A stretch of 61,463 nt of DNA from Candidatus Peregrinibacteria bacterium (GCA_016220175.1 JACRHZ010000011.1:1-61463), one strand, 5' to 3'. Positions 1 to 61,463 are shown, counted from the stretch's first letter. Notes: a model not told the origin generated them from the letters alone. Translations and numbers: made by a program.

Positions 1-2
1 CC

Positions 3-110
3 AAAGTATCAGAAGAAAAAATCTATGCAGTACAAGAAAAACTCAACGACAGACCAAGAAAATCACTTCGATATCGTACTCCAAATGAAGTCATTTCTGA
101 TCTCCTCTAG
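3..110 (+). CDS. IS30-family transposase, C-terminal fragment
   Basis: The reading frame is open from the window edge and ends in TAG. Its last 35 codons contain NDRPRKSLRYRTPNEVI, which is the conserved C-terminal end of IS30-family DDE transposases (consensus N-x-RPRK-x-L-x-YRTP-x-EV). The DDE catalytic core lies outside the window. Directly downstream is a GGTGGTGCTTATAAT stretch that resembles the terminal inverted repeat of such elements. The fragment is cut by the contig edge, so completeness cannot be judged. The family call rests on the short but distinctive C-terminus. Confidence 0.85.
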   Translation, partial: KVSEEKIYAVQEKLNDRPRKSLRYRTPNEVISDLL

Positions 111-140
111 GGGTGGTGCTTATAATCCTTGAATTTTCCC
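111..140. repeat. Probable right terminal inverted repeat of the IS30 element
   Basis: Just after the transposase stop, the sequence reads GGGGTGGTGCTTATAATCC and then TTGAATTTTCCC. IS30-family ends commonly read GGTGGTGCACTT followed by a TTGAA-type block, so this probably marks the right end of the element. The left end is outside the window, so the exact boundary near position 140 and any target duplication cannot be confirmed. Confidence 0.5.
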
Positions 141-210
141 AATCCACATGAAAAAATTGCAAATATGAAAAACATCATGTAATTTCTTCCTGCACTTTTT
201 TGTAAAAAAT

Positions 211-813
211 ATGAAAAAACTTCTTGTTCTCCTTGCGTGTCTTGTTTCCCTTTCCTCATGTGCTCTTTTCTCTCAGGAGAAACCTGCTCAGAAAGAAAAA
301 GGTAATACTGAAATTTCTGGAGAAAATGCAAATTCTGAGGAAAATCTTGAAACAGATTCGGAAAAAAATGCTGAAGGCGATACTTCAAAAGTTGACCCAT
401 GGAAGGGGGATGGATCATTTGTAGAACCAAAGACGATTCCTGAGGTATATGCGGAACTGATGTGCATTTTTAATGAAACACTTGCAATCGCAAAATTACC
501 AAAGGCAAATTCGGTGGAGGCGAAGGTGAGAGCCGCTGAACTTACAACTCGAACGAATAATGTCCTCGCGGGTAGCGGTTATAAAAACAATGATGAGTTT
601 ATGAAAGCAGTTGAACCGCTCCGGAATGATCCATCGTTCCTCCCTGAACTTATGGCGCTCATACGGGAAGAGTGCAATCCGGGAGAAGAATTTGAGAAAG
701 TGGTGGAGGACATATTCAAAAATGCACCAAAAACCACTCCCCCTCCATTTGTTCTTCCTCCTGCTCTCCAGGAGTTAAAAGATCTCAGAGAAAAGAAGGA
801 GGGGCAGCAATAA
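211..813 (+). CDS. Putative lipoprotein of unknown function
   Basis: A 200-residue protein opens with a lipoprotein signal: MKK, a hydrophobic stretch, then the lipobox LSSC with the lipidated Cys at residue 17. A Glu/Lys/Ser-rich low-complexity linker (about 20-65) follows, typical of a tether, and then a mostly helical charged domain with two further Cys residues. I do not recognise a family. It lies alone between the IS30 remnant and a convergent toxin gene that ends only 7 nt away. Membrane anchoring on the outer face is inferred from the lipobox; no function is assigned. Confidence 0.75.
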   Translation: MKKLLVLLACLVSLSSCALFSQEKPAQKEKGNTEISGENANSEENLETDSEKNAEGDTSKVDPWKGDGSFVEPKTIPEVYAELMCIFNETLAIAKLPKANSVEAKVRAAELTTRTNNVLAGSGYKNNDEFMKAVEPLRNDPSFLPELMALIREECNPGEEFEKVVEDIFKNAPKTTPPPFVLPPALQELKDLREKKEGQQ

Positions 814-820
814 AGAATTT

Positions 821-1099
821 TCAACCAAAAATTTCGTTGTGGCTTCCGATTGATACCATGTATATATTCCTTTCCTGCTCATCACGAAAGTACACGAGTA
901 AAAGATCTGGACAAATATGACATTCGAGAAGCTTTCGTCTTTCCCCTTGTAATGGGTGTTCCTTGTACTTTCGGGGAAGAGGCTCTCCACGCTGTATCAA
1001 GGTCAAAGCTTCTGTAATTTTAAGTTCGAGTTTCTGGTGATATTGATATTTCTTGAACTGTTTTTTAAATGGTTTTGTAAAAATAATCTGGTATATCAT
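821..1099 (-). CDS. YafQ/RelE-superfamily toxin (type II mRNA interferase)
   Basis: A 92-residue protein with the YafQ signature: KEHPL, ECHICPDLLLVYF and the C-terminal GSHNEIFG. H48, H61, D65 and H87 fall where the catalytic residues of E. coli YafQ lie (H50, H63, D67, H87), so an active ribosome-dependent ribonuclease is likely. It is the second gene of a two-gene operon and its start overlaps the antitoxin stop by 4 nt (ATGA), which suggests translational coupling. It converges with the lipoprotein gene. Confidence 0.9.
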   Translation of the reverse strand: MIYQIIFTKPFKKQFKKYQYHQKLELKITEALTLIQRGEPLPRKYKEHPLQGERRKLLECHICPDLLLVYFRDEQERNIYMVSIGSHNEIFG

Positions 1100-1356
1100 T
1101 TTTTCAAATCAGAAAGAAGTTCCTCTGTGTCAGAGTACCTCTTTCCATTTTTTCGTGCCTCTTGTATATCTTTTTCCCATTTCTTTTCGAGATGTGGCGG
1201 GATTTTTTTAATTCTTACATGTAATTCTTTTGTTCTGACAAATTCCTTGAGAAGCATTTTTATCACAGCACTAAGAGACAAACCAAGTTCTTGAGCCAAT
1301 TTTTGTGCTTCTTCTTTTATGTTTTTGTCCATTTTGAGAGAAAAAATTGTAGTCAT
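1096..1356 (-). CDS. RelB/DinJ-family antitoxin
   Basis: An 86-residue protein whose N-terminus (TTIFSLKMDKNIKEEAQKLA, then ELGLSLSAVIKMLLKEFVRT) is the ribbon-helix-helix DNA-binding fold of the RelB/DinJ family. The C-terminal half is charged and probably wraps the toxin. It precedes the YafQ-like toxin with an ATGA overlap. The promoter immediately upstream carries a palindrome over its -10 box, consistent with autorepression by this protein. RelB/DinJ rather than VapB is chosen because of the helix pattern and the partner. Confidence 0.88.
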   Translation of the reverse strand: MTTIFSLKMDKNIKEEAQKLAQELGLSLSAVIKMLLKEFVRTKELHVRIKKIPPHLEKKWEKDIQEARKNGKRYSDTEELLSDLKK

Positions 1357-1380
1357 ATGGTATATGTTAAGTATGTTATT

Positions 1381-1410
1381 AGTATATACTATTTTTCAGA
1401 AAAAAATCAA
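1381..1410 (-). promoter_or_regulatory. Promoter and operator of the relB/yafQ-like operon
   Basis: Read on the minus strand: -35 TTGATT (1405-1410), an 18-nt spacer and -10 TATACT (1381-1386). The -10 lies inside the perfect palindrome AGTATATACT (1381-1390), a plausible binding site for the ribbon-helix-helix antitoxin. The divergent vapBC promoter has a nearly identical palindrome in the same place. Predicted from consensus only. Confidence 0.55.
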
Positions 1411-1571
1411 GGAAATTGTAGTGCATTTTGTGTCGACGAGGTCCGACGACAGAAGAGATTCTTTATTTTTTGTTGAAAATAAGCCATCTTTTTAGAATAC
1501 CAAAAAAAAACTCCTCTTGAATCATGAACTTTTCCATCTATATTTGCTACGAGTCATATTTTTTTATTTAC

Positions 1572-1600
1572 TTGAAATATCGTGAAAAAGTATATATACT
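1572..1600 (+). promoter_or_regulatory. Promoter and operator of vapBC
   Basis: -35 TTGAAA (1572-1577), a 17-nt spacer and -10 TATACT (1595-1600), ending 21 nt before the vapB ATG. The palindrome AGTATATATACT (1589-1600) covers the -10 box and would let the VapB AbrB-type domain repress the operon. The sequence between this promoter and the relB promoter (1411-1571) shows no gene. Confidence 0.6.
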
Positions 1601-1621
1601 AGTATATATTATTTTAATACC

Positions 1622-1858
1622 ATGAAAACTGCAAAACTCTTTCAAAATGGCAATAGTCAGGCGATTCGTCTTCCCAAAGAATTTCAGTTTAAGGGAAAGG
1701 AAGTCTATATTAAAAGATTTGAAGATATGGTGATAATTTTGCCCAAGAAGAAAGATCCGTGGAAAATAATGCTCGAAGGTATTTATGGTTTTTCCGATGA
1801 CTTCATGAAAGAGAGAAATCAGCCGCCAACTCAAGAAAGATCTATTTTCTTCGAATGA
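1622..1858 (+). CDS. VapB-type antitoxin (SpoVT-AbrB fold)
   Basis: A 78-residue protein starting MKTAKLFQNGNSQAIRLPKE, the classic swapped-hairpin AbrB domain of VapB antitoxins (the GNSQAIRLP motif). The C-terminus is short and aromatic/charged and probably inserts into the toxin. The stop overlaps the start of the PIN toxin by 4 nt (ATGA). It binds DNA as a dimer in known family members, which fits the palindrome over its own -10 box. Confidence 0.93.
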   Translation: MKTAKLFQNGNSQAIRLPKEFQFKGKEVYIKRFEDMVIILPKKKDPWKIMLEGIYGFSDDFMKERNQPPTQERSIFFE

Positions 1859-2271
1859 AATATCTCCTCGATACCAATATCTGCATTTATACGATCAATA
1901 AACATCCGCAAAATGTCTTTAAAAAATTCCATGACATTTGCTCTGGGGAGCAGAGTGATTTCTTAGCAATATCGACGTTGACTCTTTCGGAATTAGAATA
2001 TGGAATTCACAAAAGCTTATTCATTTCTAAAAATCGTATTTCACTTTCTAAATTCTTAAATATCATTTCGATTCTCCCTTTTGACGAAAATGCGGCATAT
2101 TCTTACGGGAAAATACGAGCATATTTAGAAGAAAAAGGAAAAATGATTGGAGGAATTGATTTGCTCATTGCCGCACACGCGCTCTCTCAAAACTTGATAT
2201 TGGTGACAAATAATGAGAAGGAATTTTGCCGAATTCCCGGGTTAAAAGTGGAAAATTGGGCGAGAGAGTAG
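1855..2271 (+). CDS. VapC-type PIN-domain toxin ribonuclease
   Basis: A 138-residue PIN-domain protein. The acidic metal-binding residues of the family are visible: D6 in LLDTNI, E46 in LSELEYG, and D102 in GGIDLLIAAHA. The TNNEKEF motif near residue 118 is also typical. VapC toxins cut specific tRNAs or rRNA; the substrate here is unknown. It is coupled to vapB by an ATGA overlap and converges with the zinc-ribbon gene 14 nt away. Confidence 0.93.
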   Translation: MKYLLDTNICIYTINKHPQNVFKKFHDICSGEQSDFLAISTLTLSELEYGIHKSLFISKNRISLSKFLNIISILPFDENAAYSYGKIRAYLEEKGKMIGGIDLLIAAHALSQNLILVTNNEKEFCRIPGLKVENWARE

Positions 2272-2285
2272 ATGCTGTGTTCGCA

Positions 2286-3923
2286 TCAATTAATCTCCTG
2301 AAGATAACAAGATTCACAATACACTCTTTCTGATCGTTCCATTCCATACGTCGTCAAAATTCTCTTTTCGCACTTTCCGCACGTTCTTTCATGAAGTCCT
2401 CGAGGATTTCGGAGGTGGAATCGGTCCATGTACCTGCAATACGGGCATTTATGAGGAATTGGAATTTGTAAATTTCTATAGAATTTGAGTTCCGGAGAAG
2501 TGATTTTATAATTTTTTTTGCATGTTTCACAGGAAAGAATTCCGCTCAGAATATCGTCTTTGGCTTCAAGAATATCATCTGGAATCAAAATTGATGCGGG
2601 CTGATATTCTTTCATGTTCTCATTCCTCCATAAAAATCCTTGCGCCAAAATTTCCTGCTCTGAAAGAGGAAAATATTCCTGCGCCACGGTTTCATTGTAC
2701 GCGTATGAAGACAGCGATACGGGAAAAAACTTTCCCCATTCCGCTGTTTTTTTCATATGTTCGATAATTTTTGCCTTGAGCGCGACGTATTCTTCAGGAG
2801 AATATTGCTTATTGAGAATGCAATGTTTCTTTTTTCTGAGGCTCACACAGCCAAAAAGATCACTCGAATAAAAACAGAGATCGCTATACATTACGTCATT
2901 GCTGTCCGACACAAACGTACAAAAAGCACAGTTATTGAGGTTCTCGACTCCCACTGACGAATACACATAGTTACTCGTTCCCATTCCATAAATATCAGAG
3001 CAATCCCTACTCTCAAATATCCATGTTGAATACGCACAATCTTGTATTTCAAAAGCATCAAAACACTGGTAGCTATTTTTTGAATTAATGAGGTAATTCC
3101 CTATACACTCATCGGTATTCAGATTCCAATCAGGCCGATGAATTGCTTTCATCGCGATGTTTTTAAAGTGATTTTTATATTTCTGATAATTCGAATATTT
3201 GCGAAGCTCGAGTGAAGTAATTTTTTGAGTATATTCTTCCTTAGAATACGGCTTATTGAAAATATGATATTTCTTATTTCTGAGCCCTGAACATCCAAGA
3301 GAATCGCTGCATCCAATGCAATCGTAACAATAGGAAAGATTATGGGAATTTTGACATCCCTGACATTCAATACATTCGTAGAGTTTGTCACTATCCAAAC
3401 ATTCATACGAAAGCTGAATATTTTGAGTATGACTGCAATCATATGAATCCTTCGCTTTGTTCGTGTGCGTCAGATATTGAGAATCCTCCGAGTCTTTTAC
3501 GACTGTGCAGAGATAGCAATTCCGATTATTGTACGCCTGCTGACAATAATCGCTATTTTCTGGATTCACGTTAAAAAGAGCAATTCGGGGAACTTTGAGC
3601 AGTAATTCTTGAAATTGCTCAAAGAATGAACGACGAAAATCAAAATCTTGTCCATAATCGAGAGCGTCCCATTTGTCTCCCCACCATTCATCAACTGCAT
3701 ACACCGGATACCGATGCTGATCGTGATAGATGGAAATAATCGGCTTCCCCGAAAGAGAACTTTTTCGTTTGTAGAGAATCCTTTCATTTCGAAAATTAAG
3801 GCGATGTTGAAGACGACACTCTGGGCACATTTCGGGACCCTGCATATCAAATTGCGCATAGAATTTTCGATCTTCATCACGAATTTCAAAAGGAATACCG
3901 CATTTATTGCATGTGTGGGTCAT
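2286..3923 (-). CDS. Cys-rich multi-zinc-ribbon repeat protein of unknown function
   Basis: A 545-residue protein of a kind I associate with CPR genomes but with no known function. It opens with a zinc ribbon (C5-x2-C8, then CPEC at about 33-36). The middle, about 125-390, is very rich in Cys, Ser, Asp and Tyr (YECIECQGCQ, CYDCIGCSDSLGC, FESRDCSDIYG), with a pattern suggesting a solenoid of short strands. Two long repeats share LRNKKYHIFNKPYSKEEY and LRKKKHCILNKQYSPEEY. The C-terminus holds two more ribbons (CETC with CPYC; CGKC with CESC). No signal peptide is seen, so it is probably cytoplasmic. Nucleic-acid or protein binding is possible but is inference. Confidence 0.8.
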   Translation of the reverse strand: MTHTCNKCGIPFEIRDEDRKFYAQFDMQGPEMCPECRLQHRLNFRNERILYKRKSSLSGKPIISIYHDQHRYPVYAVDEWWGDKWDALDYGQDFDFRRSFFEQFQELLLKVPRIALFNVNPENSDYCQQAYNNRNCYLCTVVKDSEDSQYLTHTNKAKDSYDCSHTQNIQLSYECLDSDKLYECIECQGCQNSHNLSYCYDCIGCSDSLGCSGLRNKKYHIFNKPYSKEEYTQKITSLELRKYSNYQKYKNHFKNIAMKAIHRPDWNLNTDECIGNYLINSKNSYQCFDAFEIQDCAYSTWIFESRDCSDIYGMGTSNYVYSSVGVENLNNCAFCTFVSDSNDVMYSDLCFYSSDLFGCVSLRKKKHCILNKQYSPEEYVALKAKIIEHMKKTAEWGKFFPVSLSSYAYNETVAQEYFPLSEQEILAQGFLWRNENMKEYQPASILIPDDILEAKDDILSGILSCETCKKNYKITSPELKFYRNLQIPIPHKCPYCRYMDRFHLRNPRGLHERTCGKCEKRILTTYGMERSERVYCESCYLQEIN

Positions 3924-4142
3924 ATCAAAAAATTAGGTGTTTACAGTGGAATAAAATGTGGGCAGACATTTGAAATGAAAATATCGTGACGCAGAAAGAA
4001 TATATCAAACTGCCCGCCGTGGACAGTTGTATTTTATAATAATTCTCCCGTGCATAATTCTCACAATTTCTGAAGAAAACCACTTCTCCTAAAGATGAAA
4101 TCGTGGTACAATAATGAGATGTGAGGAGGATACTCGAAAAAC

Positions 4143-4170
4143 TTGACAAAAATTAGTAAATGAGTATCAT
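4143..4170 (+). promoter_or_regulatory. Strong promoter upstream of the sortase gene
   Basis: A consensus -35 TTGACA (4143-4148), a 16-nt spacer and -10 TATCAT (4165-4170). Transcription would begin near 4177. That lies downstream of the first in-frame ATG at 4160, so this promoter argues for the later ATG at 4205 as the true sortase start. Confidence 0.65.
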
Positions 4171-4204
4171 TAGAACTCACTTTGTATGGAACATCAGTTT
4201 CATT

Positions 4205-5314
4205 ATGGATCAAAATTTTCAGCAAAATAGCGCGCAAAGTTCTTCTTCGGGAATTCCGATTGATCTCCGCAGCAGAAAATCAAAAATTGATCTTTCGAAT
4301 TCTTCTCTACACATGATTTCTCAAAAGGAAGATCAGAGGAGTACTCCAGTGCATACGCCACAAATTAATATTCTGCCAAAAATAGAGACCATTTCAGATA
4401 ATGCGAAAATGCAGCCTCTACAGGCGGGAAAAATCCAAAATGTACAAACCCAAAATTTGAAGACTTTTCAGCAAACAACTCCCTATTCTATTCCTCAAAA
4501 AAGAAATGAAATTCGAAAGCAAATATATGTGGCACTTTCACAAAAAACAGGAATACAAAAATCACGATTTGGTCTTTCAAAAGCACGATTTACAAAATTC
4601 GTACCGCAAGCATTCAAATTACTTGCTACGACTGCTTTTATTTTTGTTATCACTCTTACTGCACTCAATTATCCAGCATATTCTCAAATCCTCAGCGATT
4701 ATCTCCATCCAGAAGTACTTCAAAATGCGGCCGAAAATCTCTTTCGTGTTACGAAAAAACCATCTTTTTTAGCGTCGCATATCCCTCTTCTTCCTGTTGC
4801 GGGAATTGAAAGATTTACTTCTTCTGAACTTCGATCATTTGATATTCCCATTATTTCCCCAGACAATCGAATTATTATCCCTAAAATTGGGAAAAACATT
4901 CCTATTGTCGACAATGTGGGCATCAAATCACTTTTAAGCGATAACTGGAGCCAGCTCGAGAAAGATATTCAAAAAGGACTTGAGGATGGCGTAATACATT
5001 ATCCATCTACAGCAGAACCGGGAAACATAGGAAATTTTGTGATTACCGGACATTCTTCATATTATCCGTGGTCAGCTGGCAAATATAAGGATGTTTTTGC
5101 ACTTCTCGGAAAGCTGGATGTTGGAGACACCTATACCGTATACTTTAAACAACATCGATACGACTATGAGATTACTGAACGGAAAATTGTGGCTCCTCAG
5201 GAAACCAGCGTTCTCAGCCAACCAAAAGATAAAGAAATATCAACTTTGCTCACGTGTTATCCCGTGGGAACTACGGAAAGTAGATTAGTACTTGTTGCAA
5301 AGCCAGTGAAATAA
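4205..5314 (+). CDS. Sortase-family transpeptidase with long N-terminal cytoplasmic region
   Basis: A 369-residue membrane protein. Residues 1-140 are Gln/Ser/Asn-rich and probably disordered. A single membrane helix follows (FKLLATTAFIFVITLTALNY, about 138-160), and then a sortase barrel. The catalytic triad is visible: H283 in VITGHSSY, C351 in LLTCYPVG and R360 in ESRLVLVA. Sortases join LPxTG-like surface proteins to cell-wall precursors; no substrate is seen nearby. An in-frame ATG exists at 4160, but a TTGACA/TATCAT promoter would start transcription after it, so the ATG at 4205 was chosen. The gene ends in its own terminator hairpin. Confidence 0.88.
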   Translation: MDQNFQQNSAQSSSSGIPIDLRSRKSKIDLSNSSLHMISQKEDQRSTPVHTPQINILPKIETISDNAKMQPLQAGKIQNVQTQNLKTFQQTTPYSIPQKRNEIRKQIYVALSQKTGIQKSRFGLSKARFTKFVPQAFKLLATTAFIFVITLTALNYPAYSQILSDYLHPEVLQNAAENLFRVTKKPSFLASHIPLLPVAGIERFTSSELRSFDIPIISPDNRIIIPKIGKNIPIVDNVGIKSLLSDNWSQLEKDIQKGLEDGVIHYPSTAEPGNIGNFVITGHSSYYPWSAGKYKDVFALLGKLDVGDTYTVYFKQHRYDYEITERKIVAPQETSVLSQPKDKEISTLLTCYPVGTTESRLVLVAKPVK

Positions 5315-5377
5315 AAGAATATGTCACGAGACCTTGTATCCCATTTCGTTTTCGAAAGAGCAGAGAAAGTTCAAAGT

Positions 5378-5418
5378 GCAAAACTCTATTATCTTTTCTT
5401 TGAGTTTTGCGATTTTTT
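5378..5418 (+). terminator. Rho-independent terminator of the sortase gene
   Basis: A 9-bp perfect stem (GCAAAACTC at 5378-5386 with GAGTTTTGC at 5402-5410), a 15-nt loop, and the T-rich tail GATTTTTT. It sits 60 nt after the sortase stop and at the 3' end of the convergent membrane-protein gene. Confidence 0.7.
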
Positions 5419-6346
5419 AGAGTTCCGTCTGCTTTTCTTCATCACCAGTAAGAGTGTGAAATGCAATGGTCCAGATTGCCGTTGAGAAAATTTCAAGTGT
5501 TCCAGAAATCATCGCGGTAATGGTGATGAGAACAAGACCAACGATGAGCGTAATAGTAATTCCTACTCCAGAAAGTAAAGTACTTGAAAAAAGTCCGGTA
5601 ATTCCAATAACCACAAACGGAAGAACAAGAATAATCACGATATTCAGAAGAATCCTGAGTTCAATGAGAAGGAAAAGAAGAAACAAACCGAGCGTTTCAG
5701 TGAAATAGGTGCAAGAAAGACGCGTAGATTTCCCGATACTCGGCATGAGTCCTCTTTTTTGAAGAACGATACTTTGCGGGACGTAAGCAAAAAGAAAAAG
5801 GGCGATAATCCCGAGAATCATGAAAAATCCGAGAAGTGGAGAGATGAGGACAAAAAAACCAGTTTTCAGATTTCGGAGCATAAATGAGCTTTCTGTGATA
5901 AATGTTTTTGGTGAAACTGCATTTTTAATGGCGCCGTATTCAAAAATATAAAGAAAACTAAAGAGTCCGGCGGGGACGCCCTTTTCCGGAGGTTCTCCCT
6001 TTTTTATTCTCTCGATGAGAAAAATAAGAGATCCGGTACAAAGTACGGGGGAAAAAATGTATCCAAGGAGGACGATGATCACACCGGCGATAATGAATCC
6101 CAGCGGCGCATTTCCCGATTTAAGATAATCCCAGACATTTTGAAAAATTTGGAAGTACTGAATTTGATCTTGATCTCCGAGAAAAAAATGACGAAAAGAA
6201 ACGATTTGATATGAGATGTATACGGTTCCCACAATCACTCCAAAAAACGCAGGAATAAATCCATACCAAAAAAGTTCTTTTTTATATTCTCTGGTAATTT
6301 CCCAAGCTTCAGCGATGACGAGTTTTGGCGAGAGGTAGCGACTCAT
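5417..6346 (-). CDS. Polytopic membrane protein, unknown function
   Basis: A 309-residue protein with about six hydrophobic segments: LFWYGFIPAFFGVIVGTVYI near 24-44, GFIIAGVIIVLLGYIFSPVL near 103-122, GFFVLISPLLGFFMILGIIA near 165-185, a long block at about 215-240, VIGITGLFSSTLLSGVGITI, and a Val/Ile-rich final helix at about 275-300. The pattern fits an integral membrane protein of a type common in CPR genomes. I see no catalytic motif and assign no function. The start is the only upstream ATG before an AT-rich spacer. Confidence 0.75.
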   Translation of the reverse strand: MSRYLSPKLVIAEAWEITREYKKELFWYGFIPAFFGVIVGTVYISYQIVSFRHFFLGDQDQIQYFQIFQNVWDYLKSGNAPLGFIIAGVIIVLLGYIFSPVLCTGSLIFLIERIKKGEPPEKGVPAGLFSFLYIFEYGAIKNAVSPKTFITESSFMLRNLKTGFFVLISPLLGFFMILGIIALFLFAYVPQSIVLQKRGLMPSIGKSTRLSCTYFTETLGLFLLFLLIELRILLNIVIILVLPFVVIGITGLFSSTLLSGVGITITLIVGLVLITITAMISGTLEIFSTAIWTIAFHTLTGDEEKQTEL

Positions 6347-6400
6347 GGGGAAAATTTTAAATTTTAAATTTTGAATTGAGAAATTTCAATAAAATTGGAT

Positions 6401-6817
6401 TTATATTTTCGAAAAGAGTGTAGTAAAATTTTCATAATCCGACTCGTAGTTTTCCTTTCCTGGCAGATAATGCGTCGATGAGAAAGCGAGAAGAACTGCA
6501 TCTTCTGAAAATGAGTCAAACTCATGCCATACCTTTGTTCCCACATAAATTGCTTTTTCTGGAGAATCGAGCCAAATTTCTTGTTTTCCTTTTCCATCGG
6601 CATCAATCAGCGCACGGCATTTTCCCTGAATGCAGACAAATACTTCTTCTTCGATATGATGGCAATGTGCTCCGCGAGTTGTATTTTGTGGAACATTTTT
6701 CAGAAAATACACGCGTTTCACTTTGAATGGAAATTTTTCATCGAATTCTGTCGGGACAAGTGTTCCATTTTGTTCTGAAAATTTCGGAAGTGTGAGTTCG
6801 AAGAAAGAAGAAGGCAT
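6401..6817 (-). CDS. FdtA/QdtA-type cupin, putative dTDP-sugar 3,4-ketoisomerase
   Basis: A 138-residue single-domain cupin. The motif RGAHCHHIEEEVFVCIQG near residues 48-65 and the later VGTKVWHEFDSFS match FdtA/QdtA and WxcM C-terminal domains. These convert dTDP-4-keto-6-deoxyglucose to the 3-keto isomer on the way to amino sugars of cell-surface glycans. The likely supplier of its substrate, RfbB, lies about 28 kb away in this window, so the pathway genes are scattered. AT-rich spacers flank the gene on both sides. Confidence 0.85.
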   Translation of the reverse strand: MPSSFFELTLPKFSEQNGTLVPTEFDEKFPFKVKRVYFLKNVPQNTTRGAHCHHIEEEVFVCIQGKCRALIDADGKGKQEIWLDSPEKAIYVGTKVWHEFDSFSEDAVLLAFSSTHYLPGKENYESDYENFTTLFSKI

Positions 6818-6925
6818 ATTAAATTTTGAATGTAAAATTTAAAATGTAAAAATAAATCTCAAATTGTAATGTTTAAAATTTATAAATTAGAATTTATTTT
6901 AAAATTTTACATTCAAAATTTTCAA

Positions 6926-7672
6926 TTAAATTGGGCAGTTTTCTTCAAAAAATTTCACTTCTACATCAGAAAAATGCTCTGCGATTCTCTTTCCCAGTCG
7001 CTGAACGCCAAGTTTTTCCGTCGCATAATGTCCAGCGGCAACGAAACTGAGTTCCATTTCCTTAAGATCGTGATAATGGTGCTCATTCATTTCACCAAAA
7101 AGAAAAGTGTCGGCTCCTTCAGCTTTGACTTCGATTGCAAAATCCGCAGCTCCGCCTGAAATTACTCCTACTTTTTTCACGGGAACGCCAGAAAAATGCT
7201 CCGCAAGAAGCACTTTTCCTATTTTTTCTTCCACCAGATCAACAAATGCGCCAAATGACATTGGTTTTTCCAGTTCTGCGATAAATCCGCAATTCACTGG
7301 TTTTTGGTTCTTGAGATGAAGCACTTCAATAAGTCCTGCATTATTTCCCACTTCCGCATGAGCATCGAGCGGAATATGAAAATTGAGAAGAGAAATATTT
7401 TTGGAAAGAAGAATCTGAAGTCGTTTTTTGAGAATTCCGACAATTTTCGTTTCACCTTTTCCCCAAAAAAGTCCATGATGAACGATGCACATTTCCGCTC
7501 CCCAATCTGACGCATCTTGCAGAAATTTTGCACTCGCGGAAACTCCCAGCGCTATTTTTTTTACATTTTCTGCCCCTTCTACTTGAAGTCCATTTTCACA
7601 CCACGCATCATCAACTTCATGAACATTCAGAAGTTCCATGCAAAAGTGAAAGATATCATCACGCTCGGACAT
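6926..7672 (-). CDS. NIF3 / YbgI-family metal-binding protein
   Basis: A 248-residue protein of the NIF3 family, usually labelled GTP cyclohydrolase I type 2 though the true activity is uncertain. The dinuclear metal ligands are visible: the HH of CIVHHGLFWG, the D of PLDAHAEVGNNAG, and the H and E of AAGHYATEKLGVQ. I chose the ATG giving MSERDDIFHFCMELL because it fits the family N-terminus. A longer frame reaching 7843 would run into the divergent HAD gene and adds low-complexity residues unlike the family. Confidence 0.9.
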   Translation of the reverse strand: MSERDDIFHFCMELLNVHEVDDAWCENGLQVEGAENVKKIALGVSASAKFLQDASDWGAEMCIVHHGLFWGKGETKIVGILKKRLQILLSKNISLLNFHIPLDAHAEVGNNAGLIEVLHLKNQKPVNCGFIAELEKPMSFGAFVDLVEEKIGKVLLAEHFSGVPVKKVGVISGGAADFAIEVKAEGADTFLFGEMNEHHYHDLKEMELSFVAAGHYATEKLGVQRLGKRIAEHFSDVEVKFFEENCPI

Positions 7673-7762
7673 TTTTGTTCTGGAAAAATCAGGGGAATTG
7701 TCTCGAAAATTTAAGGGATTGGCAATAATTTGATACAATCTCCACACATTTTTTTGAATTTC

Positions 7763-7999
7763 GTGCCAAAAATTGATCTCAAAAAATTTGATGCGTTTCT
7801 CTTCGATCTCGATGGAACATTTGTTGACGGAAGTGATCGACACTTTGTTGAATGCGTAAAAAAAACCGGGGAAGAACTCGGATATGAGAATCTTTTTATT
7901 CCTCCCGGTGCGCCACTTAAAAACTTTTTGAGAACAACTTTGAAAGGTGTGAGCGAAGAACTTATCGAAAAATTTTTGGAAAAAATAGAATACTCATGA
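7763..7999 (+). CDS. HAD-superfamily phosphatase, N-terminal part (split gene)
   Basis: Residues 1-79 of a beta-phosphoglucomutase-like HAD hydrolase, starting at GTG. The nucleophile motif DLDGT is present (FLFDLDGTFVDGS, D15 and D17), followed by helices of the cap domain. The frame stops at TGA inside the cap, and the rest continues in the -1 frame as the next CDS with an ATGA overlap. A TACAAT box (7734-7739) lies upstream. An in-frame TTG at 7730 is possible but overlaps that box. Either a true two-chain enzyme, a -1 frameshift or a broken gene. Confidence 0.75.
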   Translation: MPKIDLKKFDAFLFDLDGTFVDGSDRHFVECVKKTGEELGYENLFIPPGAPLKNFLRTTLKGVSEELIEKFLEKIEYS

Positions 8000-8385
8000 C
8001 GAAAACTCCACGTCCTATTTCGTTTCATGAAGATGCAATTCAGTTTATTACTGCATACTTTTCTATTCCACGAGCTCTGGTAACGAACTGTGTCGGTTGG
8101 GAACTTGATCTTACTCTGCAAGCTCTTCCCCTACGACAATATTTTGATGTAATTGTGAACTATGAGCCTCCGCTCAGGGGAAAACCAGAAGGAGATTTAT
8201 ATCTCAAAGCAGCTGAAATACTCCAAGTTTCTGCCAAAAAATGTCTTATTTTTGAAGATTCTGCCACGGGAATTTTGTCGGGAAAAAATGCAGGAATGAC
8301 TGTTGTTGCAATTGATCGTGGAATACACCGAGATTTTCATGAAGCCGATGTTGTCGTACCATCTTTTTGTGAACTGATGCAATGA
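7996..8385 (+). CDS. HAD-superfamily phosphatase, C-terminal part (split gene)
   Basis: 129 residues supplying the rest of the HAD fold: motif II (RALVTNCVGW, with Thr and Asn), the motif III Lys in GKPEGDLYLKAAE and the motif IV acid in CLIFEDSATGI. Together with the upstream fragment this makes one full-length HAD-IA enzyme of about 205 residues, likely to act on small phosphorylated sugars or nucleotides. The ATGA overlap would allow coupled translation. All four catalytic motifs survive across the two frames, which argues against old decay. Confidence 0.75.
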   Translation: MTKTPRPISFHEDAIQFITAYFSIPRALVTNCVGWELDLTLQALPLRQYFDVIVNYEPPLRGKPEGDLYLKAAEILQVSAKKCLIFEDSATGILSGKNAGMTVVAIDRGIHRDFHEADVVVPSFCELMQ

Positions 8386-8478
8386 AACTGATAACTGGTT
8401 CCTGACAACTAGACTACTGACTTCCCCTTGCTCTCGAGCGGAAAATCTGCAAGAATCCAGTGCGCTTTTTGCATTCAT

Positions 8479-9057
8479 ATGAAGCCATTCCTTTCTGCTT
8501 CTCTTCTCGGTGCTTTGCTCATATTTGCGGGATGTGGTGGTGGATCTCCAGAATATCAAATTCCTGGTGATACAGAACTCGAATCGATTTCACTTCAGGG
8601 TATTTCTCTAAAAAAACCACCCTCTTGGGAGCTCATTGACAGAACAGACCGTCCAGACGCTATCCCTTCAGATGTCATTTTGCTCATGAGGTCAGTAGAA
8701 CCGTGGGGAGCTCAACTTAATTTTGCACTTGTGGGCGTGGGGAAAGAGAAATTGCCGGAAAATACTTCTTCAATTCAGTACGCAAAGGCTGCTGTACAAA
8801 AAACAGAACAGGAAATTGTAAACTATGAATCTGTGAGCGAAGAAGATATTGATATTCAGGGAAACAAAGCAATATTTTTGCAGTTTCGGGGAAAAGAATC
8901 TCTTTCAGGAGATGTACGAGAATGGTTCCATCTTTTTGTTGCAAAGAATGATATGGGATATGTTGTCAGCGCGGTAACTCCTCTTGATGCTGAGGCGAAT
9001 CAAAAAGAATTCATAAAAAGTATCGTAAAGAGTTTTGCGTTTAGAGAAGCGAGTTGA
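8479..9057 (+). CDS. Putative lipoprotein, DcrB/PsbP-like
   Basis: A 192-residue protein starting MKPFLSASLLGALLIFAGCG; the lipobox FAGC places the lipidated Cys at residue 19. After a Gly/Ser linker comes a domain with the pattern ISLKKPPSWELI, WGAQLNFALVGVG, and a closing KEFIKSIVKSFAF. This resembles DcrB/PsbP-like domains, which often have no assigned activity. A longer frame from 8428 was rejected because it would bury the signal peptide. Confidence 0.8.
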   Translation: MKPFLSASLLGALLIFAGCGGGSPEYQIPGDTELESISLQGISLKKPPSWELIDRTDRPDAIPSDVILLMRSVEPWGAQLNFALVGVGKEKLPENTSSIQYAKAAVQKTEQEIVNYESVSEEDIDIQGNKAIFLQFRGKESLSGDVREWFHLFVAKNDMGYVVSAVTPLDAEANQKEFIKSIVKSFAFREAS

Positions 9058-9072
9058 TCTTTTCATCATCAT

Positions 9073-9147
9073 GGCGACGTGGCCAAGTGGTAAGGCAGGA
9101 GCCTGCAAAGCTCTTACGCGGCGGTTCGAATCCGCCCGTCGCCTCCA
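9073..9147 (+). tRNA. tRNA-Cys (GCA)
   Basis: A full cloverleaf: acceptor GGCGACG with CGTCGCC, anticodon stem GGAGC/GCTCT with loop CTGCAAA (anticodon GCA), and T-arm GGCGG-TTCGAAT-CCGCC. The discriminator is T and CCA is encoded. U73 is the known identity base of tRNA-Cys, which supports the call. Confidence 0.96.
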
Positions 9148-9172
9148 TTGGTGAATTCGAGACGAATGACAA

Positions 9173-9187
9173 ATCCGCGAAGCGGAT
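9173..9187. repeat. Palindromic mini-element, ATCCGC type
   Basis: ATCCGC-GAA-GCGGAT, a perfect 6-bp stem between two tRNA genes. The same arms occur at 32272-32287 inside a broken tRNA copy, and longer versions occur near 44645. It belongs to the set of short palindromes spread over this window. Confidence 0.55.
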
Positions 9188-9212
9188 GAGGAAATGAGTC
9201 CGAAGATCCAAT

Positions 9213-9246
9213 GTCCCGCACACGAACGGAGTGAGTGGTGCGGGAC
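9213..9246. repeat. GC-rich hairpin between tRNA-Cys and tRNA-Leu
   Basis: A 9-bp perfect inverted repeat, GTCCCGCAC (9213-9221) and GTGCGGGAC (9238-9246), with a 16-nt loop. There is no T-run directly after it, so a terminator is unlikely. It may be another palindromic element or a processing signal for the two tRNAs. Confidence 0.5.
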
Positions 9247-9267
9247 CTCTGATGAATATTTTTGCAC

Positions 9268-9354
9268 GCCGAGGTGGCGAAATGGTAGACGCGAAGGACT
9301 TAAAATCCTTTGAGAGAATATCTCATGCGGGTTCAATTCCCGCCCTCGGCACCA
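9268..9354 (+). tRNA. tRNA-Leu (TAA)
   Basis: A class II tRNA with a long variable arm (TGAGA-GAATA-TCTCA). Acceptor GCCGAGG/CCTCGGC, anticodon stem AAGGA/TCCTT with loop CTTAAAA (anticodon TAA), T-arm GCGGG-TTCAATT-CCCGC, discriminator A and encoded CCA. Confidence 0.96.
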
Positions 9355-9380
9355 CATATTTCCCCTTCCATATTTTCTGA

Positions 9381-10262
9381 ATGAAAAATCCTCTTATTTC
9401 GCTCTTTCTTTGGCTTGGGAAAAAATTTCCGCAGCCTCCTCATCCTTTTAACACAGCGAAAAATGGGATTATGAGGCTTAATTACTCTGATTTTGAATAT
9501 AAAGGAGCAGAGGAGATTTGGAAGTATTACAAAAATGCAATTGATTTTCATTCCCTCCGAGGAAAGACAGTTCTTGATCTCGCGTGTGGAGCGGGAGGAA
9601 AAGGAGTTTGGTTTGCGGAAAAATATGGCGCAAAAATTATCGGGATCGATATTTCTCCACATTTTATTGAACAAGCGAAAACTTGCGCAAAAGAACACTC
9701 CGTAGAAGAATTTTGTGATTTTCGAGTGGGAGATGCACTTGATACAAAACTCGATACCGAAAGTGTTGATTACATTGTTCTTCACGACGCGCTTGAACAT
9801 ATTCCAAATACAGAAAATCTGTTCCACGAATGTCACCGAGTTTTAAAGTGTGGCGGGCTCCTTCTCTTTAATTTTGAACCATATTATCATTTTTTTGGAC
9901 ATCATATATGGGATGTGATTCCGATTCCATGGCTTCATCTCATCACTACCGAATCATTTCGTGTTGAACTCTATAAAACAGCAGTAACAAAATATCCTGA
10001 CGCAAAAGATCGTATCGGATTTCGGATTGGAAAAAATTCGAACGGAAAAGAGGCGTTTACCTATCTGAATGGAATCACGAGAAGGAAATTTATGAATATT
10101 CGAAAAAAATTCCTAGAAAATGATTTATTTCGAGTGGTGTATGAAGAATTTCGAACACTCAGGAGATTTCCATTGAATAAACTCGGAAAACTTCCTGTTC
10201 TGAATGAACTTTTTGTGAATACGCAAATTGGAGTGTGGGAAAAGATGGGAAAGAAGGATTGA
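9381..10262 (+). CDS. Class I SAM-dependent methyltransferase
   Basis: A 293-residue protein. Motif I VLDLACGAGGKG is near 61-72, the acidic ribose-binding residue is in IIGIDISPHF, and post-motif LHDALEHIPNTENLFHECHR with VLKCGGLLLFNFEPYYHFF follows. This is the Methyltransf_11/23 type, often acting on lipids, quinones or glycan groups. The substrate cannot be told. The gene starts 27 nt after tRNA-Leu. Its end overlaps the predicted hicBA promoter. Confidence 0.85.
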   Translation: MKNPLISLFLWLGKKFPQPPHPFNTAKNGIMRLNYSDFEYKGAEEIWKYYKNAIDFHSLRGKTVLDLACGAGGKGVWFAEKYGAKIIGIDISPHFIEQAKTCAKEHSVEEFCDFRVGDALDTKLDTESVDYIVLHDALEHIPNTENLFHECHRVLKCGGLLLFNFEPYYHFFGHHIWDVIPIPWLHLITTESFRVELYKTAVTKYPDAKDRIGFRIGKNSNGKEAFTYLNGITRRKFMNIRKKFLENDLFRVVYEEFRTLRRFPLNKLGKLPVLNELFVNTQIGVWEKMGKKD

Positions 10263-10288
10263 ATGATGAAGAGAATTTTTGATATGAT
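10259..10288 (+). promoter_or_regulatory. Promoter of hicBA-trpB
   Basis: -35 TTGAAT (10259-10264), an 18-nt spacer and -10 TATGAT (10283-10288), giving a start near 10295 and a leader of about 26 nt before hicB. The -35 overlaps the stop codon of the methyltransferase. Consensus-based prediction. Confidence 0.45.
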
Positions 10289-10320
10289 GCTCTCAGAAGA
10301 TTCTGTTTATTTTCATTATT

Positions 10321-10545
10321 ATGTACACTTTTCATTTACTTTTTCGACCAGAACCTGAGGGCGGATATACTGTTCTCGTTCCAAGCCTTCCCGGATGTCT
10401 TACTTGGGCAGAATCTATTGAAGATGGGAAGGAACTCATAAAAGAAGCAATTCATGTGTACCTCGAAAGTGTTGAGAAACATTCGGAAAAGATTCATGAC
10501 GATACTGAATCTTTTTATACATCCGTAAATTACGATCATGTCTAA
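10321..10545 (+). CDS. hicB: HicB-family antitoxin
   Basis: A 74-residue protein with the HicB partial RNase H-like fold: MYTFHLLFRPEPEGGYTVLV, then PSLPGCLTWAESIEDGKELIKEAI, the classic pattern. No separate DNA-binding tail is visible, so it is the short form. It overlaps hicA by 8 nt. The order (antitoxin first) is the less common one for hicAB loci. Confidence 0.92.
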   Translation: MYTFHLLFRPEPEGGYTVLVPSLPGCLTWAESIEDGKELIKEAIHVYLESVEKHSEKIHDDTESFYTSVNYDHV

Positions 10546-10750
10546 ATTCCCCGTGTATACACCGGAGGAAATTATCAGAATTTTAAAAATAAATGGATTT
10601 ATGGAGGATCGACAGAAAGGAAGCCATAAAGTTTTTTATAATGCAAAAACTCTTCAACGCGTAGTTGTCCCCTGCCATAAAAAAGATCTTCCTATTGGAA
10701 CTGCTCGATCAATTTTGAAAATGGCAGGATTACTTGGAAATGATGAATAA
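10538..10750 (+). CDS. hicA: HicA-family mRNA interferase toxin
   Basis: A 70-residue dsRBD-like toxin. G28-S29-H30 in KGSHKVFYN carries the catalytic His of HicA. The C-terminal [15 protein letters not shown] is typical. Its last codons overlap the start of trpB, so toxin, antitoxin and tryptophan synthase beta seem to be read from one message. Confidence 0.92.
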
Positions 10751-11972
10751 ATTATCAGAACATCATAGCGGCCATTTTGGTGAGTACGGCGGACGATTCG
10801 CTCCAGAAGTTCTGCTTCCTGCTCTTACAGAAACGGAAAAAGTATGGAATGAAGTAAAAACCGATCCAAAATTTTGGAAGGAGTTTGATTATTATGCAAA
10901 AACATATGTGGGAAGACCTTCTCCACTGTATTTTGCGGAGAATATCACCAAAAAACTTGGTGGCGCAAAAATTTACGTAAAGCGTGAGGATTTGAATCAC
11001 ACAGGAGCACATAAAATTAATAATGCTCTTGGACAAGCTCTTCTCGTAAAACGAATGGGAAAGAAGCGGGTCATTACCGAAACCGGAGCCGGGCAAAATG
11101 GCCTTGCCGTTGCAACGGTTTCAGCACGATTTGGATTCGACTGCACCGTGTACATGGGAGAAATTGACGTCGCAAGGCAGAGACCAAACGTGTTTTGGAT
11201 GGAACGGCTCGGGACAGAAGTTGTTCCAGTGCTTACCGGAACAAAAACGCTCAAAGATGCGACGAATGAGGCACTTCGAGATTGGATTACCAATGTTCAG
11301 AGTACGCACTATATTATTGGATCAGCGCTTGGTCCGTATCCATTTCCCGAAATGGTGCGTGAATTTCAGCGAATTATTGGACGGGAAGCAAAACAGCAAA
11401 TTTTAGAAATGGAAGGAAAGTTGCCAGAAATGATCATTGCCTGCGTTGGAGGTGGATCAAATTCCATTGGAATTTTCACTGATTTTCTTGAAGAAAAATC
11501 CGTGAAGCTCATCGGAGTTGAAGCTGGAGGAAAAGGAATTCAGGGAAATGAACATGCCGCGAGATTTGCTGGAAAAAATGCTCGTGTTGCTGTCGTTCAA
11601 GGATACAAAAGCATTTTCCTTCAAGATGACGATGGACAAATCGCTCCAACGCATTCGATTTCTGCGGGGCTTGATTATGCAGGAATTGGTCCAGAACACG
11701 CATATCTCCACGATCTCAAACGTGTGGAATATACATTTGCGTGTGATGAAGAAGTTCTGGAAACGCTGAAACTCGTGATGAGGGAAGAAGGAATGATTCC
11801 GGCGCTTGAAAGTGCACATGCCTGGGTGGAAGCCATAAAACGTGCGCCAATGATGAAATCAGATGAAATTATTATCGTGAATCAGAGTGGACGCGGAGAC
11901 AAGGACATTTTTTTGATTGCAGAAGCGCTCAAAGATGAAGGATGGAAGGAGTTTTTGAAAAGCAAAACATGA
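10740..11972 (+). CDS. trpB: Tryptophan synthase beta chain
   Basis: About 410 residues, normal for TrpB1. The PLP lysine is K91 in HTGAHKINN (counting from the ATG at 10743), the catalytic Glu is in [10 protein letters not shown], and the phosphate loop GGGSNSIG follows. It makes tryptophan from serine and indole. No trpA or other trp gene is in the window, so salvage of indole, or a partner elsewhere, is implied. Two adjacent ATGs (10740, 10743) are possible; both overlap the hicA end. The stop overlaps the next gene by ATGA. Confidence 0.95.
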
Positions 11973-13168
11973 ACCAGAAAAAATTCTTCATCTCTCTGTG
12001 TCTATTTCTCGTCATTTTTATTGTTCCGAGTTTTAGAAACGTGTACCACTGGTTTCCTTTTCCTGAGCTTTTTGCCTTTTTGTACCTTATCTCTGGAGGA
12101 GTTGTATTTTATGTGCTCTTTCGAAATGTCGTTATCACATTCATCGAAAAAGTCCCTTCCAAAATAATTTTTCTTTGCGGAATTGTATATCTCCTCATAA
12201 TGTCCGCATTTACATTTCAAGTTCTCGATTGGAGCAATTCACTCAAATCTTTTAGGAGAGATTCCACGGCAGATGATGCAATGATTCTTTCTGCACAATC
12301 TTTTTTTGATGGTGCGGGAATGTATAACGCCACTTTGTATGATGGCGCGCCAATTTCTCCAGGTCCCGGATGGATTCTCTTAAACTCCCCTCTCTCTCTT
12401 TCCGGACTCTATTTTCTCATCACTCCCATTTGGCTGGGAATTTTTTTATGGATGATTTGGAAAAAGTCTCATCATCATTTTCCTGTTGTGTTTGTGCTAA
12501 TAACTCTCTCGATGAGCACGATATTTTGGACGTTGACTGGCGTTGGTCATGATCTTGTTTCCATATCTTTCGCGATCGGGATTTTTTTTCTTATGACGAA
12601 AAATATTACGAAAGAAACGCGAATTCTTACGCTTCTATTCATTGCGATATTTGTCGGAATTATCTCAACATCTCGAATTCTCTTTCTTATTCTTCCATGT
12701 ATTTTTGCTCTGATAATTCCGTTCACAAAGCGTGCATTTCTTTTCTTCGTTACTTCTCTCATTACCGCGCTTCTTTTCCATTTCATATTTTTTGAATTGT
12801 CATCAAATTATGATCCGCTCCATCTTTTCTCGAGAGGCGAAAGAAGTGTTGGATATGATCTTATGGCGCTTGGCGGAATTTTGGAAATTGGTATTGGAGC
12901 TCTTTCTCTGTATTTGTACACACATCCGAAAATCCAATTTGCTTACAAAAATATTCTCCCGCTTCTTCTCCTTTTTCTACCACTTTTCTTAATTTCTTTT
13001 GGCGAACTTCGAAATGTTGGTTTTGATTTTGCAAAATGGGAAGGAGCAAATTATCTTATTCCGGTGTGGGGAATGTATTTGGTGACGATTTTAGGAGAAA
13101 TGAACGTTGCAAAAACTGGCTCTCCCGTATCCCGTAACAGAAGCCTCTTCATGTCGCTAATGAAGTAG
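11969..13168 (+). CDS. Polytopic membrane protein, unknown function
   Basis: A 399-residue protein with roughly ten hydrophobic helices ([19 protein letters not shown] at the start, several Phe/Ile/Leu-rich segments, ending in [14 protein letters not shown]). Short soluble loops between helices are reminiscent of GT-C-type or DUF membrane proteins, but no catalytic motif is clear. The ATG at 11969 overlaps the trpB TGA (ATGA), so it is probably translated by coupling. A start at 11942 inside trpB is less likely. A role in aromatic transport is possible only by neighbourhood. Confidence 0.75.
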
Positions 13169-13171
13169 CCT

Positions 13172-13462
13172 TTATTTCATATCAATACCATAGCTTTCTT
13201 TAACGTTCTTCAATTCTAACTCACGACTTAATCTCCGCTGCACTCGCGCTCTTACTCCTTCTGATAAACGATTTAGAGGATCAGATCCATTCTCAAAGAG
13301 AGCTTCCACGTCTCCCCTACATGTGTCAGAGAGTGTTCCTCCACCTCCGCTAAGAAGTTCTTTCCCCCATTCCCACCACCCGCCGCCTTGACTCTCTCCG
13401 ACTCCTGCCGCATTTTGCTCCAATCTCCTCAGTCCTTCTAGTAAATGACTTTGATTTGGCAT
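13172..13462 (-). CDS. Small hypothetical protein
   Basis: A 96-residue frame starting MPNQSHLLEGLRRLEQNA, with a Gly/Trp-rich middle (GESQGGGWWEWGKELLSGGG) and an Arg/Glu-rich helical end (RLSEGVRARVQRRLSRELEL). No family is recognised. It has an unusually high Gly and Arg content for this genome. An AT-rich gap on its upstream side holds no other frame. It could be real or a chance frame; no other gene explains this stretch. Confidence 0.45.
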   Translation of the reverse strand: MPNQSHLLEGLRRLEQNAAGVGESQGGGWWEWGKELLSGGGGTLSDTCRGDVEALFENGSDPLNRLSEGVRARVQRRLSRELELKNVKESYGIDMK

Positions 13463-13555
13463 AAAAAAATATAAATTTTATTCATTTTCCTCGTTTTTTT
13501 GATTTTGTCAAGCAGCATCGATCACTTTTTTTGATCAACATTCTAAAAAATCCCT

Positions 13556-14257
13556 TTAATTCGGCAAAATATCATAATTTTCCACTTCCGAAATTTTTTG
13601 ATTTCGCGAAAGTTCTGGATTATAAATCTGGTAGAAAAGCTCAACAAGTTGCTGCGTGCTCAGTTGTTCCACCTGAAGATTGCAATTTTCGAGTCCTACT
13701 TTCACCACATTTACTCTCTGTATCAGACCTTTTTTCTGATTTTCAAATTCCCGATGACGCTCCCTGATTTTTGGAAAAGAATCTTCTGGAGAAATATAGT
13801 CCAAAAATTTTCGAATAATCCCCTTATTCTGCGAACGGAATGGATCATACGGAACAATCACAAAAAACTTTTTTTCCATAATATCCGCGTATTCCACGAG
13901 CTTTTTAATGTAATCGTGATATTCGAGCGTCTGCTTTTGCAGGAGATGATTTTGCTGTTTCGTCGCGATATCCTTGAGCTTATCGAGATAGTGATCAATG
14001 TCGAGTTTTCGTGATCTCACGAGCACCTGAATCGGAAATTCCAATGTATTCAAAAATCCCTGATACGCATAAATAAGTGAATTCTGCTCTGCTTCAGACT
14101 TGAGATTAAAATTCACACTTGAGGTTTGGAGCACAGCTCTCACGCCACCATTTTTAAGCACCACGACTCCATCTTTTATTTCCGCAATGGGAAGATACAG
14201 TGCGGAACTATGCATTGTTCCCGTATTTTTTTTATTTCGTACACTCGTATCATTCAT
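13556..14257 (-). CDS. TraC-like domain protein (VirB4/TraC N-terminal-like)
   Basis: A 233-residue protein. LPIAEIKDGVVVLKNGGVRAVLQTSS followed by NFNLKSEAEQNSLIYAYQGFLNTLEFPIQ is the N-terminal domain of TraC/VirB4-type ATPases, here without any ATPase domain. It includes FFVIVPYDPF near the centre. It lies 17 nt downstream of the PrgI-like gene, an arrangement typical of type IV secretion or conjugation loci. In complete loci a VirB4 ATPase follows; here the next gene is a small hypothetical protein. Confidence 0.8.
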   Translation of the reverse strand: MNDTSVRNKKNTGTMHSSALYLPIAEIKDGVVVLKNGGVRAVLQTSSVNFNLKSEAEQNSLIYAYQGFLNTLEFPIQVLVRSRKLDIDHYLDKLKDIATKQQNHLLQKQTLEYHDYIKKLVEYADIMEKKFFVIVPYDPFRSQNKGIIRKFLDYISPEDSFPKIRERHREFENQKKGLIQRVNVVKVGLENCNLQVEQLSTQQLVELFYQIYNPELSRNQKISEVENYDILPN

Positions 14258-14274
14258 AAGAAAAGGAAAAATAA

Positions 14275-14871
14275 TTATGCGTGTTTGAGTTGAGATGCTG
14301 CAATGGCATGAGAAAGACGTACTTCGTGTCTCTCTTTCTCCAGCGCTGAAAGATGAAGCCCTGTGTCATCATTATGATCACCGGGGAGATTTTTTTCTTC
14401 ATCCGAAAAAGCCGATTGGTGATCCAAAATCATTGTGAGCTTTTCGAGCGAAGTTTTGTCCTGTATTTTTGCCTGTTTTTGTTCTTCCTCAGATTTCGCA
14501 GATTTTTCCTGATCTTTTGCTTTTTGATCATTTCCGACTTTCGCTGTTACAAATGTGTAATGGAGCTTTGTCGTAACGGATTTATCCCACCACCTTCTCC
14601 GAGCATTATGATTGTATTCGTAAAGAAGAAGTGCCCATTTCAAAAAACTCACATCATTTATCCTCAAAAAGGCAAAGGCGAGCGAAAGAAAAAATGGAAT
14701 ACAAATAAATACATAGTCGATAATTCCGAGAAAATATGAATCCGAAAGTATCAAAAAAATAGTATATGAAATTCCGCCGCCTGCCGCGAGAATGAGAAGT
14801 TGCTTCAGTGTGAGAGGACCAATAATTTTGTCCTCAATCTGAACATCCGCTGGAATTTTGTATTGGAGCAT
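14275..14871 (-). CDS. PrgI-family membrane protein
   Basis: A 198-residue protein. The N-terminus LQYKIPADVQIEDKIIGPLTLKQLLIL and two close membrane helices (LAAGGGISYTIFLILS and YVFICIPFFLSLAFAFL) are the PrgI signature, an inner-membrane part of Gram-positive type IV secretion systems. A long charged tail follows (Lys/Glu/Gln-rich, about 120-198) that looks disordered. It is the first gene of a two-gene operon with the TraC-like gene. Confidence 0.85.
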   Translation of the reverse strand: MLQYKIPADVQIEDKIIGPLTLKQLLILAAGGGISYTIFLILSDSYFLGIIDYVFICIPFFLSLAFAFLRINDVSFLKWALLLYEYNHNARRRWWDKSVTTKLHYTFVTAKVGNDQKAKDQEKSAKSEEEQKQAKIQDKTSLEKLTMILDHQSAFSDEEKNLPGDHNDDTGLHLSALEKERHEVRLSHAIAASQLKHA

Positions 14872-14928
14872 TGTTTTTGATCGTAACCATCACACAATTA
14901 TACAGGAAATACCGATATTTATCAAATT

Positions 14929-16068
14929 TCACCACGTGGTTTTTTTGAGGATTTCATCTCTCTCTTCGTCATCCGCAAACCTTGGCTTCCAGAGTTTTTC
15001 TATCACAATCGGTTTGATTTCATATCCTGTAATTTTTGCGTCTTCAAATCTCACTTCCGCGAGAATTCCTTTTTTCGTTTCCGAGAGAAGTTGGTCAAAT
15101 ACGAGATTCCCGAGGGAATAAAAAACTATGCCACCGTTATATTCCTCCACTGGCTGAATAACATGCGGATGATGACCAATAACGAGCGATGCGCCAGCAT
15201 CAATGGCATTATGGGCAAATTCTACAAAATCCTTATGTGGACGTGAAATATATTCTGATCCCGTATGAACAGAAACAATCACCACATCAGCAATCTCTTT
15301 TGTCCTTTGAATCCGTTCTCGCAAAAGATCTGCGTCAGGAATCATCGCATACCCCGGTTTTTCCTCTGTAGCGGCGTAGTATGGTGAAATATCAGAATAT
15401 GCGAGGAAGCCAAAAACAACATCGTTCGCCACGAGAAACGTCGGCTCTAAAGAGGATTCCGAATTTTCTCCCGCTCCAACAAATCGAATATCATTTTCTT
15501 TGAGCATATCCATCGTATATAAAACTCCTTCTTTTCCCGCATCGCCTATGTGGTTATTGGCGAGAGAAACGATATCAATTCCGGCAAAAAGAAGACCTTC
15601 AATGGACTTTACATCAGCGCCAAAAACCATGCCTCCTGAAAAGTGTTGTGGAGCTCTATCAAATGGAGATTCGAGATTTACAAATGTGATATCTGCTGAG
15701 GAGAGATACTCGGCAATATCTTGGAATGGAGCGGTGTAATCATTATTTTTCTCCATGAGCACGTCCACATATCTCGAGAGCATGACGTCTCCTCCAAAAA
15801 TAAGAGTGTTTTTGTGCACTTCTGGCGGATCAATATGGAATTTCTGAACAGGAATCTTCTTCGTGTCTTCCTCTGGAGATGAAGGCGCTCCATGAAGGGC
15901 TGATCTGAGTTCCGTCCGCATTTTTGTTTGGTCATGCTGCGAAATAATGGAAGTTTCAAAAATATGCCCTGGGAATTCTTGGAGAATGAGAAGGACTATC
16001 CCAAAAACAAGCAGGATAATGCCGAAAAAGAGGAGAAATACCCGAAATGTGTGTGTGTATTTGTGAAT
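14929..16068 (-). CDS. CapA-family metallophosphatase-like protein with N-terminal membrane anchor
   Basis: The domain is clear: GGDVMLSRYVD, VNLESPFD, SLANNHIGDAG, IVSVHTGSEY, IGHHPHVIQP and YSLGNLVFDQ are the PGA_cap motifs with metal ligands. The family is linked to capsule or poly-glutamate synthesis, though many members are undefined. The first ATG is at 15921, but the frame stays open for about 50 codons upstream. There it encodes charged residues and then a textbook anchor (FRVFLLFFGIILLVFGIVLL). No ATG, GTG or TTG exists in that stretch. An ATT codon at 16068 is the best start candidate and is used here. The core is sure, the start is not. Confidence 0.8.
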   Translation of the reverse strand: MHKYTHTFRVFLLFFGIILLVFGIVLLILQEFPGHIFETSIISQHDQTKMRTELRSALHGAPSSPEEDTKKIPVQKFHIDPPEVHKNTLIFGGDVMLSRYVDVLMEKNNDYTAPFQDIAEYLSSADITFVNLESPFDRAPQHFSGGMVFGADVKSIEGLLFAGIDIVSLANNHIGDAGKEGVLYTMDMLKENDIRFVGAGENSESSLEPTFLVANDVVFGFLAYSDISPYYAATEEKPGYAMIPDADLLRERIQRTKEIADVVIVSVHTGSEYISRPHKDFVEFAHNAIDAGASLVIGHHPHVIQPVEEYNGGIVFYSLGNLVFDQLLSETKKGILAEVRFEDAKITGYEIKPIVIEKLWKPRFADDEERDEILKKTTW

Positions 16069-16170
16069 ACGAGGAGGACAATATTATTTGTATTTTTGAT
16101 ATATTATACATTTTTTTACTTATTTTGGCAATTTTTGACTTTTTCCGATATTTTCTCGAAAATCTCGGAA

Positions 16171-17070
16171 GTGATACCACTTCTCAAAAAAATTAATTCT
16201 CTTTTGGCGTTTTTTGCAATCTGGGAATATCCTCTTCAGAAAGAGGAAATTGAACTGTTTCTTGGCGAAAATGTGGCTCAAGAAATTTTGAACCAACATT
16301 TTGTCGCTCTCGAAGGAAAATATTATTCCACCATTTCCGACACAGAACTCCTCAAAAAAAGACGTGCAGAAGCAGAAATTTTCTCCGAAGTAATTCAAAA
16401 AAAAGCACGGAAATTTGCGAAAATATTACGGCATTTTCCATTTTTGAGATGTGTTTCTCTGTGCAATACCGGAGCCATGGGACCGGTTTCAAAGGACAGC
16501 GATATTGATTTTTTTCTCATTACCAAAAAAGGACGAATTTGGACGGCGAGATTTTGGAGTACTTTCTTTTTTCACATCATCGGGCTCAGAGCAAAAAGAA
16601 CTGACACTTCGGGGAAATTCTGTCTCTCGTTTTATATTGATGAAGAGTTTGGAAGTTTTGAAAAATTGAAAAAACCTCATGACATCTACCTTCCGTTTTG
16701 GATTTTCACCCTTCAGCCATTTTGGGGAAAACCGTATTTTGAAAAATTTTGGGAAGAAAATAAAAGTTGGATTTCCAAAGAATATGGCATCCCTCAGCCA
16801 GACATGAAGATAATTCACTGGGATGAAAATTCCGAAAAGGAAAGTATTCTCCAAAAAATTCTTGAATTTTTTCAGCCAAATTTTTTCGAACAAATTTTCC
16901 GAGCGATTCTCCTTCTAAAATCCAAAAAATTCCGAAATCCCAATTCTCCAGAATACGCTCCTGACATGATTTTTGAGAATGATATTCAAAAACTTCATAA
17001 TCCTGATCTCAGAAATGAAATTCAAGAGAAATGGGAGGCACATTATCAAAATTTAAAATCTAAAATTTAA
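16171..17070 (+). CDS. Nucleotidyltransferase-fold protein with N-terminal winged-helix-like region
   Basis: A 299-residue protein. Near residues 90-108 it has NTGAMGPVSKDSDIDFFLIT, a GS-x-(8)-D-x-D motif of the polymerase-beta nucleotidyltransferase fold with an altered GA in place of GS. The N-terminus (INSLLAFFAIWEYPLQKEEIELFL) resembles a small winged-helix module seen before this fold in CPR proteins. I chose GTG at 16171: codons further upstream overlap the CapA anchor on the other strand and encode a hydrophobic run unlike the family. The substrate is unknown. Confidence 0.7.
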   Translation: MIPLLKKINSLLAFFAIWEYPLQKEEIELFLGENVAQEILNQHFVALEGKYYSTISDTELLKKRRAEAEIFSEVIQKKARKFAKILRHFPFLRCVSLCNTGAMGPVSKDSDIDFFLITKKGRIWTARFWSTFFFHIIGLRAKRTDTSGKFCLSFYIDEEFGSFEKLKKPHDIYLPFWIFTLQPFWGKPYFEKFWEENKSWISKEYGIPQPDMKIIHWDENSEKESILQKILEFFQPNFFEQIFRAILLLKSKKFRNPNSPEYAPDMIFENDIQKLHNPDLRNEIQEKWEAHYQNLKSKI

Positions 17071-17130
17071 CATTTAAAATTTCCCCCTTCTCTGCTACTC
17101 TTCACGAGCTCTCTCTCTCCATCACATTTC

Positions 17131-18333
17131 ATGATGCAACGGTTTCTTCGAATGGCGCTCATCTTTTTTGTGGCATACTTTGCTCTCTCACTTTTGTTCC
17201 CAAACCCGAACAAAAAAACTCCCGAGACAGCAGGAGATGTGGTTCTGACCATGGAAAAAACTGAGGTTGCTCAGGGAAATTTAGTGAAGGGAACTGTTCA
17301 GAACAATACCGAGGTTCCACTCGTACTTGGTGAAAAATATTCCCCGCCGGAATATTTGATTTTTGAAAGATATGAAAATGGAAAATGGGAAAGTGTTACG
17401 CCGAAAAATCCAACTGCCGTGAATACGCCCACGAAAATTGATCCTCATTCGCAAGCTTCTTTCTCATTTTCAGAATTCAATGAAGAAATGTTTTTTCCCA
17501 TTGGAAAATATCGAGTTCTCATCCGTCCTGACTCCGAACATGAATTTGTTACCGAATTTAATGTCTTTGAACCTGGAATTCTCCGAACGCTTTTCCGAGC
17601 GGTATATAAAGTGATCTACAATATCTTCATCGTATTCCTCATGGTGGGATGGCGCAGTCTAGGGCTCGCGATCATTCTCATTACTGTGCTCATAAAAATG
17701 CTCTTGTGGGGACTCAATCAAAAATCACTCGAATCGCAAAAGAAGATGCAAAAAATTCAGCCGGAACTCGAACATTTGAAGATAAAATACAAAGACGATC
17801 AGCAAAAATTGGCGCAGGAAACGATGGCTCTCTGGAAAAAATCAGGAGTGAATCCACTCGCCGCAATGACGCCTATTTTTATTCAATTTCCCGTTTTGAT
17901 CGCGCTTTTTTATGTTATTCGTGATGGGCTTCTCCCACATGATCGATATCTCCTCTATCCTATTTTCAAAAATTTTGATTTTTCTGGTATTAGCAATGTC
18001 TTTCTTTGGATTTTTGATCTCTCGAAAAAGCCCAATGAAGATATGCGCCTCATTTGGCTCCCATTTGTTGTTGCCATTCTTCAATTTCTTACGATGAGGC
18101 TTACGTTCAAGAAAAATGAAAAAAAGCAAAAAGAAACCCCGAAAAAGGAAGACTCTGGCGGGATGGCAGATCAAATGCAAATGATGAATAAAATGATGAT
18201 ATATTTTCTTCCGGTCATGATCTTCTACTTTACCCTGACGTTTCCCTCTGGTATTGGCATGTACTGGGGAATTTCCACGCTCATTACCCTCGGGCAGCAG
18301 TGGATACTGAACAAAAAACATGATGCGGAATGA
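17131..18333 (+). CDS. yidC: YidC/Oxa1-family membrane insertase
   Basis: A 400-residue protein. A first membrane helix (MALIFFVAYFALSLLF) is followed by an extracytoplasmic beta-rich domain (about 40-150), then the conserved core. The core has WRSLGLAIILITVLIKMLLW with the conserved positively charged residue in the groove, a Lys-rich coiled hairpin with PELEHLKIKYKDDQQKLAQE, then IFIQFPVLIALFYVI and FTLTFPSGIGMYWGIS. It inserts and folds membrane proteins. No rpmH or rnpA lies next to it, unlike in many bacteria. A second ATG at 17134 is equally possible. Confidence 0.93.
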   Translation: MMQRFLRMALIFFVAYFALSLLFPNPNKKTPETAGDVVLTMEKTEVAQGNLVKGTVQNNTEVPLVLGEKYSPPEYLIFERYENGKWESVTPKNPTAVNTPTKIDPHSQASFSFSEFNEEMFFPIGKYRVLIRPDSEHEFVTEFNVFEPGILRTLFRAVYKVIYNIFIVFLMVGWRSLGLAIILITVLIKMLLWGLNQKSLESQKKMQKIQPELEHLKIKYKDDQQKLAQETMALWKKSGVNPLAAMTPIFIQFPVLIALFYVIRDGLLPHDRYLLYPIFKNFDFSGISNVFLWIFDLSKKPNEDMRLIWLPFVVAILQFLTMRLTFKKNEKKQKETPKKEDSGGMADQMQMMNKMMIYFLPVMIFYFTLTFPSGIGMYWGISTLITLGQQWILNKKHDAE

Positions 18334-18527
18334 CTCTGTATTTGGTGTTGGTCTTTCATGAAAATTTTTTCTGTTGACGGACCTCGACAACACTTTCGAG
18401 TATGCGAATTCCATTGGAAAGGACTGGGGAAAGATGGTATCTCGGATTTTTCTCAAGGGTTTTATTTTGCGTTTTCCTCGGGGACGTGAAAAAATCCATC
18501 ACGATTTTTAAATTTTATTTTTTTCAA

Positions 18528-19403
18528 ATGTCTGACGTAAACCGCGTGCAACTTATCGGCTATCTCACTGAAGATGTTGACGTTCGTGAACTTTCGAGCG
18601 GCATGGCTGTTACCGATCTCAATATTCAAGTAAAATCGAGATTCACAAAAGATGATGGTTCTGAAGGAATATCGACCTCATTCCATACGGTGACCGTGTG
18701 GGGACAGCCGGCAAAATTTGTTGGAGAATATTCCAGAAGAGGATCCCAAATTTACATTTCTGGAAGACTCAAAACTGATTCATGGGAAGATGATCAGGGA
18801 AAACAGAGGTGGAAAACTAAAGTCATTGCTGACTCATTTGGTGGAATAGTTCTCCTTGACCCACGCGTCCCGCTTTCTCCCATTGGAGAAGCTTCTCTTG
18901 TTTCTGGAGGACTTAATCGAGCAGAAATTATTGGAAATGTCACAAAAGACTTAGAACTTCGAAAAACTCCGGGAGATCGAAGTGTCGTAAATTTTGGTGT
19001 TGCGACGAATCGAAATTGGAAAGATCGCGATTCTGGAGAAAAGAAAGAGGAAGTTGAATTTCACAATGTAGTTCTTTGGGGCAGGCTCGCCGAAGATGCG
19101 GAAAAAATTATGAAAAAGGGAAGTCGTGTGTACATTTCGGGACCAGTTTCTACAAGATCGTGGGAAACCCCTGAGGGAGAGAAGAGATATACTACCGAAA
19201 TTGTGGCACATGAAGCGCTTTCTCTCGGTCATCCAGCAGAAGATCTCGCATCTCCTCGAGGTGAAAAAACAGAAGCGAGCAAGGATCTTCCGGCAAAGAC
19301 GGCGAAAGGAAAACTGACGAACAAAAAAGAAGCCACTGAGGCAGCAGAGGTTCCGGAAATTAACTACGAGAGTGAAATCAAGCCTGAAGATTTGCCATTT
19401 TAA
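18528..19403 (+). CDS. ssb: Tandem-OB single-stranded DNA-binding protein
   Basis: 291 residues with two SSB OB folds in one chain: OB1 about 4-110 (NRVQLIGYLTEDVDVREL, then VTVWGQPAKFV) and OB2 about 129-233 (NRAEIIGNVTKDLELRKTPG, then VVLWGRLAE). A Lys/Ala/Glu linker follows, ending in KPEDLPF, the acidic protein-interaction tip of SSBs. Standard SSBs have one OB fold and form tetramers; two-fold chains form dimers in Deinococcus. A second, one-OB ssb is in the rpoB-rpoC operon. The ATG at 18528 starts the OB fold directly. Confidence 0.92.
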   Translation: MSDVNRVQLIGYLTEDVDVRELSSGMAVTDLNIQVKSRFTKDDGSEGISTSFHTVTVWGQPAKFVGEYSRRGSQIYISGRLKTDSWEDDQGKQRWKTKVIADSFGGIVLLDPRVPLSPIGEASLVSGGLNRAEIIGNVTKDLELRKTPGDRSVVNFGVATNRNWKDRDSGEKKEEVEFHNVVLWGRLAEDAEKIMKKGSRVYISGPVSTRSWETPEGEKRYTTEIVAHEALSLGHPAEDLASPRGEKTEASKDLPAKTAKGKLTNKKEATEAAEVPEINYESEIKPEDLPF

Positions 19404-19454
19404 TACTCCGAAAATATTGCAATACTGACAGAGTGATTTCCTCTCTCCTCTGTC

Positions 19455-20876
19455 ATGCCTGAATTTTCTGTGGGAAAACTCTCCGAAGGCACAATCGAAA
19501 AACTTGCTTATGGAGGCAAGGGAGTGCTTCATCTTGAGAATTTTGTGGTGTTTGTGCAAAACGCCCTTCCTGGTCAACTCGTTCGATTTCAGATTACTCA
19601 CAAGAAAAAAAATTATGCGGAGGCAAAGGTGATTGAAGTGCTGAAGAGATCTCCGATTGAAATAGAGCCTGAATTTGAAAAAATGCCGGGATGTCCTTTT
19701 CAGACGGTGAAATATGAAGATCAGCTCAAAATAAAAGAGTCTCAGGTATTTGAAACTCTTCAGCATCTTGGGGGAATTGCTCCTGAGGAGTATGAACAGC
19801 TTAAAATTCTCCCCTCTCCTGAAATTATTCGCTACCGAAACAAGGTCGAGTTTTCTTTTGGATATGAAGTGATGCGTGTAGAAGTGAATGAATATGGAGA
19901 ACGCGTATATTTTGACGAGAATCCGACACTTGGATTTCATCCCGAAGGGAAATGGGCACTCGTGAAGTCGATGAATGACTGCTTTCTTGTTTCAGAAAAT
20001 GTAAATTCCGTCCGAAAACTTGCGGAAGAAATTATGCAAACCTCTGGACTTCCGATATGGAATCCAAAAATAAGCCGCGGTTTTTGGCGGAGTCTTATCC
20101 TCAGGGAATCAAAAGCGACCGGAAATATTCTTATGAACTTTATCGTTTCGGAGAAAAAATCGAATTCGTTTTGGAAGGAAATAGCAGAAGTATGCATAAA
20201 AAAAATGCCAAAAATTTCAGGGGTTCTCGTGACTCAAAATGGAGAAAAAGGAGATGCACTTCGGGGAAATCCAGAATATGAAATTATTTGGGGAACCGAT
20301 ATTCTCTTCGAAAAACTGGAACAAACAGAGTTTATGATTTCGCCATTTGCATTTTTTCAAACAAATACGCGCGGCGCAGAAAAGCTCTTCGGAAAAGCTA
20401 GAGATTTCGCTTGCCTCAGCGGAAAAGAAACGATTTTAGATCTTTTTTGCGGGACAGGAGCTATCGGGCTTTTTCTTGCAAAAAATGTCAAAAAAATTGT
20501 AGGAATTGAGTTCGATCAAAATGCTATTTCTGATGCAGAAAAAAATGCAAAAAAAAATGGGCTGAAAAGTGCAGAATATTTCTGCGGAAAAGCAGAACAA
20601 ATTCTTCCCGATGTCCTCGAGAAATACCCAAAATTTGATGTGGTTTTTGTCGATCCACCAAGGGCTGGAATGCATCCAAAAGCAATGGAAATCCTCAAAA
20701 AAATCCCTTCAAAAAAAATGATTTTTATTTCGTGTAATCCCGCAACTCTTGCAAGAGATTTGAGGGAACTCAGAACTGCCGGCTGGAAACTCAAAAAAGT
20801 GCAGCCCGTTGATATGTTTCCACACACTCCGCACATCGAAACGGTAGCGCTTCTCGACGCACCGAAAAGTTTTTGA
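19455..20876 (+). CDS. rlmD: 23S rRNA (uracil-C5)-methyltransferase, RlmD/RumA family
   Basis: A 473-residue protein with an N-terminal TRAM RNA-binding domain (about 5-65), a central insert and a SAM fold. Motif I is ILDLFCGTGAIGLFLA, DPPR appears in VFVDPPRAGMH, and the nucleophile Cys lies in FISCNPATLARDL. It methylates U1939 or a related uridine of 23S rRNA. The four-Cys iron-sulphur motif of E. coli RumA is absent (only GCPF remains), so it is of the cluster-free type. Exact site specificity is uncertain. Confidence 0.9.
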   Translation: MPEFSVGKLSEGTIEKLAYGGKGVLHLENFVVFVQNALPGQLVRFQITHKKKNYAEAKVIEVLKRSPIEIEPEFEKMPGCPFQTVKYEDQLKIKESQVFETLQHLGGIAPEEYEQLKILPSPEIIRYRNKVEFSFGYEVMRVEVNEYGERVYFDENPTLGFHPEGKWALVKSMNDCFLVSENVNSVRKLAEEIMQTSGLPIWNPKISRGFWRSLILRESKATGNILMNFIVSEKKSNSFWKEIAEVCIKKMPKISGVLVTQNGEKGDALRGNPEYEIIWGTDILFEKLEQTEFMISPFAFFQTNTRGAEKLFGKARDFACLSGKETILDLFCGTGAIGLFLAKNVKKIVGIEFDQNAISDAEKNAKKNGLKSAEYFCGKAEQILPDVLEKYPKFDVVFVDPPRAGMHPKAMEILKKIPSKKMIFISCNPATLARDLRELRTAGWKLKKVQPVDMFPHTPHIETVALLDAPKSF

Positions 20877-20912
20877 TACACTCCGACCACACATGATTTT
20901 ACTCCAATTCCT

Positions 20913-21419
20913 ATGAAACGATTCCTCTTTCTTCTTCTTTCCGGAACACTTTTTCTCGGCGCATGTTCTTCTCCTTCCCCGAGTTCGAATATTCCGGAAA
21001 AAAAGTCAGTAACAAAAGATGAAGTTTCAGGAAAAGATGTTTACACAAATTCATTCCAAAAGTATTCGCTGGAAATACCATTGGCATATCGAAAAGCAAT
21101 TATTGACAAAGATCTTGAGACAAATGTGAAGTTTAAAAAAAGTGCGAAGGAATATTTTTTCGTAAAAGTGAGCGAAGAACCGGAAAGTGAACAATATGAA
21201 GGAGTAGAGTCCAGTGGAGACACAATACTTGGAGGATTTCCAGCAAAGGTATATGTCATTGTTGACGAAAATTGCAAAGGAGATGATTGTGCTGTTCCTC
21301 CAAAAACAGTTGTGAGAACATACAAAAATGGAAAAATGTACGCAATGGAATTTTGGTACGTGAAAGAAATAAATGGAGTCAATGATGAGGTCATGAAAAG
21401 TTTCACTTTCCTAGAATAA
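20913..21419 (+). CDS. Putative lipoprotein
   Basis: A 168-residue protein starting MKRFLFLLLSGTLFLGACSS with lipobox LGAC and lipidation at C18. A Ser/Pro linker is followed by a beta-rich domain (YTNSFQKYSLEIPLAYRKAI, AMEFWYVKEI, EVMKSFTFLE). The layout resembles the lipoprotein at 8479. It lies 2 nt before the peptidase gene and is probably cotranscribed with it. Confidence 0.78.
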   Translation: MKRFLFLLLSGTLFLGACSSPSPSSNIPEKKSVTKDEVSGKDVYTNSFQKYSLEIPLAYRKAIIDKDLETNVKFKKSAKEYFFVKVSEEPESEQYEGVESSGDTILGGFPAKVYVIVDENCKGDDCAVPPKTVVRTYKNGKMYAMEFWYVKEINGVNDEVMKSFTFLE

Positions 21420-21421
21420 AG

Positions 21422-22729
21422 ATGGCATCAATCATTTCGGAATACTCCCAAATCTATCTCTCCTATTTGAAAGAATTGGTGAATCGCCGATCTGTTTTTG
21501 AAAATCCGGAGGACGCGAAAAAAACAATCGAATACGCAAAAAAAATATTCGAAGAGAACTTAGCAGAATATGAAATATATTTTGACGAAAAGCAGAATTG
21601 TATTGCTCGACCAAAAGAAATAGATCTTGCTCAGGATATTTTGTATCTGAATGCTCATATCGATACTGTAGGTGCAGAGGAAGCTGAATGGGATGCTCCA
21701 TTTCATCCGTTTCAAGCATATGAAAATGAACATGAAATAGTGGGACGAGGCGTTTCAGATTGTAAGGCGGGCGTTGCGTGTGAACTTTTTCTCAGTTTTT
21801 TGGTGAAAGAAAAACTCATTCATCTGAAAAACACAGTTTTTACAATTACGTTCAAAGAAGAAGGTCCAGGAGAAAAAACAGCAACTTGTCTTGCGAAAAA
21901 CATGGGAAGCGGTCTTCCCGTAAGCGAAAAGATGACCTACCTTCTGGTGCTAGAAAATAACGTGCGAGTGGAGAATCCTCCAGTTCTCTGCGCATACGCG
22001 GCAGAACGGGGAAATTTTGTGATTCGAATTACGGGGACAATTTTTGAGCTCCAAAAACATCTTCGAAAACTCACAAAATGGAATCCAATTGCCATTTTTC
22101 CAGAAAAGGAGCATGAGAAAGAAAATGCGGAAATTATTGAGCAAAAAGGTGGACATGTGTGCAGTGTGGAAAGAGCAGAAAATAAACTCACAAAGGTTCT
22201 TCTTGATGCCGAAGAAACGAGTATTCTCCACGCAGGAAAAAAAGAAAATATGGCAATTGTCCCTTCAAAAATTTTTGTGCAAAAAGGAAATGCTCCAGAG
22301 AAACATGTTCTCATGATTGGAAAGAGAAATTTCGATACGCTCGAAGAAACGCTTCATGAACTTCAAGGAATTCGGTATGAGGAAGTGAAAAACCTTTCTC
22401 GATCGGAAGGATTTGATGGAACAGGAAAATTTAGAGATGACAGAATTTCCAAAGTTTTCCATGAATGTGAAAAAACATCCGAAATAAAAATAGAATATAC
22501 GCACAACATTGGCGGCTCTGATGCTTCGACAATTTTGAATAGTCTTCCAAAAAATCTTCTTCCAAATTTCTTGCCAATTGTGATGGGACCGGGGTCTCGG
22601 TCACAGCGTAATGCCATTCCACCAAGACTTACTCATGGAAAAAATGAAACGTTTGATAAAGAGAGTGGGGGAAAAGCGATATGTTTTATTACAGAAGTGC
22701 TTGAGAAGTCAGGATTTTTGGTAATGTAA
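21422..22729 (+). CDS. M20-family metallopeptidase (DapE/ArgE-like)
   Basis: A 435-residue protein. Zinc ligands of the M20 family are visible: H and D in LNAHIDTV, D in GRGVSDCKAGVA, the catalytic Glu pair in TFKEEGPG, E in LVLENNVR, and the last His in PRLTHGKNE. The lid domain lies between about 195 and 310. Family members cut amide bonds of short peptides or acylated amino acids; the substrate here is unknown. It starts 2 nt after the lipoprotein stop. Confidence 0.88.
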   Translation: MASIISEYSQIYLSYLKELVNRRSVFENPEDAKKTIEYAKKIFEENLAEYEIYFDEKQNCIARPKEIDLAQDILYLNAHIDTVGAEEAEWDAPFHPFQAYENEHEIVGRGVSDCKAGVACELFLSFLVKEKLIHLKNTVFTITFKEEGPGEKTATCLAKNMGSGLPVSEKMTYLLVLENNVRVENPPVLCAYAAERGNFVIRITGTIFELQKHLRKLTKWNPIAIFPEKEHEKENAEIIEQKGGHVCSVERAENKLTKVLLDAEETSILHAGKKENMAIVPSKIFVQKGNAPEKHVLMIGKRNFDTLEETLHELQGIRYEEVKNLSRSEGFDGTGKFRDDRISKVFHECEKTSEIKIEYTHNIGGSDASTILNSLPKNLLPNFLPIVMGPGSRSQRNAIPPRLTHGKNETFDKESGGKAICFITEVLEKSGFLVM

Positions 22730-22760
22730 AATGGAGTGTAAACAATGGTAAACAATCCTC

Positions 22761-22790
22761 TTGCATTCCCCTTCCTCTTTTTGCGATAAT
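22761..22790 (+). promoter_or_regulatory. Promoter of the T-box leader and thrC
   Basis: -35 TTGCAT (22761-22766), an 18-nt spacer and an extended -10 TGCGATAAT (hexamer 22785-22790). Transcription would start near 22797, giving a leader of about 400 nt before thrC. Confidence 0.6.
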
Positions 22791-22920
22791 CTTACTCGGC
22801 TCTTTCAAAAAATTACAAAAGCGTCCCACGTGAGCAATCAACTCATGATTCTGTAGAATCAGACACGCTGAGAAAAGAACTCTCGACTGCAAATCGAGAA
22901 AGTAGAATCCTCCGGAGAAG

Positions 22921-22936
22921 TCCCGACTTGTCGGGA
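22921..22936. repeat. Palindrome within the T-box leader
   Basis: TCCCGAC-TT-GTCGGGA, a perfect 7-bp stem between Stem I and the antiterminator. It may be a normal leader stem or one of the short palindromic elements seen elsewhere in the window. Confidence 0.5.
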
Positions 22937-23028
22937 AGTCCGTTAAAAAAAGCACAATTAAGTTCCTCGATGAAAATTGGGGAGCGAGGTGGTACCGTTC
23001 AATATCCCGCAATGCGGGATGATGAGCC

Positions 23029-23061
23029 CTCGCGAGATGTATTTCTCGTGAGTATTTTTTT
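23029..23061 (+). terminator. T-box attenuator terminator
   Basis: A 9-bp stem (CTCGCGAGA at 23029-23037 with TCTCGTGAG at 23044-23052), a 6-nt loop and a TATTTTTTT tail. Its 5' arm shares CTCGC with the antiterminator A1 helix, so the two structures exclude each other. From here to the thrC start the sequence is an AT-rich repeat-like spacer with no gene. Confidence 0.8.
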
Positions 23062-23202
23062 CGTGAAATGTAAAATTTTAAAGGTAAAATATAAAAATAA
23101 TTTTTAATGTTTAATTTCTAATTTCTAAAAAAATCTTAATTTTTAAACATTTTGCCTTAGAATTTCTTTTTACATTTTACCTTTTGCATTTTACATTTCC
23201 TC

Positions 23203-25038
23203 ATGAATCCCGCCTTCTACACGATCACCTGCGTTTCCTGCGGAAAAAATTGGAAAGAAGAAGAGACTTCCACAAAGTGTCTTGATTGCAACAGCGCGCT
23301 TGAGGTGATTTTTGACTACGATCATATTCAAACAAATTTGAATGAATACGTGCTCAAAAATGCGCCGCCTTCGGCGATGAAATATCTCGATTTCTACCCA
23401 ATTAAAGATCGAAAAAAAATTGTGTCACTCCAGGAAGGAAATACTCCGCTCTATCACGCGAAAAAAATGGGAGAAAAACGCGGTCTTCCAAAACTCTACA
23501 TCAAAAATGAAGGCGGAAATCCCACCGGAGTTTTTAAAGATCGCGGATCACTTGTGGAAATTACAAAAGCCCTGGAACTCAATGCAAAAGCAATTGTGGT
23601 CGCTTCTACTGGAAATATGGCGGCGAGCGTTTCAGCATACGCAGGAAAAGCAGGAATTCCATGTTATGTTCTTATTCCCGAAGGAACTCCCATTGGAAAA
23701 CTTTCTCAAAGTCTCGCATATGGCGGAACGATCATTCAAATTCGCGGAACATATGCGGATTGCGTCCATCTTTCCGAGAAAATGGCGAAGAAATATGGCT
23801 ATTATCTTGCAGGAGATTATGCTTTTCGCGGAACTGGTCACAAATCCATTGGATATGAAATCATTGAACAGCTTTCGTGGAAAGTTCCCGACATTGTCAT
23901 TGTTCCCATGGGATGTGGAACAAATATTTCTGCAATTTGGAAAGGGTTTAAAGAATTTTTTGATCTCGGAATTGTGCAAAAAACTCCGCGAATGATTGGA
24001 GTGCAGCCAGAAAATTGTTCGACAATTGCTGCAGCATTTCTTCAAGGAAAAGATCGATATGTATATGTTGATAAGCCGAAAACTGTCTGTTCTGCAGTGG
24101 GAATTGGAGAACCTCAAGATGATATTAAAGCGCTCAGATGTCTTCGAGAAAGCGGTGGAACCGCCGTAACGATTGATGACGACACCGTGCTCGAAGCTCA
24201 GCAGGAAATGGCGGAATGCGCTTCCATTTTCACAGAACCTTCAGGAGCTCTTCCAATTGCAGTACTTGAAAAACTGAAAGAAAAGGGAGTGATCACCGAG
24301 AAAGATATCGTGGTGTGCGTGGCAACGGGAACAGGACTTAAAGATCCAAAATCCGCTGTTCTTATGCATGCAGAACCAATCACTGTGGAACCCAATATAG
24401 AAAGTGTTGATGCATTCTTAAAATCTGGAATGCAAAATGTTACCTCGGGAGGAACTCGTGGCAGAGCGGATGTTATTTTCCCAAAATATCCGGAGAAAGA
24501 AGAATTGAAAAAAGTTTTGAAAGAACTCTTTCATTTAGATCCAAAAAATGAACTTTTTGAAAAATTTCAAAAGGAATTTAAGGGATTTTTTGAAAAACGT
24601 GATGAAATGAAAAAATCCGAACTCCAACTCTTTGTGAATGAATTTATTGCGAATTTTGGAACAGAAGAAAAAGTTTTGATACTCGAGAATTTTAAGATCG
24701 AAACTTCTCTTCATGAAAAGGCAAAAGCGACTATTGAATGTACGTTTCAGGGAGAAAGATTTACGAATTCTCATCAAGGAGGTGGTCCAGTTGATGCCGC
24801 ACTCAGCGCACTCAAAAAGGCAATTGAGCCAAAAACTGGTTTTAAAGTACACTTAAAAGATTACAACGTGACGATTCGAAATGGCGGAATTGATACAACG
24901 GTACAAGTAAATATTGTGGTACAAGATGCAGATGGGAATGAAGCGACAGGAACAGCGGCTTCACCTGACGTTATTGTCGGTTCTCTTGAAGCGTACGTGA
25001 ATGGATTTAATCTTTTGTGGAACAAACAAAAAGGTTAA
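23203..25038 (+). CDS. thrC: Threonine synthase fused to a LeuA-type allosteric domain
   Basis: 611 residues against roughly 350-500 for ordinary ThrC. It opens with a zinc ribbon (C10, C13, C26, C29). The PLP-dependent fold spans about 70-395 with the PLP lysine K112 in GVFKDRGS and the STGNMAASVSAYAGKAG loop. A linker follows, and then residues 508-605 match the regulatory domain of 2-isopropylmalate synthase: GGGPVDAALSALKKAI, LKDYNVTIRNGG, and ATGTAASPDVIVGSLEAYVN. That domain binds leucine or isoleucine in LeuA and citramalate synthase. ThrC makes threonine from phosphohomoserine. A T-box leader lies upstream. Confidence 0.92.
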   Translation: MNPAFYTITCVSCGKNWKEEETSTKCLDCNSALEVIFDYDHIQTNLNEYVLKNAPPSAMKYLDFYPIKDRKKIVSLQEGNTPLYHAKKMGEKRGLPKLYIKNEGGNPTGVFKDRGSLVEITKALELNAKAIVVASTGNMAASVSAYAGKAGIPCYVLIPEGTPIGKLSQSLAYGGTIIQIRGTYADCVHLSEKMAKKYGYYLAGDYAFRGTGHKSIGYEIIEQLSWKVPDIVIVPMGCGTNISAIWKGFKEFFDLGIVQKTPRMIGVQPENCSTIAAAFLQGKDRYVYVDKPKTVCSAVGIGEPQDDIKALRCLRESGGTAVTIDDDTVLEAQQEMAECASIFTEPSGALPIAVLEKLKEKGVITEKDIVVCVATGTGLKDPKSAVLMHAEPITVEPNIESVDAFLKSGMQNVTSGGTRGRADVIFPKYPEKEELKKVLKELFHLDPKNELFEKFQKEFKGFFEKRDEMKKSELQLFVNEFIANFGTEEKVLILENFKIETSLHEKAKATIECTFQGERFTNSHQGGGPVDAALSALKKAIEPKTGFKVHLKDYNVTIRNGGIDTTVQVNIVVQDADGNEATGTAASPDVIVGSLEAYVNGFNLLWNKQKG

Positions 25039-25099
25039 AATCATATCGTCAGGACAATGTTCTGTTTCTCATAAATTTTTAATTTTTCATTTTCTTTCT

Positions 25100-25492
25100 A
25101 TGTCCCTCAAACAAATTATCGAGACCAAAATGGCTCCTGCCGCTATTGGTCCATATTCTCAGGGAATTGCTGCTGAGAATACGTTTTACATTTCCGGTCA
25201 GCTCGGAATTGATATGAATACCGGTGCACTCGGAACGACATTTAAAGAGCAAGCGACAAATGCGCTCTACAATATTAAAACTCTTGTAGAATCTGCGGGT
25301 TCTCGTCTCGATCGTGTGACGAAAGCAACGGTATACCTCACGGATATCAATACGTATCCGGAATTCAACACAGTTTACGAAGGCTTTTTTCAAGCGCAGC
25401 CTCCAGCGCGTGAAGTTGTTGGTGTTGCGGCCCTTCCAAAAGGCGCAATGGTAGAAATTTCTTGTACCGGATTTATTCAAGATTCCATGTAA
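25100..25492 (+). CDS. ridA: RidA-family enamine/imine deaminase
   Basis: A 130-residue protein of the RidA/YjgF family. PAAIGPYSQGI, FYISGQLGIDM and the C-terminal RxxxEVVGVAALPKGAMVEISC (R of PPAREVV) match the active-site cleft. RidA destroys reactive 2-aminoacrylate and related imines made by PLP enzymes. It lies 61 nt after thrC and before ileS, a sensible place next to threonine metabolism. The ATG at 25100 fits the family N-terminus; a longer frame overlapping thrC was rejected. Confidence 0.95.
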   Translation: MSLKQIIETKMAPAAIGPYSQGIAAENTFYISGQLGIDMNTGALGTTFKEQATNALYNIKTLVESAGSRLDRVTKATVYLTDINTYPEFNTVYEGFFQAQPPAREVVGVAALPKGAMVEISCTGFIQDSM

Positions 25493-25501
25493 TCAGCAGT
25501 A

Positions 25502-25566
25502 AGCAGTCAGCGGTAAGCTGTCAGCTCATTTTGATTCTGACCGCTGATTGCTGACGGCTGACTGCT
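25502..25566. repeat. Long imperfect palindrome between ridA and ileS
   Basis: Outer arms AGCAGTCAGC (25502-25511) and GCTGACTGCT (25557-25566) pair perfectly, and the inner part repeats the same theme (GCGGTAAGC, TGTCAG with CTGACCGCTGAT). It would form a strong hairpin in the RNA. No T-run follows, so it is not a typical terminator. It may be another mobile palindromic element. Confidence 0.55.
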
Positions 25567-25597
25567 CTCCAATTTCTTTCTTTCTCAGCACTTTTTC

Positions 25598-28500
25598 ATG
25601 CCGTATTTTAACTCTGTGGATCCCAAGCAAAATTTCCCAAAATTAGAACAAGAGATTGTTGAATATTGGGAAAAAAATGATATTTTCAGAAAAAGTATCG
25701 AATCCCGTTCTGAGAAAAATTCGTATGTATTTTACGATGGTCCGCCGTTTGCAACCGGACTTCCGCATTATGGACACATTCTCGCGGGAACGATAAAAGA
25801 TGTCATTCCGAGGTTTTTTACCATGCGCGGAAAACGTATTCCAAGGCGATTTGGATGGGATTGTCATGGAATTCCTGTGGAATACCAAATTGAAAAAGAA
25901 AATAATATTGGCGGAAAGCCGGAAATTGAAAAAATGGGAGTGGGAAAATACAATGAACTCTGCAGAGGAATTGTTTTGAGATGCACAGAAGATTGGGAAA
26001 GAACCGTGACGAGAATGGGACGATGGGTGGATTTTCGAAATGACTACAAAACAATGGACGCGAATTTTATGGAATCCGTGTGGTGGGTATTTAAGTCTCT
26101 TTGGGACAAGGGCTTGATTTATGAAGGTGAAAAAGTCGTCGCGTATTCTCCAAAACTTGGTTCTCCACTTTCCAATTTTGAAGCGGGACTGAATTACAAA
26201 GATATTGATGATCCGGCGGTCACGATAAAATTTGAACTCAAAGATGAGCCTGGAACTTACATGCTTGCTTGGACAACGACGCCGTGGACGCTCCCACTAA
26301 ACTTAAGTCTTGCGGTGAATCCGAATCTTACGTATGTGAAAGTGAAATTAGAAGTATTTAAGGGTGAGGATGAAAATAGTATTTATAAATCTTCAAGCAA
26401 TGATATTGGAGAAGATGCCATTAAGAAACGTCCTGGAGGAAATGAAAATTTTATTCTTTCAGAAACTGTTTTTAATCAAAATATAGAAGATAAAGGATGG
26501 CTCAGACTGGCAGAAGTTGTCGAAAAATTTCCTGGGAAAAAACTCGTAGGAAAGGACTATTTGCCAATTTTCCCATTTTTCAAAGGTCATAAAAATGCCT
26601 TTCGTATCGCTCCTGCTGATTTTATCTCAGATGCAGAAGGAACAGGCGTGGTTCATATGGCCGCAACAGGAATGGATGATGTTCCTATTTTAGAAGAAGC
26701 TGGAATTGCACTTGTATATCCATTTGATGAAAATTGTTATTTCGATTTTTCAAAGGTGGAAACACATCCCGATGCGAAAAAAGAAATTGCTGAACTCACC
26801 GGAAAATATTTTCGATATGATCCAGAAGTTGCTGGCTCAGAAAAAGAAAATGCGAACGATTGGGTTCTTCAAAAACTCAAAGAATCCGGAGCTCTCGTGA
26901 AACGCGAACAAATTCGTCACAGCTATCCGCACTGCTGGAGAACAGATTCTGCACTTATGTATCGCGGAATAAATACTTGGTTCGTTCATGTAGAAAAAAT
27001 CAAAGACCGCATGGTCGAACTGAATCGACAAATTCATTGGGTTCCTGAAGCCGTTGGACAGAAACGATTTTCGAATTGGCTTGAGAATGCGAAAGATTGG
27101 GCGATTTCACGAAATCGATATTGGGGAACTTCCATTCCTGTGTGGAAATGCACTTCTTGCGGACACACAGAATGCATTGGAAGCGCTAAAGAACTTCAAG
27201 ACAAGGGTTTCAAAAATACGAAAGTTTTTGTCATGAGGCATGGAGAAGCGGAACAGAACGTGAAGGGATTTATTGATTCCGACAGATCGCATGAAATCCA
27301 TCTTACGGAAAAAGGAAAAGCAGAAGTTCGGAAAAATGCGGAAAAAATGAAAAATGAAAATATCACTGCTATTTTTTCGTCTCCATTTTTACGAACAAAG
27401 GAAACTGCTGAAGTTGTTGCGGAAAATATTGGATATCCAAAAAATAAAATTATTGTGGATGAACGGTTAAGAGAAATTAATTTGGGCAAAATGAGCGGAA
27501 AAAATCATAAAGATTTTAAAGCGCTTTTTCATTCGCCTCATGAAAGATTTTTTGGAAATCCCCATAAAGGCGAAGCCGAGAAGGAAGTATTTGAACGTGT
27601 CTCGGATTTTCTCAAAGAAATTAGTAGAAAATATTCGGGGAAAAATATTCTTATTGTCACTCATGGAGATCCCGCGAGAAATATCAGAAAATTTTTCACG
27701 AATGAAACTCCTGATGCTCTTTTTGATACTGAAGCGAAACTTCCACCACTTGGAAACTTTGCAGCATATTCATTTGAAAATCGCCCGACGAATCTTCAGG
27801 GAGAAATTGATCTTCATCGTCCATATATTGATGCCGTTGAACTTTCTTGCGAGAAATGCACATCGGTGATGAAACGAATTCCAGAAGTGCTCGATTGCTG
27901 GTTTGAAAGCGGTTCCATGCCGTATGGACAGGCGCATTATCCATTTGAAAATAAAGAACTTTTTGATCGCACCTATCCGGCGGATTTTATCGCAGAAGGG
28001 CTCGATCAAACTCGCGGATGGTTTTATACACTTCATGTTCTTGCAACGGCGCTTTTTGACAAGCCCGCATTCAAAAATATTATCGTGAATGGAATTGTTC
28101 TCGCGGAAGATGGACAAAAAATGTCGAAATCAAAAAAGAATTATCCAGATCCGCACGAAGTGTTTGAGAAATATGGCGTTGATGCCGTGCGATTTACTCT
28201 TATGAATTCGCCCGTTGTTCGCGCTGATGATCTTAAATTTTCTGAAAAAGCAGTTCTCGAAAATTTGAAAAGTATTTTCCTTCCGCTCTGGAACTCGTAT
28301 TCGTTTTTCGTGACGTATGCAAATATTGATGGATGGAAGCCTGAGAAGAAATCAGGTGGCGTACGTAGAGACAAGGCAATGCCTTGTCTCTACAAATTAG
28401 ATAGGTGGATCCTAACAGAACTCAGAGAGCTAATTCGAAACGTCACAGAACAAATGGAAAAATATGAAATTTCCTACGCTACACGAGCTGTTTCCGAATT

Positions 28501-29467
28501 CTTGGAAAAACTTACCAATGGTTACATCAGGCGCTCTCGAAGAAGATTTTGGAAATCCGGAATGGAAAAAGATAAAGAAGAAGCATTTCAAACGCTGTAC
28601 ATTGTGCTCACAAAGTTTTGCCAAGCGCTCGCGCCATTTTCTCCATTCATGACAGAGCATATTTATCAAAATCTGACGAAAGAAGAGAGTGTGCATCTTT
28701 CGGATTTTCCAGATTTTGAAAATCTTCCGGATGATCCGGAACTGAGGCAAGAATTTGACACAGTGGAAACCATTATTTCTCTCGGACTTTCTCTTCGCGC
28801 GGAGAAAAAAATCAAAGTTCGCCAACCGCTAGAGCTCGTGGAAGTTTCTCTGCCGCATGGAATTCCTCATAAAATTCTCAAACTCAATGAGGATGTGCTT
28901 CTCAGCGAACTCAACGTGAAAGAAATTAAAATGATTAAAAATGTTGAAGAAATTGCGAAGAAAATTGTAAAACCGAACGCGGCGATTCTCGGAAAAAAGC
29001 TTGGGAAAGATATGCAACACGTGATTCAAGAAGCGAAATCAGGGAATTTCAAAGAACTTCCCGATGGTGGAATTGAAGTAAATGGACATATTCTGACCGA
29101 TGGCGAATATGTGATGGAATATGTTTCGAATGAAGGACTCGATGTCACGTCTTCACACGGAATTGTGGTCGCGCTCGATACGAAAATAACGGAAGAACTG
29201 AAAAATGAAGGACTCGTCCGCGAACTCATTCGGCAAATTCAGGAACTCAGGAAAGAAGCGGGATTTGATGTGGCGGATAGAATTGAAGTGGGAATTTCGG
29301 CAAGTGCTGAACTTTTGAAAGTATTTGAGAAGTTTGAGAAAGAGATTGCGGTGGAAGTATTGGCGGAGAAGATGAGTTTTGGAAATGCAAAGATGGAAAA
29401 GGTGGATTTAGAGCATGAAATCGAGGTGGATGAGGAGAAAGTTAAAATTGTGTTGACAAAGACTTAG
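25598..29467 (+). CDS. ileS: Isoleucyl-tRNA synthetase with inserted histidine-phosphatase domain
   Basis: 1289 residues; IleRS is usually 930-1070. HYGH (57-60) is the HIGH motif and KMSKS is 841-845. Editing-domain residues and the two CxxC knuckles (CTSCGH, CEKCTS) are present. Between the first knuckle and DLHRPYIDAVEL lies an extra domain of about 190 residues (about 542-730). It has RHGE (547-550), SSPFLRTKETAE, an LREINLGKMSG block and VTHGD, the full catalytic set of the phosphoglycerate-mutase-like phosphatases. A 29-bp palindrome at 28365 adds RRDKAMPCLY (923-932) just before the anticodon-binding domain. It charges tRNA-Ile; the phosphatase role is unknown. Confidence 0.95.
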   Translation: MPYFNSVDPKQNFPKLEQEIVEYWEKNDIFRKSIESRSEKNSYVFYDGPPFATGLPHYGHILAGTIKDVIPRFFTMRGKRIPRRFGWDCHGIPVEYQIEKENNIGGKPEIEKMGVGKYNELCRGIVLRCTEDWERTVTRMGRWVDFRNDYKTMDANFMESVWWVFKSLWDKGLIYEGEKVVAYSPKLGSPLSNFEAGLNYKDIDDPAVTIKFELKDEPGTYMLAWTTTPWTLPLNLSLAVNPNLTYVKVKLEVFKGEDENSIYKSSSNDIGEDAIKKRPGGNENFILSETVFNQNIEDKGWLRLAEVVEKFPGKKLVGKDYLPIFPFFKGHKNAFRIAPADFISDAEGTGVVHMAATGMDDVPILEEAGIALVYPFDENCYFDFSKVETHPDAKKEIAELTGKYFRYDPEVAGSEKENANDWVLQKLKESGALVKREQIRHSYPHCWRTDSALMYRGINTWFVHVEKIKDRMVELNRQIHWVPEAVGQKRFSNWLENAKDWAISRNRYWGTSIPVWKCTSCGHTECIGSAKELQDKGFKNTKVFVMRHGEAEQNVKGFIDSDRSHEIHLTEKGKAEVRKNAEKMKNENITAIFSSPFLRTKETAEVVAENIGYPKNKIIVDERLREINLGKMSGKNHKDFKALFHSPHERFFGNPHKGEAEKEVFERVSDFLKEISRKYSGKNILIVTHGDPARNIRKFFTNETPDALFDTEAKLPPLGNFAAYSFENRPTNLQGEIDLHRPYIDAVELSCEKCTSVMKRIPEVLDCWFESGSMPYGQAHYPFENKELFDRTYPADFIAEGLDQTRGWFYTLHVLATALFDKPAFKNIIVNGIVLAEDGQKMSKSKKNYPDPHEVFEKYGVDAVRFTLMNSPVVRADDLKFSEKAVLENLKSIFLPLWNSYSFFVTYANIDGWKPEKKSGGVRRDKAMPCLYKLDRWILTELRELIRNVTEQMEKYEISYATRAVSEFLEKLTNGYIRRSRRRFWKSGMEKDKEEAFQTLYIVLTKFCQALAPFSPFMTEHIYQNLTKEESVHLSDFPDFENLPDDPELRQEFDTVETIISLGLSLRAEKKIKVRQPLELVEVSLPHGIPHKILKLNEDVLLSELNVKEIKMIKNVEEIAKKIVKPNAAILGKKLGKDMQHVIQEAKSGNFKELPDGGIEVNGHILTDGEYVMEYVSNEGLDVTSSHGIVVALDTKITEELKNEGLVRELIRQIQELRKEAGFDVADRIEVGISASAELLKVFEKFEKEIAVEVLAEKMSFGNAKMEKVDLEHEIEVDEEKVKIVLTKT
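28365..28393. repeat. Palindromic mini-element A, copy 1, in frame in ileS
   Basis: A 29-bp perfect palindrome: arm GTAGAGACAAGGCA, one central A, then the reverse complement. It is identical to copy 2 in priA, including the following AAATT, and copy 3 lies at 57569. It is read in frame and encodes RDKAMPCLY in a loop of IleRS. Confidence 0.9.
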
Positions 29468-29507
29468 GATGGTGATATAAATTCATCTTAATTTTTTATC
29501 TTTTATT

Positions 29508-30410
29508 ATGACTTCAGAAAATCCGCATACCACTACACACAGCCAATCCTATCCTCTTCAAGTTCAAGAAGTAGGAGGAGTATCTTCATCAGCTCCTCCT
29601 TCAGCACAAAAAACAGTGAAATTAGAAGATTCTCAAACTCCTACAGGTCCGCTTCAATCCCTTCGAGTTAAGTATCGTGGGTTTATAAATAGAATAGAAG
29701 AAGCAATCAAAGGGTATGTGGGCATAAAGAATCCGCCAGGTTCTGAGACACCAGATGAATTTCGAAGAGCTATGATAGTAACGGTTTTGTACAGTGCTAT
29801 TCTGGCTATCTCCCTAGGCACAAGCATGGAGGCCTTACTTCTATTGTCTGAAGACGAAGATGCAGAAACAAGAGAGAAAGAAAGAGCAATATTAAGAGCT
29901 CGCGAACAGAAGAAAGAAAGGGAAATAGTTTTAGAAAACATTGAAAATAACTGCAATAGACTTCTTACTGCAATTTTAGAACTCAGGCAAGAAGTAGGCG
30001 AAAAAGAATGGACTAAGAAAGATATAGTTGTTGCTCCTGCTTTTCTTGGGCCTGCACGTACTCTTGCTCAGGTTGCGCAAAGATTCGGAGAGAGACAAGC
30101 TGAATATGCGGGAATAGTAGGAGGCAATCAGATTGACTTTGGAAACTGGACTTCGATGGATCCAACGTATCAAGAGATTTCTAAACCTGTATCGTTGTAT
30201 ACTTCTGTAGAACTAGGAGGCCGCCCCGAAGAGATACCCCTTAAAATTAGATTATTGCCTCATTACGAGGCTCCTCTAAGAGAACCCTCCTTTGCTCAAA
30301 AATACCCTAATGCTACGGGTGTTATAGAAGGAACAGTTGCGATTGGTTTAGTTGGTCTGGGGACGTATCTAGAGCGTTTAAACAATTCTGAAACATCTTC
30401 TTCGGAGTAA
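29508..30410 (+). CDS. Hypothetical membrane-associated protein
   Basis: A 300-residue protein with no recognised family. A Ser/Thr/Gln-rich N-terminus (about 1-45) is followed by an amphipathic region, a hydrophobic segment (MIVTVLYSAILAISLGTSME near 91-110), a strongly charged coiled-coil-like helix (EDAETREKERAILRAREQKK onward), a soluble middle, and a closing hydrophobic stretch (VIEGTVAIGLVGLGTYL). It may be membrane-attached at both ends. It is followed by GC-rich palindromes rather than a clear T-tailed terminator. Confidence 0.6.
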   Translation: MTSENPHTTTHSQSYPLQVQEVGGVSSSAPPSAQKTVKLEDSQTPTGPLQSLRVKYRGFINRIEEAIKGYVGIKNPPGSETPDEFRRAMIVTVLYSAILAISLGTSMEALLLLSEDEDAETREKERAILRAREQKKEREIVLENIENNCNRLLTAILELRQEVGEKEWTKKDIVVAPAFLGPARTLAQVAQRFGERQAEYAGIVGGNQIDFGNWTSMDPTYQEISKPVSLYTSVELGGRPEEIPLKIRLLPHYEAPLREPSFAQKYPNATGVIEGTVAIGLVGLGTYLERLNNSETSSSE

Positions 30411-30486
30411 CTTTCGCGGTAGCACCTTTCGCGGGAGCCGGTGTTGGCAGGCTTTGGAGCTGGCCACCCGCTCCTTTTCTCTCAGC

Positions 30487-30511
30487 GGGAGCCGCCTTGT
30501 AGGCGGGTCCC
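30487..30511. repeat. GC-rich palindrome after the hypothetical gene
   Basis: GGGAGCCGCC and GGCGGGTCCC around a TTGTA loop, pairing except for one central mismatch. The surrounding stretch from 30411 is also GC-rich and hairpin-prone (GCGGGAGCCGG, GGCCACCCGC), unlike the AT-rich background. It could act as a terminator but lacks a T-run; more likely another palindromic element. Confidence 0.5.
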
Positions 30512-30525
30512 AAATGTTTGCTTAC

Positions 30526-30543
30526 TCACGCCAGGAGGCGTGA
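30526..30543. repeat. Short perfect palindrome upstream of the phd/relE pair
   Basis: TCACGCC-AGGA-GGCGTGA, a 7-bp perfect stem with a 4-nt loop, 26 nt before the -35 box of the next operon. It is part of a run of at least two hairpins in this spacer. Confidence 0.5.
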
Positions 30544-30569
30544 CCCACACAAAAAGTATTAAAATCTGC

Positions 30570-30598
30570 TTGCATAAAATATTCAAAATAGCTATTAT
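30570..30598 (+). promoter_or_regulatory. Promoter and operator of the Phd/RelE pair
   Basis: -35 TTGCAT (30570-30575), a 17-nt spacer and -10 TATTAT (30593-30598). An imperfect inverted repeat, ATAGCTAT with ATAGCCTAT, straddles the -10 (about 30589-30614) and is a likely site for antitoxin autorepression. The start would be near 30605, 20 nt before the ATG. Confidence 0.6.
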
Positions 30599-30625
30599 AT
30601 ACATATAGCCTATTTTATCCACAAC

Positions 30626-30883
30626 ATGAAAACTATTATTTCCGCAAAAGATGCGAAAAATAAATTTGGAGAACTCCTAGACACTGCACTTGGACAACCC
30701 GTAACAATTTCAAAACACGGTCGTGCCGTCGTTGTTCTTATCTCTCAAGCTGAATATGAGCGGCTTAAGATGTTTGAAGATGAATACTGGTTAGAACACG
30801 CTTTAAAAGTAAAGAAAACAGAGTATTTGGGAACAGAGGCGAGTGAGAAATTCCTTTCTGAGCTCATGAATGCTAAAAATTAA
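30626..30883 (+). CDS. Phd/YefM-family antitoxin
   Basis: An 85-residue protein. ISAKDAKNKFGELLDTALGQ and PVTISKHGRAVVVLISQAEYERL are the Phd/YefM fold, which binds DNA as a dimer. The C-terminal helix would cap the toxin. It overlaps the next gene by 14 nt, as is common in such pairs, and carries a promoter with an inverted repeat upstream. Confidence 0.93.
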   Translation: MKTIISAKDAKNKFGELLDTALGQPVTISKHGRAVVVLISQAEYERLKMFEDEYWLEHALKVKKTEYLGTEASEKFLSELMNAKN

Positions 30884-31148
30884 TATATCAAAACGCGTGC
30901 AAGAATTCCTGATGAAATTGCCTTCAAAACATGGCAAACAAATTGCTGTAAGAATGCATGCGCTTTGTAGAGATGGACATCTTCCAGACACTCAAAAACT
31001 TCGAACATCACATAAACCTTCATATTATCGAACAGATATTGGCGAGTATCGGATTGTTCACTATATTGAAAATAATGTACTTCATATCCCTCTTGTCGGG
31101 AAAAGAAATGACGATGACGTCTATCGAAAACTTTTCAGAAAATTATAG
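30870..31148 (+). CDS. RelE/ParE-superfamily toxin
   Basis: A 92-residue protein. KINISKRVQEFLMKLPSKHG, YYRTDIGEYRIVHYIENN and LVGKRNDDDVYRKL are typical of RelE-like mRNA interferases (R in YRTDIGEYRI and the final basic block). It completes the fourth toxin-antitoxin pair of the window. RelE rather than ParE is favoured by the GEYRIVH motif, but this is not certain. Confidence 0.88.
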   Translation: MLKINISKRVQEFLMKLPSKHGKQIAVRMHALCRDGHLPDTQKLRTSHKPSYYRTDIGEYRIVHYIENNVLHIPLVGKRNDDDVYRKLFRKL

Positions 31149-31231
31149 AACAAACTTTGCCTCAATCACACCGGGAGGTCTCCGGTCATTTCTGTCAAAC
31201 GACTCCACTGAGTTCTGGATGGTGGGATGCA

Positions 31232-31315
31232 ACTGCCAAGAATTGAACTTTTGTCCACAGGGTCACTTGTTGAACCATTTGGTAGTTGGTTCAAGATCAC
31301 GAAGGCCTTGGCAGA
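31232..31315 (-). other. Structured, possibly tRNA-derived region
   Basis: Nested perfect inverted repeats: CTGCCAAG (31232) with CTTGGCAG (31308), enclosing TTGAACCA and TGGTTCAA around a 9-nt loop. Read on the minus strand it includes GTTCAATTC, a T-loop-like sequence, and TGCATCCCACCA just beyond. A normal cloverleaf cannot be drawn. It may be a degenerate tRNA or another structured RNA. No protein gene explains this 250-nt spacer. Confidence 0.35.
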
Positions 31316-31398
31316 CGAAAATTTTCTATGCTTCTATTATTATCTTAGTGATAACTCCTCCAACTGGAAAGGAATAGTGCATGAAGTTTTACCTGAAA

Positions 31399-32064
31399 TC
31401 ATTTTGGAGAGACATATATCCCGTCATACAAAAGAGTTGATTGATCTTTTTCATTAGGAGGACTGCGATCAGGAGGCATTTCATCGGAAAAATATTTCAC
31501 AACAGCACTTACTTTGTGTAATTGCGATGAATAAGCTTGGTACAGAGGGCAGGTATCACGTTCCTTGCCGAAAACCATTGCCCTCGCCAAGTGCTTAGGT
31601 TGCTTTGAAAAAAACGCATCTTTATCAGCTACAAAAGCACTCTGATCTGCCACTTGAAGCCTAAATTGGTCAACAAGTTTTGCTACCTGTTGCGCATCGC
31701 CTCCATCAAAAAATTTTCTATCCCACACAGTATATCTCGCACCAATAAGAACAGTTGCATAATGATTAACTTGTTCGAGTGCTCTAAGAAATTTTTCATA
31801 CTGCTCTAATCCCAAATAATCACTATTTATAAAAGGAAGTTGAGTAACGCCGACTCTCGATACAGAAGACACTCTTCTAAAAAAAGCTTCATATTTATCA
31901 ATTTCGCGCTCCCAAGACCCCAGCCAACCCTTTACCCATTGGGGGTGAACCCAAAAATACATATATCGAATTTGCCCTACTGCCAATGACAAATTCGATT
32001 CTAGTTTATTAGCATGAGGTTCTAGATGAGTGCTTGCCCCTTCATTATCACCAATACTTTCCAT
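31399..32064 (-). CDS. Hypothetical protein
   Basis: A 221-residue soluble-looking protein (MESIGDNEGASTHLEPHANK at the start). It is rich in Trp, Tyr, Phe and Gln (YMYFWVHPQWVKGWLGSWER) and largely helical by pattern. No family, signal peptide or motif is recognised. It sits downstream of the tRNA(CAU) on the same strand, about 55 nt away. Confidence 0.6.
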   Translation of the reverse strand: MESIGDNEGASTHLEPHANKLESNLSLAVGQIRYMYFWVHPQWVKGWLGSWEREIDKYEAFFRRVSSVSRVGVTQLPFINSDYLGLEQYEKFLRALEQVNHYATVLIGARYTVWDRKFFDGGDAQQVAKLVDQFRLQVADQSAFVADKDAFFSKQPKHLARAMVFGKERDTCPLYQAYSSQLHKVSAVVKYFSDEMPPDRSPPNEKDQSTLLYDGIYVSPK

Positions 32065-32119
32065 AAATGATTTCTTAAGTGGAAAATATTATAATAATAT
32101 TTAGTCAATATGTCAATTT

Positions 32120-32195
32120 TGGTGGACCCGACTGGACTTGAACCAGTGACCAACCGGTTATGAGCCGACTGCTCTAACCACTGAGCTACGGGTCC
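32120..32195 (-). tRNA. tRNA with CAT anticodon (Ile2 or elongator Met)
   Basis: A complete cloverleaf on the minus strand: acceptor GGACCCG/CGGGTCC, anticodon stem GTCGG/CCGGT with loop CTCATAA, T-arm ACTGG-TTCAAGT-CCAGT, discriminator A and encoded CCA. It is not an initiator (G1-C72 pairs). The sequence resembles tRNA-Ile2 (lysidine-modified) more than elongator Met, but anticodon alone cannot decide. A broken copy lies upstream. Confidence 0.93.
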
Positions 32196-32232
32196 TAAAA
32201 AAGTATAATGTGTTGTTAAGAATCTCATCACC

Positions 32233-32302
32233 GTGACCAATCCGCCTCAGGTGGACTGCTCTAACCAAATTATCCGCTTTAGCGGATCTGAGCTACGGGT
32301 CC
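32233..32302 (-). pseudogene. Broken tRNA(CAT) copy interrupted by palindromic elements
   Basis: Read on the minus strand it matches the 5' half of the neighbouring tRNA exactly for GGACCCGTAGCTCAG. Then comes a 20-nt insert holding ATCCGC-TAAA-GCGGAT, and then the tRNA resumes with TGGTTAGAGCAGTC. The anticodon arm is replaced by a second palindrome-like block (32241-32255, TCCGCCT/AGGTGGA on the plus strand). TTGGTCAC of the variable region remains and the T-arm is lost. It cannot be a working tRNA. Confidence 0.8.
32272..32287. repeat. Palindromic mini-element, ATCCGC type, inside the broken tRNA
   Basis: ATCCGC-TTTA-GCGGAT, the same arms as the hairpin at 9173. It sits at the D-loop of the tRNA copy, splitting CAG from TGG cleanly, which makes insertion the simplest reading. 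Confidence 0.7.
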
Positions 32303-32380
32303 ATATGATCGGCGATAGTATAAATTGTTCAGAGAAGTTATGGAAGTTTTATTTTTTGAATTTGAGACAAGCTCGAATCA

Positions 32381-33187
32381 TCACGCCCTCTCTTTTCGTC
32401 CACCCTTCAAGTACAAAACTAAAAATGTGAGATAGACAACATATGAAGCTGATGCAAGAAATGATGGAGCTGAATTATATCCAAAAATTGCCTTCAGGAA
32501 TGCGCCAATCCCCTTTTCTTCACTCAAAATTCCACTGAGATCGTACAAGGGACTCAGAAACGTCGGCAGAACTCCTGCTTCTTGAAATTCAGAGACGCTG
32601 TGAGAAAGAAGACCAGCGGCAATGAACAGCAGAAAATATCCAGTAATCTGGAAGAATTTTTTCGGAGACACATTTTTCGTTCCCACAAAAAGGAGGACCG
32701 CACACAAAACTGCAGCAAAAAGACCTAAAAGTCCACCCATAAGAGAAATTGTTGCTCCTCCCTGAAAACTGAGGGCTTTTAGGAAAATAACAATTTCAAT
32801 TCCTTCACGAACTACCGCAGTAAAAGCCAAAATTCCAATGGTCCACACCACTTTGTGTTCAAAAATAGACTTCACTTTTTTCTCCAAATTTGCCCGAATA
32901 TTTCGACCATATCGGTGCATCCAGAGAACCATGTGCGTAATCATTCCAAATGCAATGAGCAAAAGAACTCCCTCGTAAATCTGTTCAAAAGTTCCTTCAA
33001 ATCCTCCGAGAAATCTTTCAAAAATCCACGCGAAAAAGAAGCTCATGAGAATTCCGAGAACAGTTCCGCTCCAAATAAAAATATTCTGTTTCTGCTCATG
33101 AAGGGCTCGAAGCACAGAGAGAAGAATTCCAATAATCACCGCCGCTTCAAGACCTTCACGAAAAGTAATGAGGAATGATGCGGACAT
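32381..33187 (-). CDS. FTR1-family iron permease
   Basis: A 268-residue membrane protein with about seven helices. Two REGLE-type iron-binding motifs are present: REGLE at 10-14 and REGIE at 127-131, both within helices as in FTR1/EfeU. The family imports ferric iron after oxidation. No partner (EfeO, EfeB or a multicopper oxidase) is nearby. It starts MSASFLITFREG, the normal N-terminus for the family. Confidence 0.93.
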   Translation of the reverse strand: MSASFLITFREGLEAAVIIGILLSVLRALHEQKQNIFIWSGTVLGILMSFFFAWIFERFLGGFEGTFEQIYEGVLLLIAFGMITHMVLWMHRYGRNIRANLEKKVKSIFEHKVVWTIGILAFTAVVREGIEIVIFLKALSFQGGATISLMGGLLGLFAAVLCAVLLFVGTKNVSPKKFFQITGYFLLFIAAGLLSHSVSEFQEAGVLPTFLSPLYDLSGILSEEKGIGAFLKAIFGYNSAPSFLASASYVVYLTFLVLYLKGGRKERA

Positions 33188-33305
33188 GTGAAGGAGAAAA
33201 TTACAAAATAAAAAATTAAGCCCGTCTACTATAGAGGAAGATACACTTTATTCAAAAGGATTTTGGAATTAGAAGAATTATGTGCAACTCAAATTACTCG
33301 CAAAA

Positions 33306-34007
33306 CTATAAGACTGAAAATTTCTCCTCCAAAAATTTCTTCACTTCATGCATCGCTTTTCCTCGATGAGAGATTTTATTTTTCTCGTGTGGAGAAAGCA
33401 CCGCATAGACTTCTTTTTCTCCATCCGGCAGAAAAACGGACGAAATAGGAATTCCATGAGGAATTTCACATTGTGGGGAATCAAGAAGAGTTCCCCAGGT
33501 TTCACCGCGAAATTGAATCATTTTATGGGTCGCCCGAGGACGGGCGACTCCTGAAATAAGATCGTGACCTTCGTAAGCCCACATGATAGTCGAAACACAG
33601 ATAAATTTTGCACGTTTATTTTTCTCATGCCTCATTCTTTCAAGAAAATATACGAGCCATTCTTTGTCTGATGCATTCTCCCCCGCTCCCCAACGACGTG
33701 TTTTGACTCCAAGCTCATCCTTCAGGGCTTCAATTTCTATTCCTGAATCTTCCGAAAGGGTTATAAGTCCAATTTTTTTAAAAAAATGTTTCGCTTTTTT
33801 CAGCGAATTTTCTTCATACGTTTTGCCATCTTCTTCCGCATCATTTATAAGATGAAGATCAGCAAGCGAAACAAATTCAAAGCCTTCGAGATCATGAAGC
33901 ACTTCCATGATTTCTTTGTATTTTCCTTTATTGCCAGTGGCGATGAGGAGTTTTTTCTTTCCCGTTTTGTCATCCCGGGCTTGACCCGGGATCTCAGTTT
34001 GCATCAT
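33306..34007 (-). CDS. rdgB: RdgB/HAM1-family non-canonical purine NTP pyrophosphatase
   Basis: A 233-residue protein. LLIATGNKGKYKEI, YEENSLKKAKHFFK, LSEDSGIEIEAL, and SHRGKA near the end are family motifs; it hydrolyses ITP/XTP to monophosphates. The usual FGYDP motif is replaced by HGIPISSVF, so the substrate range may differ. Two palindromes lie in frame: one encodes IPGQARD at residues 6-12 of an N-terminal extension, the other encodes VARPRA at 154-159. Without the first, the protein would begin at about KKKLLIATGNKG. Confidence 0.85.
   Translation of the reverse strand: MMQTEIPGQARDDKTGKKKLLIATGNKGKYKEIMEVLHDLEGFEFVSLADLHLINDAEEDGKTYEENSLKKAKHFFKKIGLITLSEDSGIEIEALKDELGVKTRRWGAGENASDKEWLVYFLERMRHEKNKRAKFICVSTIMWAYEGHDLISGVARPRATHKMIQFRGETWGTLLDSPQCEIPHGIPISSVFLPDGEKEVYAVLSPHEKNKISHRGKAMHEVKKFLEEKFSVL
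33529..33548. repeat. Palindromic mini-element in frame in rdgB
   Basis: GTCGCCCG-AGGA-CGGGCGAC, a perfect 8-bp stem. Read on the minus strand it encodes VARPRA within RdgB. The arms do not resemble element A, so it is a separate family. Confidence 0.75.
33972..33992. repeat. Palindromic mini-element at the start of rdgB
   Basis: ATCCCGGG-CTTGA-CCCGGGAT, an 8-bp perfect stem. The TCATCCCGGGCTTGACCCGG type is a repeat I know as common in several bacterial genomes. Here it lies in the first codons of rdgB and encodes IPGQARD. Confidence 0.75.
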
Positions 34008-34070
34008 AAAAATGAGAAAAAGTTATTGGCACCATTTACATTTTTTCAAAATAATCATGAGTTCCCCGCC

Positions 34071-34090
34071 GCGACAATCGGGATTGTCGC
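34071..34090. repeat. Palindromic mini-element between rdgB and rfbB
   Basis: GCGACAATC-GG-GATTGTCGC, a perfect 9-bp stem in the 118-nt spacer upstream of rdgB. Another palindrome follows 15 nt later. Confidence 0.7.
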
Positions 34091-34105
34091 CTTCTGTTTC
34101 GGAAT

Positions 34106-34125
34106 GCGCGACGGCGCCGTCGCGC
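34106..34125. repeat. Palindromic mini-element B, copy 1, abutting rfbB stop
   Basis: Arms GCGCGACGGC and GCCGTCGCGC with no loop. On the minus strand the element begins GTAG, and that TAG is the stop codon of rfbB. A second copy lies in frame in murC. The GTAG end is shared with element A and with the transposase palindrome. Confidence 0.75.
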
Positions 34126-35133
34126 CTACTGGTACTGCTCTGCCCGAAACTCCTCCGACTTCTTTGCACACCCCTTCACCCAATCTTGATGGTTTTTGTA
34201 CCATTCAATCGTTTCGGAAATGTATTCTTCAAACGAATGTTCTGGCTTCCAACCGAGCTCTTTTTCGATTTTTGATGGATCCATCGCATATCTTCGGTCG
34301 TGCGCGAGACGATCTTCTACAAATGTAATGAGACTTTCTGGTTTTCCAAGTTTCCTCAGAAGAATTTTCGTAATTTCCAGATTCGTTTTTTCATTATGTC
34401 CGCCGATGTTATAAACCTCACCTTCTCTTCCTTTGTGGAGCACAATGTCGATCGCGCGGCAATGATCCTTCACATAAAGCCAATCGCGAACATTTTTCCC
34501 GTCGCCATAGAGTGGAAGCGTTTCGTTTTTGAGTGCTCGAAATATGAAAAATGGAATAAGTTTTTCTGGATATTGATACGGACCGTAGTTATTTGTACAA
34601 CGAGTAATCATCACCGGGAGTTTGTATGTTTCAAAATATGAACGGACAAAAAGATCCGCACTCGCTTTTGAAGCGGCATATGGACAGTTTGGTGCGAGCG
34701 GAGTTTCTTCGGTAAAATACGTTCCCGTTGTGTCTCCGAGATCTCCATAGACTTCATCCGTGGAAATCTGAACATATCGTTTCACGCCAAACTTTTTTAC
34801 ACATTCGAGAAGATTCTGAGTTCCGAGAACATTTGTTTCGAGGAAAATTTTTGGTCCGATTATGGAACGATCCACATGTGTTTCTGCCGCAAAATTCACC
34901 ACCATTTCCGGATGGAATGTTCCAAATGCACTTTCCAGTGCTTCTTCATGAGCAATATCGCCTTGGAGAAATATGATTTTGTCGTGAACAGATGTGAGAT
35001 TTTCTCGATTTCCTGCATATGTGAGCGCATCAAACACGAGAATTTCATACGTTGGATAATTTTCAACAAGATGCTGAACGAAATTCGATCCAATAAATCC
35101 AGCGCCGCCAGCAATGAAAATTCGCTTTCCCAT
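34126..35133 (-). CDS. rfbB: dTDP-glucose 4,6-dehydratase
   Basis: A 335-residue extended SDR enzyme. GGAGFIGSN (9-17) binds NAD, TDE is at 125-127, Y152 and K156 form the YxxxK pair, and RCTNNYGPYQ and YGDGKNVRDWLYV are RfbB hallmarks. It makes dTDP-4-keto-6-deoxyglucose for surface glycans and could feed the FdtA-like isomerase at 6401. No rfbA, C or D is nearby. The stop codon is supplied by palindrome B, so the C-terminus may have been altered by that insertion. Confidence 0.95.
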   Translation of the reverse strand: MGKRIFIAGGAGFIGSNFVQHLVENYPTYEILVFDALTYAGNRENLTSVHDKIIFLQGDIAHEEALESAFGTFHPEMVVNFAAETHVDRSIIGPKIFLETNVLGTQNLLECVKKFGVKRYVQISTDEVYGDLGDTTGTYFTEETPLAPNCPYAASKASADLFVRSYFETYKLPVMITRCTNNYGPYQYPEKLIPFFIFRALKNETLPLYGDGKNVRDWLYVKDHCRAIDIVLHKGREGEVYNIGGHNEKTNLEITKILLRKLGKPESLITFVEDRLAHDRRYAMDPSKIEKELGWKPEHSFEEYISETIEWYKNHQDWVKGCAKKSEEFRAEQYQ

Positions 35134-35294
35134 GAATACGAGGTTATTTCGAAGGATATTGTAAAGAAATTTGGGAAATTGAGCACGTCAATTTGATTTT
35201 AGATTTTAGATTTTAAGTTTTAGATTACGGATACAAGTTGAAATTTTCCTATCATTTAAAATCTAAAATTTTTCGTCAATCTCTCATTTAGGTT

Positions 35295-35300
35295 TACAAT
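35295..35300 (+). promoter_or_regulatory. Putative -10 box of priA
   Basis: TACAAT ends 9 nt before the priA ATG, so transcription would start at or very near the start codon, giving a nearly leaderless message. The best -35 (TTCGTC, 17-nt spacing) is weak. The spacer before it (35140-35290) is AT-rich with repeated TTTTAGATTTTAGATTTTAAG-like runs. Confidence 0.35.
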
Positions 35301-35309
35301 GCCTCCGCT

Positions 35310-37499
35310 ATGTATACTGACATCATTCCCCATCGGTCTCTCCCTTTTGGAAGCGGAAAAATTACATTCTCTGTTCCTGAAAAATTAAAACCCAATATTC
35401 ACGTGGGACAAATTGTCGAAATTCTTTTGCGCGGAAGGCGAGAGCAGGGCTGTATCATCGATATTTTTCAAAAACACCCAGATTTTGATACGGTAGATAT
35501 TTTGAGGATACTCACTCCACAGATACTTTCAAAAAAAAGTATTGATTTTCTGGAACAAATCACCGAATATTACTTTTCGTCATATTCGAAAGCGCTTTTT
35601 CTCATGATTCCTGAAAAGATGTGGAAAAGTGATGGAATTCCGCCAACGGAATCATATTTGGTAAAGACGCGATTCATCGCGTCTCCACGTGGGACAAAAC
35701 AAAAACTCATTTTTGAAATTCTCGAAAAAAATTCTGGAAAAATGCCAGAAAAAAATCTTCGAGAAATGGCTCAAGCATCTTCTGCAGTTATTACGAATCT
35801 TCTCGAAAAGGGTCTCATGAGGAGAACTCTTGAAGAATTTATTACTCCAAAAATTCCAGAAAATTTCAATGCCTTTCCAGAATTTACAAAAGATCAAAAA
35901 AAGATTTTCACCGAGATGAAATCATCAAAAAAATCACTTTTGATGGGACCCGCGGGATCTGGAAAAACACTTCTCGCACTCAAACACGTTGCGGATGAAA
36001 TCCTGAAGGGAAAACAGGCTCTTTTTCTCGTTCCAGAAAAATTTATTTCCGCATCTTTAATTGAACTTTTTTCTCGGTTTTTTCCGAGAGAAATTTTTGA
36101 ACTCTATCATTCTGGACTTTCCGAAGGCGAAAAATGGAATATTTGGTGGAAAGTGAAAACAGGTCGGCTCAAAATCATCTTTGGAACTCGCGCGGCACTT
36201 TTCCTTCCATTTGAAAATCTCGGAATTGTGGTGGTAGATGAAGAACACGATACTTCGTATAAAAATGATCAAGCGCCGAGATATCATGTGCGAAAAGCCG
36301 CAGAAATGCTTGCGGAAATTCATGATGCGCAGCTGATTTTGCAAAGCGCGACACCGAGTCTTGAGGCCTATTATTTAACAAATACCATTTTTCATAGTGG
36401 TAGAGACAAGGCAATGCCTTGTCTCTACAAATTGTTTACATTAGAAAAACGATTCGGAAGTGACTTCCCTCCTAAAATCAATATTGTTGATCTTCGTGAA
36501 GAACTCCAACGAAAAAATTTTTCTCCATTTTCACTTCTTCTTCAGAAAAAGATTCATGAATGTCTCCAGAAGAAAAAACAGGTGCTTCTTTTTTTGAATC
36601 GTCGGGGAAAAAATTCTGCATTGGTGTGTCGTGAGTGCGGAATTTCTGTGACGTGTTCGAATTGTAAAAACCGAATCACGATTCATGAAGATCGCAATAA
36701 AAATGAATTTCTCCTCTGTCACCATTGTGGACAAATGGACAAGATTCCTTTCTCTTGCTCCAGATGCAATTCCACGAAACTCAAAGGCTTTGGTGTAGGA
36801 ACTCAAGAACTCGAAAAAGAGGCGAAAAAACTTTTTCCTCATGCAAAAATTCTTCGGGCGGATAGTGATTCAACAGCGCGAAAAAACGCATCCGAATTTC
36901 TTCTGGAAGAATTCTCTTCGGGAAAAGCGGATATTCTCATCGGAACCCAAATTATTGGAAAAGGAATTGATATTCCAAATATTGGACTCGTGGGAATTTT
37001 GCTCGCGGATATTGCGTTTCATCTTCCTGATTTTCGCGCTTCGGAATACGCATTTCAAATGCTCAGCCAAGTGGCGGGACGCACTGGACGAAAAGGAGAA
37101 GAAGGCGAAACTGTACTCCAAACCTATCTTCCTGAGCATCCCGCTGTCCAATTTTGCGGAAAACATAATTTTCAAGAGTTTTATGACCAGGAAATGATGG
37201 AAAGAAAATCGCTTTCTTTTCCGCCATTTACAAAGAGTATTCGACTGATTTTTGTGGATTATTCTGAAAAAAAAGCGAAGGAAAAATCGGAAAAATGGAA
37301 GGTCCGACTTGTAAAAAAATGGCACTCACTTTTTCCAAAAGAACACTTTTTTATTTCCTTGGCTCCGGCGATGACAAAGAAGCAACATGACAAATTTCAC
37401 TACCATATTTTCATTATGGGAAATCATCCAGAATGGCTTCTTAATGCCGAAAATTTGAGCGGAATTCGCATCGACAGAGACCCTGTCGACAGCTTTTGA
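35310..37499 (+). CDS. priA: Primosomal protein N' (replication restart helicase PriA)
   Basis: A 729-residue helicase. N-terminal DNA-binding and winged-helix regions are followed by Walker A GPAGSGKT (about 213), VVDEEHDTSY, SATPSLEAYY, and a zinc-binding block of eight Cys (CREC, CSNC, CHHC, CSRC), then GTQIIGKGIDIPN and QVAGRTGRKGEEG. It reloads the replisome at stalled forks. Two palindromes are read in frame: VKTRFIASPR at 118-127 and RDKAMPCLY at 365-373. Both fall in loops between conserved blocks, so the core is intact. Confidence 0.95.
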   Translation: MYTDIIPHRSLPFGSGKITFSVPEKLKPNIHVGQIVEILLRGRREQGCIIDIFQKHPDFDTVDILRILTPQILSKKSIDFLEQITEYYFSSYSKALFLMIPEKMWKSDGIPPTESYLVKTRFIASPRGTKQKLIFEILEKNSGKMPEKNLREMAQASSAVITNLLEKGLMRRTLEEFITPKIPENFNAFPEFTKDQKKIFTEMKSSKKSLLMGPAGSGKTLLALKHVADEILKGKQALFLVPEKFISASLIELFSRFFPREIFELYHSGLSEGEKWNIWWKVKTGRLKIIFGTRAALFLPFENLGIVVVDEEHDTSYKNDQAPRYHVRKAAEMLAEIHDAQLILQSATPSLEAYYLTNTIFHSGRDKAMPCLYKLFTLEKRFGSDFPPKINIVDLREELQRKNFSPFSLLLQKKIHECLQKKKQVLLFLNRRGKNSALVCRECGISVTCSNCKNRITIHEDRNKNEFLLCHHCGQMDKIPFSCSRCNSTKLKGFGVGTQELEKEAKKLFPHAKILRADSDSTARKNASEFLLEEFSSGKADILIGTQIIGKGIDIPNIGLVGILLADIAFHLPDFRASEYAFQMLSQVAGRTGRKGEEGETVLQTYLPEHPAVQFCGKHNFQEFYDQEMMERKSLSFPPFTKSIRLIFVDYSEKKAKEKSEKWKVRLVKKWHSLFPKEHFFISLAPAMTKKQHDKFHYHIFIMGNHPEWLLNAENLSGIRIDRDPVDSF
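35661..35688. repeat. Degenerate palindromic mini-element in frame in priA
   Basis: Arms GTAAAGACGCGA and TCGCGTCTCCAC around TTCA; they pair with two G-T type mismatches. The GTA-AGAC start and TCT-C-AC end make it a relative of element A with a different core. It encodes VKTRFIASP. Confidence 0.7.
36400..36428. repeat. Palindromic mini-element A, copy 2, in frame in priA
   Basis: Identical over all 29 bp to the copy in ileS (arm GTAGAGACAAGGCA, central A), and the next 5 bases AAATT are also the same. It is read in the same frame and gives the same peptide, RDKAMPCLY, placed between the helicase motif with SATPSLEAYY and the strand TLEKRF. Confidence 0.92.
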
Positions 37500-37576
37500 T
37501 TGTCAGAAGTGAATTGACGAAAACTTAGAACGCATTTATAAATGTGCGCGATTTTTATAATTTTTTATTTTACTTT

Positions 37577-37756
37577 ATGCGAGACATATTTGAAGGTTTT
37601 GAGAACCAAAATCTTACAGGGTGTGTTAATCTCGGTAACAGTCCTCGTGGACCTCTAACAGCCCCGGCGACTCCTGTTCCTCGTGAACAATCCAAAGGAA
37701 CTAAGGAGGCGACTCGAAGAGTTCTTGGTACTATCCTTGAAGACGATTCAGAGTAA
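37577..37756 (+). CDS. Small hypothetical protein
   Basis: A 59-residue frame starting MRDIFEGFENQNLTGCVNLG, followed by a Pro-rich middle and a charged end (GTKEATRRVLGTILEDDSE). No family is recognised. It lies between priA and the convergent map gene. The start at 37577 is chosen because the upstream codons from 37544 are AT-rich filler. It could be a real small protein or a chance frame. Confidence 0.4.
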   Translation: MRDIFEGFENQNLTGCVNLGNSPRGPLTAPATPVPREQSKGTKEATRRVLGTILEDDSE

Positions 37757-37797
37757 AAAAACTAATCGCACTTGAGCATCATTGAGAAAAAAATTTC

Positions 37798-38553
37798 TCA
37801 AATCGTCAATATTTCCACTCCTTTCCCCGTCACGAGCACCGTGTGCTCAAACTGCGCGGAAAGTGCGCCGTCGACCGTGCGAACTGTCCATTTGTCTTTT
37901 GGATCCACAATTATTTTCCAGTTTTTAGAAATATTGATCATCGGTTCTACAGTGAATGTCATTCCTGCTTCCAGTCGTGGACCTTTTTGTCCGGAATCGT
38001 AATGCAGCACATGCGGATCTTCATGAAACGCTCTTCCGATACCGTGTCCCGTGAAATCACGAACAATTCCGTATCCAAATTTTGAGACATATTTTTCAAT
38101 TGCTTTTCCGATTTCGTTCAGAAAAATATTCGGCTTGATGACTTCGATTCCCTTCATCATCGCCTTTTTAGTGCGTTCGACGAGAAGTTTCGCCTCTTCT
38201 GAAACCTCACCAATGAGAAACATGCACGATGTATCGCCATGAAATCCGTCACGAATTATGGTGACATCAACATTTACAATATCGCCATTTTTGAGAATAT
38301 CCGTTTCAGACGGAATTCCGTGACACACGACCTCGTTTATGGACGTGCAAATGGATTTTGGAAACCCGCGGTAATTGAGCGGAGCAGAAATCCATCCATT
38401 TTTAGTGATGTATTCATGGCAACGATCATTAATTTCCAAAGTGGAAGCGCCTTCTTTCACAAACGGAGTGATGAAATCAAGGACAGAAGCAGCAGCGCGA
38501 CCTGCAACACGCATTTTTTTGATTTCGTCGGGTGATTTAATGGTGATTCCCAT
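37798..38553 (-). CDS. map: Methionine aminopeptidase, type I
   Basis: A 251-residue protein with the pita-bread fold. Metal ligands are seen in NVDVTIIRDGFHGDTS (two Asp), GHGIGRAFHEDP (His), FTVEPMI (Glu) and the final SAQFEHTVLVT (Glu). H in APLNYRGFP-CTSINEVVCHGIP is the substrate-side His. It removes initiator Met from new proteins. It starts 2 nt after the stop of the transposase gene and is likely cotranscribed with tpiA. Confidence 0.96.
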   Translation of the reverse strand: MGITIKSPDEIKKMRVAGRAAASVLDFITPFVKEGASTLEINDRCHEYITKNGWISAPLNYRGFPKSICTSINEVVCHGIPSETDILKNGDIVNVDVTIIRDGFHGDTSCMFLIGEVSEEAKLLVERTKKAMMKGIEVIKPNIFLNEIGKAIEKYVSKFGYGIVRDFTGHGIGRAFHEDPHVLHYDSGQKGPRLEAGMTFTVEPMINISKNWKIIVDPKDKWTVRTVDGALSAQFEHTVLVTGKGVEILTI

Positions 38554-38555
38554 GT

Positions 38556-39206
38556 TTAATAACGAGCGAAATGCATCCGAGGATCTTCTTCGAATTTTCT
38601 AAAAAATTCATTCATAAGCTTTTTATCCTCACGATCAGGTTCCCAGTTTTTCGGATTATTTTCAATGTATTCGGCAATTACCGCATATTCACGATCATTG
38701 CGGATGATGCGATCGTAGTAAGAGCGTTGCCAGGCAAAGGAGGTATTTGGGAATTGTTTGTTTATGATCCTCGTAACAGATGACTTAAAACCATGAATAA
38801 CTCTTGGCAAAATCATATTTGCTCGACGAATTCGTAGGGGCGGCAGATCTGCCGCCCCTACGTTTGGGTTTCTTACCACTATATCTTTATCTTTATTTAA
38901 TTTTTTTGCCATTAATTTTTCATTTATAAAAAACTCATCCTCAATCATCACAATGCCATGCACATGATCTGGCATCACCACAAATACATCGATACTCACA
39001 TTTGGAAAATGCTTCGGAATCTCATTCCAACATTCATACACAACATTCCCAACTGCGGAAATACACATTTTTTCATTTCGAATCTCACCAAAAAACTCTT
39101 CTCTATTTTCTGTACAAATCGTGACAAAATAATACCCTGGATCACTGTAATTATATTCCTCAAGCCGGACTAATTTTCGCCGGTTTTCAGGCATGTTATT
39201 TTCCAA
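38556..39206 (-). CDS. REP-associated tyrosine transposase (RAYT, Y1/HUH fold)
   Basis: A 216-residue protein. H81 and H83 in MPDHVHGIV form the HUH metal site, and the catalytic Tyr is Y163 or Y164 in WQRSYYDRIIRN. YYFVTICTENR and YIENNPKNW are family markers. RAYTs cut single-stranded DNA and are thought to move REP palindromes. Its start overlaps the tpiA end by 11 nt and it ends 2 nt before map, so it sits inside a housekeeping operon. A palindrome is read in frame and encodes VGAADLPPL (116-124). Confidence 0.93.
   Translation of the reverse strand: MENNMPENRRKLVRLEEYNYSDPGYYFVTICTENREEFFGEIRNEKMCISAVGNVVYECWNEIPKHFPNVSIDVFVVMPDHVHGIVMIEDEFFINEKLMAKKLNKDKDIVVRNPNVGAADLPPLRIRRANMILPRVIHGFKSSVTRIINKQFPNTSFAWQRSYYDRIIRNDREYAVIAEYIENNPKNWEPDREDKKLMNEFFRKFEEDPRMHFARY
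38834..38861. repeat. Palindromic mini-element in frame in the RAYT gene
   Basis: A 28-bp perfect palindrome: arm GTAGGGGCGGCAGA followed directly by its reverse complement. The GTAG and CTAC ends match element A, but the core differs. It lies in a poorly conserved loop of the transposase, between its HUH motif and its catalytic Tyr. Confidence 0.88.
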
Positions 39207-39870
39207 TTTTCGAAACTAAATCGAGCAAAACTCGCTTCTGATCTTCTGCTTTCGTCACTCCGCTTGCAAGGAGAACGCCAACTGCGCCAAGTTCCAATGC
39301 GATTTTTACATCTTCTCCATTTTTCACTCCTGCTCCGACAAGCACTTTCCCGGCACCGATTTTCCGAACGCTCTCGCTGATAAGTTCCGGACGAGCAGAA
39401 GAGACGGAAATGTCTCCACCAATGAGCTCTGGTGGCTCTACTGCAATAAGATCGGGGTGAAATTTTTCCATAATTTTCGCTCCTTCTTCGTCAGTTTCTG
39501 CGCAGACAATCACGAAAAGTCCTGCTTCTTTTGCCCTTTGAATACGTTTTCCAAGCAGTTCAAAGCCATTAACACGATCTTCTGAATGATTGAGGAGTGT
39601 TCCAAAAGCACCTGCTTTTTTCACTTCTTCTGGAACAATCTTCCCCGTAGACGATCCATATCCGCCTTCGTCAATATGCTCAGCAAAAACAGGGATTTCT
39701 GACCCAAATTTCCCTGAAATCTGACGGAGATCGAGTGCAGAAACTGCAACCCCAAAGGTAACGCCTGTCTCTTTTTGCGCCTCCGCATGGAGTTCAGACA
39801 ATCGAATAGCCGCATCACCAAGCGCTGAAGGATAGTTTTTATAATTAGTGAGAATGATCGGGAGTTTCAT
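39196..39870 (-). CDS. tpiA: Triosephosphate isomerase, archaeal type
   Basis: A 224-residue protein, shorter than bacterial TIM (about 250). ILTNYKNYPSAL (N9, K11), LLNHSED with the catalytic His, and LIAVEPPELIGGD with the catalytic Glu follow the archaeal pattern. GAGVKNGEDVKIALELGAVGVLLASG is the phosphate-binding end. It interconverts DHAP and glyceraldehyde 3-phosphate. The ATG giving MKLPIILTNYKN was chosen; the longer frame to 39939 adds a spurious hydrophobic lead. Confidence 0.93.
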   Translation of the reverse strand: MKLPIILTNYKNYPSALGDAAIRLSELHAEAQKETGVTFGVAVSALDLRQISGKFGSEIPVFAEHIDEGGYGSSTGKIVPEEVKKAGAFGTLLNHSEDRVNGFELLGKRIQRAKEAGLFVIVCAETDEEGAKIMEKFHPDLIAVEPPELIGGDISVSSARPELISESVRKIGAGKVLVGAGVKNGEDVKIALELGAVGVLLASGVTKAEDQKRVLLDLVSKIGK

Positions 39871-40027
39871 GTTTTGAGAGAGAAAAAAAGCGGGAAGCAA
39901 AACCAAGAGCATTGTCTCAAAGAACCATCTAAAATTCAAAACCTAAAATTCATAATTCCTTGCATTATCTCTTCCTTTCCTGCCGTTTTTCTGGTACATT
40001 TCCTCTGAAATTTCGACCAGTATCTTT

Positions 40028-42586
40028 ATGAATGCTGCTGCTTCTGACACACCTCAAAAAAAAGGAGAAAATCTCCAAATGTCTGCCCTTCTTCGAGAAT
40101 CTCCAGAACGAGAGATTGTCCAGGAAATGGAGGAGAGTTACCTCGATTATGCCATGAGCGTAATTGTTTCCAGGGCTCTTCCCGATATTCGTGATGGACT
40201 TAAACCCGTTCATCGGAGAATTTTATATGCCATGCATAAACTCGGCATTACTTCGCGTGCAAAATTTGTCAAATCGGCTCGAGTCGTGGGAGAAGTGATT
40301 GGTAAATATCATCCTCATGGAGATAGCGCTGTATATGACTCCATGGTGCGAATGGCACAAGATTTTTCGCTTCGGGCGCCACTTGTCCGAGGACAGGGAA
40401 ACTTTGGATCAATTGATGGTGATCCTCCAGCGGCGATGAGGTATACAGAAGCAAAAATGGAGCAAATTTCTGACGAACTTCTTGCGGATTTGGAGAAGGA
40501 AACAGTAGATTTTCGTGATAACTATGATGGATCTTTGGAAGAGCCGACGGTACTTCCTGCAAAAATTCCGAATCTCCTTTTAAATGGTGCGATGGGAATT
40601 GCTGTCGGAATGGCCACCAACATTCCTCCTCATAACTTGGGAGAACTCATCGATGGTCTGCTCCATCTTTCTGAACATCCAGATGCAGAAGTAGGCGATC
40701 TCATGGAATATATTAAGGGACCAGATTTTCCTACATCGGGAACTATTTATGATGTGGATGTCATTCGCCAAGCATACGCCTCAGGAAGAGGAAGTATTAT
40801 TATGAGGGGAAAAGCTGAGGTTGAAGAGGTTCATGGAAAATATCAGATTGTTATCACTGAAATTCCTTATCAGGTGAACAAATCTGTTCTCGTGGAAAGA
40901 ATTGCTGATCTCGTGCGAGAAAAAATAATTCAGGGAGTTTCGAATCTCACAGATGAGTCAAATCGTGATGGGATTCGTATTGTTTTGGAACTTAAGAAAG
41001 ATGCTTTTCCGAACAAGGTTTTGAATGTTATTTACAAGCATACGCCGCTTCAGAGTTCATTTGGATGCAATTTTATCGCTCTCGGAGAGCGCGGTTTTCA
41101 ACCGAGACTTTTTGATCTCAAAAGTCTTTTGGAAGAGTTTATTCTTCATCGCAAAGAAATTATTACAAAGCGAACAAAGTATGATTTGAAAATTGCAGAA
41201 GCTCGGGCGCACATTCTCGAGGGACTCAAGAAGGCACTTGATCATATCGATGCCATTATTACCCTCATTAAGGCAAGCGCCACAAAAGAGATTGCGAAGG
41301 AGAACCTTATGAAAAAATTTAAATTTTCAGATCTTCAGAGTGATGCCATTCTCGCAATGAGACTTCAAACTCTTGCCGGACTTGAGCGGAAAAAAATCGA
41401 TAATGAACTCAAGGAAAAACACGATTTTATTGCTGATTGTAAAGATATTCTTGCAAAACCGAGTCGAATACTAAAAATTATGAAAACTGAACTTTTAGAG
41501 ATCAAAGAAAAATATGCAACTCCCCGAAAAACGGAAATTATTCCGCATGCTCTTGGGAAATTTAATGCTAAAGACACCATCCCTAATTCCCGCATGCTCG
41601 TTACCGTAACTCAAAATGGATCCATTAAACGAATGCCGGCAAGTTCATATAAAACACAGAGCAGAGGAGGAAAAGGACTCATGGGATCACTCGGAAATTC
41701 TGAAGATGAGATGCAGATTGTGCTCTTCACACAAAATCATAATGACCTCATGTTTTTTACAAGTAAAGGACGTGTTCTTATGCTCCCAGCGTACGAAATT
41801 CCTGAAGCATCTCGAACAGCAAAGGGACAGAACGTGATAAATTTTTTACAACTTCAAGAGAATGAATCTATTACCGCTATTTTGAATTTTACAGAATCAA
41901 AAAATTCATACCTTTTCATGTGCACAAAACATGGAACGGTAAAAAAGACGAAGGTAGAATTTTTTCAAAATGTACGAAAAAGTGGAATTATTGCCATTCA
42001 TCTGAAGGACAATGACGCTCTGAATTGGGTGAACATTTGTTCTGAGGGAGACGAGGTCATGATTGTGACAAAAGAAGGGAAAGGAATTCGATTTAAAGAA
42101 GACGACGTAAGACCAATGGGAAGAACTGCATCCGGCGTAAGAGGTATTCGTCTCAAGGCAAACGATGAAGTGGTAGAAATGACACTCGTCCAATCAGGAA
42201 ATGAAAAATTAGAGCTTCTTGTGGTTATGGAAAATGGACTTGGAAAAATGACTGAGGTGAGTGAATATCGCTCACAAACTCGAGGAGGAACAGGAGTGAA
42301 AACAGCAAACGTTACGGCAAAAACCGGAAAAGTTGTTGGGGCAAAAGTTCTCGATCCGGAAATTCCGAGTGATTTAATTCTCACGAGCACGTCCGGACAA
42401 GCGATGCGTATGTCGACAAGAAATATTCCTTCTCAGGGACGCGCAACTCAAGGAGTTATTCTTATGCGCCTTCCTCAAGCTGAAGTTATCTCCAGCATCG
42501 CTCTTCTCCCGGAAAAAGACGAAGAAGGAGAAAAGGGCTCCGATACACAAGAATCAGAGGACTCAGCAGAAACCTCTGACACCTAA
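40028..42586 (+). CDS. gyrA: DNA gyrase subunit A
   Basis: An 852-residue type IIA topoisomerase A subunit. [39 protein letters not shown] and [10 protein letters not shown] (catalytic Tyr after Arg) are present. The C-terminal beta-pinwheel starts after about residue 510 and contains a GyrA-box-like [10 protein letters not shown], which separates gyrase from Topo IV ParC. The tail is acidic ([20 protein letters not shown]), as in other gyrases. It introduces negative supercoils with GyrB, which is not in the window. Confidence 0.95.
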
Positions 42587-42624
42587 ACTTCCTTGTTTTT
42601 TCTCACCTCAGACAGATAAAAGTG

Positions 42625-44514
42625 TTAGAAATCTATTTCGTACACCTTTGATTCATCGACCACAACCAGAGTCTTTGGGGCTTTTGCCCACATACGCTGA
42701 ATTTTCCCGACGTTTTCGGTAAATACAATCTGTCTGCTATACGTTGCCTGATTTTCTCCCTTAAAGAATACGTATACGGTTGAATTTTCTGAACTGAGCA
42801 TCAGAATATTTTCCATATCTGCATCGGTGTAGATTTGCGTAACCCCAAGAAGCGCGCCTTCTGGAGCATCTTTCACTTCATATTTTTGTTCAGTACCCTT
42901 GAGGTATTTGTGAAGACTGCCATCACTCGTGAAAATATAGAGAAATCCATCAATCGAGAAAGAGACCGCACCAGAGATATTGTATTCTTCCGAAAAATAG
43001 GGGCTCGCTTTTCCATATCCTTCTGTTTTTCTCTCATATTTCCACACTTGATTATCTGCAGGAGAAAGGAGATATAAATACTTGGCGTATGTCTGAATTT
43101 CGACTGATTTTTTCCAAGTTTCATCTTCTGTTTTCACCGCTGAAACTGCATTGGAATCGGTATCGTATTCATGAAATTTTCCTTTCGTGTCGGTAAAAAT
43201 AAATTTCTTTTTCGCTTCAAATGGAACTCCGTACACCATCGTGTCTGCTAATGAGAGCGGAATGACGTTTTCCACGCCCTGAAGAACAATACGAAAAAGA
43301 GAGTTCTGATCGTAGGCGTACCACTCATCGTCAAATTCAAATATTCCTTTTGCTTCCACATCACTTTTTCTTGTTTTTAAATTCGCGAGTTCTTTTGGGG
43401 TCGAAATTCTCGTAATGTTGTTGATTCTGTCTCGAATTTGTGAAGTAGTATCGAGATGCGCGAGAGCTTCTGTTCGAAAGAATTGTGAATTCAAAATCTC
43501 CTTCAGGTTTCTCTCTACCATGTTGAGATTCGCATTCGCCCGATCGGTCTGACCAAGAGCTTCCTGATCTTCGACATTTTTGAGCGTTACGCGCGTTTCA
43601 GCAAGAAGGTTTTTATATTTCTCATATTCTGCTTTGTCCGAATTTCCTGTGTTTGAAGTGAGAAAAAATATGATAATAATTACTCCAAGTATTCCGAACA
43701 TAAATGACAAAAAGATCTTCTGATCGCCTTCTCTGAGACGTTGCCAAAGAGGCTGCAAAAATGAAGATGCTCTTTCAAAAATATGCATCCCTCGTTCCCC
43801 CACCCCAAACTTCTTCCCTTTTTTCTTCTCTTCCTGTTCTCCACCGTCAAGCGGGAGTGATTCTTCATGCGATCCTTCTATATGAAATACCACAAAAGCA
43901 GTATCGTCTCCAGACATGTGAAGCATTTCTTCTAGAGAAACTTCTGCCTCCGCTACGCCTTGAGAAAGGATGTCTGAAAGCTGAGATGAGGTCGCATACC
44001 TGAGGAGTCTTTGCAATGTAAACACAATTCTGTCGTCATCTTCGAGCTCCCCACTTGCGATATTAATGAAAACATCTCCTCCTGACTTTTTCGCGGCGAG
44101 CCCATCAGTAATGGTGCTGAGCTGACCTTTTCTCACGAGATATCCCTCTGCATTGCCGGCAACCGTTATGTGAAGAGCATTCTCAACAAAAAGTCCGATA
44201 AGAATTGAATGCGAACGGAGAAAGTCAGGACTTTCAAGTTCTTTTTCGGCATTTATTTGCGCATTTACAATCTTGAGTGCTTCTTCAAATCGATCGTATG
44301 GATCATCTCCTGAAAGAGTTTCGAAGTAAGCGGTTTCTAAAGTTTTCCAAATAAGCTCAGCAAACGACTTCTCTCTCGGGGGACCAGAAAAAAGCATCCA
44401 CATTTCTGTTTTTAAAGCCGCTTCCCTCTTTTTTTTGACTATTTCGGTAGCGTCCGTATCTTGGACAAGGTGTTCCGCATTGAGAAACTTCTTGATCATG
44501 CTTTTAGGGAGCAA
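42625..44514 (-). CDS. Membrane protein with PP2C-like domain and beta-propeller-like ectodomain
   Basis: A 629-residue single-pass protein. Residues about 35-215 look like a divergent PP2C/SpoIIE fold (HITVAGNAEGYLVRKGQ, then LEDDDRIVFTLQRL, and MSGDDTAFVVFHI at the end). One Asp pair resembles a metal site but the usual DG motif is not clear. A Lys-rich linker and membrane helix (267-287) follow, then a coiled coil (about 293-350) and a C-terminal part with repeated blades (LYLLSPADNQVWKYE, FLYIFTSDGSLHKY, NILMLSSENSTVYVF). It may link an outside sensor to an inside phosphatase. Function is inference. MIKKFLN at 44499 is an alternative start. Confidence 0.75.
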   Translation of the reverse strand: MLPKSMIKKFLNAEHLVQDTDATEIVKKKREAALKTEMWMLFSGPPREKSFAELIWKTLETAYFETLSGDDPYDRFEEALKIVNAQINAEKELESPDFLRSHSILIGLFVENALHITVAGNAEGYLVRKGQLSTITDGLAAKKSGGDVFINIASGELEDDDRIVFTLQRLLRYATSSQLSDILSQGVAEAEVSLEEMLHMSGDDTAFVVFHIEGSHEESLPLDGGEQEEKKKGKKFGVGERGMHIFERASSFLQPLWQRLREGDQKIFLSFMFGILGVIIIIFFLTSNTGNSDKAEYEKYKNLLAETRVTLKNVEDQEALGQTDRANANLNMVERNLKEILNSQFFRTEALAHLDTTSQIRDRINNITRISTPKELANLKTRKSDVEAKGIFEFDDEWYAYDQNSLFRIVLQGVENVIPLSLADTMVYGVPFEAKKKFIFTDTKGKFHEYDTDSNAVSAVKTEDETWKKSVEIQTYAKYLYLLSPADNQVWKYERKTEGYGKASPYFSEEYNISGAVSFSIDGFLYIFTSDGSLHKYLKGTEQKYEVKDAPEGALLGVTQIYTDADMENILMLSSENSTVYVFFKGENQATYSRQIVFTENVGKIQRMWAKAPKTLVVVDESKVYEIDF

Positions 44515-44644
44515 GATTTACAGGAAGAAGCGTACCAAAAAAATAACGTCTCATACAAGCAAAAAGCCTTTCTTTAGAAAAATGAAGCTCTCCAACCTTA
44601 AGTTCCGGGTATCTATTGAATACAAAATTATATAACGACGCGAA

Positions 44645-44681
44645 ATCCGCCGAAGTCCGTCTGAGGCGGACGAAGGCGGAT
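44645..44681. repeat. Nested palindrome upstream of the PP2C-like gene
   Basis: Outer arms ATCCGCC and GGCGGAT, inner arms GTCCGT and GCGGAC, separated by GAA on each side. The outer arms extend the ATCCGC/GCGGAT type seen at 9173 and 32272. The rest of the 195-nt spacer is AT-rich with no gene. Confidence 0.65.
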
Positions 44682-44709
44682 GAAGTATAATAAAAAAAAA
44701 ATCTGAGTT

Positions 44710-45054
44710 TCATTCTGGAGAATCTTCTGAATCTGACAATTTGAGGAGCTTTTCTATTCGATGAATATGTTTTTGAGAAGTATCGAGCACAAAATGAAAA
44801 TGGGGCATTTTTTTAAATTGAAGACGTGGCGCAATTCTTCGTTGAATAAATGGCGTTCTTTTTTTGAGAATCGTCATAAATTCCTCTGCATTTTCCAGAA
44901 CCGAGACAAAGATATTTGCGTTCAAAAGATCAGGAGAAATTTCAACTTTTATAATGGTCACCAGCCCATATTCACTTTCATCAATTACTTCTGCAAAAAA
45001 TTGGGAAACTTCCCTGTGAATAACGTTCTCAAATTTTTTAGTACGAGTCGACAT
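44710..45054 (-). CDS. rbfA: Ribosome-binding factor A
   Basis: A 114-residue KH-like protein. MSTRTKKFENVIHREVSQFF, VTIIKVEISPDLLNANIFVSV and RRIAPRLQFKKMPHFHFVLD are RbfA signatures. It assists 30S maturation and cold adaptation. The ATG at 45054 fits the family start. It is divergent from fmt with 51 nt between starts; together they form a translation-related pair. Confidence 0.92.
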   Translation of the reverse strand: MSTRTKKFENVIHREVSQFFAEVIDESEYGLVTIIKVEISPDLLNANIFVSVLENAEEFMTILKKRTPFIQRRIAPRLQFKKMPHFHFVLDTSQKHIHRIEKLLKLSDSEDSPE

Positions 45055-45105
45055 TTTTTGGAGAAAAAGCGAGAATAAGAATGTCTTTTCTCTTAAAAAA
45101 TTGCA

Positions 45106-46050
45106 ATGACAGTTCAAAAAAAAATACTATTCTGGGGAACTCCCGAAATCGCGAAAGAAATTCTTATCAAAATTCATCGGGGAACTCTCTATCACATAGC
45201 AGCCGTCATTACAAATCGAGACGCGCCGCGAGGAAGATCACAAAAACCCACTATGAGCCCGGTAAAAGAGCAGGCGCTTTCCTTCGGAATTCCGTGTTTT
45301 ACTCCCGAAAAATTGGACAGAGAATTCACGGAGAAACTGAGGCAGATCGGAGCTGATCTTTCTCTCATTGTCAGTTATGGAAAATTGCTCTCTCAAAAAA
45401 TTATCGATCTCCCAGCGCTCGGAACATACAATCTCCATTTCTCTCTTCTTCCAAAATATCGCGGAGCTTCTCCTGTTCAAACAGCACTTCTTCATGGAGA
45501 AAAGGCATCTGGGATCTCTATTTTTAAACTTGAAGAAAAACTTGATACGGGAAAAATCTATATCCAGAAAAAAATGGATATCCGCAATAAAAATTCAGCT
45601 GAGGTCTTTGAAGAAATGATCGCAAGTGGCGGAGAGGCTCTTCAGAAATTCTGTGAAGATATTTGTGGCGGAATTCCATTTGTTCCCAAAGCTCAAAATG
45701 AACGCGAGGCTACGTATTGCCAAAAATTTACAAAATCCGATGGAGAGATTTTCCCAGACAAAGAACTTTCTGAAAAAATTCTGAGAAAATGGCGGGCATT
45801 TTTCCTCTGGCCGCGTATTTTTTTCCTGGCATCAAAATCCGGAAAGCGAGTTATTCTCGAGAAACTTCAAGAAATGAACTCCTCCCAAAACATCCCATCG
45901 GAATCAGGCAGCTTTTTTTGGAATGATGGGAAATTATTCCTGAAAACTATGAACAGTGCTGTTCAGGTTATAAGCGCTCATCCAGAGGGGAAAAAATCTA
46001 TGACGGGAGCAGAGTTCTGGAATTATTGGAAACAGAGCGAATCGCTGTGA
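45106..46050 (+). CDS. fmt: Methionyl-tRNA formyltransferase
   Basis: A 314-residue protein. LFWGTPEIAKEIL, SYGKLLSQKIIDLPALGTYN, LHFSLLPKYRGASPVQTALLHGE and the SLLPKYRG loop contain the catalytic Asn/His set (NLHFS). The C-terminal OB-like domain begins near residue 210. It formylates Met-tRNAfMet for initiation. The enzyme is full length, which shows that formyl-Met initiation is retained in this reduced genome. Confidence 0.95.
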   Translation: MTVQKKILFWGTPEIAKEILIKIHRGTLYHIAAVITNRDAPRGRSQKPTMSPVKEQALSFGIPCFTPEKLDREFTEKLRQIGADLSLIVSYGKLLSQKIIDLPALGTYNLHFSLLPKYRGASPVQTALLHGEKASGISIFKLEEKLDTGKIYIQKKMDIRNKNSAEVFEEMIASGGEALQKFCEDICGGIPFVPKAQNEREATYCQKFTKSDGEIFPDKELSEKILRKWRAFFLWPRIFFLASKSGKRVILEKLQEMNSSQNIPSESGSFFWNDGKLFLKTMNSAVQVISAHPEGKKSMTGAEFWNYWKQSESL

Positions 46051-46158
46051 TGAAGATTCGCTATAGGTGAATATTCACTTTTCATTTTGGAAAAAAATGA
46101 GAGATGGTCTATCATTCCGCTTACCACTGTGAAATTGAGGTGTTTTTTTCTCTTCGTA

Positions 46159-48303
46159 ATGCAAAGAATTTTTCATAAAGCACAGGAAAAAGCGATTTCG
46201 CTCAAGAAAGATCGTATCGAGGCTGCTTTTCGCTTCTGTGAATCGCTTTTGCCTCCAGAAAAAATTGAAGAAGGTGTCGAGGTTGCCGAGATTCTCCTTG
46301 ATTTTTTTCCAGATGAATCCACTTGTATTGCTGGAATTCTTTCTGGGACACTGTCGATTGATCCTGCCCCTTTTCCGGAGATCGAAAAATTATTTGGTGG
46401 CGATATTTCTCGCATTCTTTGTGATCTCCATAAACTCAAAATCCTTTCAAGTCTGGCAACAAAAAACCCAGAAAATCAAATCGAACTCCTTCGAAAAATG
46501 TTCCTTGCTCTCGCAAAAGATGTTCGAGTTGTGGTTATTAAGCTCGCGATGCGCCTCTCCTCGCTTCGTCATATGGAATCTCTTTCCTTGGAGCAGAAAA
46601 AACAATATGCAGGAGAAGTTCTTGATCTGTATGCTCCCATTGCCGGGAGACTTGGCATATTTCGTATCAAAACTGAACTCGAAGATTTGGCTTTCGCATA
46701 CTTGTATCCAAAAGAATTCACCGAAATTTCAGCACAAATTACAGCGCTCAGAAATGAACGAGGAGCTGTGCTAGAGCGTGGTGAAAAAGAAATCCTCACC
46801 CTTTTGAAGGAAGCGGGAATACAAGGAGAAGTCCAGGGAAGAATGAAAGAAACGTACAGCATCTTCCAAAAATTGAGAAAAAAGCAAAAGTCCAGCATCG
46901 AATATATCTACGATATTTTTGCTTTTCGCGTTCTTCTTTCGAGTATTGCCGAGTGTTACACGCTGCTGGGGCATATTCATCAGAAATGGCCGGTAATAGG
47001 AGATCGATTTAAGGACTATATTACAAACCCAAAACCAAATGGATATCGCGCGCTCCACACAACTATTCGAGCATCTTTTGAAAACGTGAGTGAAGAACAT
47101 CCTCTTGAGATCCAAATTAAAACTCATGAAATGCACCGGAATTCAGAATTTGGGAGCGCAACACATTGGTGGTACAAAGAAAAAGGAAGTAATGTTCCGC
47201 TCAAAGACAACTGGCTTTTGCAATTGACCCGAATTGAAAAACAGATTCACAACATGGAAAACTTTGAACTTTTCACGGAAGGTCTTTTGGAAGATTTTAT
47301 TTTTACGCTTACAGAAAACGGAGATGTAAAAATTCTTCCCTCAGGAGCAACTCCTCTTGATTTTGCATTTTCGGTTCATACAGATATTGGGTACCACTAC
47401 CAATCAGCGCTGGTGAATGGGAAAATTGTCCCGATCGATTATCGACTCGAACAGGGGGACGTAGTAAAAATTATTCCCAATAAAAATTCATTCCCAAGAG
47501 AGTCGTGGGTTTCGCTCGTTTCTTCAAATCAGGCAAAGCAGAGGATCCGTGCTTTTCTCAGGAAAGAAAATTTTGAAGAATTCCTCAAGAAAGGAAAAAA
47601 GCTGCTCAATGAATCGCTAGCAAGATATGGAGTCCAAAAACTTGATGCGCAACTTTCCTCACTCAAAAATCTCTTTAAAGGGCAACTTCTCGCTCAAAAA
47701 GAACGAGAGGATATTGTTCTCAGGGTCGGAAATGGTTCTCTCAGGGCACATATTATTGCGCGAAAATTGGTTCAAAATATCGAGGGCGAAAAAATAAGAC
47801 CACTTCCTGATGAGAATTTTCAGAAATCATTTGACAATGAAGGAGTGGGAATTATCGTCACTGGGGAAAAAGGATTCCGTTTTCGAAAAGCAAATTGTTG
47901 TATGCCAGACCCCTCTGCCCCTATCGTCGCTTTTACAACAAGAGGAGGGACTCTTACGCTCCACAGGAGAGAGTGTAAAATGCTCCAAAAACTTGATTCA
48001 AATCGATTTCTCCCTGCTCGTTGGGAAACTGATCCGTTTCCTTTTGAGACCTATATTGCTCTTGTAGAGAGACATAAATTTGATCGCCCTCTCCCAAAAA
48101 TCTCAAAAATATTTGCCCTTATGGGAGTGCATATTCTTTCTATCCATTATTCTGAGAGTGTTCAGAAAAAAACACTCTTTTTTCATGTAGAAATTCCGAA
48201 AAAAGACGATCTTCCTCACATATTTTCTGCCCTCACCGAGCTCCCTGAAATCATTGACGTACGCGAAATTTCTGAGGAGGAAACTCCCTTCGCTCTAAAA
48301 TAA
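46159..48303 (+). CDS. Rel/SpoT-family (p)ppGpp synthetase with degenerate hydrolase domain
   Basis: A 714-residue long RSH protein. The HD domain has lost its ligands: the usual LLHDVVED reads IAGILSGTL and the usual ADRLHN reads AMRLSSL, so hydrolysis is unlikely. The synthetase domain is intact (GRMKETYSIFQKL, RFKDYITNPKPNGYRALHTT, EIQIKTHEMH), with the RxKD motif of bifunctional enzymes. TGS (DFIFTLTENGDVKILPSGAT) and a C-terminal zinc-finger/ACT region follow. It makes (p)ppGpp under starvation. ATG 46159 begins just before the first domain helix; the longer frame from 46087 adds a hydrophobic lead. Confidence 0.9.
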   Translation: MQRIFHKAQEKAISLKKDRIEAAFRFCESLLPPEKIEEGVEVAEILLDFFPDESTCIAGILSGTLSIDPAPFPEIEKLFGGDISRILCDLHKLKILSSLATKNPENQIELLRKMFLALAKDVRVVVIKLAMRLSSLRHMESLSLEQKKQYAGEVLDLYAPIAGRLGIFRIKTELEDLAFAYLYPKEFTEISAQITALRNERGAVLERGEKEILTLLKEAGIQGEVQGRMKETYSIFQKLRKKQKSSIEYIYDIFAFRVLLSSIAECYTLLGHIHQKWPVIGDRFKDYITNPKPNGYRALHTTIRASFENVSEEHPLEIQIKTHEMHRNSEFGSATHWWYKEKGSNVPLKDNWLLQLTRIEKQIHNMENFELFTEGLLEDFIFTLTENGDVKILPSGATPLDFAFSVHTDIGYHYQSALVNGKIVPIDYRLEQGDVVKIIPNKNSFPRESWVSLVSSNQAKQRIRAFLRKENFEEFLKKGKKLLNESLARYGVQKLDAQLSSLKNLFKGQLLAQKEREDIVLRVGNGSLRAHIIARKLVQNIEGEKIRPLPDENFQKSFDNEGVGIIVTGEKGFRFRKANCCMPDPSAPIVAFTTRGGTLTLHRRECKMLQKLDSNRFLPARWETDPFPFETYIALVERHKFDRPLPKISKIFALMGVHILSIHYSESVQKKTLFFHVEIPKKDDLPHIFSALTELPEIIDVREISEEETPFALK

Positions 48304-48316
48304 GCAAATGAGCAGA

Positions 48317-48778
48317 CTAATATTTTGCGAGATGCGCAAATGCTTTGTTTGCTTGCGCCATTCGGTGGACATCCTCCTTTTTCTTTACGGCATTTCCCAT
48401 CATTTCTGAAGCTTGCTGAATTTCATCCGCCAAGCGAAGATGCATTGGCTTTCCTGAAGATTTTGCACAGGATTGTACAATCCAACGAATCGCAAGCGTT
48501 AATCTTCTCTTCTCTGGTACTTCATGCGGAACTTGATACACACTTCCTCCCATTCTCTTTGCACGAATTTCGACATTTGGCATGGCGTTTTGAATGGCAA
48601 GATCAAAAATTTCAAGAGGATTTTTTCCTCCTTTATTTCTCTCTTCGAGAGTTTTAATCATATTCTTAAAAATTGTCCTTGCAGTGGATTTTTTCCCATC
48701 TTTCATGACATAATTAATAAACTTCTCTTGAATTTCAGAAGAATTGTGTGGAATAAAAAGTGATCTTTTCTGTGCCAT
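48317..48778 (-). CDS. rpsG: Ribosomal protein S7
   Basis: A 153-residue S7. KFINYVMKDGKKSTARTIF, NVEIRAKRMGGSVYQVPHEV and RRLTLAIRWIV are conserved 16S rRNA-binding segments. Last gene of the rpoB-ssb-rpoC-rpsL-rpsG run; it converges with the Rel gene 13 nt away. fusA and tuf, which often follow, are absent here. Confidence 0.97.
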   Translation of the reverse strand: MAQKRSLFIPHNSSEIQEKFINYVMKDGKKSTARTIFKNMIKTLEERNKGGKNPLEIFDLAIQNAMPNVEIRAKRMGGSVYQVPHEVPEKRRLTLAIRWIVQSCAKSSGKPMHLRLADEIQQASEMMGNAVKKKEDVHRMAQANKAFAHLAKY

Positions 48779-48805
48779 AAAAATAAGAAAATGAAAAATA
48801 AAATA

Positions 48806-49222
48806 TTATTTAGGCTTCTTTGCACCATACTTAGAACGTCCTCTTCTCCTCTTCTCAACCCCAAGCGTATCAAGAGAGCCTCTCACCACGTGATACCTGA
48901 CTCCGGGAAGATCCTTGACTCTCCCTCCGCGAATAGTAACAACAGAGTGCTCCTGAAGATTATGACCTTCTCCACCAATGTAGGCATTCACTTCCATTCC
49001 ATTCGTAAGTCGCACACGAGCATATTTTCGAAGCGCTGAATTTGGCTTTTTTGGAGTCATTGTTGTTACTTTTGTACATACGCCTCTCCTCTGTGGCGCT
49101 CCCCTGTTTAAAGCTACTTCTTTCGTTTTGAGCGTGTTCATCGTGAAGAGAAGCGCTGGACATTTGGATTTTCGAACAAGGTTCTTTCGAGGTTTCCGAA
49201 TAAGTTGATTGATTGTAGGCAT
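48806..49222 (-). CDS. rpsL: Ribosomal protein S12
   Basis: A 138-residue S12. [32 protein letters not shown], and [17 protein letters not shown] are the decoding-centre segments; the Lys of TPKKPNSA is the classic streptomycin position. It lies 42 nt after rpoC and 27 nt before rpsG. Confidence 0.97.
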
Positions 49223-49264
49223 AGAAAAAAATATTGAGAGGGCAAATGGGCGGAAAAATCGTAT

Positions 49265-52200
49265 TTACGATTCGTGTTTTTCAAAATATCGTCTTCGGTA
49301 AATGCTTCCCGCTGGGATAAGCTTGCCAATAATAACATTTTCCTTTAGACCGTCAAGATGATCTATCTTCCCCGTTGTGGCCGCACTTACGAGTACTCGA
49401 ATTGTTTCTTGGAATGATGCCGCTGAAAGCCAAGAATCTGTAGCAAGAGAAATTCTTGTGAGTCCCAAAATGAGTTGTTCGTAGCGTGGAGGTTTTTTCT
49501 TGGGATGTTCTTTCTTGAAAATTTTAATTCTTCGATACTCAATAATTTCTCCAGGAAGAACATCGAGCATATCGGCTTGATCAATAATTCTCACACGAGA
49601 AAACATTTCTCGAACAATGATTTCGATATGCTTATCGTTAATAGTTTGCCCCTGAGAAGCGTAAATATTTTGAACTTCACTCGTAATATATTTCTGGACA
49701 ATATTTGTATCTGTTTTTTCCAAAAGTTCACGAAGATTGTAATGACCATACGTAAGCGGAGTTCCTACTTGTACAAATGTTCCCGTCTCTACCTTGAGCA
49801 TATCCCCAGAAGGGAATGAGTACTTCCTTTCTGCTTTTTTCGTGTGCTTTACAACAATTTTCCTTTCAGTGACTTCAATTACTTTCCCTCCATAGATTGC
49901 TCTCAAAACTTTTTGATCTTTCGCAAGAATTTGATTTTCTTTTACAAGATCGCCCTCTTTTACTGACACTTTTGCTCCATCAGAGATGTGATACTCATCC
50001 TGACCAAGTTTCTGTGCCTTAATGTGAGCAAAAACTTCATGTTCTCCTCTTTCTATGATGACTTCTCCCTCTACATCAGCGAGTGTGGCCGGAGTTTTTG
50101 GGGGTCTTGCTTCAAAAAGTTCTTCTACGCGTGTAAGACCTTGGGTAATATCCGCTCCTTCCGCCACTCCTCCCATATGAAATGTTCTCATGGTAAGCTG
50201 AGTTCCCGGTTCTCCGATGCTCTGCGCTGCAATGATTCCTACAGGAGTTCCGATCTCAACAGTTCTGTTGGAACCGAGATCTCTTCCATAACATTTTTGG
50301 CAAATTCCTCCCGGAGTTTCGCAGTTCATGATGCATCGTACCCTAAGCGTTTCAACTTTTCTTTTTGAAATTTCCCCCACAAGACGATTTCCGATTTCTT
50401 CATTTCTCTTCGCAATAATCTCCTTTGTTTTCGGATCCAGGAGATCTTCCGCCAAAGTCCTGCCATAAATTCTTCTCTCAAATTTTTCTCCGATTTTTTC
50501 AGAATCTTTTCTCGAAATTTCCAAATATGCAACGCTCTTGCAATCTTCTTCTCGAATGATAATATCCTGAACCGCATCGACAAGACGTCTCGTAAGATAT
50601 CCTGCTTCTGCAGTCTTTAAAGCTGTGTCCGACTTTCCTTTTCGTCCTCCATGCGTCGCAATAAAATACTCCAGAATAGAAAATCCCTCTTTCAAATTCG
50701 CCTTAATGGGAAGTTCGATTGTTCTTCCTGAAGGACTTGCTACAAGTCCCTTGATTCCGCAGAGTTGCGTTACTTGTCCCCAATTTCCTCGTGCTCCTGA
50801 ATCGATCATATAGAAAATATCATTTTCTGGAAAGTGTTTATAATTCTCAATCATCACCACAGAAATATCTGATTTCGCCTGCGCCCAAATTTTAATTGCA
50901 TTGTTATAGCGTTCTTCATCAGTAATGAGTCCATTCCAATATTGTGTCCCGATTCTTAATACCTTTTGAGTCGCCTCCTCAAGAATTTTTTCTTTTTCCT
51001 TCGGAATTTTCATATCGTTCATTCCAATAGTAATTCCTGATTTTGTTGCATATTCAAATCCCAACTTCTTAATTTTATCCGTGATGGACGCCGTAACTTC
51101 AGTATCAGAAAGATCATAAATTTCAGAAATAATACGCTCAATTCGGTTTTTGTTGACGACTGAATTTTCAAAGGGAATATTGTCCGGGAGAATTTTATTG
51201 AAAATCACTCTTCCTACAGATGTCTCGATGATTTGTCCATCGACACGAATCCGTACTTTTGCCTGAAGATCAACGTGTCCACTCTCATAAACAAAAATAG
51301 CTTCCTCTTCCGAAGCGAATGCCATTCCCTCGCCTTTTTTCCCATCATGAATTTGTGTCAAGAAATAGACACCGAGCACCATATCCTGAGTTGGCGTAAT
51401 AATAGGTTCTCCGGAAGAAGGCTTGAGAAGATTGTGACTCGAGAGCATAATTTCTCTCGCTTCTCTCTGTGCTTCTGTTGAGAGCGGAAGATGTACCGCC
51501 ATTTGATCTCCATCAAAGTCCGCGTTAAATGCGGCGCAAACGAGTGGATGAATTTGAATTGCTTTTCCTTCAATAAGAATCGGAGAAAATGCCTGGATTC
51601 CAAGTCTGTGAAGAGTCGGAGCACGATTAAGGAGCACGTACTTTCCCTTAATCACGTCGTCCAAAATATCCCAAACGATTTTCTTTCCCGATTGGATAAT
51701 TTTTTCTGCTCCTTTCACGTTGTGGGCAAATTCTCCTCGAATAAGTTCTCCGATAATAAACGGTTTAAAGAGCTTCATTGCGAGCTCTTTCGGAAGTCCG
51801 CATTGGTGGAGTCCCAACTCTGGACCGATGACGATCACAGAACGTCCCGAGTAATCAACACGTTTTCCCAAAAGATTTTGCCGAAAACGTCCTTGTTTTC
51901 CTTTGAGCATATCAGAAAGCGAACGAAGTTTTCGGCGATCACCAGAAGTGAATACCGCACGTCCTCCTCGAGAAGAATTATTGAGCAGTGTATCAACAGC
52001 TTCCTGAAGCATACGTTTTTCATTCCGACAGATAACTTCCGGAGCCCCAATAGCAATAAGCCTTTTGAGACGATTATTTCTATTGATAATTCTTCGATAG
52101 AGATCATTGAGGTCTGAAGCAGCAAACCTTCCCCCATCAAGCTGTACCATTGGACGAAGATCCGGAGGAATCACTGGAAGCTCTTTGAGAACCATCCATT

Positions 52201-53113
52201 CCGGAAGAATTCCGGCACGTTTCAGAGATTTGAGAAAACGTATTCTTTTCAATGTTTTTTTCTGCTTTTGTCCTGTAGCATCCACCACTTCTTCTTCGAG
52301 TTCTTCAATGAGCTCGTCCATTTCAACTTGCTCGAGAATGACACGAAGGCTCTCCGCTCCCGTTCCTGCTTTAAACACATGTCCGAACTTCATATTGAGT
52401 TCGCGGTATTCAAGCTCCGTCATGAGTGTCCATTTTTGGATAGATTCGAGTTCTTTACGGGCTTTGTCATGAGTTTCTTTCAGCTCTTCTATCTTTTTTG
52501 CTTTTTCCGCTTCAAACGCATCAACGTCTTCCTCAGATAGTTTTTTCTTTTGCTTCATCTGAGAAAGCTCATCTTTATATTCATCCATGATTTTCTTTCG
52601 ATACGTTTTGTATTGATTTTCCAAATCTTCGAGTGCTTCCGTTTTGGCGTGCTCATCAACAGAAATCACAATGTAGGAAGCAAAGTAAATAATTTGTTCG
52701 AGTCCTTTCACCGGAATATCGAGAACAAGTCCGATGCGTGAAGGAGTAGAACGGAAAAACCAGGTGTGTGCAACGGGAACTGCGAGAGAAATATGTCCCA
52801 TTCTCTCTCGCCTCACAATTGCACGAGTTACTTCCACACCACATTTCTCACAAATCACTCCTTTGTATCGAATTTTTTTATATTTTCCGCAGTAACATTC
52901 CCAGTTTTTTGTGGGTCCAAAAATTCGTTCACAAAAAAGTCCGTCAAGTTCCGGTTTTTGTGTACGGTAATTAATCGTTTCTGGCTTCGTTATTTCTCCG
53001 TGCGACCACGAGAGAATCATCTCCGGAGAAGCAACCTTGAGCGCTACGGCATTGAAACGATCGCTTCTTTTACTGTTTTGAGGATGAGAAGAGTACATAT
53101 GAGAAAAATGCAA
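49265..53113 (-). CDS. rpoC: RNA polymerase beta' subunit
   Basis: 1282 residues. N-terminal zinc ribbon (CYCGKYKKIRYKGVICEKCG), NRAPTLHRLGIQAF, the catalytic NADFDGDQM and the trigger-loop region with GEPGTQLTMRTFHMGG are present. The second zinc site (CxxxxxxGxCQKCYG, in RCIMNCETPGGICQKCYGRD) is intact. Normal rpoB-rpoC adjacency is broken by an ssb gene. An ATG at 53098 (MYSSHP) is an alternative start. Confidence 0.97.
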   Translation of the reverse strand: MHFSHMYSSHPQNSKRSDRFNAVALKVASPEMILSWSHGEITKPETINYRTQKPELDGLFCERIFGPTKNWECYCGKYKKIRYKGVICEKCGVEVTRAIVRRERMGHISLAVPVAHTWFFRSTPSRIGLVLDIPVKGLEQIIYFASYIVISVDEHAKTEALEDLENQYKTYRKKIMDEYKDELSQMKQKKKLSEEDVDAFEAEKAKKIEELKETHDKARKELESIQKWTLMTELEYRELNMKFGHVFKAGTGAESLRVILEQVEMDELIEELEEEVVDATGQKQKKTLKRIRFLKSLKRAGILPEWMVLKELPVIPPDLRPMVQLDGGRFAASDLNDLYRRIINRNNRLKRLIAIGAPEVICRNEKRMLQEAVDTLLNNSSRGGRAVFTSGDRRKLRSLSDMLKGKQGRFRQNLLGKRVDYSGRSVIVIGPELGLHQCGLPKELAMKLFKPFIIGELIRGEFAHNVKGAEKIIQSGKKIVWDILDDVIKGKYVLLNRAPTLHRLGIQAFSPILIEGKAIQIHPLVCAAFNADFDGDQMAVHLPLSTEAQREAREIMLSSHNLLKPSSGEPIITPTQDMVLGVYFLTQIHDGKKGEGMAFASEEEAIFVYESGHVDLQAKVRIRVDGQIIETSVGRVIFNKILPDNIPFENSVVNKNRIERIISEIYDLSDTEVTASITDKIKKLGFEYATKSGITIGMNDMKIPKEKEKILEEATQKVLRIGTQYWNGLITDEERYNNAIKIWAQAKSDISVVMIENYKHFPENDIFYMIDSGARGNWGQVTQLCGIKGLVASPSGRTIELPIKANLKEGFSILEYFIATHGGRKGKSDTALKTAEAGYLTRRLVDAVQDIIIREEDCKSVAYLEISRKDSEKIGEKFERRIYGRTLAEDLLDPKTKEIIAKRNEEIGNRLVGEISKRKVETLRVRCIMNCETPGGICQKCYGRDLGSNRTVEIGTPVGIIAAQSIGEPGTQLTMRTFHMGGVAEGADITQGLTRVEELFEARPPKTPATLADVEGEVIIERGEHEVFAHIKAQKLGQDEYHISDGAKVSVKEGDLVKENQILAKDQKVLRAIYGGKVIEVTERKIVVKHTKKAERKYSFPSGDMLKVETGTFVQVGTPLTYGHYNLRELLEKTDTNIVQKYITSEVQNIYASQGQTINDKHIEIIVREMFSRVRIIDQADMLDVLPGEIIEYRRIKIFKKEHPKKKPPRYEQLILGLTRISLATDSWLSAASFQETIRVLVSAATTGKIDHLDGLKENVIIGKLIPAGSIYRRRYFEKHES

Positions 53114-53198
53114 AATGAAGAATGAAAAGTGTGTTTATAAGAAAACTGTATTCTGTTCCGCGGATACGACGATTTTATAATATCTAAGATTCATCTAT

Positions 53199-53666
53199 TT
53201 ACTTCTCCGTCGTAGTTTCGGAAGAAGGAGCATCTGCAAAAAAGTCATCATCGTAGTCAGTTGGGGTGGGAGTCAAAGTGCTCACACTTGGTGATGCTTC
53301 TTCATGAACTACTTCTGGAGGAGTATCATTCTGTACTCTTTTTTCGAGCATAATCATGTCAGAAATGACAATTTCTGTTCGGAAAACTTTCACGCCTGAC
53401 TCGTGATCCCAAGAACGAGTCTTCAGATATCCTTCGAGATATACGAGTTTTCCTTTTTTTAAATACTGAATACAAAGTTCCGCAAGGCGTCCCCATGCCA
53501 CCACATTATGATATTCTGCAAGTGATTTTTTTTGTCCATCACTGCCAGCCCATTCACGATTTGTGGCAACTCCAAAAGTTGCTATTGTTTGTCCCGAAGA
53601 AGTTTGCCGCATTTCTGGGTCCCTCGTAACATTTCCGACAATTATAACCTTATTCACGCTTCTCAT
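53199..53666 (-). CDS. ssb: Single-stranded DNA-binding protein (one OB fold)
   Basis: A 155-residue SSB. SVNKVIIVGNVTRDPEMRQT, FGVATNREW, HNVVAWGRLAELCIQYLKKG and VYLEGYLKTRSW form the OB fold (1-108). The tail is Pro/Thr/Asp-rich. It ends in ETTTEK rather than the usual acidic DDIPF tip, so partner binding may differ. It sits between rpoB and rpoC, 46 nt after rpoB and about 85 nt before rpoC, on the same strand, which is unusual. Confidence 0.93.
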   Translation of the reverse strand: MRSVNKVIIVGNVTRDPEMRQTSSGQTIATFGVATNREWAGSDGQKKSLAEYHNVVAWGRLAELCIQYLKKGKLVYLEGYLKTRSWDHESGVKVFRTEIVISDMIMLEKRVQNDTPPEVVHEEASPSVSTLTPTPTDYDDDFFADAPSSETTTEK

Positions 53667-53712
53667 AAAAAAATGTTAAAAGAATAAAAAGTGAGAATAC
53701 AGAGCCGAAAAA

Positions 53713-56700
53713 TTATTTTTCCTCCTCTTTTTCTGCCTCTTCATCAACGGAATCTTCCTCCTCGCTTTGAGATTTTTTCTTAGCGATTTCATCGCCGTGA
53801 ATTTCTTTCTCAATCATTTTTTCTGACTCAGCGATATTTTCCGTAAGTTCTTCCATCTTGTCTGTTTCTGGGATAATATCTTCCACCGCTTCTTCTGGAG
53901 GAAGTTCTATGTGCTCAATTTCTCCTTCTTTTTCTTCCATGAGATCAACATCAATACAGAGGGATTTAAGTTCATGCACAAGAACATTAAAAGACTCTGG
54001 TGTATTTGGCTTTCGAATGGACTCCGCCTTGACAATACTTTCATATGCCTTTGCCCTTCCGACCACATCATCTGATTTAATCGTGAGCATTTCCTGGAGC
54101 GTATGTGCTGCTCCGTATGCCTCGAGTGCCCATACTTCCATCTCTCCAAACCTCTGTCCTCCATGTTGAGCCTTTCCTCCGAGCGGTTGCTGGGTTACGA
54201 TAGAATATGGTCCCACTGATCTCGCGTGGAGTTTATCTTCCACCAAATGAGAAAGTTTCATGATATAGGCAAATCCTACTGTTGTTTTATGTCCGAATGC
54301 TTCTCCTGTACGACCATCATAGAGCTGTACTTTGCCATCTTCTGGAAGTTCAGCACATTTCAGAAATTGAGTAATCATATCCGGTGAAATTCCATTGAGC
54401 ACTGGAGTCGCAAAACGAACGTTTAATTTTGATGCAACCCATCCCAAATGTGTTTCGAGAATCTGCCCAATGTTCATTCGAGAAGAAACTCCAAGAGGAT
54501 TCAAGATAATGTCAACTGGGGTACCATCCGGCAAGAATGGCATATCCTCAACTGGCACAATTTTAGAAACTACTCCTTTATTTCCATGTCTTCCCGCCAT
54601 TTTATCTCCTACCTGAATTTTTCTTGTCTTTGCAACAAACACTCGAACCTGTTTTATCACCCCTTGGGGAAGGTCATCTCCTGCATCACGTGAAAAAATT
54701 TGGATATCAACCACTTTCCCTCCTTCTCCTCCGGGAAGACGAAGCGAAGTATCTTTTACATCTTTCGCCTTTTCTCCAAAAATTGCTTGGAGAAGTCTTT
54801 CTTCAGGAGTGAGTTCTGTTTCGCCTTTTGGCGTAATTTTTCCGACCAAAATATCGCCTTCCATTACCATGGAACCAATACGAACAACTCCATCTGAATC
54901 GAGATCTTTTAACTTTGTACTTCCTACATTTGGAATATCGCGAGTTATCATCTCCGGACCGAGCTTTGTGTCACGAACATCAATAGTAAAATTTTCGATG
55001 TGGATAGAATCATACACCGCATCTTTCACCATGCGATCCGAAAGAATGATCGCGTCTTCAAAGTTGTATCCATTCCACGGCAGATAAGCTACCAGAAGAT
55101 TTCTTCCGAGCGCCACTTCCCCTTTCTCAACGGAGGATCCGTCAATCAGAGGATCTCCCTTTTTTACTTCTTGTTTCCGAGAAACTGTTGGTCGCATATT
55201 GAAACACGTTGCTTGATTTGATCTCACAAAATTATTGAGCTCATAGGTTTTTTTGTTTCCACTTTCATACAGTACAGTAACTTGCGTTGCATCCACACTC
55301 GTCACTTCTCCATCTTCTTCTGCCACAACCGCCTGTCCTGATGCTCTCGCAACCTCTCCTTCAAATCCTGTTCCTACAAGAGGCGTCTCAGGACGAAGAA
55401 GCGGAACTGCCTGACGTTGCATGTTTGATCCCATCGAAGCACGAGTATTATCGTCATGCTCAAGAAACGGAATGAGCGCTGTTGTTTCAGAAATAATTTG
55501 TTTGGGAGAAATATCGATGTGGGTAACGTCCAAATTATGAACGAGCGTCGCTTCTCCATTTTTTCGAGCTGATACTTGCGAATCGAGGAACTGCCCGAGT
55601 TCGTCGATTTCTGTGTTTGCCTGAGCAACAACAAAATCTTTTTCCTCATCAGCGTCATAATATTTTACTTCATCGGTGAGATAAGCGCGAACTCGAACTT
55701 CTTTTCTGCTTTTTTCGGCAAGAAGTTTGCTCGCCATTTCATTCGTAATTCGACTTCCAGCTCTTCCCACTTTTGCGATATTTTCTTCAAGAAAACGACC
55801 GACTAGGTGCTTCTTTTGGCTCGGAACAAGATTTGAAATTGTTCGAAATGGAGTTTCGATGAATCCGTAGGAATTTACTTTTGCGTAGGTCGCAAGGTGA
55901 ACGACAAGTCCGATGTTTGGACCTTCTGGAGTTGAAATCGGACAAATTCTTCCATAGTGAGAAGCGTGTACGTCACGAACATCAAAGCTCGCACGCTCTC
56001 TCGAAAGTCCTCCTGGTCCCATTGCTGAAAGTCTTCTTTTATGCGACAACTCGGCGAGAGGATTTGTCTGATCCATAAACTGCGAGAGTTGTGAACTCGC
56101 ATAAAACTCTCTCATCGCTGCGGTAATTGGACGGGAATTAATGAGTTGTGTAGGAGTAACCGTTTCGAGATCCACCACCGTCATGCGATCTTTGGCAATT
56201 CGGTCAGTTCGCATGAGTCCAACACGAAATTTGTTCTGTACAAGTTCTCCAACACTTCGAACACGTCTGTTTGAAAGGTGGTCAATGTCGTCTGTTAAAG
56301 GCTTTTTGTTGTTCAGATCAATAAGTTCACGAAGAATATGAATAAAATCTGACACCTGGAATGTTCTGTGAGCGAAGTCGTTTGGATAACTTGTTCCGAA
56401 ACGTTTGTTGAGTTTATATCGAGCAATTGGTCCCATGTCATACCTTTTGAAATCATGGAACATGGCATCAATCAAAGATTTCGCGTTCTCTGCTGTTGCG
56501 AGATCTCCTGGACGAATTTTTCGATAAATCGATTGGTACGCCTCCGGAACTGTTTTTACCGCATCTCTTTCGAGTGTTTGCAAAACACCATTCGATTCCA
56601 CATTCATATCCTCAAATATTTTTCTAATTTTCTCATCAGTGTCATATCCAAAAACTCTGAGGAGATGGGTTACTGGAATTTTCCTTTTGCGATCAATTTT

Positions 56701-57303
56701 TACAGTGATAACTCCCTTTTTATCGGTTTCTACTTCAAGCCATACACCTCGCTTAGGAATAACTTTGGCATTGTACGCTCCTGGTACCAGTGGATTTTTT
56801 GAGAAAAAAGCTCCGGGAGAACGTACAAGCTGATTTACGACAACTCGCTCAATTCCATTGACCACAAAAGTTCCCTTCGTGGTCATGAGCGGAATTGCGC
56901 CCAAAAATACTTCTTGTTCTTTAATTTCTCCTGTTTCTTTATTCACGAGTTTTACACGCACTTTGAGATTTGCCTCATAGGAAACGTTTTTTCTCTTCGC
57001 TTCTGATGCGGTAAATTTTGGTTTATCGTACGAGTGCTTCAAAAAATAAAGCTCCATCTTTTTCCCAGAAAAATCCGTGATGGGGGACACCTCTTCGAGG
57101 AGTTCTTTAATTCCATCTTGCAAAAACCAGTCATAGGAATTCACCTGGACTTCAATGAGCCCGGGGAGAGGATACGAATCATCGTCGCCTTCTGTAAAAA
57201 AAAGCCTCCCGTGGTCATTCTTGAGAAGAGGGAAGGGAAGATTTTTGAGAGAACGAGAAGATGAAATTGACAAAGACGAAGAAGAAGTGTGCTTCCGAGC
57301 CAT
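53713..57303 (-). CDS. rpoB: RNA polymerase beta subunit
   Basis: 1196 residues. Rif-region motif SQFMDQTNPLAELSHKRRLSAMGPGGLSRERA, the clamp GDKMAGRHGNKGVVSKIVP and the C-terminal HGGQRFGEMEVWALEAYGAAHTLQ are seen. The extreme C-terminus is a long acidic tail (EEDSVDEEAEKEEEK). First gene of the run; a strong TTGCAT/TACAAT promoter and a leader hairpin lie upstream. Confidence 0.97.
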   Translation of the reverse strand: MARKHTSSSSLSISSSRSLKNLPFPLLKNDHGRLFFTEGDDDSYPLPGLIEVQVNSYDWFLQDGIKELLEEVSPITDFSGKKMELYFLKHSYDKPKFTASEAKRKNVSYEANLKVRVKLVNKETGEIKEQEVFLGAIPLMTTKGTFVVNGIERVVVNQLVRSPGAFFSKNPLVPGAYNAKVIPKRGVWLEVETDKKGVITVKIDRKRKIPVTHLLRVFGYDTDEKIRKIFEDMNVESNGVLQTLERDAVKTVPEAYQSIYRKIRPGDLATAENAKSLIDAMFHDFKRYDMGPIARYKLNKRFGTSYPNDFAHRTFQVSDFIHILRELIDLNNKKPLTDDIDHLSNRRVRSVGELVQNKFRVGLMRTDRIAKDRMTVVDLETVTPTQLINSRPITAAMREFYASSQLSQFMDQTNPLAELSHKRRLSAMGPGGLSRERASFDVRDVHASHYGRICPISTPEGPNIGLVVHLATYAKVNSYGFIETPFRTISNLVPSQKKHLVGRFLEENIAKVGRAGSRITNEMASKLLAEKSRKEVRVRAYLTDEVKYYDADEEKDFVVAQANTEIDELGQFLDSQVSARKNGEATLVHNLDVTHIDISPKQIISETTALIPFLEHDDNTRASMGSNMQRQAVPLLRPETPLVGTGFEGEVARASGQAVVAEEDGEVTSVDATQVTVLYESGNKKTYELNNFVRSNQATCFNMRPTVSRKQEVKKGDPLIDGSSVEKGEVALGRNLLVAYLPWNGYNFEDAIILSDRMVKDAVYDSIHIENFTIDVRDTKLGPEMITRDIPNVGSTKLKDLDSDGVVRIGSMVMEGDILVGKITPKGETELTPEERLLQAIFGEKAKDVKDTSLRLPGGEGGKVVDIQIFSRDAGDDLPQGVIKQVRVFVAKTRKIQVGDKMAGRHGNKGVVSKIVPVEDMPFLPDGTPVDIILNPLGVSSRMNIGQILETHLGWVASKLNVRFATPVLNGISPDMITQFLKCAELPEDGKVQLYDGRTGEAFGHKTTVGFAYIMKLSHLVEDKLHARSVGPYSIVTQQPLGGKAQHGGQRFGEMEVWALEAYGAAHTLQEMLTIKSDDVVGRAKAYESIVKAESIRKPNTPESFNVLVHELKSLCIDVDLMEEKEGEIEHIELPPEEAVEDIIPETDKMEELTENIAESEKMIEKEIHGDEIAKKKSQSEEEDSVDEEAEKEEEK

Positions 57304-57349
57304 AACTTGAAAAAATAAAGAAGGAGGAATATCACGGGAAAACCCGAAC

Positions 57350-57398
57350 CAAAGAGCTCATGAGGCGGACCATTGCTTTCTCATCTGAGCGCTCTTTG
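57350..57398 (-). promoter_or_regulatory. Hairpin in the rpoB leader
   Basis: Perfect inverted repeat CAAAGAGC (57350-57357) and GCTCTTTG (57391-57398), extended by CTCATGA with TCATCTGAG inside. It lies within the predicted rpoB 5' leader, about 45-95 nt before the start. It has no T-run next to it. It could be a site for autoregulation or an attenuator; the function is not shown by sequence. Confidence 0.45.
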
Positions 57399-57449
57399 TG
57401 TCCTTCTTTTCAGAACTCAGTCAGTACGAAAGGATACATAAGCGGAAGC

Positions 57450-57477
57450 ATTGTACGGATTTACGAGGGGAATGCAA
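57450..57477 (-). promoter_or_regulatory. Promoter of the rpoB operon
   Basis: Read on the minus strand: -35 TTGCAT (57472-57477), a 16-nt spacer and -10 TACAAT (57450-57455). The start would be near 57443, giving a leader of about 140 nt. The same -35 (TTGCAT) is used at thrC and at the Phd/RelE pair. Confidence 0.65.
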
Positions 57478-57568
57478 GTAAAATTTTAAATTTTGAAAAA
57501 AATCATTTTGGTTGACGGTAGAGAAAAAAGCCAGAGAAATCTGGTTTTCTGAAATTGGTGGTGCAAAT

Positions 57569-57597
57569 GTAGAGACAAGGCATTGCCTTGTCTCTAC
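57569..57597. repeat. Palindromic mini-element A, copy 3, intergenic
   Basis: The same 29-bp palindrome as in ileS and priA but with T as the central base, that is, in the opposite orientation. It lies between the rpoB promoter and the MscS-like gene. The rest of this spacer (57304-57676) holds the rpoB promoter and leader, and an extended -10 TGGTATCAT (hexamer 57646-57651) that may serve the MscS-like gene. Confidence 0.9.
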
Positions 57598-57676
57598 TGA
57601 TGAATTGGATTCAAAATTTGCGTGACCTATGGGCATGTTTTGTGGTATCATTATAAGGTGAAGATAAACACTATTT

Positions 57677-58396
57677 ATGGAACTAAACTTGGAATTTAAT
57701 CCCACAGAAAAGGCCGCCAATTTCCTCGGAACGCTCCTCGATTCGGGAAAAGAGATTGTGGAGAAGATCACCAGCATCGTGCCGGATATCTTTTTAGCGC
57801 TGGGAATCATTATATTTGGAATTATTTTTGGGAATATCGTCAGCTGGGGAATTCAAAAAATTGGAGAAAAACTCAAGATCATTCACATTTTTCATCGCAT
57901 TGGCTTCACAAAACTCCTCCAAAAAGCGAACATCCAGAGTTCTCCTTCTGCTGTTATTGGAAAATTTGCACAGGGGTACATCATCACGATTTCTATCATC
58001 AGCGCGGCGAATGTGTTTGGATTTTATCAAGTCTCTGACTTTCTTGATAAAGTCATCAAATATATTCCAAATGTTCTCGTTTCACTCGTAATTATTCTTT
58101 TTGGTACCGGCGTTGCTGAGACCTCAAGTGCGATTCTTGAAAATACACTCAGAATCGCAAAATCAAAAGCGGCGAGAACTCTTGCTCTCTCTGCGAAATA
58201 TATCATCATCACGTTCGCCATTATGGCGGCGCTATTTGAACTCAAAATCGCAGAAGAACTCGTGCAAATTCTCTTCACTGGATTTATCGCCATGATCGCT
58301 CTTGCGGGAGGACTGGCGTTTGGACTTGGGGGAAAAGATGTCGTGAGAGAAGTTTTGGAAGATTTGAAGAAGATGCCGGAGGAGGAGAAAAAATAA
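57677..58396 (+). CDS. MscS-like TM-helix protein (CmpX type)
   Basis: A 239-residue membrane protein with about five helices: IFLALGIIIFGIIFGNIV, YIITISIISAANVFGFY, VLVSLVIILFGTGVAETS, YIIITFAIMAALFELKI and FIAMIALAGGLAFGLGGKDVVR. GGLAFGLGGKDVV is the pore-lining signature of the MscS/CmpX TM-helix repeat family; the soluble beta domain of MscS is missing. A role in turgor or membrane stress is inferred from the family. It stands alone with a spacer on both sides. Confidence 0.88.
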   Translation: MELNLEFNPTEKAANFLGTLLDSGKEIVEKITSIVPDIFLALGIIIFGIIFGNIVSWGIQKIGEKLKIIHIFHRIGFTKLLQKANIQSSPSAVIGKFAQGYIITISIISAANVFGFYQVSDFLDKVIKYIPNVLVSLVIILFGTGVAETSSAILENTLRIAKSKAARTLALSAKYIIITFAIMAALFELKIAEELVQILFTGFIAMIALAGGLAFGLGGKDVVREVLEDLKKMPEEEKK

Positions 58397-58416
58397 GGTC
58401 TGTTGCCAAACATTTT

Positions 58417-59085
58417 TTACGCAGCGAGTGGTGATAATCTCATTTCGCTCGGAATTTTGGCTATTACATTACTAATGCAATGTGTATTCCCTTCTCTCAA
58501 GTGAGCATTATCCCTTATTGGGATTGGGGTATATCCTGATTTGGCAAACATCTCATATGCTGCCAATGCGTCACCATTAAGATCGTCTTTTGATAGTTTT
58601 TCTTTCTCGTCAATTTCACCTTTGTATTGACCATAAAACACTGGAAATAGTATTTTTTTTCCTCCAGTGAGTTTATCTATATACGGAATAGCGTTAAGAG
58701 ACGAAGCATGGTCTAGTATGCTTCTTTGTGCTGCTGAATGGGAAATTACCTTGTATCCGAGTGTCTGAAATTGTTCTTTGTAATCCTTGTGCTGATCCTC
58801 ATACCATTTTCTTAGTAATTCTGATCGGAATCCTTTATATTGGTTCATAGGTACTTGCTTCCCTTCTAAGACGATATAAGACTGATCTCCATGAAAATTT
58901 TCTTTTTGGACAGCCCTTCCCATGACAACAACTTCTGCTCCACCAAATTGTTGAGAAATCTTTTTTGCTACCTCTTCTAGAGTTATTTTTTTGCCTTGTA
59001 ATTGGTAAATTTTTGCAGTTTTTAGAACATCATTTATTCCGATGAAAACCAAAAGCTCTCCTTTTTCTGTTATGTCGAAAGTCAT
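58417..59085 (-). CDS. Agmatine-deiminase-like enzyme, C-terminal part (split gene)
   Basis: A 222-residue protein carrying the second half of a guanidino-modifying fold. FHGDQSYIVL resembles the His-x-Asp block and GNTHCISNVIAKIP matches the GGGNIHCIT catalytic Cys motif of peptidylarginine and agmatine deiminases. The catalytic Asp is in the preceding gene. It starts with ATGA overlapping the previous stop, preceded by an AAGGAGG ribosome site inside the upstream gene. Alone it would be inactive; a two-chain enzyme or a frameshift is likely. Confidence 0.75.
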   Translation of the reverse strand: MTFDITEKGELLVFIGINDVLKTAKIYQLQGKKITLEEVAKKISQQFGGAEVVVMGRAVQKENFHGDQSYIVLEGKQVPMNQYKGFRSELLRKWYEDQHKDYKEQFQTLGYKVISHSAAQRSILDHASSLNAIPYIDKLTGGKKILFPVFYGQYKGEIDEKEKLSKDDLNGDALAAYEMFAKSGYTPIPIRDNAHLREGNTHCISNVIAKIPSEMRLSPLAA

Positions 59086-59876
59086 ATTTCCTCCTTCAAA
59101 TAAAAATCCGCTATTTGAATATTTCCCTTTCCAAATACAAATTGCATTGCAGCATTTCTTGGAATTGCCCTTTGTGTTCCATTGACCTGGAGGATTGCAC
59201 CATCTTGATCTATCCCGTGAAATTCCATTGGAAGAAGAATTTTCTTTTCTCCATTAATCTCCATGACCTCAAACATGTCCTGTGCCCACATACCAACCCT
59301 GTCATTTCTTTCTCCTTGCGCGTTCGGCAATGTTATAAAATTTACTTTATTTTTTACCCCAATTCGATTTATTAATTTATGAGCTTCTTCTAAATTGTAG
59401 TCTTCTACGACAAGATCGACCTCAGCATATTCTGGTAAATTTCTTAAGAGATCATGATATGAACGAAATATTCGTTCTCTATAGTCTTCTTTTGTATGAT
59501 CAAAATCCGAAAGAGAGTATTTTATGCTTGGTGGATCTTCTGGGGGAAGTGTGATGACTATTCTCTCCAAATTCCGCTGGTATTCAGGTACAACTTTTAC
59601 AATAATATCGCTTTTTTCCCTTGCACGAATAAATTCACCCGTAAGAAATTCGTTTGCATACTCATCGAAGTCTAATTTTCTGTACTTCACTGCATTTTTG
59701 GGTTTATTAAATAAAGCCCCAAGTCCAAACCCAGCAACCAGACCTCCCAACACCAAAAGTGCGTTTCTTCTTGTAATAAGAGTTTGTCCTTCTATGCTTG
59801 GATCAAATGCCCGTTCATCACTTTTTTCAGCTCGTTGAGTGTAATGAAAACGCCGGAAAAACTTCTCTAAACCCAT
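59082..59876 (-). CDS. Agmatine-deiminase-like enzyme, N-terminal part (split gene)
   Basis: A 264-residue protein. It starts with a basic region and TRRNALLVLGGLVAGFGLGA (about 34-53), which resembles a Tat signal, so it may act outside the cytoplasm. VGMWAQDMFEV (near 193) matches the WARD motif of agmatine and peptidylarginine deiminases, and PMEFHGIDQDGAIL and KGNIQIADF correspond to the next block. The chain ends at KEEI, where the family would continue; the next gene supplies the missing half in the -1 frame. The two halves together make about 486 residues. Confidence 0.75.
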   Translation of the reverse strand: MGLEKFFRRFHYTQRAEKSDERAFDPSIEGQTLITRRNALLVLGGLVAGFGLGALFNKPKNAVKYRKLDFDEYANEFLTGEFIRAREKSDIIVKVVPEYQRNLERIVITLPPEDPPSIKYSLSDFDHTKEDYRERIFRSYHDLLRNLPEYAEVDLVVEDYNLEEAHKLINRIGVKNKVNFITLPNAQGERNDRVGMWAQDMFEVMEINGEKKILLPMEFHGIDQDGAILQVNGTQRAIPRNAAMQFVFGKGNIQIADFYLKEEI

Positions 59877-59972
59877 CTTTTACATGCCATAAAGTATTTG
59901 CATTATGACATTTGCTGATAATATATGCAAGCTGTTAGTGCCGATGAATACCTACACGTATCTCTTTTGGTT

Positions 59973-61286
59973 TCATTTTCCATTTTTCATTTTACATTGA
60001 GAAACCCCCTCTCCTACCTCATTCACGGGTCCGGCACCAATTGTTAAAATCACATCACCTGCTTTCGTTTCCGCATTCAAGATTTCAATTGTTTTTTCAT
60101 AACTTTCTGAATATCTCACGCGCTGGTCTGATCGTAAATTTTTGGCGATTTCTTCCACAAGTATTTGCGGAGAGACCTTTTTCACGTCTTTTTCAGAATC
60201 TCTGACGCGATAAATTCCGGGAATGAGAATTTCATCGACATCAGGAAAACTTTTTCCAAATTCTTCGAGAAATGTGAATGTTCGAGAATATTGATGTGGT
60301 TCAAACACAATCCATTTTTTTCGATTCGGAAATTTTTCTTTGAGCGCTGAAAGCGTCGCTCGTATTTCTGTCGGATGATGTCCATAATCATCAATCACTA
60401 AAATTCCATTTTTTTCTCCTTTCTCTTCAAATCTCCTCCACGAACCGCGATACGCGCCGAGGCTTTTTTTGGCAATTTCGAGATCAAGCTCAAGCACAGA
60501 AAAAAGCGCGAGTACTTTTGACGCATTTTGCCGATTATGATTCCCTGGAATTTTCATTTCGGGAACGGCGTCAAGAAATTTTGATGCATCGATTTGTGTA
60601 TATGTACGATTTCCATAAAGGCGCGACGGCGCCGTCGCGCCTTCCGAAGACAAAATTACCACTCCATCCGCAGACAATTTCGCAAGAAATTTTCGAAATC
60701 CCTCATCATATCTCTCCTTCGTTTTATAATAATCGAGATGATCGGAATCAATACTCGTGAGTACAATGATATTCGGATGGAGATGCAAAAATGATTCCCG
60801 ATATTCACATGCTTCTACAATAAGAATATTGCTTTTTCCGATGCGGAAATTCTTTTTTCCCCATTCAAAAACTTTTGTTCCAAGAAGAACGTTTGGGCGA
60901 AAACCTACCGCTTCAAGGGCAAGTGCCGTCATTGCGGTGGTCGTACTTTTCCCATGCGTTCCGGCAATAGCAATCGTGAAATAGTCTCTGGAAATTTCTC
61001 CGAGTTTTTCAAAATATGATTTTTGGGGAATTTTTCTTTTTGCCGCTTCTCTTCGTTCCGGATTTTCTGGAGGAACTGCTTCAGTGTAGATGAGTTCAGA
61101 AATATCATGTGGAAGATTCTCCGCTTTTTGTTCTCGAGAAACAGAAATTCCTGATGCTTCGAGATCGTGCAGAATTTCTGAGTCGGACTGATCACTTCCA
61201 GACACATTTACACCGTGCTGATGGAGAAATTGTGCAAGCGCACTCATCCCAATACCGCCGATGCCGGAAAAGAAAAGACTTGCCAC
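59973..61286 (-). CDS. murC: UDP-N-acetylmuramate-L-alanine ligase
   Basis: A 437-residue Mur ligase. SGIGGIGMSALA (UDP-binding), AGTHGKSTTT (109-117, P-loop), IVEACEYRESFL, GNHNRQNASK and DDYGHHPTEI are family blocks. It adds L-alanine to UDP-MurNAc, so the cell appears to make peptidoglycan precursors. Translation starts at GTG (61284-61286). A palindrome encodes GATAPSR at 216-222 in a loop of the central domain. The C-terminus carries an unusual tail, VSQCKMKNGK. Confidence 0.95.
   Translation of the reverse strand: MASLFFSGIGGIGMSALAQFLHQHGVNVSGSDQSDSEILHDLEASGISVSREQKAENLPHDISELIYTEAVPPENPERREAAKRKIPQKSYFEKLGEISRDYFTIAIAGTHGKSTTTAMTALALEAVGFRPNVLLGTKVFEWGKKNFRIGKSNILIVEACEYRESFLHLHPNIIVLTSIDSDHLDYYKTKERYDEGFRKFLAKLSADGVVILSSEGATAPSRLYGNRTYTQIDASKFLDAVPEMKIPGNHNRQNASKVLALFSVLELDLEIAKKSLGAYRGSWRRFEEKGEKNGILVIDDYGHHPTEIRATLSALKEKFPNRKKWIVFEPHQYSRTFTFLEEFGKSFPDVDEILIPGIYRVRDSEKDVKKVSPQILVEEIAKNLRSDQRVRYSESYEKTIEILNAETKAGDVILTIGAGPVNEVGEGVSQCKMKNGK
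60620..60641. repeat. Palindromic mini-element B, copy 2, in frame in murC
   Basis: Arms GGCGCGACGGC and GCCGTCGCGCC, 22 bp with no loop. The inner 20 bp are identical to the element at the rfbB stop. Read in the murC frame it encodes GATAPSR. Confidence 0.88.
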
Positions 61287-61312
61287 GATGCATTTAGAAT
61301 GAAAGCGCTGAC

Positions 61313-61342
61313 ATTATAGAATAAAATGGCTTTGTTGCACAA
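61313..61342 (-). promoter_or_regulatory. Hybrid promoter of murC made by the IS end
   Basis: Read on the minus strand: consensus -10 TATAAT (61313-61318), an 18-nt spacer and -35 TTGTGC (61337-61342). The -35 lies within the left end of the IS5-type element, which begins at 61328, while the -10 lies in the native sequence. Start near 61306, 20 nt before the GTG. Confidence 0.5.
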
Positions 61343-61463
61343 ATAAATTGTACGGGAATAGGAGTATGTCTAAGATGAGGAGGAACAATAACCTCTTTCA
61401 AAATGAAAAAGAAATCCTCACTTAGACAGAGATATCGTATCGCAAATTGGAAAGAGTACAATA
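61328..61463 (+). mobile_element. IS5/IS903-type insertion sequence, left end (cut by window edge)
   Basis: GGCTTTGTTGCACAAATAAA at 61328 matches the terminal repeat of the IS903 group (GGCTTTGTTGAATAAA). The transposase start follows at 61403. The element runs off the window. It is inserted 41 nt upstream of murC. Confidence 0.8.
61403..61463 (+). CDS. IS5-family transposase, N-terminal fragment
   Basis: The first 20 residues, MKKKSSLRQRYRIANWKEYN, match the start of IS5/IS903-group DDE transposases (xRYRVxNWxEYNxAL). An AGGAGG lies at 61378-61383, 19 nt before the ATG, which is farther than usual. The rest, including the DDE residues, is outside the window. Confidence 0.82.
   Translation, partial: MKKKSSLRQRYRIANWKEYN

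Follow-up and report, generated by a model that had tools for sequence, protein, structure and literature searches.

In this work, we have asked how one 29-bp palindrome comes to lie at three places in a stretch of 61,463 nucleotides from a Candidatus Peregrinibacteria bacterium (the window, by which we mean this whole stretch), and why at two of them it is read as part of an unrelated essential enzyme, IleRS and PriA. Our analysis makes it very probable that the palindrome is a mobile, non-autonomous double-foot GTAG REP, which a cognate subclass 2.4-like TnpA_REP encoded on another contig of the genome (C55) would mobilise, and which survives in reading frames as probably neutral peptides.

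Copies of the palindrome in the window and in the genome

The three palindromes noticed in the first-pass annotation are all present (Table 1): a search of the window recovered the exact arm, GTAGAGACAAGGCA, and its reverse complement at each place, and every further match of the arm in the window has at least three mismatches. The copy outside genes occupies part of a 373-bp gap, bounded by the start of rpoB (minus strand) at 57303 and by an ORF at 57677.

Table 1. Genes and palindromes of the window discussed in the text.
Feature	Coordinates	Strand	Remarks
ileS, isoleucyl-tRNA synthetase	25598..29467	+	TIGR00392 8e-259, above cut-off; one copy inside
Double-foot GTAG REP in ileS	28365..28393	+	29 bp, central A, in frame, RDKAMPCLY
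priA, primosomal helicase	35310..37499	+	TIGR00595 1.5e-148, above cut-off; PDB PriA 4nl4 7.7e-94; one copy inside
Double-foot GTAG REP in priA	36400..36428	+	29 bp, central A, in frame, RDKAMPCLY
REP-associated tyrosine transposase (TnpA_REP/RAYT), subclass 2.4-like	38556..39206	-	PF01797 3.5e-10, above gathering score
Internal palindrome of this transposase, GTAGGGGCGGCAGATCTGCCGCCCCTAC	38834..38861	-	between HuH and Tyr motifs
Double-foot GTAG REP, intergenic, upstream of rpoB	57569..57597	-	29 bp, central T instead of A on the + strand

Extending the arm search to the whole genome (1.49 Mb in 79 contigs) gave 16 copies of the family on 12 contigs, with perfect arms on both sides in 14 and a single changed base in the other two; the arms are separated by one central base (29 bp) or by none (28 bp). 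The genome also holds sister subfamilies, which have the outer eight bases, GTAGAGAC...GTCTCTAC, in common with this family and carry different inner hexamers (GCGATT, GTTGCA, GTAGCA, AATTCA and GCGCTA); the GCGATT palindrome alone is present in five perfect copies. A reversed control pattern found zero matches in the same genome, and therefore the repeats are not due to chance.

Seven of the 16 copies lie in reading frames, namely those of ileS, priA, rsmF, ribD, pfkB, trpCF and the transposase gene on contig C55, and nine are intergenic. With 88% of the window being coding, this is a deficit of genic copies (binomial p about 2e-5), which matches the prediction of selection against disruption.

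The ileS and priA copies had been described as identical together with five flanking bases. They do have AAATT in common, on the right side only, and such sharing turned out to be ordinary: in a comparison of 28 flanks from 14 copies, at least five bases were common to three further pairs. We have for this reason rejected the shared bases as part of a longer element, with one exception. Two other copies (L017 and L024, on contigs C44 and C62) have 11 bp of their left flank in common (TAATCAATTTT), beyond chance expectation, which may reflect either a shared context or a co-mobilised flank. No consistent target-site duplication, of the kind left by a MITE of a DDE transposon, was found in the flanks of the copies.

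Transposase genes and their internal hairpins

Which enzyme could move such an element? The genome contains nine Y1_Tnp matches, and five of them are of one REP-associated type. The Y1 HuH transposase core is present in these, with PF01797 matches over the gathering score and NF047646 matches of 50-74 bits, below the 80-bit cut-off (1.8e-16 and 60 bits for the transposase of the window). The W motif, WQ, is found in all five, and the Y motif reads YIENNP, YIQNNP, YIINNP and YIQNNP in four and YIQYNP in the C55 protein; the HuH motif is NHIH in the proteins of contigs C49, C72 and C75, EHLH in that of C55 and DHVH in that of the window.

Each of the five genes encloses a GTAG hairpin in the part of its coding sequence that runs from the HuH to the Tyr motif. 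In the C55 gene it is the identical 29-bp palindrome, with a hairpin strength of about -23 kcal/mol, and a second copy lies ~600 bp upstream; because of these two copies we consider the C55 gene the likely mobiliser. The transposase gene of the window, whose neighbours read as map and tpiA (names from sequence), does not carry the 29-bp element; its internal palindrome has feet of the same GTAG...CTAC type as that of C55 and is nearly single-copy in the genome, and therefore an internal palindrome need not spread. The genes on C49, C72 and C75 contain single-foot GTAG REPs, with GTAGGGGCAGGC-type hairpins, a relative of the C75 type being found in rsmF, and queE (contig C57) holds an AATTCA palindrome together with a copy of the palindrome from the window transposase gene that differs at one foot base. 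For the sister palindromes, such as GCGATT, no cognate gene was identified in this assembly. The arrangement is not that of an IS200/IS605 insertion sequence, a transposase gene between left- and right-end hairpins that is repeated as a unit, since the C55 gene has the palindrome both upstream and inside, and since the five genes differ from one another. As a separate observation, a second, unrelated palindrome family, GAAGGCGACACGGCGCCGTGTCGCCTTC, has eight matches in the genome, some of them within or next to genes for a different type of Y1 transposase (L056:1798-1825, L058:1046-1073 and L058:1437-1464), and on contig C6 a further Y1 transposase gene has a GGAGCAACTCT hairpin to either side (L060:1009-1034 and 1745-1770).

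The association between gene and hairpin was found again in 80 homologue loci, which represent many phyla: 64 of them contain an internal palindrome with arms of at least 10, compared with 37 of 1251 control windows taken from these loci. Because the query for these homologues contained the peptide and similarity to it set their ranking, the sample may be slightly biased; the class search gives the same picture. Pooling the 80 loci with the class search and this genome, keeping genes with recognisable motifs and removing duplicates, yielded 93 genes, in 85 of which the strongest hairpin falls between the HuH and Tyr motifs, an interval that makes up 39% of the gene. The strongest hairpin reaches -14 kcal/mol in 78 of the 93 genes, and the codon-shuffled mean does so in 4. 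A tree of the transposase core without the loop, quickly made and with many weak branches, requires 34 changes of the inner hexamer, whereas none of 1000 shuffles needed fewer than 40. Of 17 loci with further copies nearby, 9 have the internal hexamer in those copies too; random pairing would give 1.7. Judged from these comparisons, the hairpin type follows the transposase phylogeny. Vertical inheritance of one internal insertion was rejected, as neither presence nor phase of the palindrome tracks the core tree: its presence changes 29 times versus 30, and its phase 8 times versus 9.3, a value as low being reached in 145 of 1000 shuffles.

Of the 192 genomes compared from the class of this bacterium, 58 contain similar palindromes. 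In 47 genomes these are accompanied by C55-like transposases, in 11 and 17 one of the two occurs alone, and 117 have neither (odds ratio 29, p=4.6e-20, a statistic that ignores the relatedness of the genomes). The first-pass annotation had spoken of a CPR-like genome, and this is supported, as the class includes genomes matching records named Gracilibacteria and Peregrinibacteria. The transposase cores L145 (Candidatus Gracilibacteria) and L151 (Candidatus Peregrinibacteria) are identical to those of the class genomes G070 and G076, and TGA is read through in some class members, from which we infer a Gracilibacteria-like class of the candidate phyla radiation.

Could the palindromes be RNA elements instead, that is, terminators, mRNA stabilisers or protein-binding hairpins under selection for expression control, with the coding copies, those of the transposase genes among them, acting in the mRNA? 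The strength of the C55 hairpin and the intergenic position of 9 of the 16 copies would suit such a role, and GTAG REPs, which often follow a gene, are likely to be transcribed (PMC3733652). Yet copies lie deep within unrelated genes that have no function in common, the inner sequence differs between sister subfamilies, and the hairpin type tracks the transposase lineage and not the host gene, so that we regard this explanation as improbable.

Reading frames, insertion sites and encoded peptides

As had been noticed, the copies in ileS and priA have one reading frame in common, both being in phase x|GT AGA GAC, and would add RDKAMPCLY at aa 924-932 of IleRS and aa 365-373 of PriA. The third protein with this peptide, the C55 transposase, had escaped the first-pass annotation, as had the transposase gene of the window and the other interrupted genes. 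The third phase of the element reads TAG, which leaves two of the three phases open, and therefore the shared frame is weak evidence and the recurring peptide unsurprising. The other in-frame copies encode VETRHCLVST (rsmF), GETRHALSL (ribD), VETRQCLVST (pfkB) and RDKALSCLY (trpCF). The reading frame of pfkB is interrupted ahead of the insert in this assembly, and the gene may be a pseudogene or contain a sequence error. TrpCF also carries two sister palindromes, read as VETRLIASL and VETRYSASL; this TrpC-TrpF fusion protein (L072:1733-3250) has three in-frame palindromes from three subfamilies.

Both insertions had been placed between conserved blocks, and alignment bears this out: across the class, in 29 homologues of IleRS and 29 of PriA, the two sites are length-variable regions, RDKAMPCLY is absent, and no conservation of its residues where the palindrome is absent was found. 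The nearest ileS and priA homologues in the class are too diverged for comparison at the nucleotide level. Alignment to solved PriA places extra residues at the insert site, and in an AlphaFold2 model of PriA, built on 26 class sequences (mean pLDDT 85; just 35 without an alignment), the insert is the least confident part of an otherwise good prediction, with pLDDT below 50 at residues 365-367, where the peptide starts. Two further observations concern IleRS. In several class members (G012, G024, G013 and G025) the IleRS match is broken by ~500 extra bases at the point of the palindrome (28300-28400 of the window). In addition, aa 544-710 of the protein correspond to an embedded histidine phosphatase domain (PF00300, 7e-36), and RHG[EQ] motifs are also found in the ileS stretches of ~11 of the 29 class relatives; our literature search found no paper on a histidine phosphatase domain inside an isoleucyl-tRNA synthetase.

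One might take RDKAMPCLY, identical over nine residues in IleRS, PriA and the C55 transposase, for a selected functional tag common to several proteins. This is very unlikely, since the palindrome is read in the other frame in RsmF and PfkB, TrpCF carries a sister palindrome read as VETRLIASL, recurrence is expected with two open phases, and the peptide is absent from every class homologue checked. That the repeats were copied or misplaced through an assembly or binning error is scarcely credible even for a draft metagenome-type genome in which repeats can promote misassembly, the copies lying within single intact housekeeping frames and on several contigs, the genome being 96% complete with 0.3% contamination, and similar palindromes being present in other genomes of the class.

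How is the reading frame kept? A length of 29 bp is not divisible by 3, and what is gained on insertion has to be one or two bases more or less than that. A case in point is YggS of class genome G051, which has an in-frame REP of 28 nt and exceeds the homologues of the congener G026 and of the sister-genus genome G014 by 10 codons. In a second congener, G035, that loop is occupied by a different palindrome (loci L288 for G051 and L300 for G035), and a third, G044, has none, as is the case for other homologues; YggS thus shows independent gains at one loop within one genus. By this comparison, a 28-nt palindrome seems to bring a net gain of ~30 nt, and in that way an insertion would leave the reading frame undisturbed; the extra bases are not a target duplication.

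We return to the reading of the palindrome as a transposase-mobilised REP. TnpA_REP enzymes cleave single-stranded REPs beside the hairpin and join them in vitro (PMC8266576). In this organism, the single-stranded hairpin would be mobilised by a cognate HuH-tyrosine transposase, most likely the product of the C55 TnpA_REP gene, and hairpin-adjacent cleavage followed by strand transfer would place the element at many sites without duplicating its targets. Where it landed in an exposed loop and one or two compensating bases preserved the frame, it could then survive in an essential gene, and the surviving insert would be translated as a short, probably neutral peptide such as RDKAMPCLY. A bolder and tentative hypothesis, which we put forward as possible and rather less than probable, is that the REP in subclass 2.4 genes is not accidental and represents a maintained cognate master copy: one gene would hold both enzyme and substrate, could re-seed a genome after transfer and would be refreshed by repeated insertion into its own loop, the decoration of essential genes being a by-product. 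The link between internal hairpin, transposase lineage and dispersed copies suggests a simple sequence-based prediction of a transposase's cognate repeat, and the same link makes the question of how REP transposases spread repeats easier to test.

Comparison with known systems

The close parallel with Rickettsia palindromic elements that had been drawn at first is not borne out. Those elements are likewise inserted in frame into many protein-coding genes, as are seven copies of our element into unrelated ones. However, CGTC is the tag of RPE-4 and RPE-6 of R. conorii, and repeats with this tag lack associated transposase genes (PMC3733652), whereas the element described here, unrelated to them in sequence, has GTAG/CTAC ends and a transposase gene with the same palindrome. 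The Rickettsia parallel is functional only.

With the E. coli TnpA_REP (PDB 4ER8), the HuH-Y1 core of the C55 protein can be aligned on both sides of a variable loop. The two blocks are 8 residues apart in the E. coli enzyme and ~70 in the C55 protein, the REP-encoded stretch included, and the E. coli REPs are bulged and single-footed, in contrast to the double-foot element found here. Also similar are the intragenic GTAG REPs described by Di Nocera et al. 2013 (PMC3733652), whose host genes often serve DNA replication, repair or tRNA functions, since here too GTAG palindromes lie in frame inside replication, repair and tRNA-related genes; those families have an unpaired GTAG at one end, while our element is fully symmetric.

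In subclass 2.4 of the TnpA_REP proteins, canonical long and double-foot REPs lie in frame in the transposase genes, between the HuH and Y motifs (Quentin et al. 2018, PMC6006769), and REPs inside transposase genes are thus already described and cannot be claimed as unreported. Our elements resemble this subclass (group 4 of Bertels) in the 5' GTAG and complementary 3' CTAC, in the in-frame REP between HuH and Y, in the presence of both double-foot and canonical long types, in the WQ and YIxNNP-like motifs and in being scattered across phyla. They differ from it in the EHLH of the C55 protein and the DHVH of the window protein, set against the subclass pattern NH[IFV]H, in their candidate-phylum host and in the several housekeeping genes that are decorated. 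The element is a further case of an already described kind of mobile repeat, double-foot REPs in subclass 2.4 genes and intragenic GTAG REPs; what this work adds to the known cases are the cognate-type tests and several decorated core genes, which extend transposase-linked double-foot REPs to a Gracilibacteria-like candidate-phylum genome with repeat-encoded peptides in several core enzymes.
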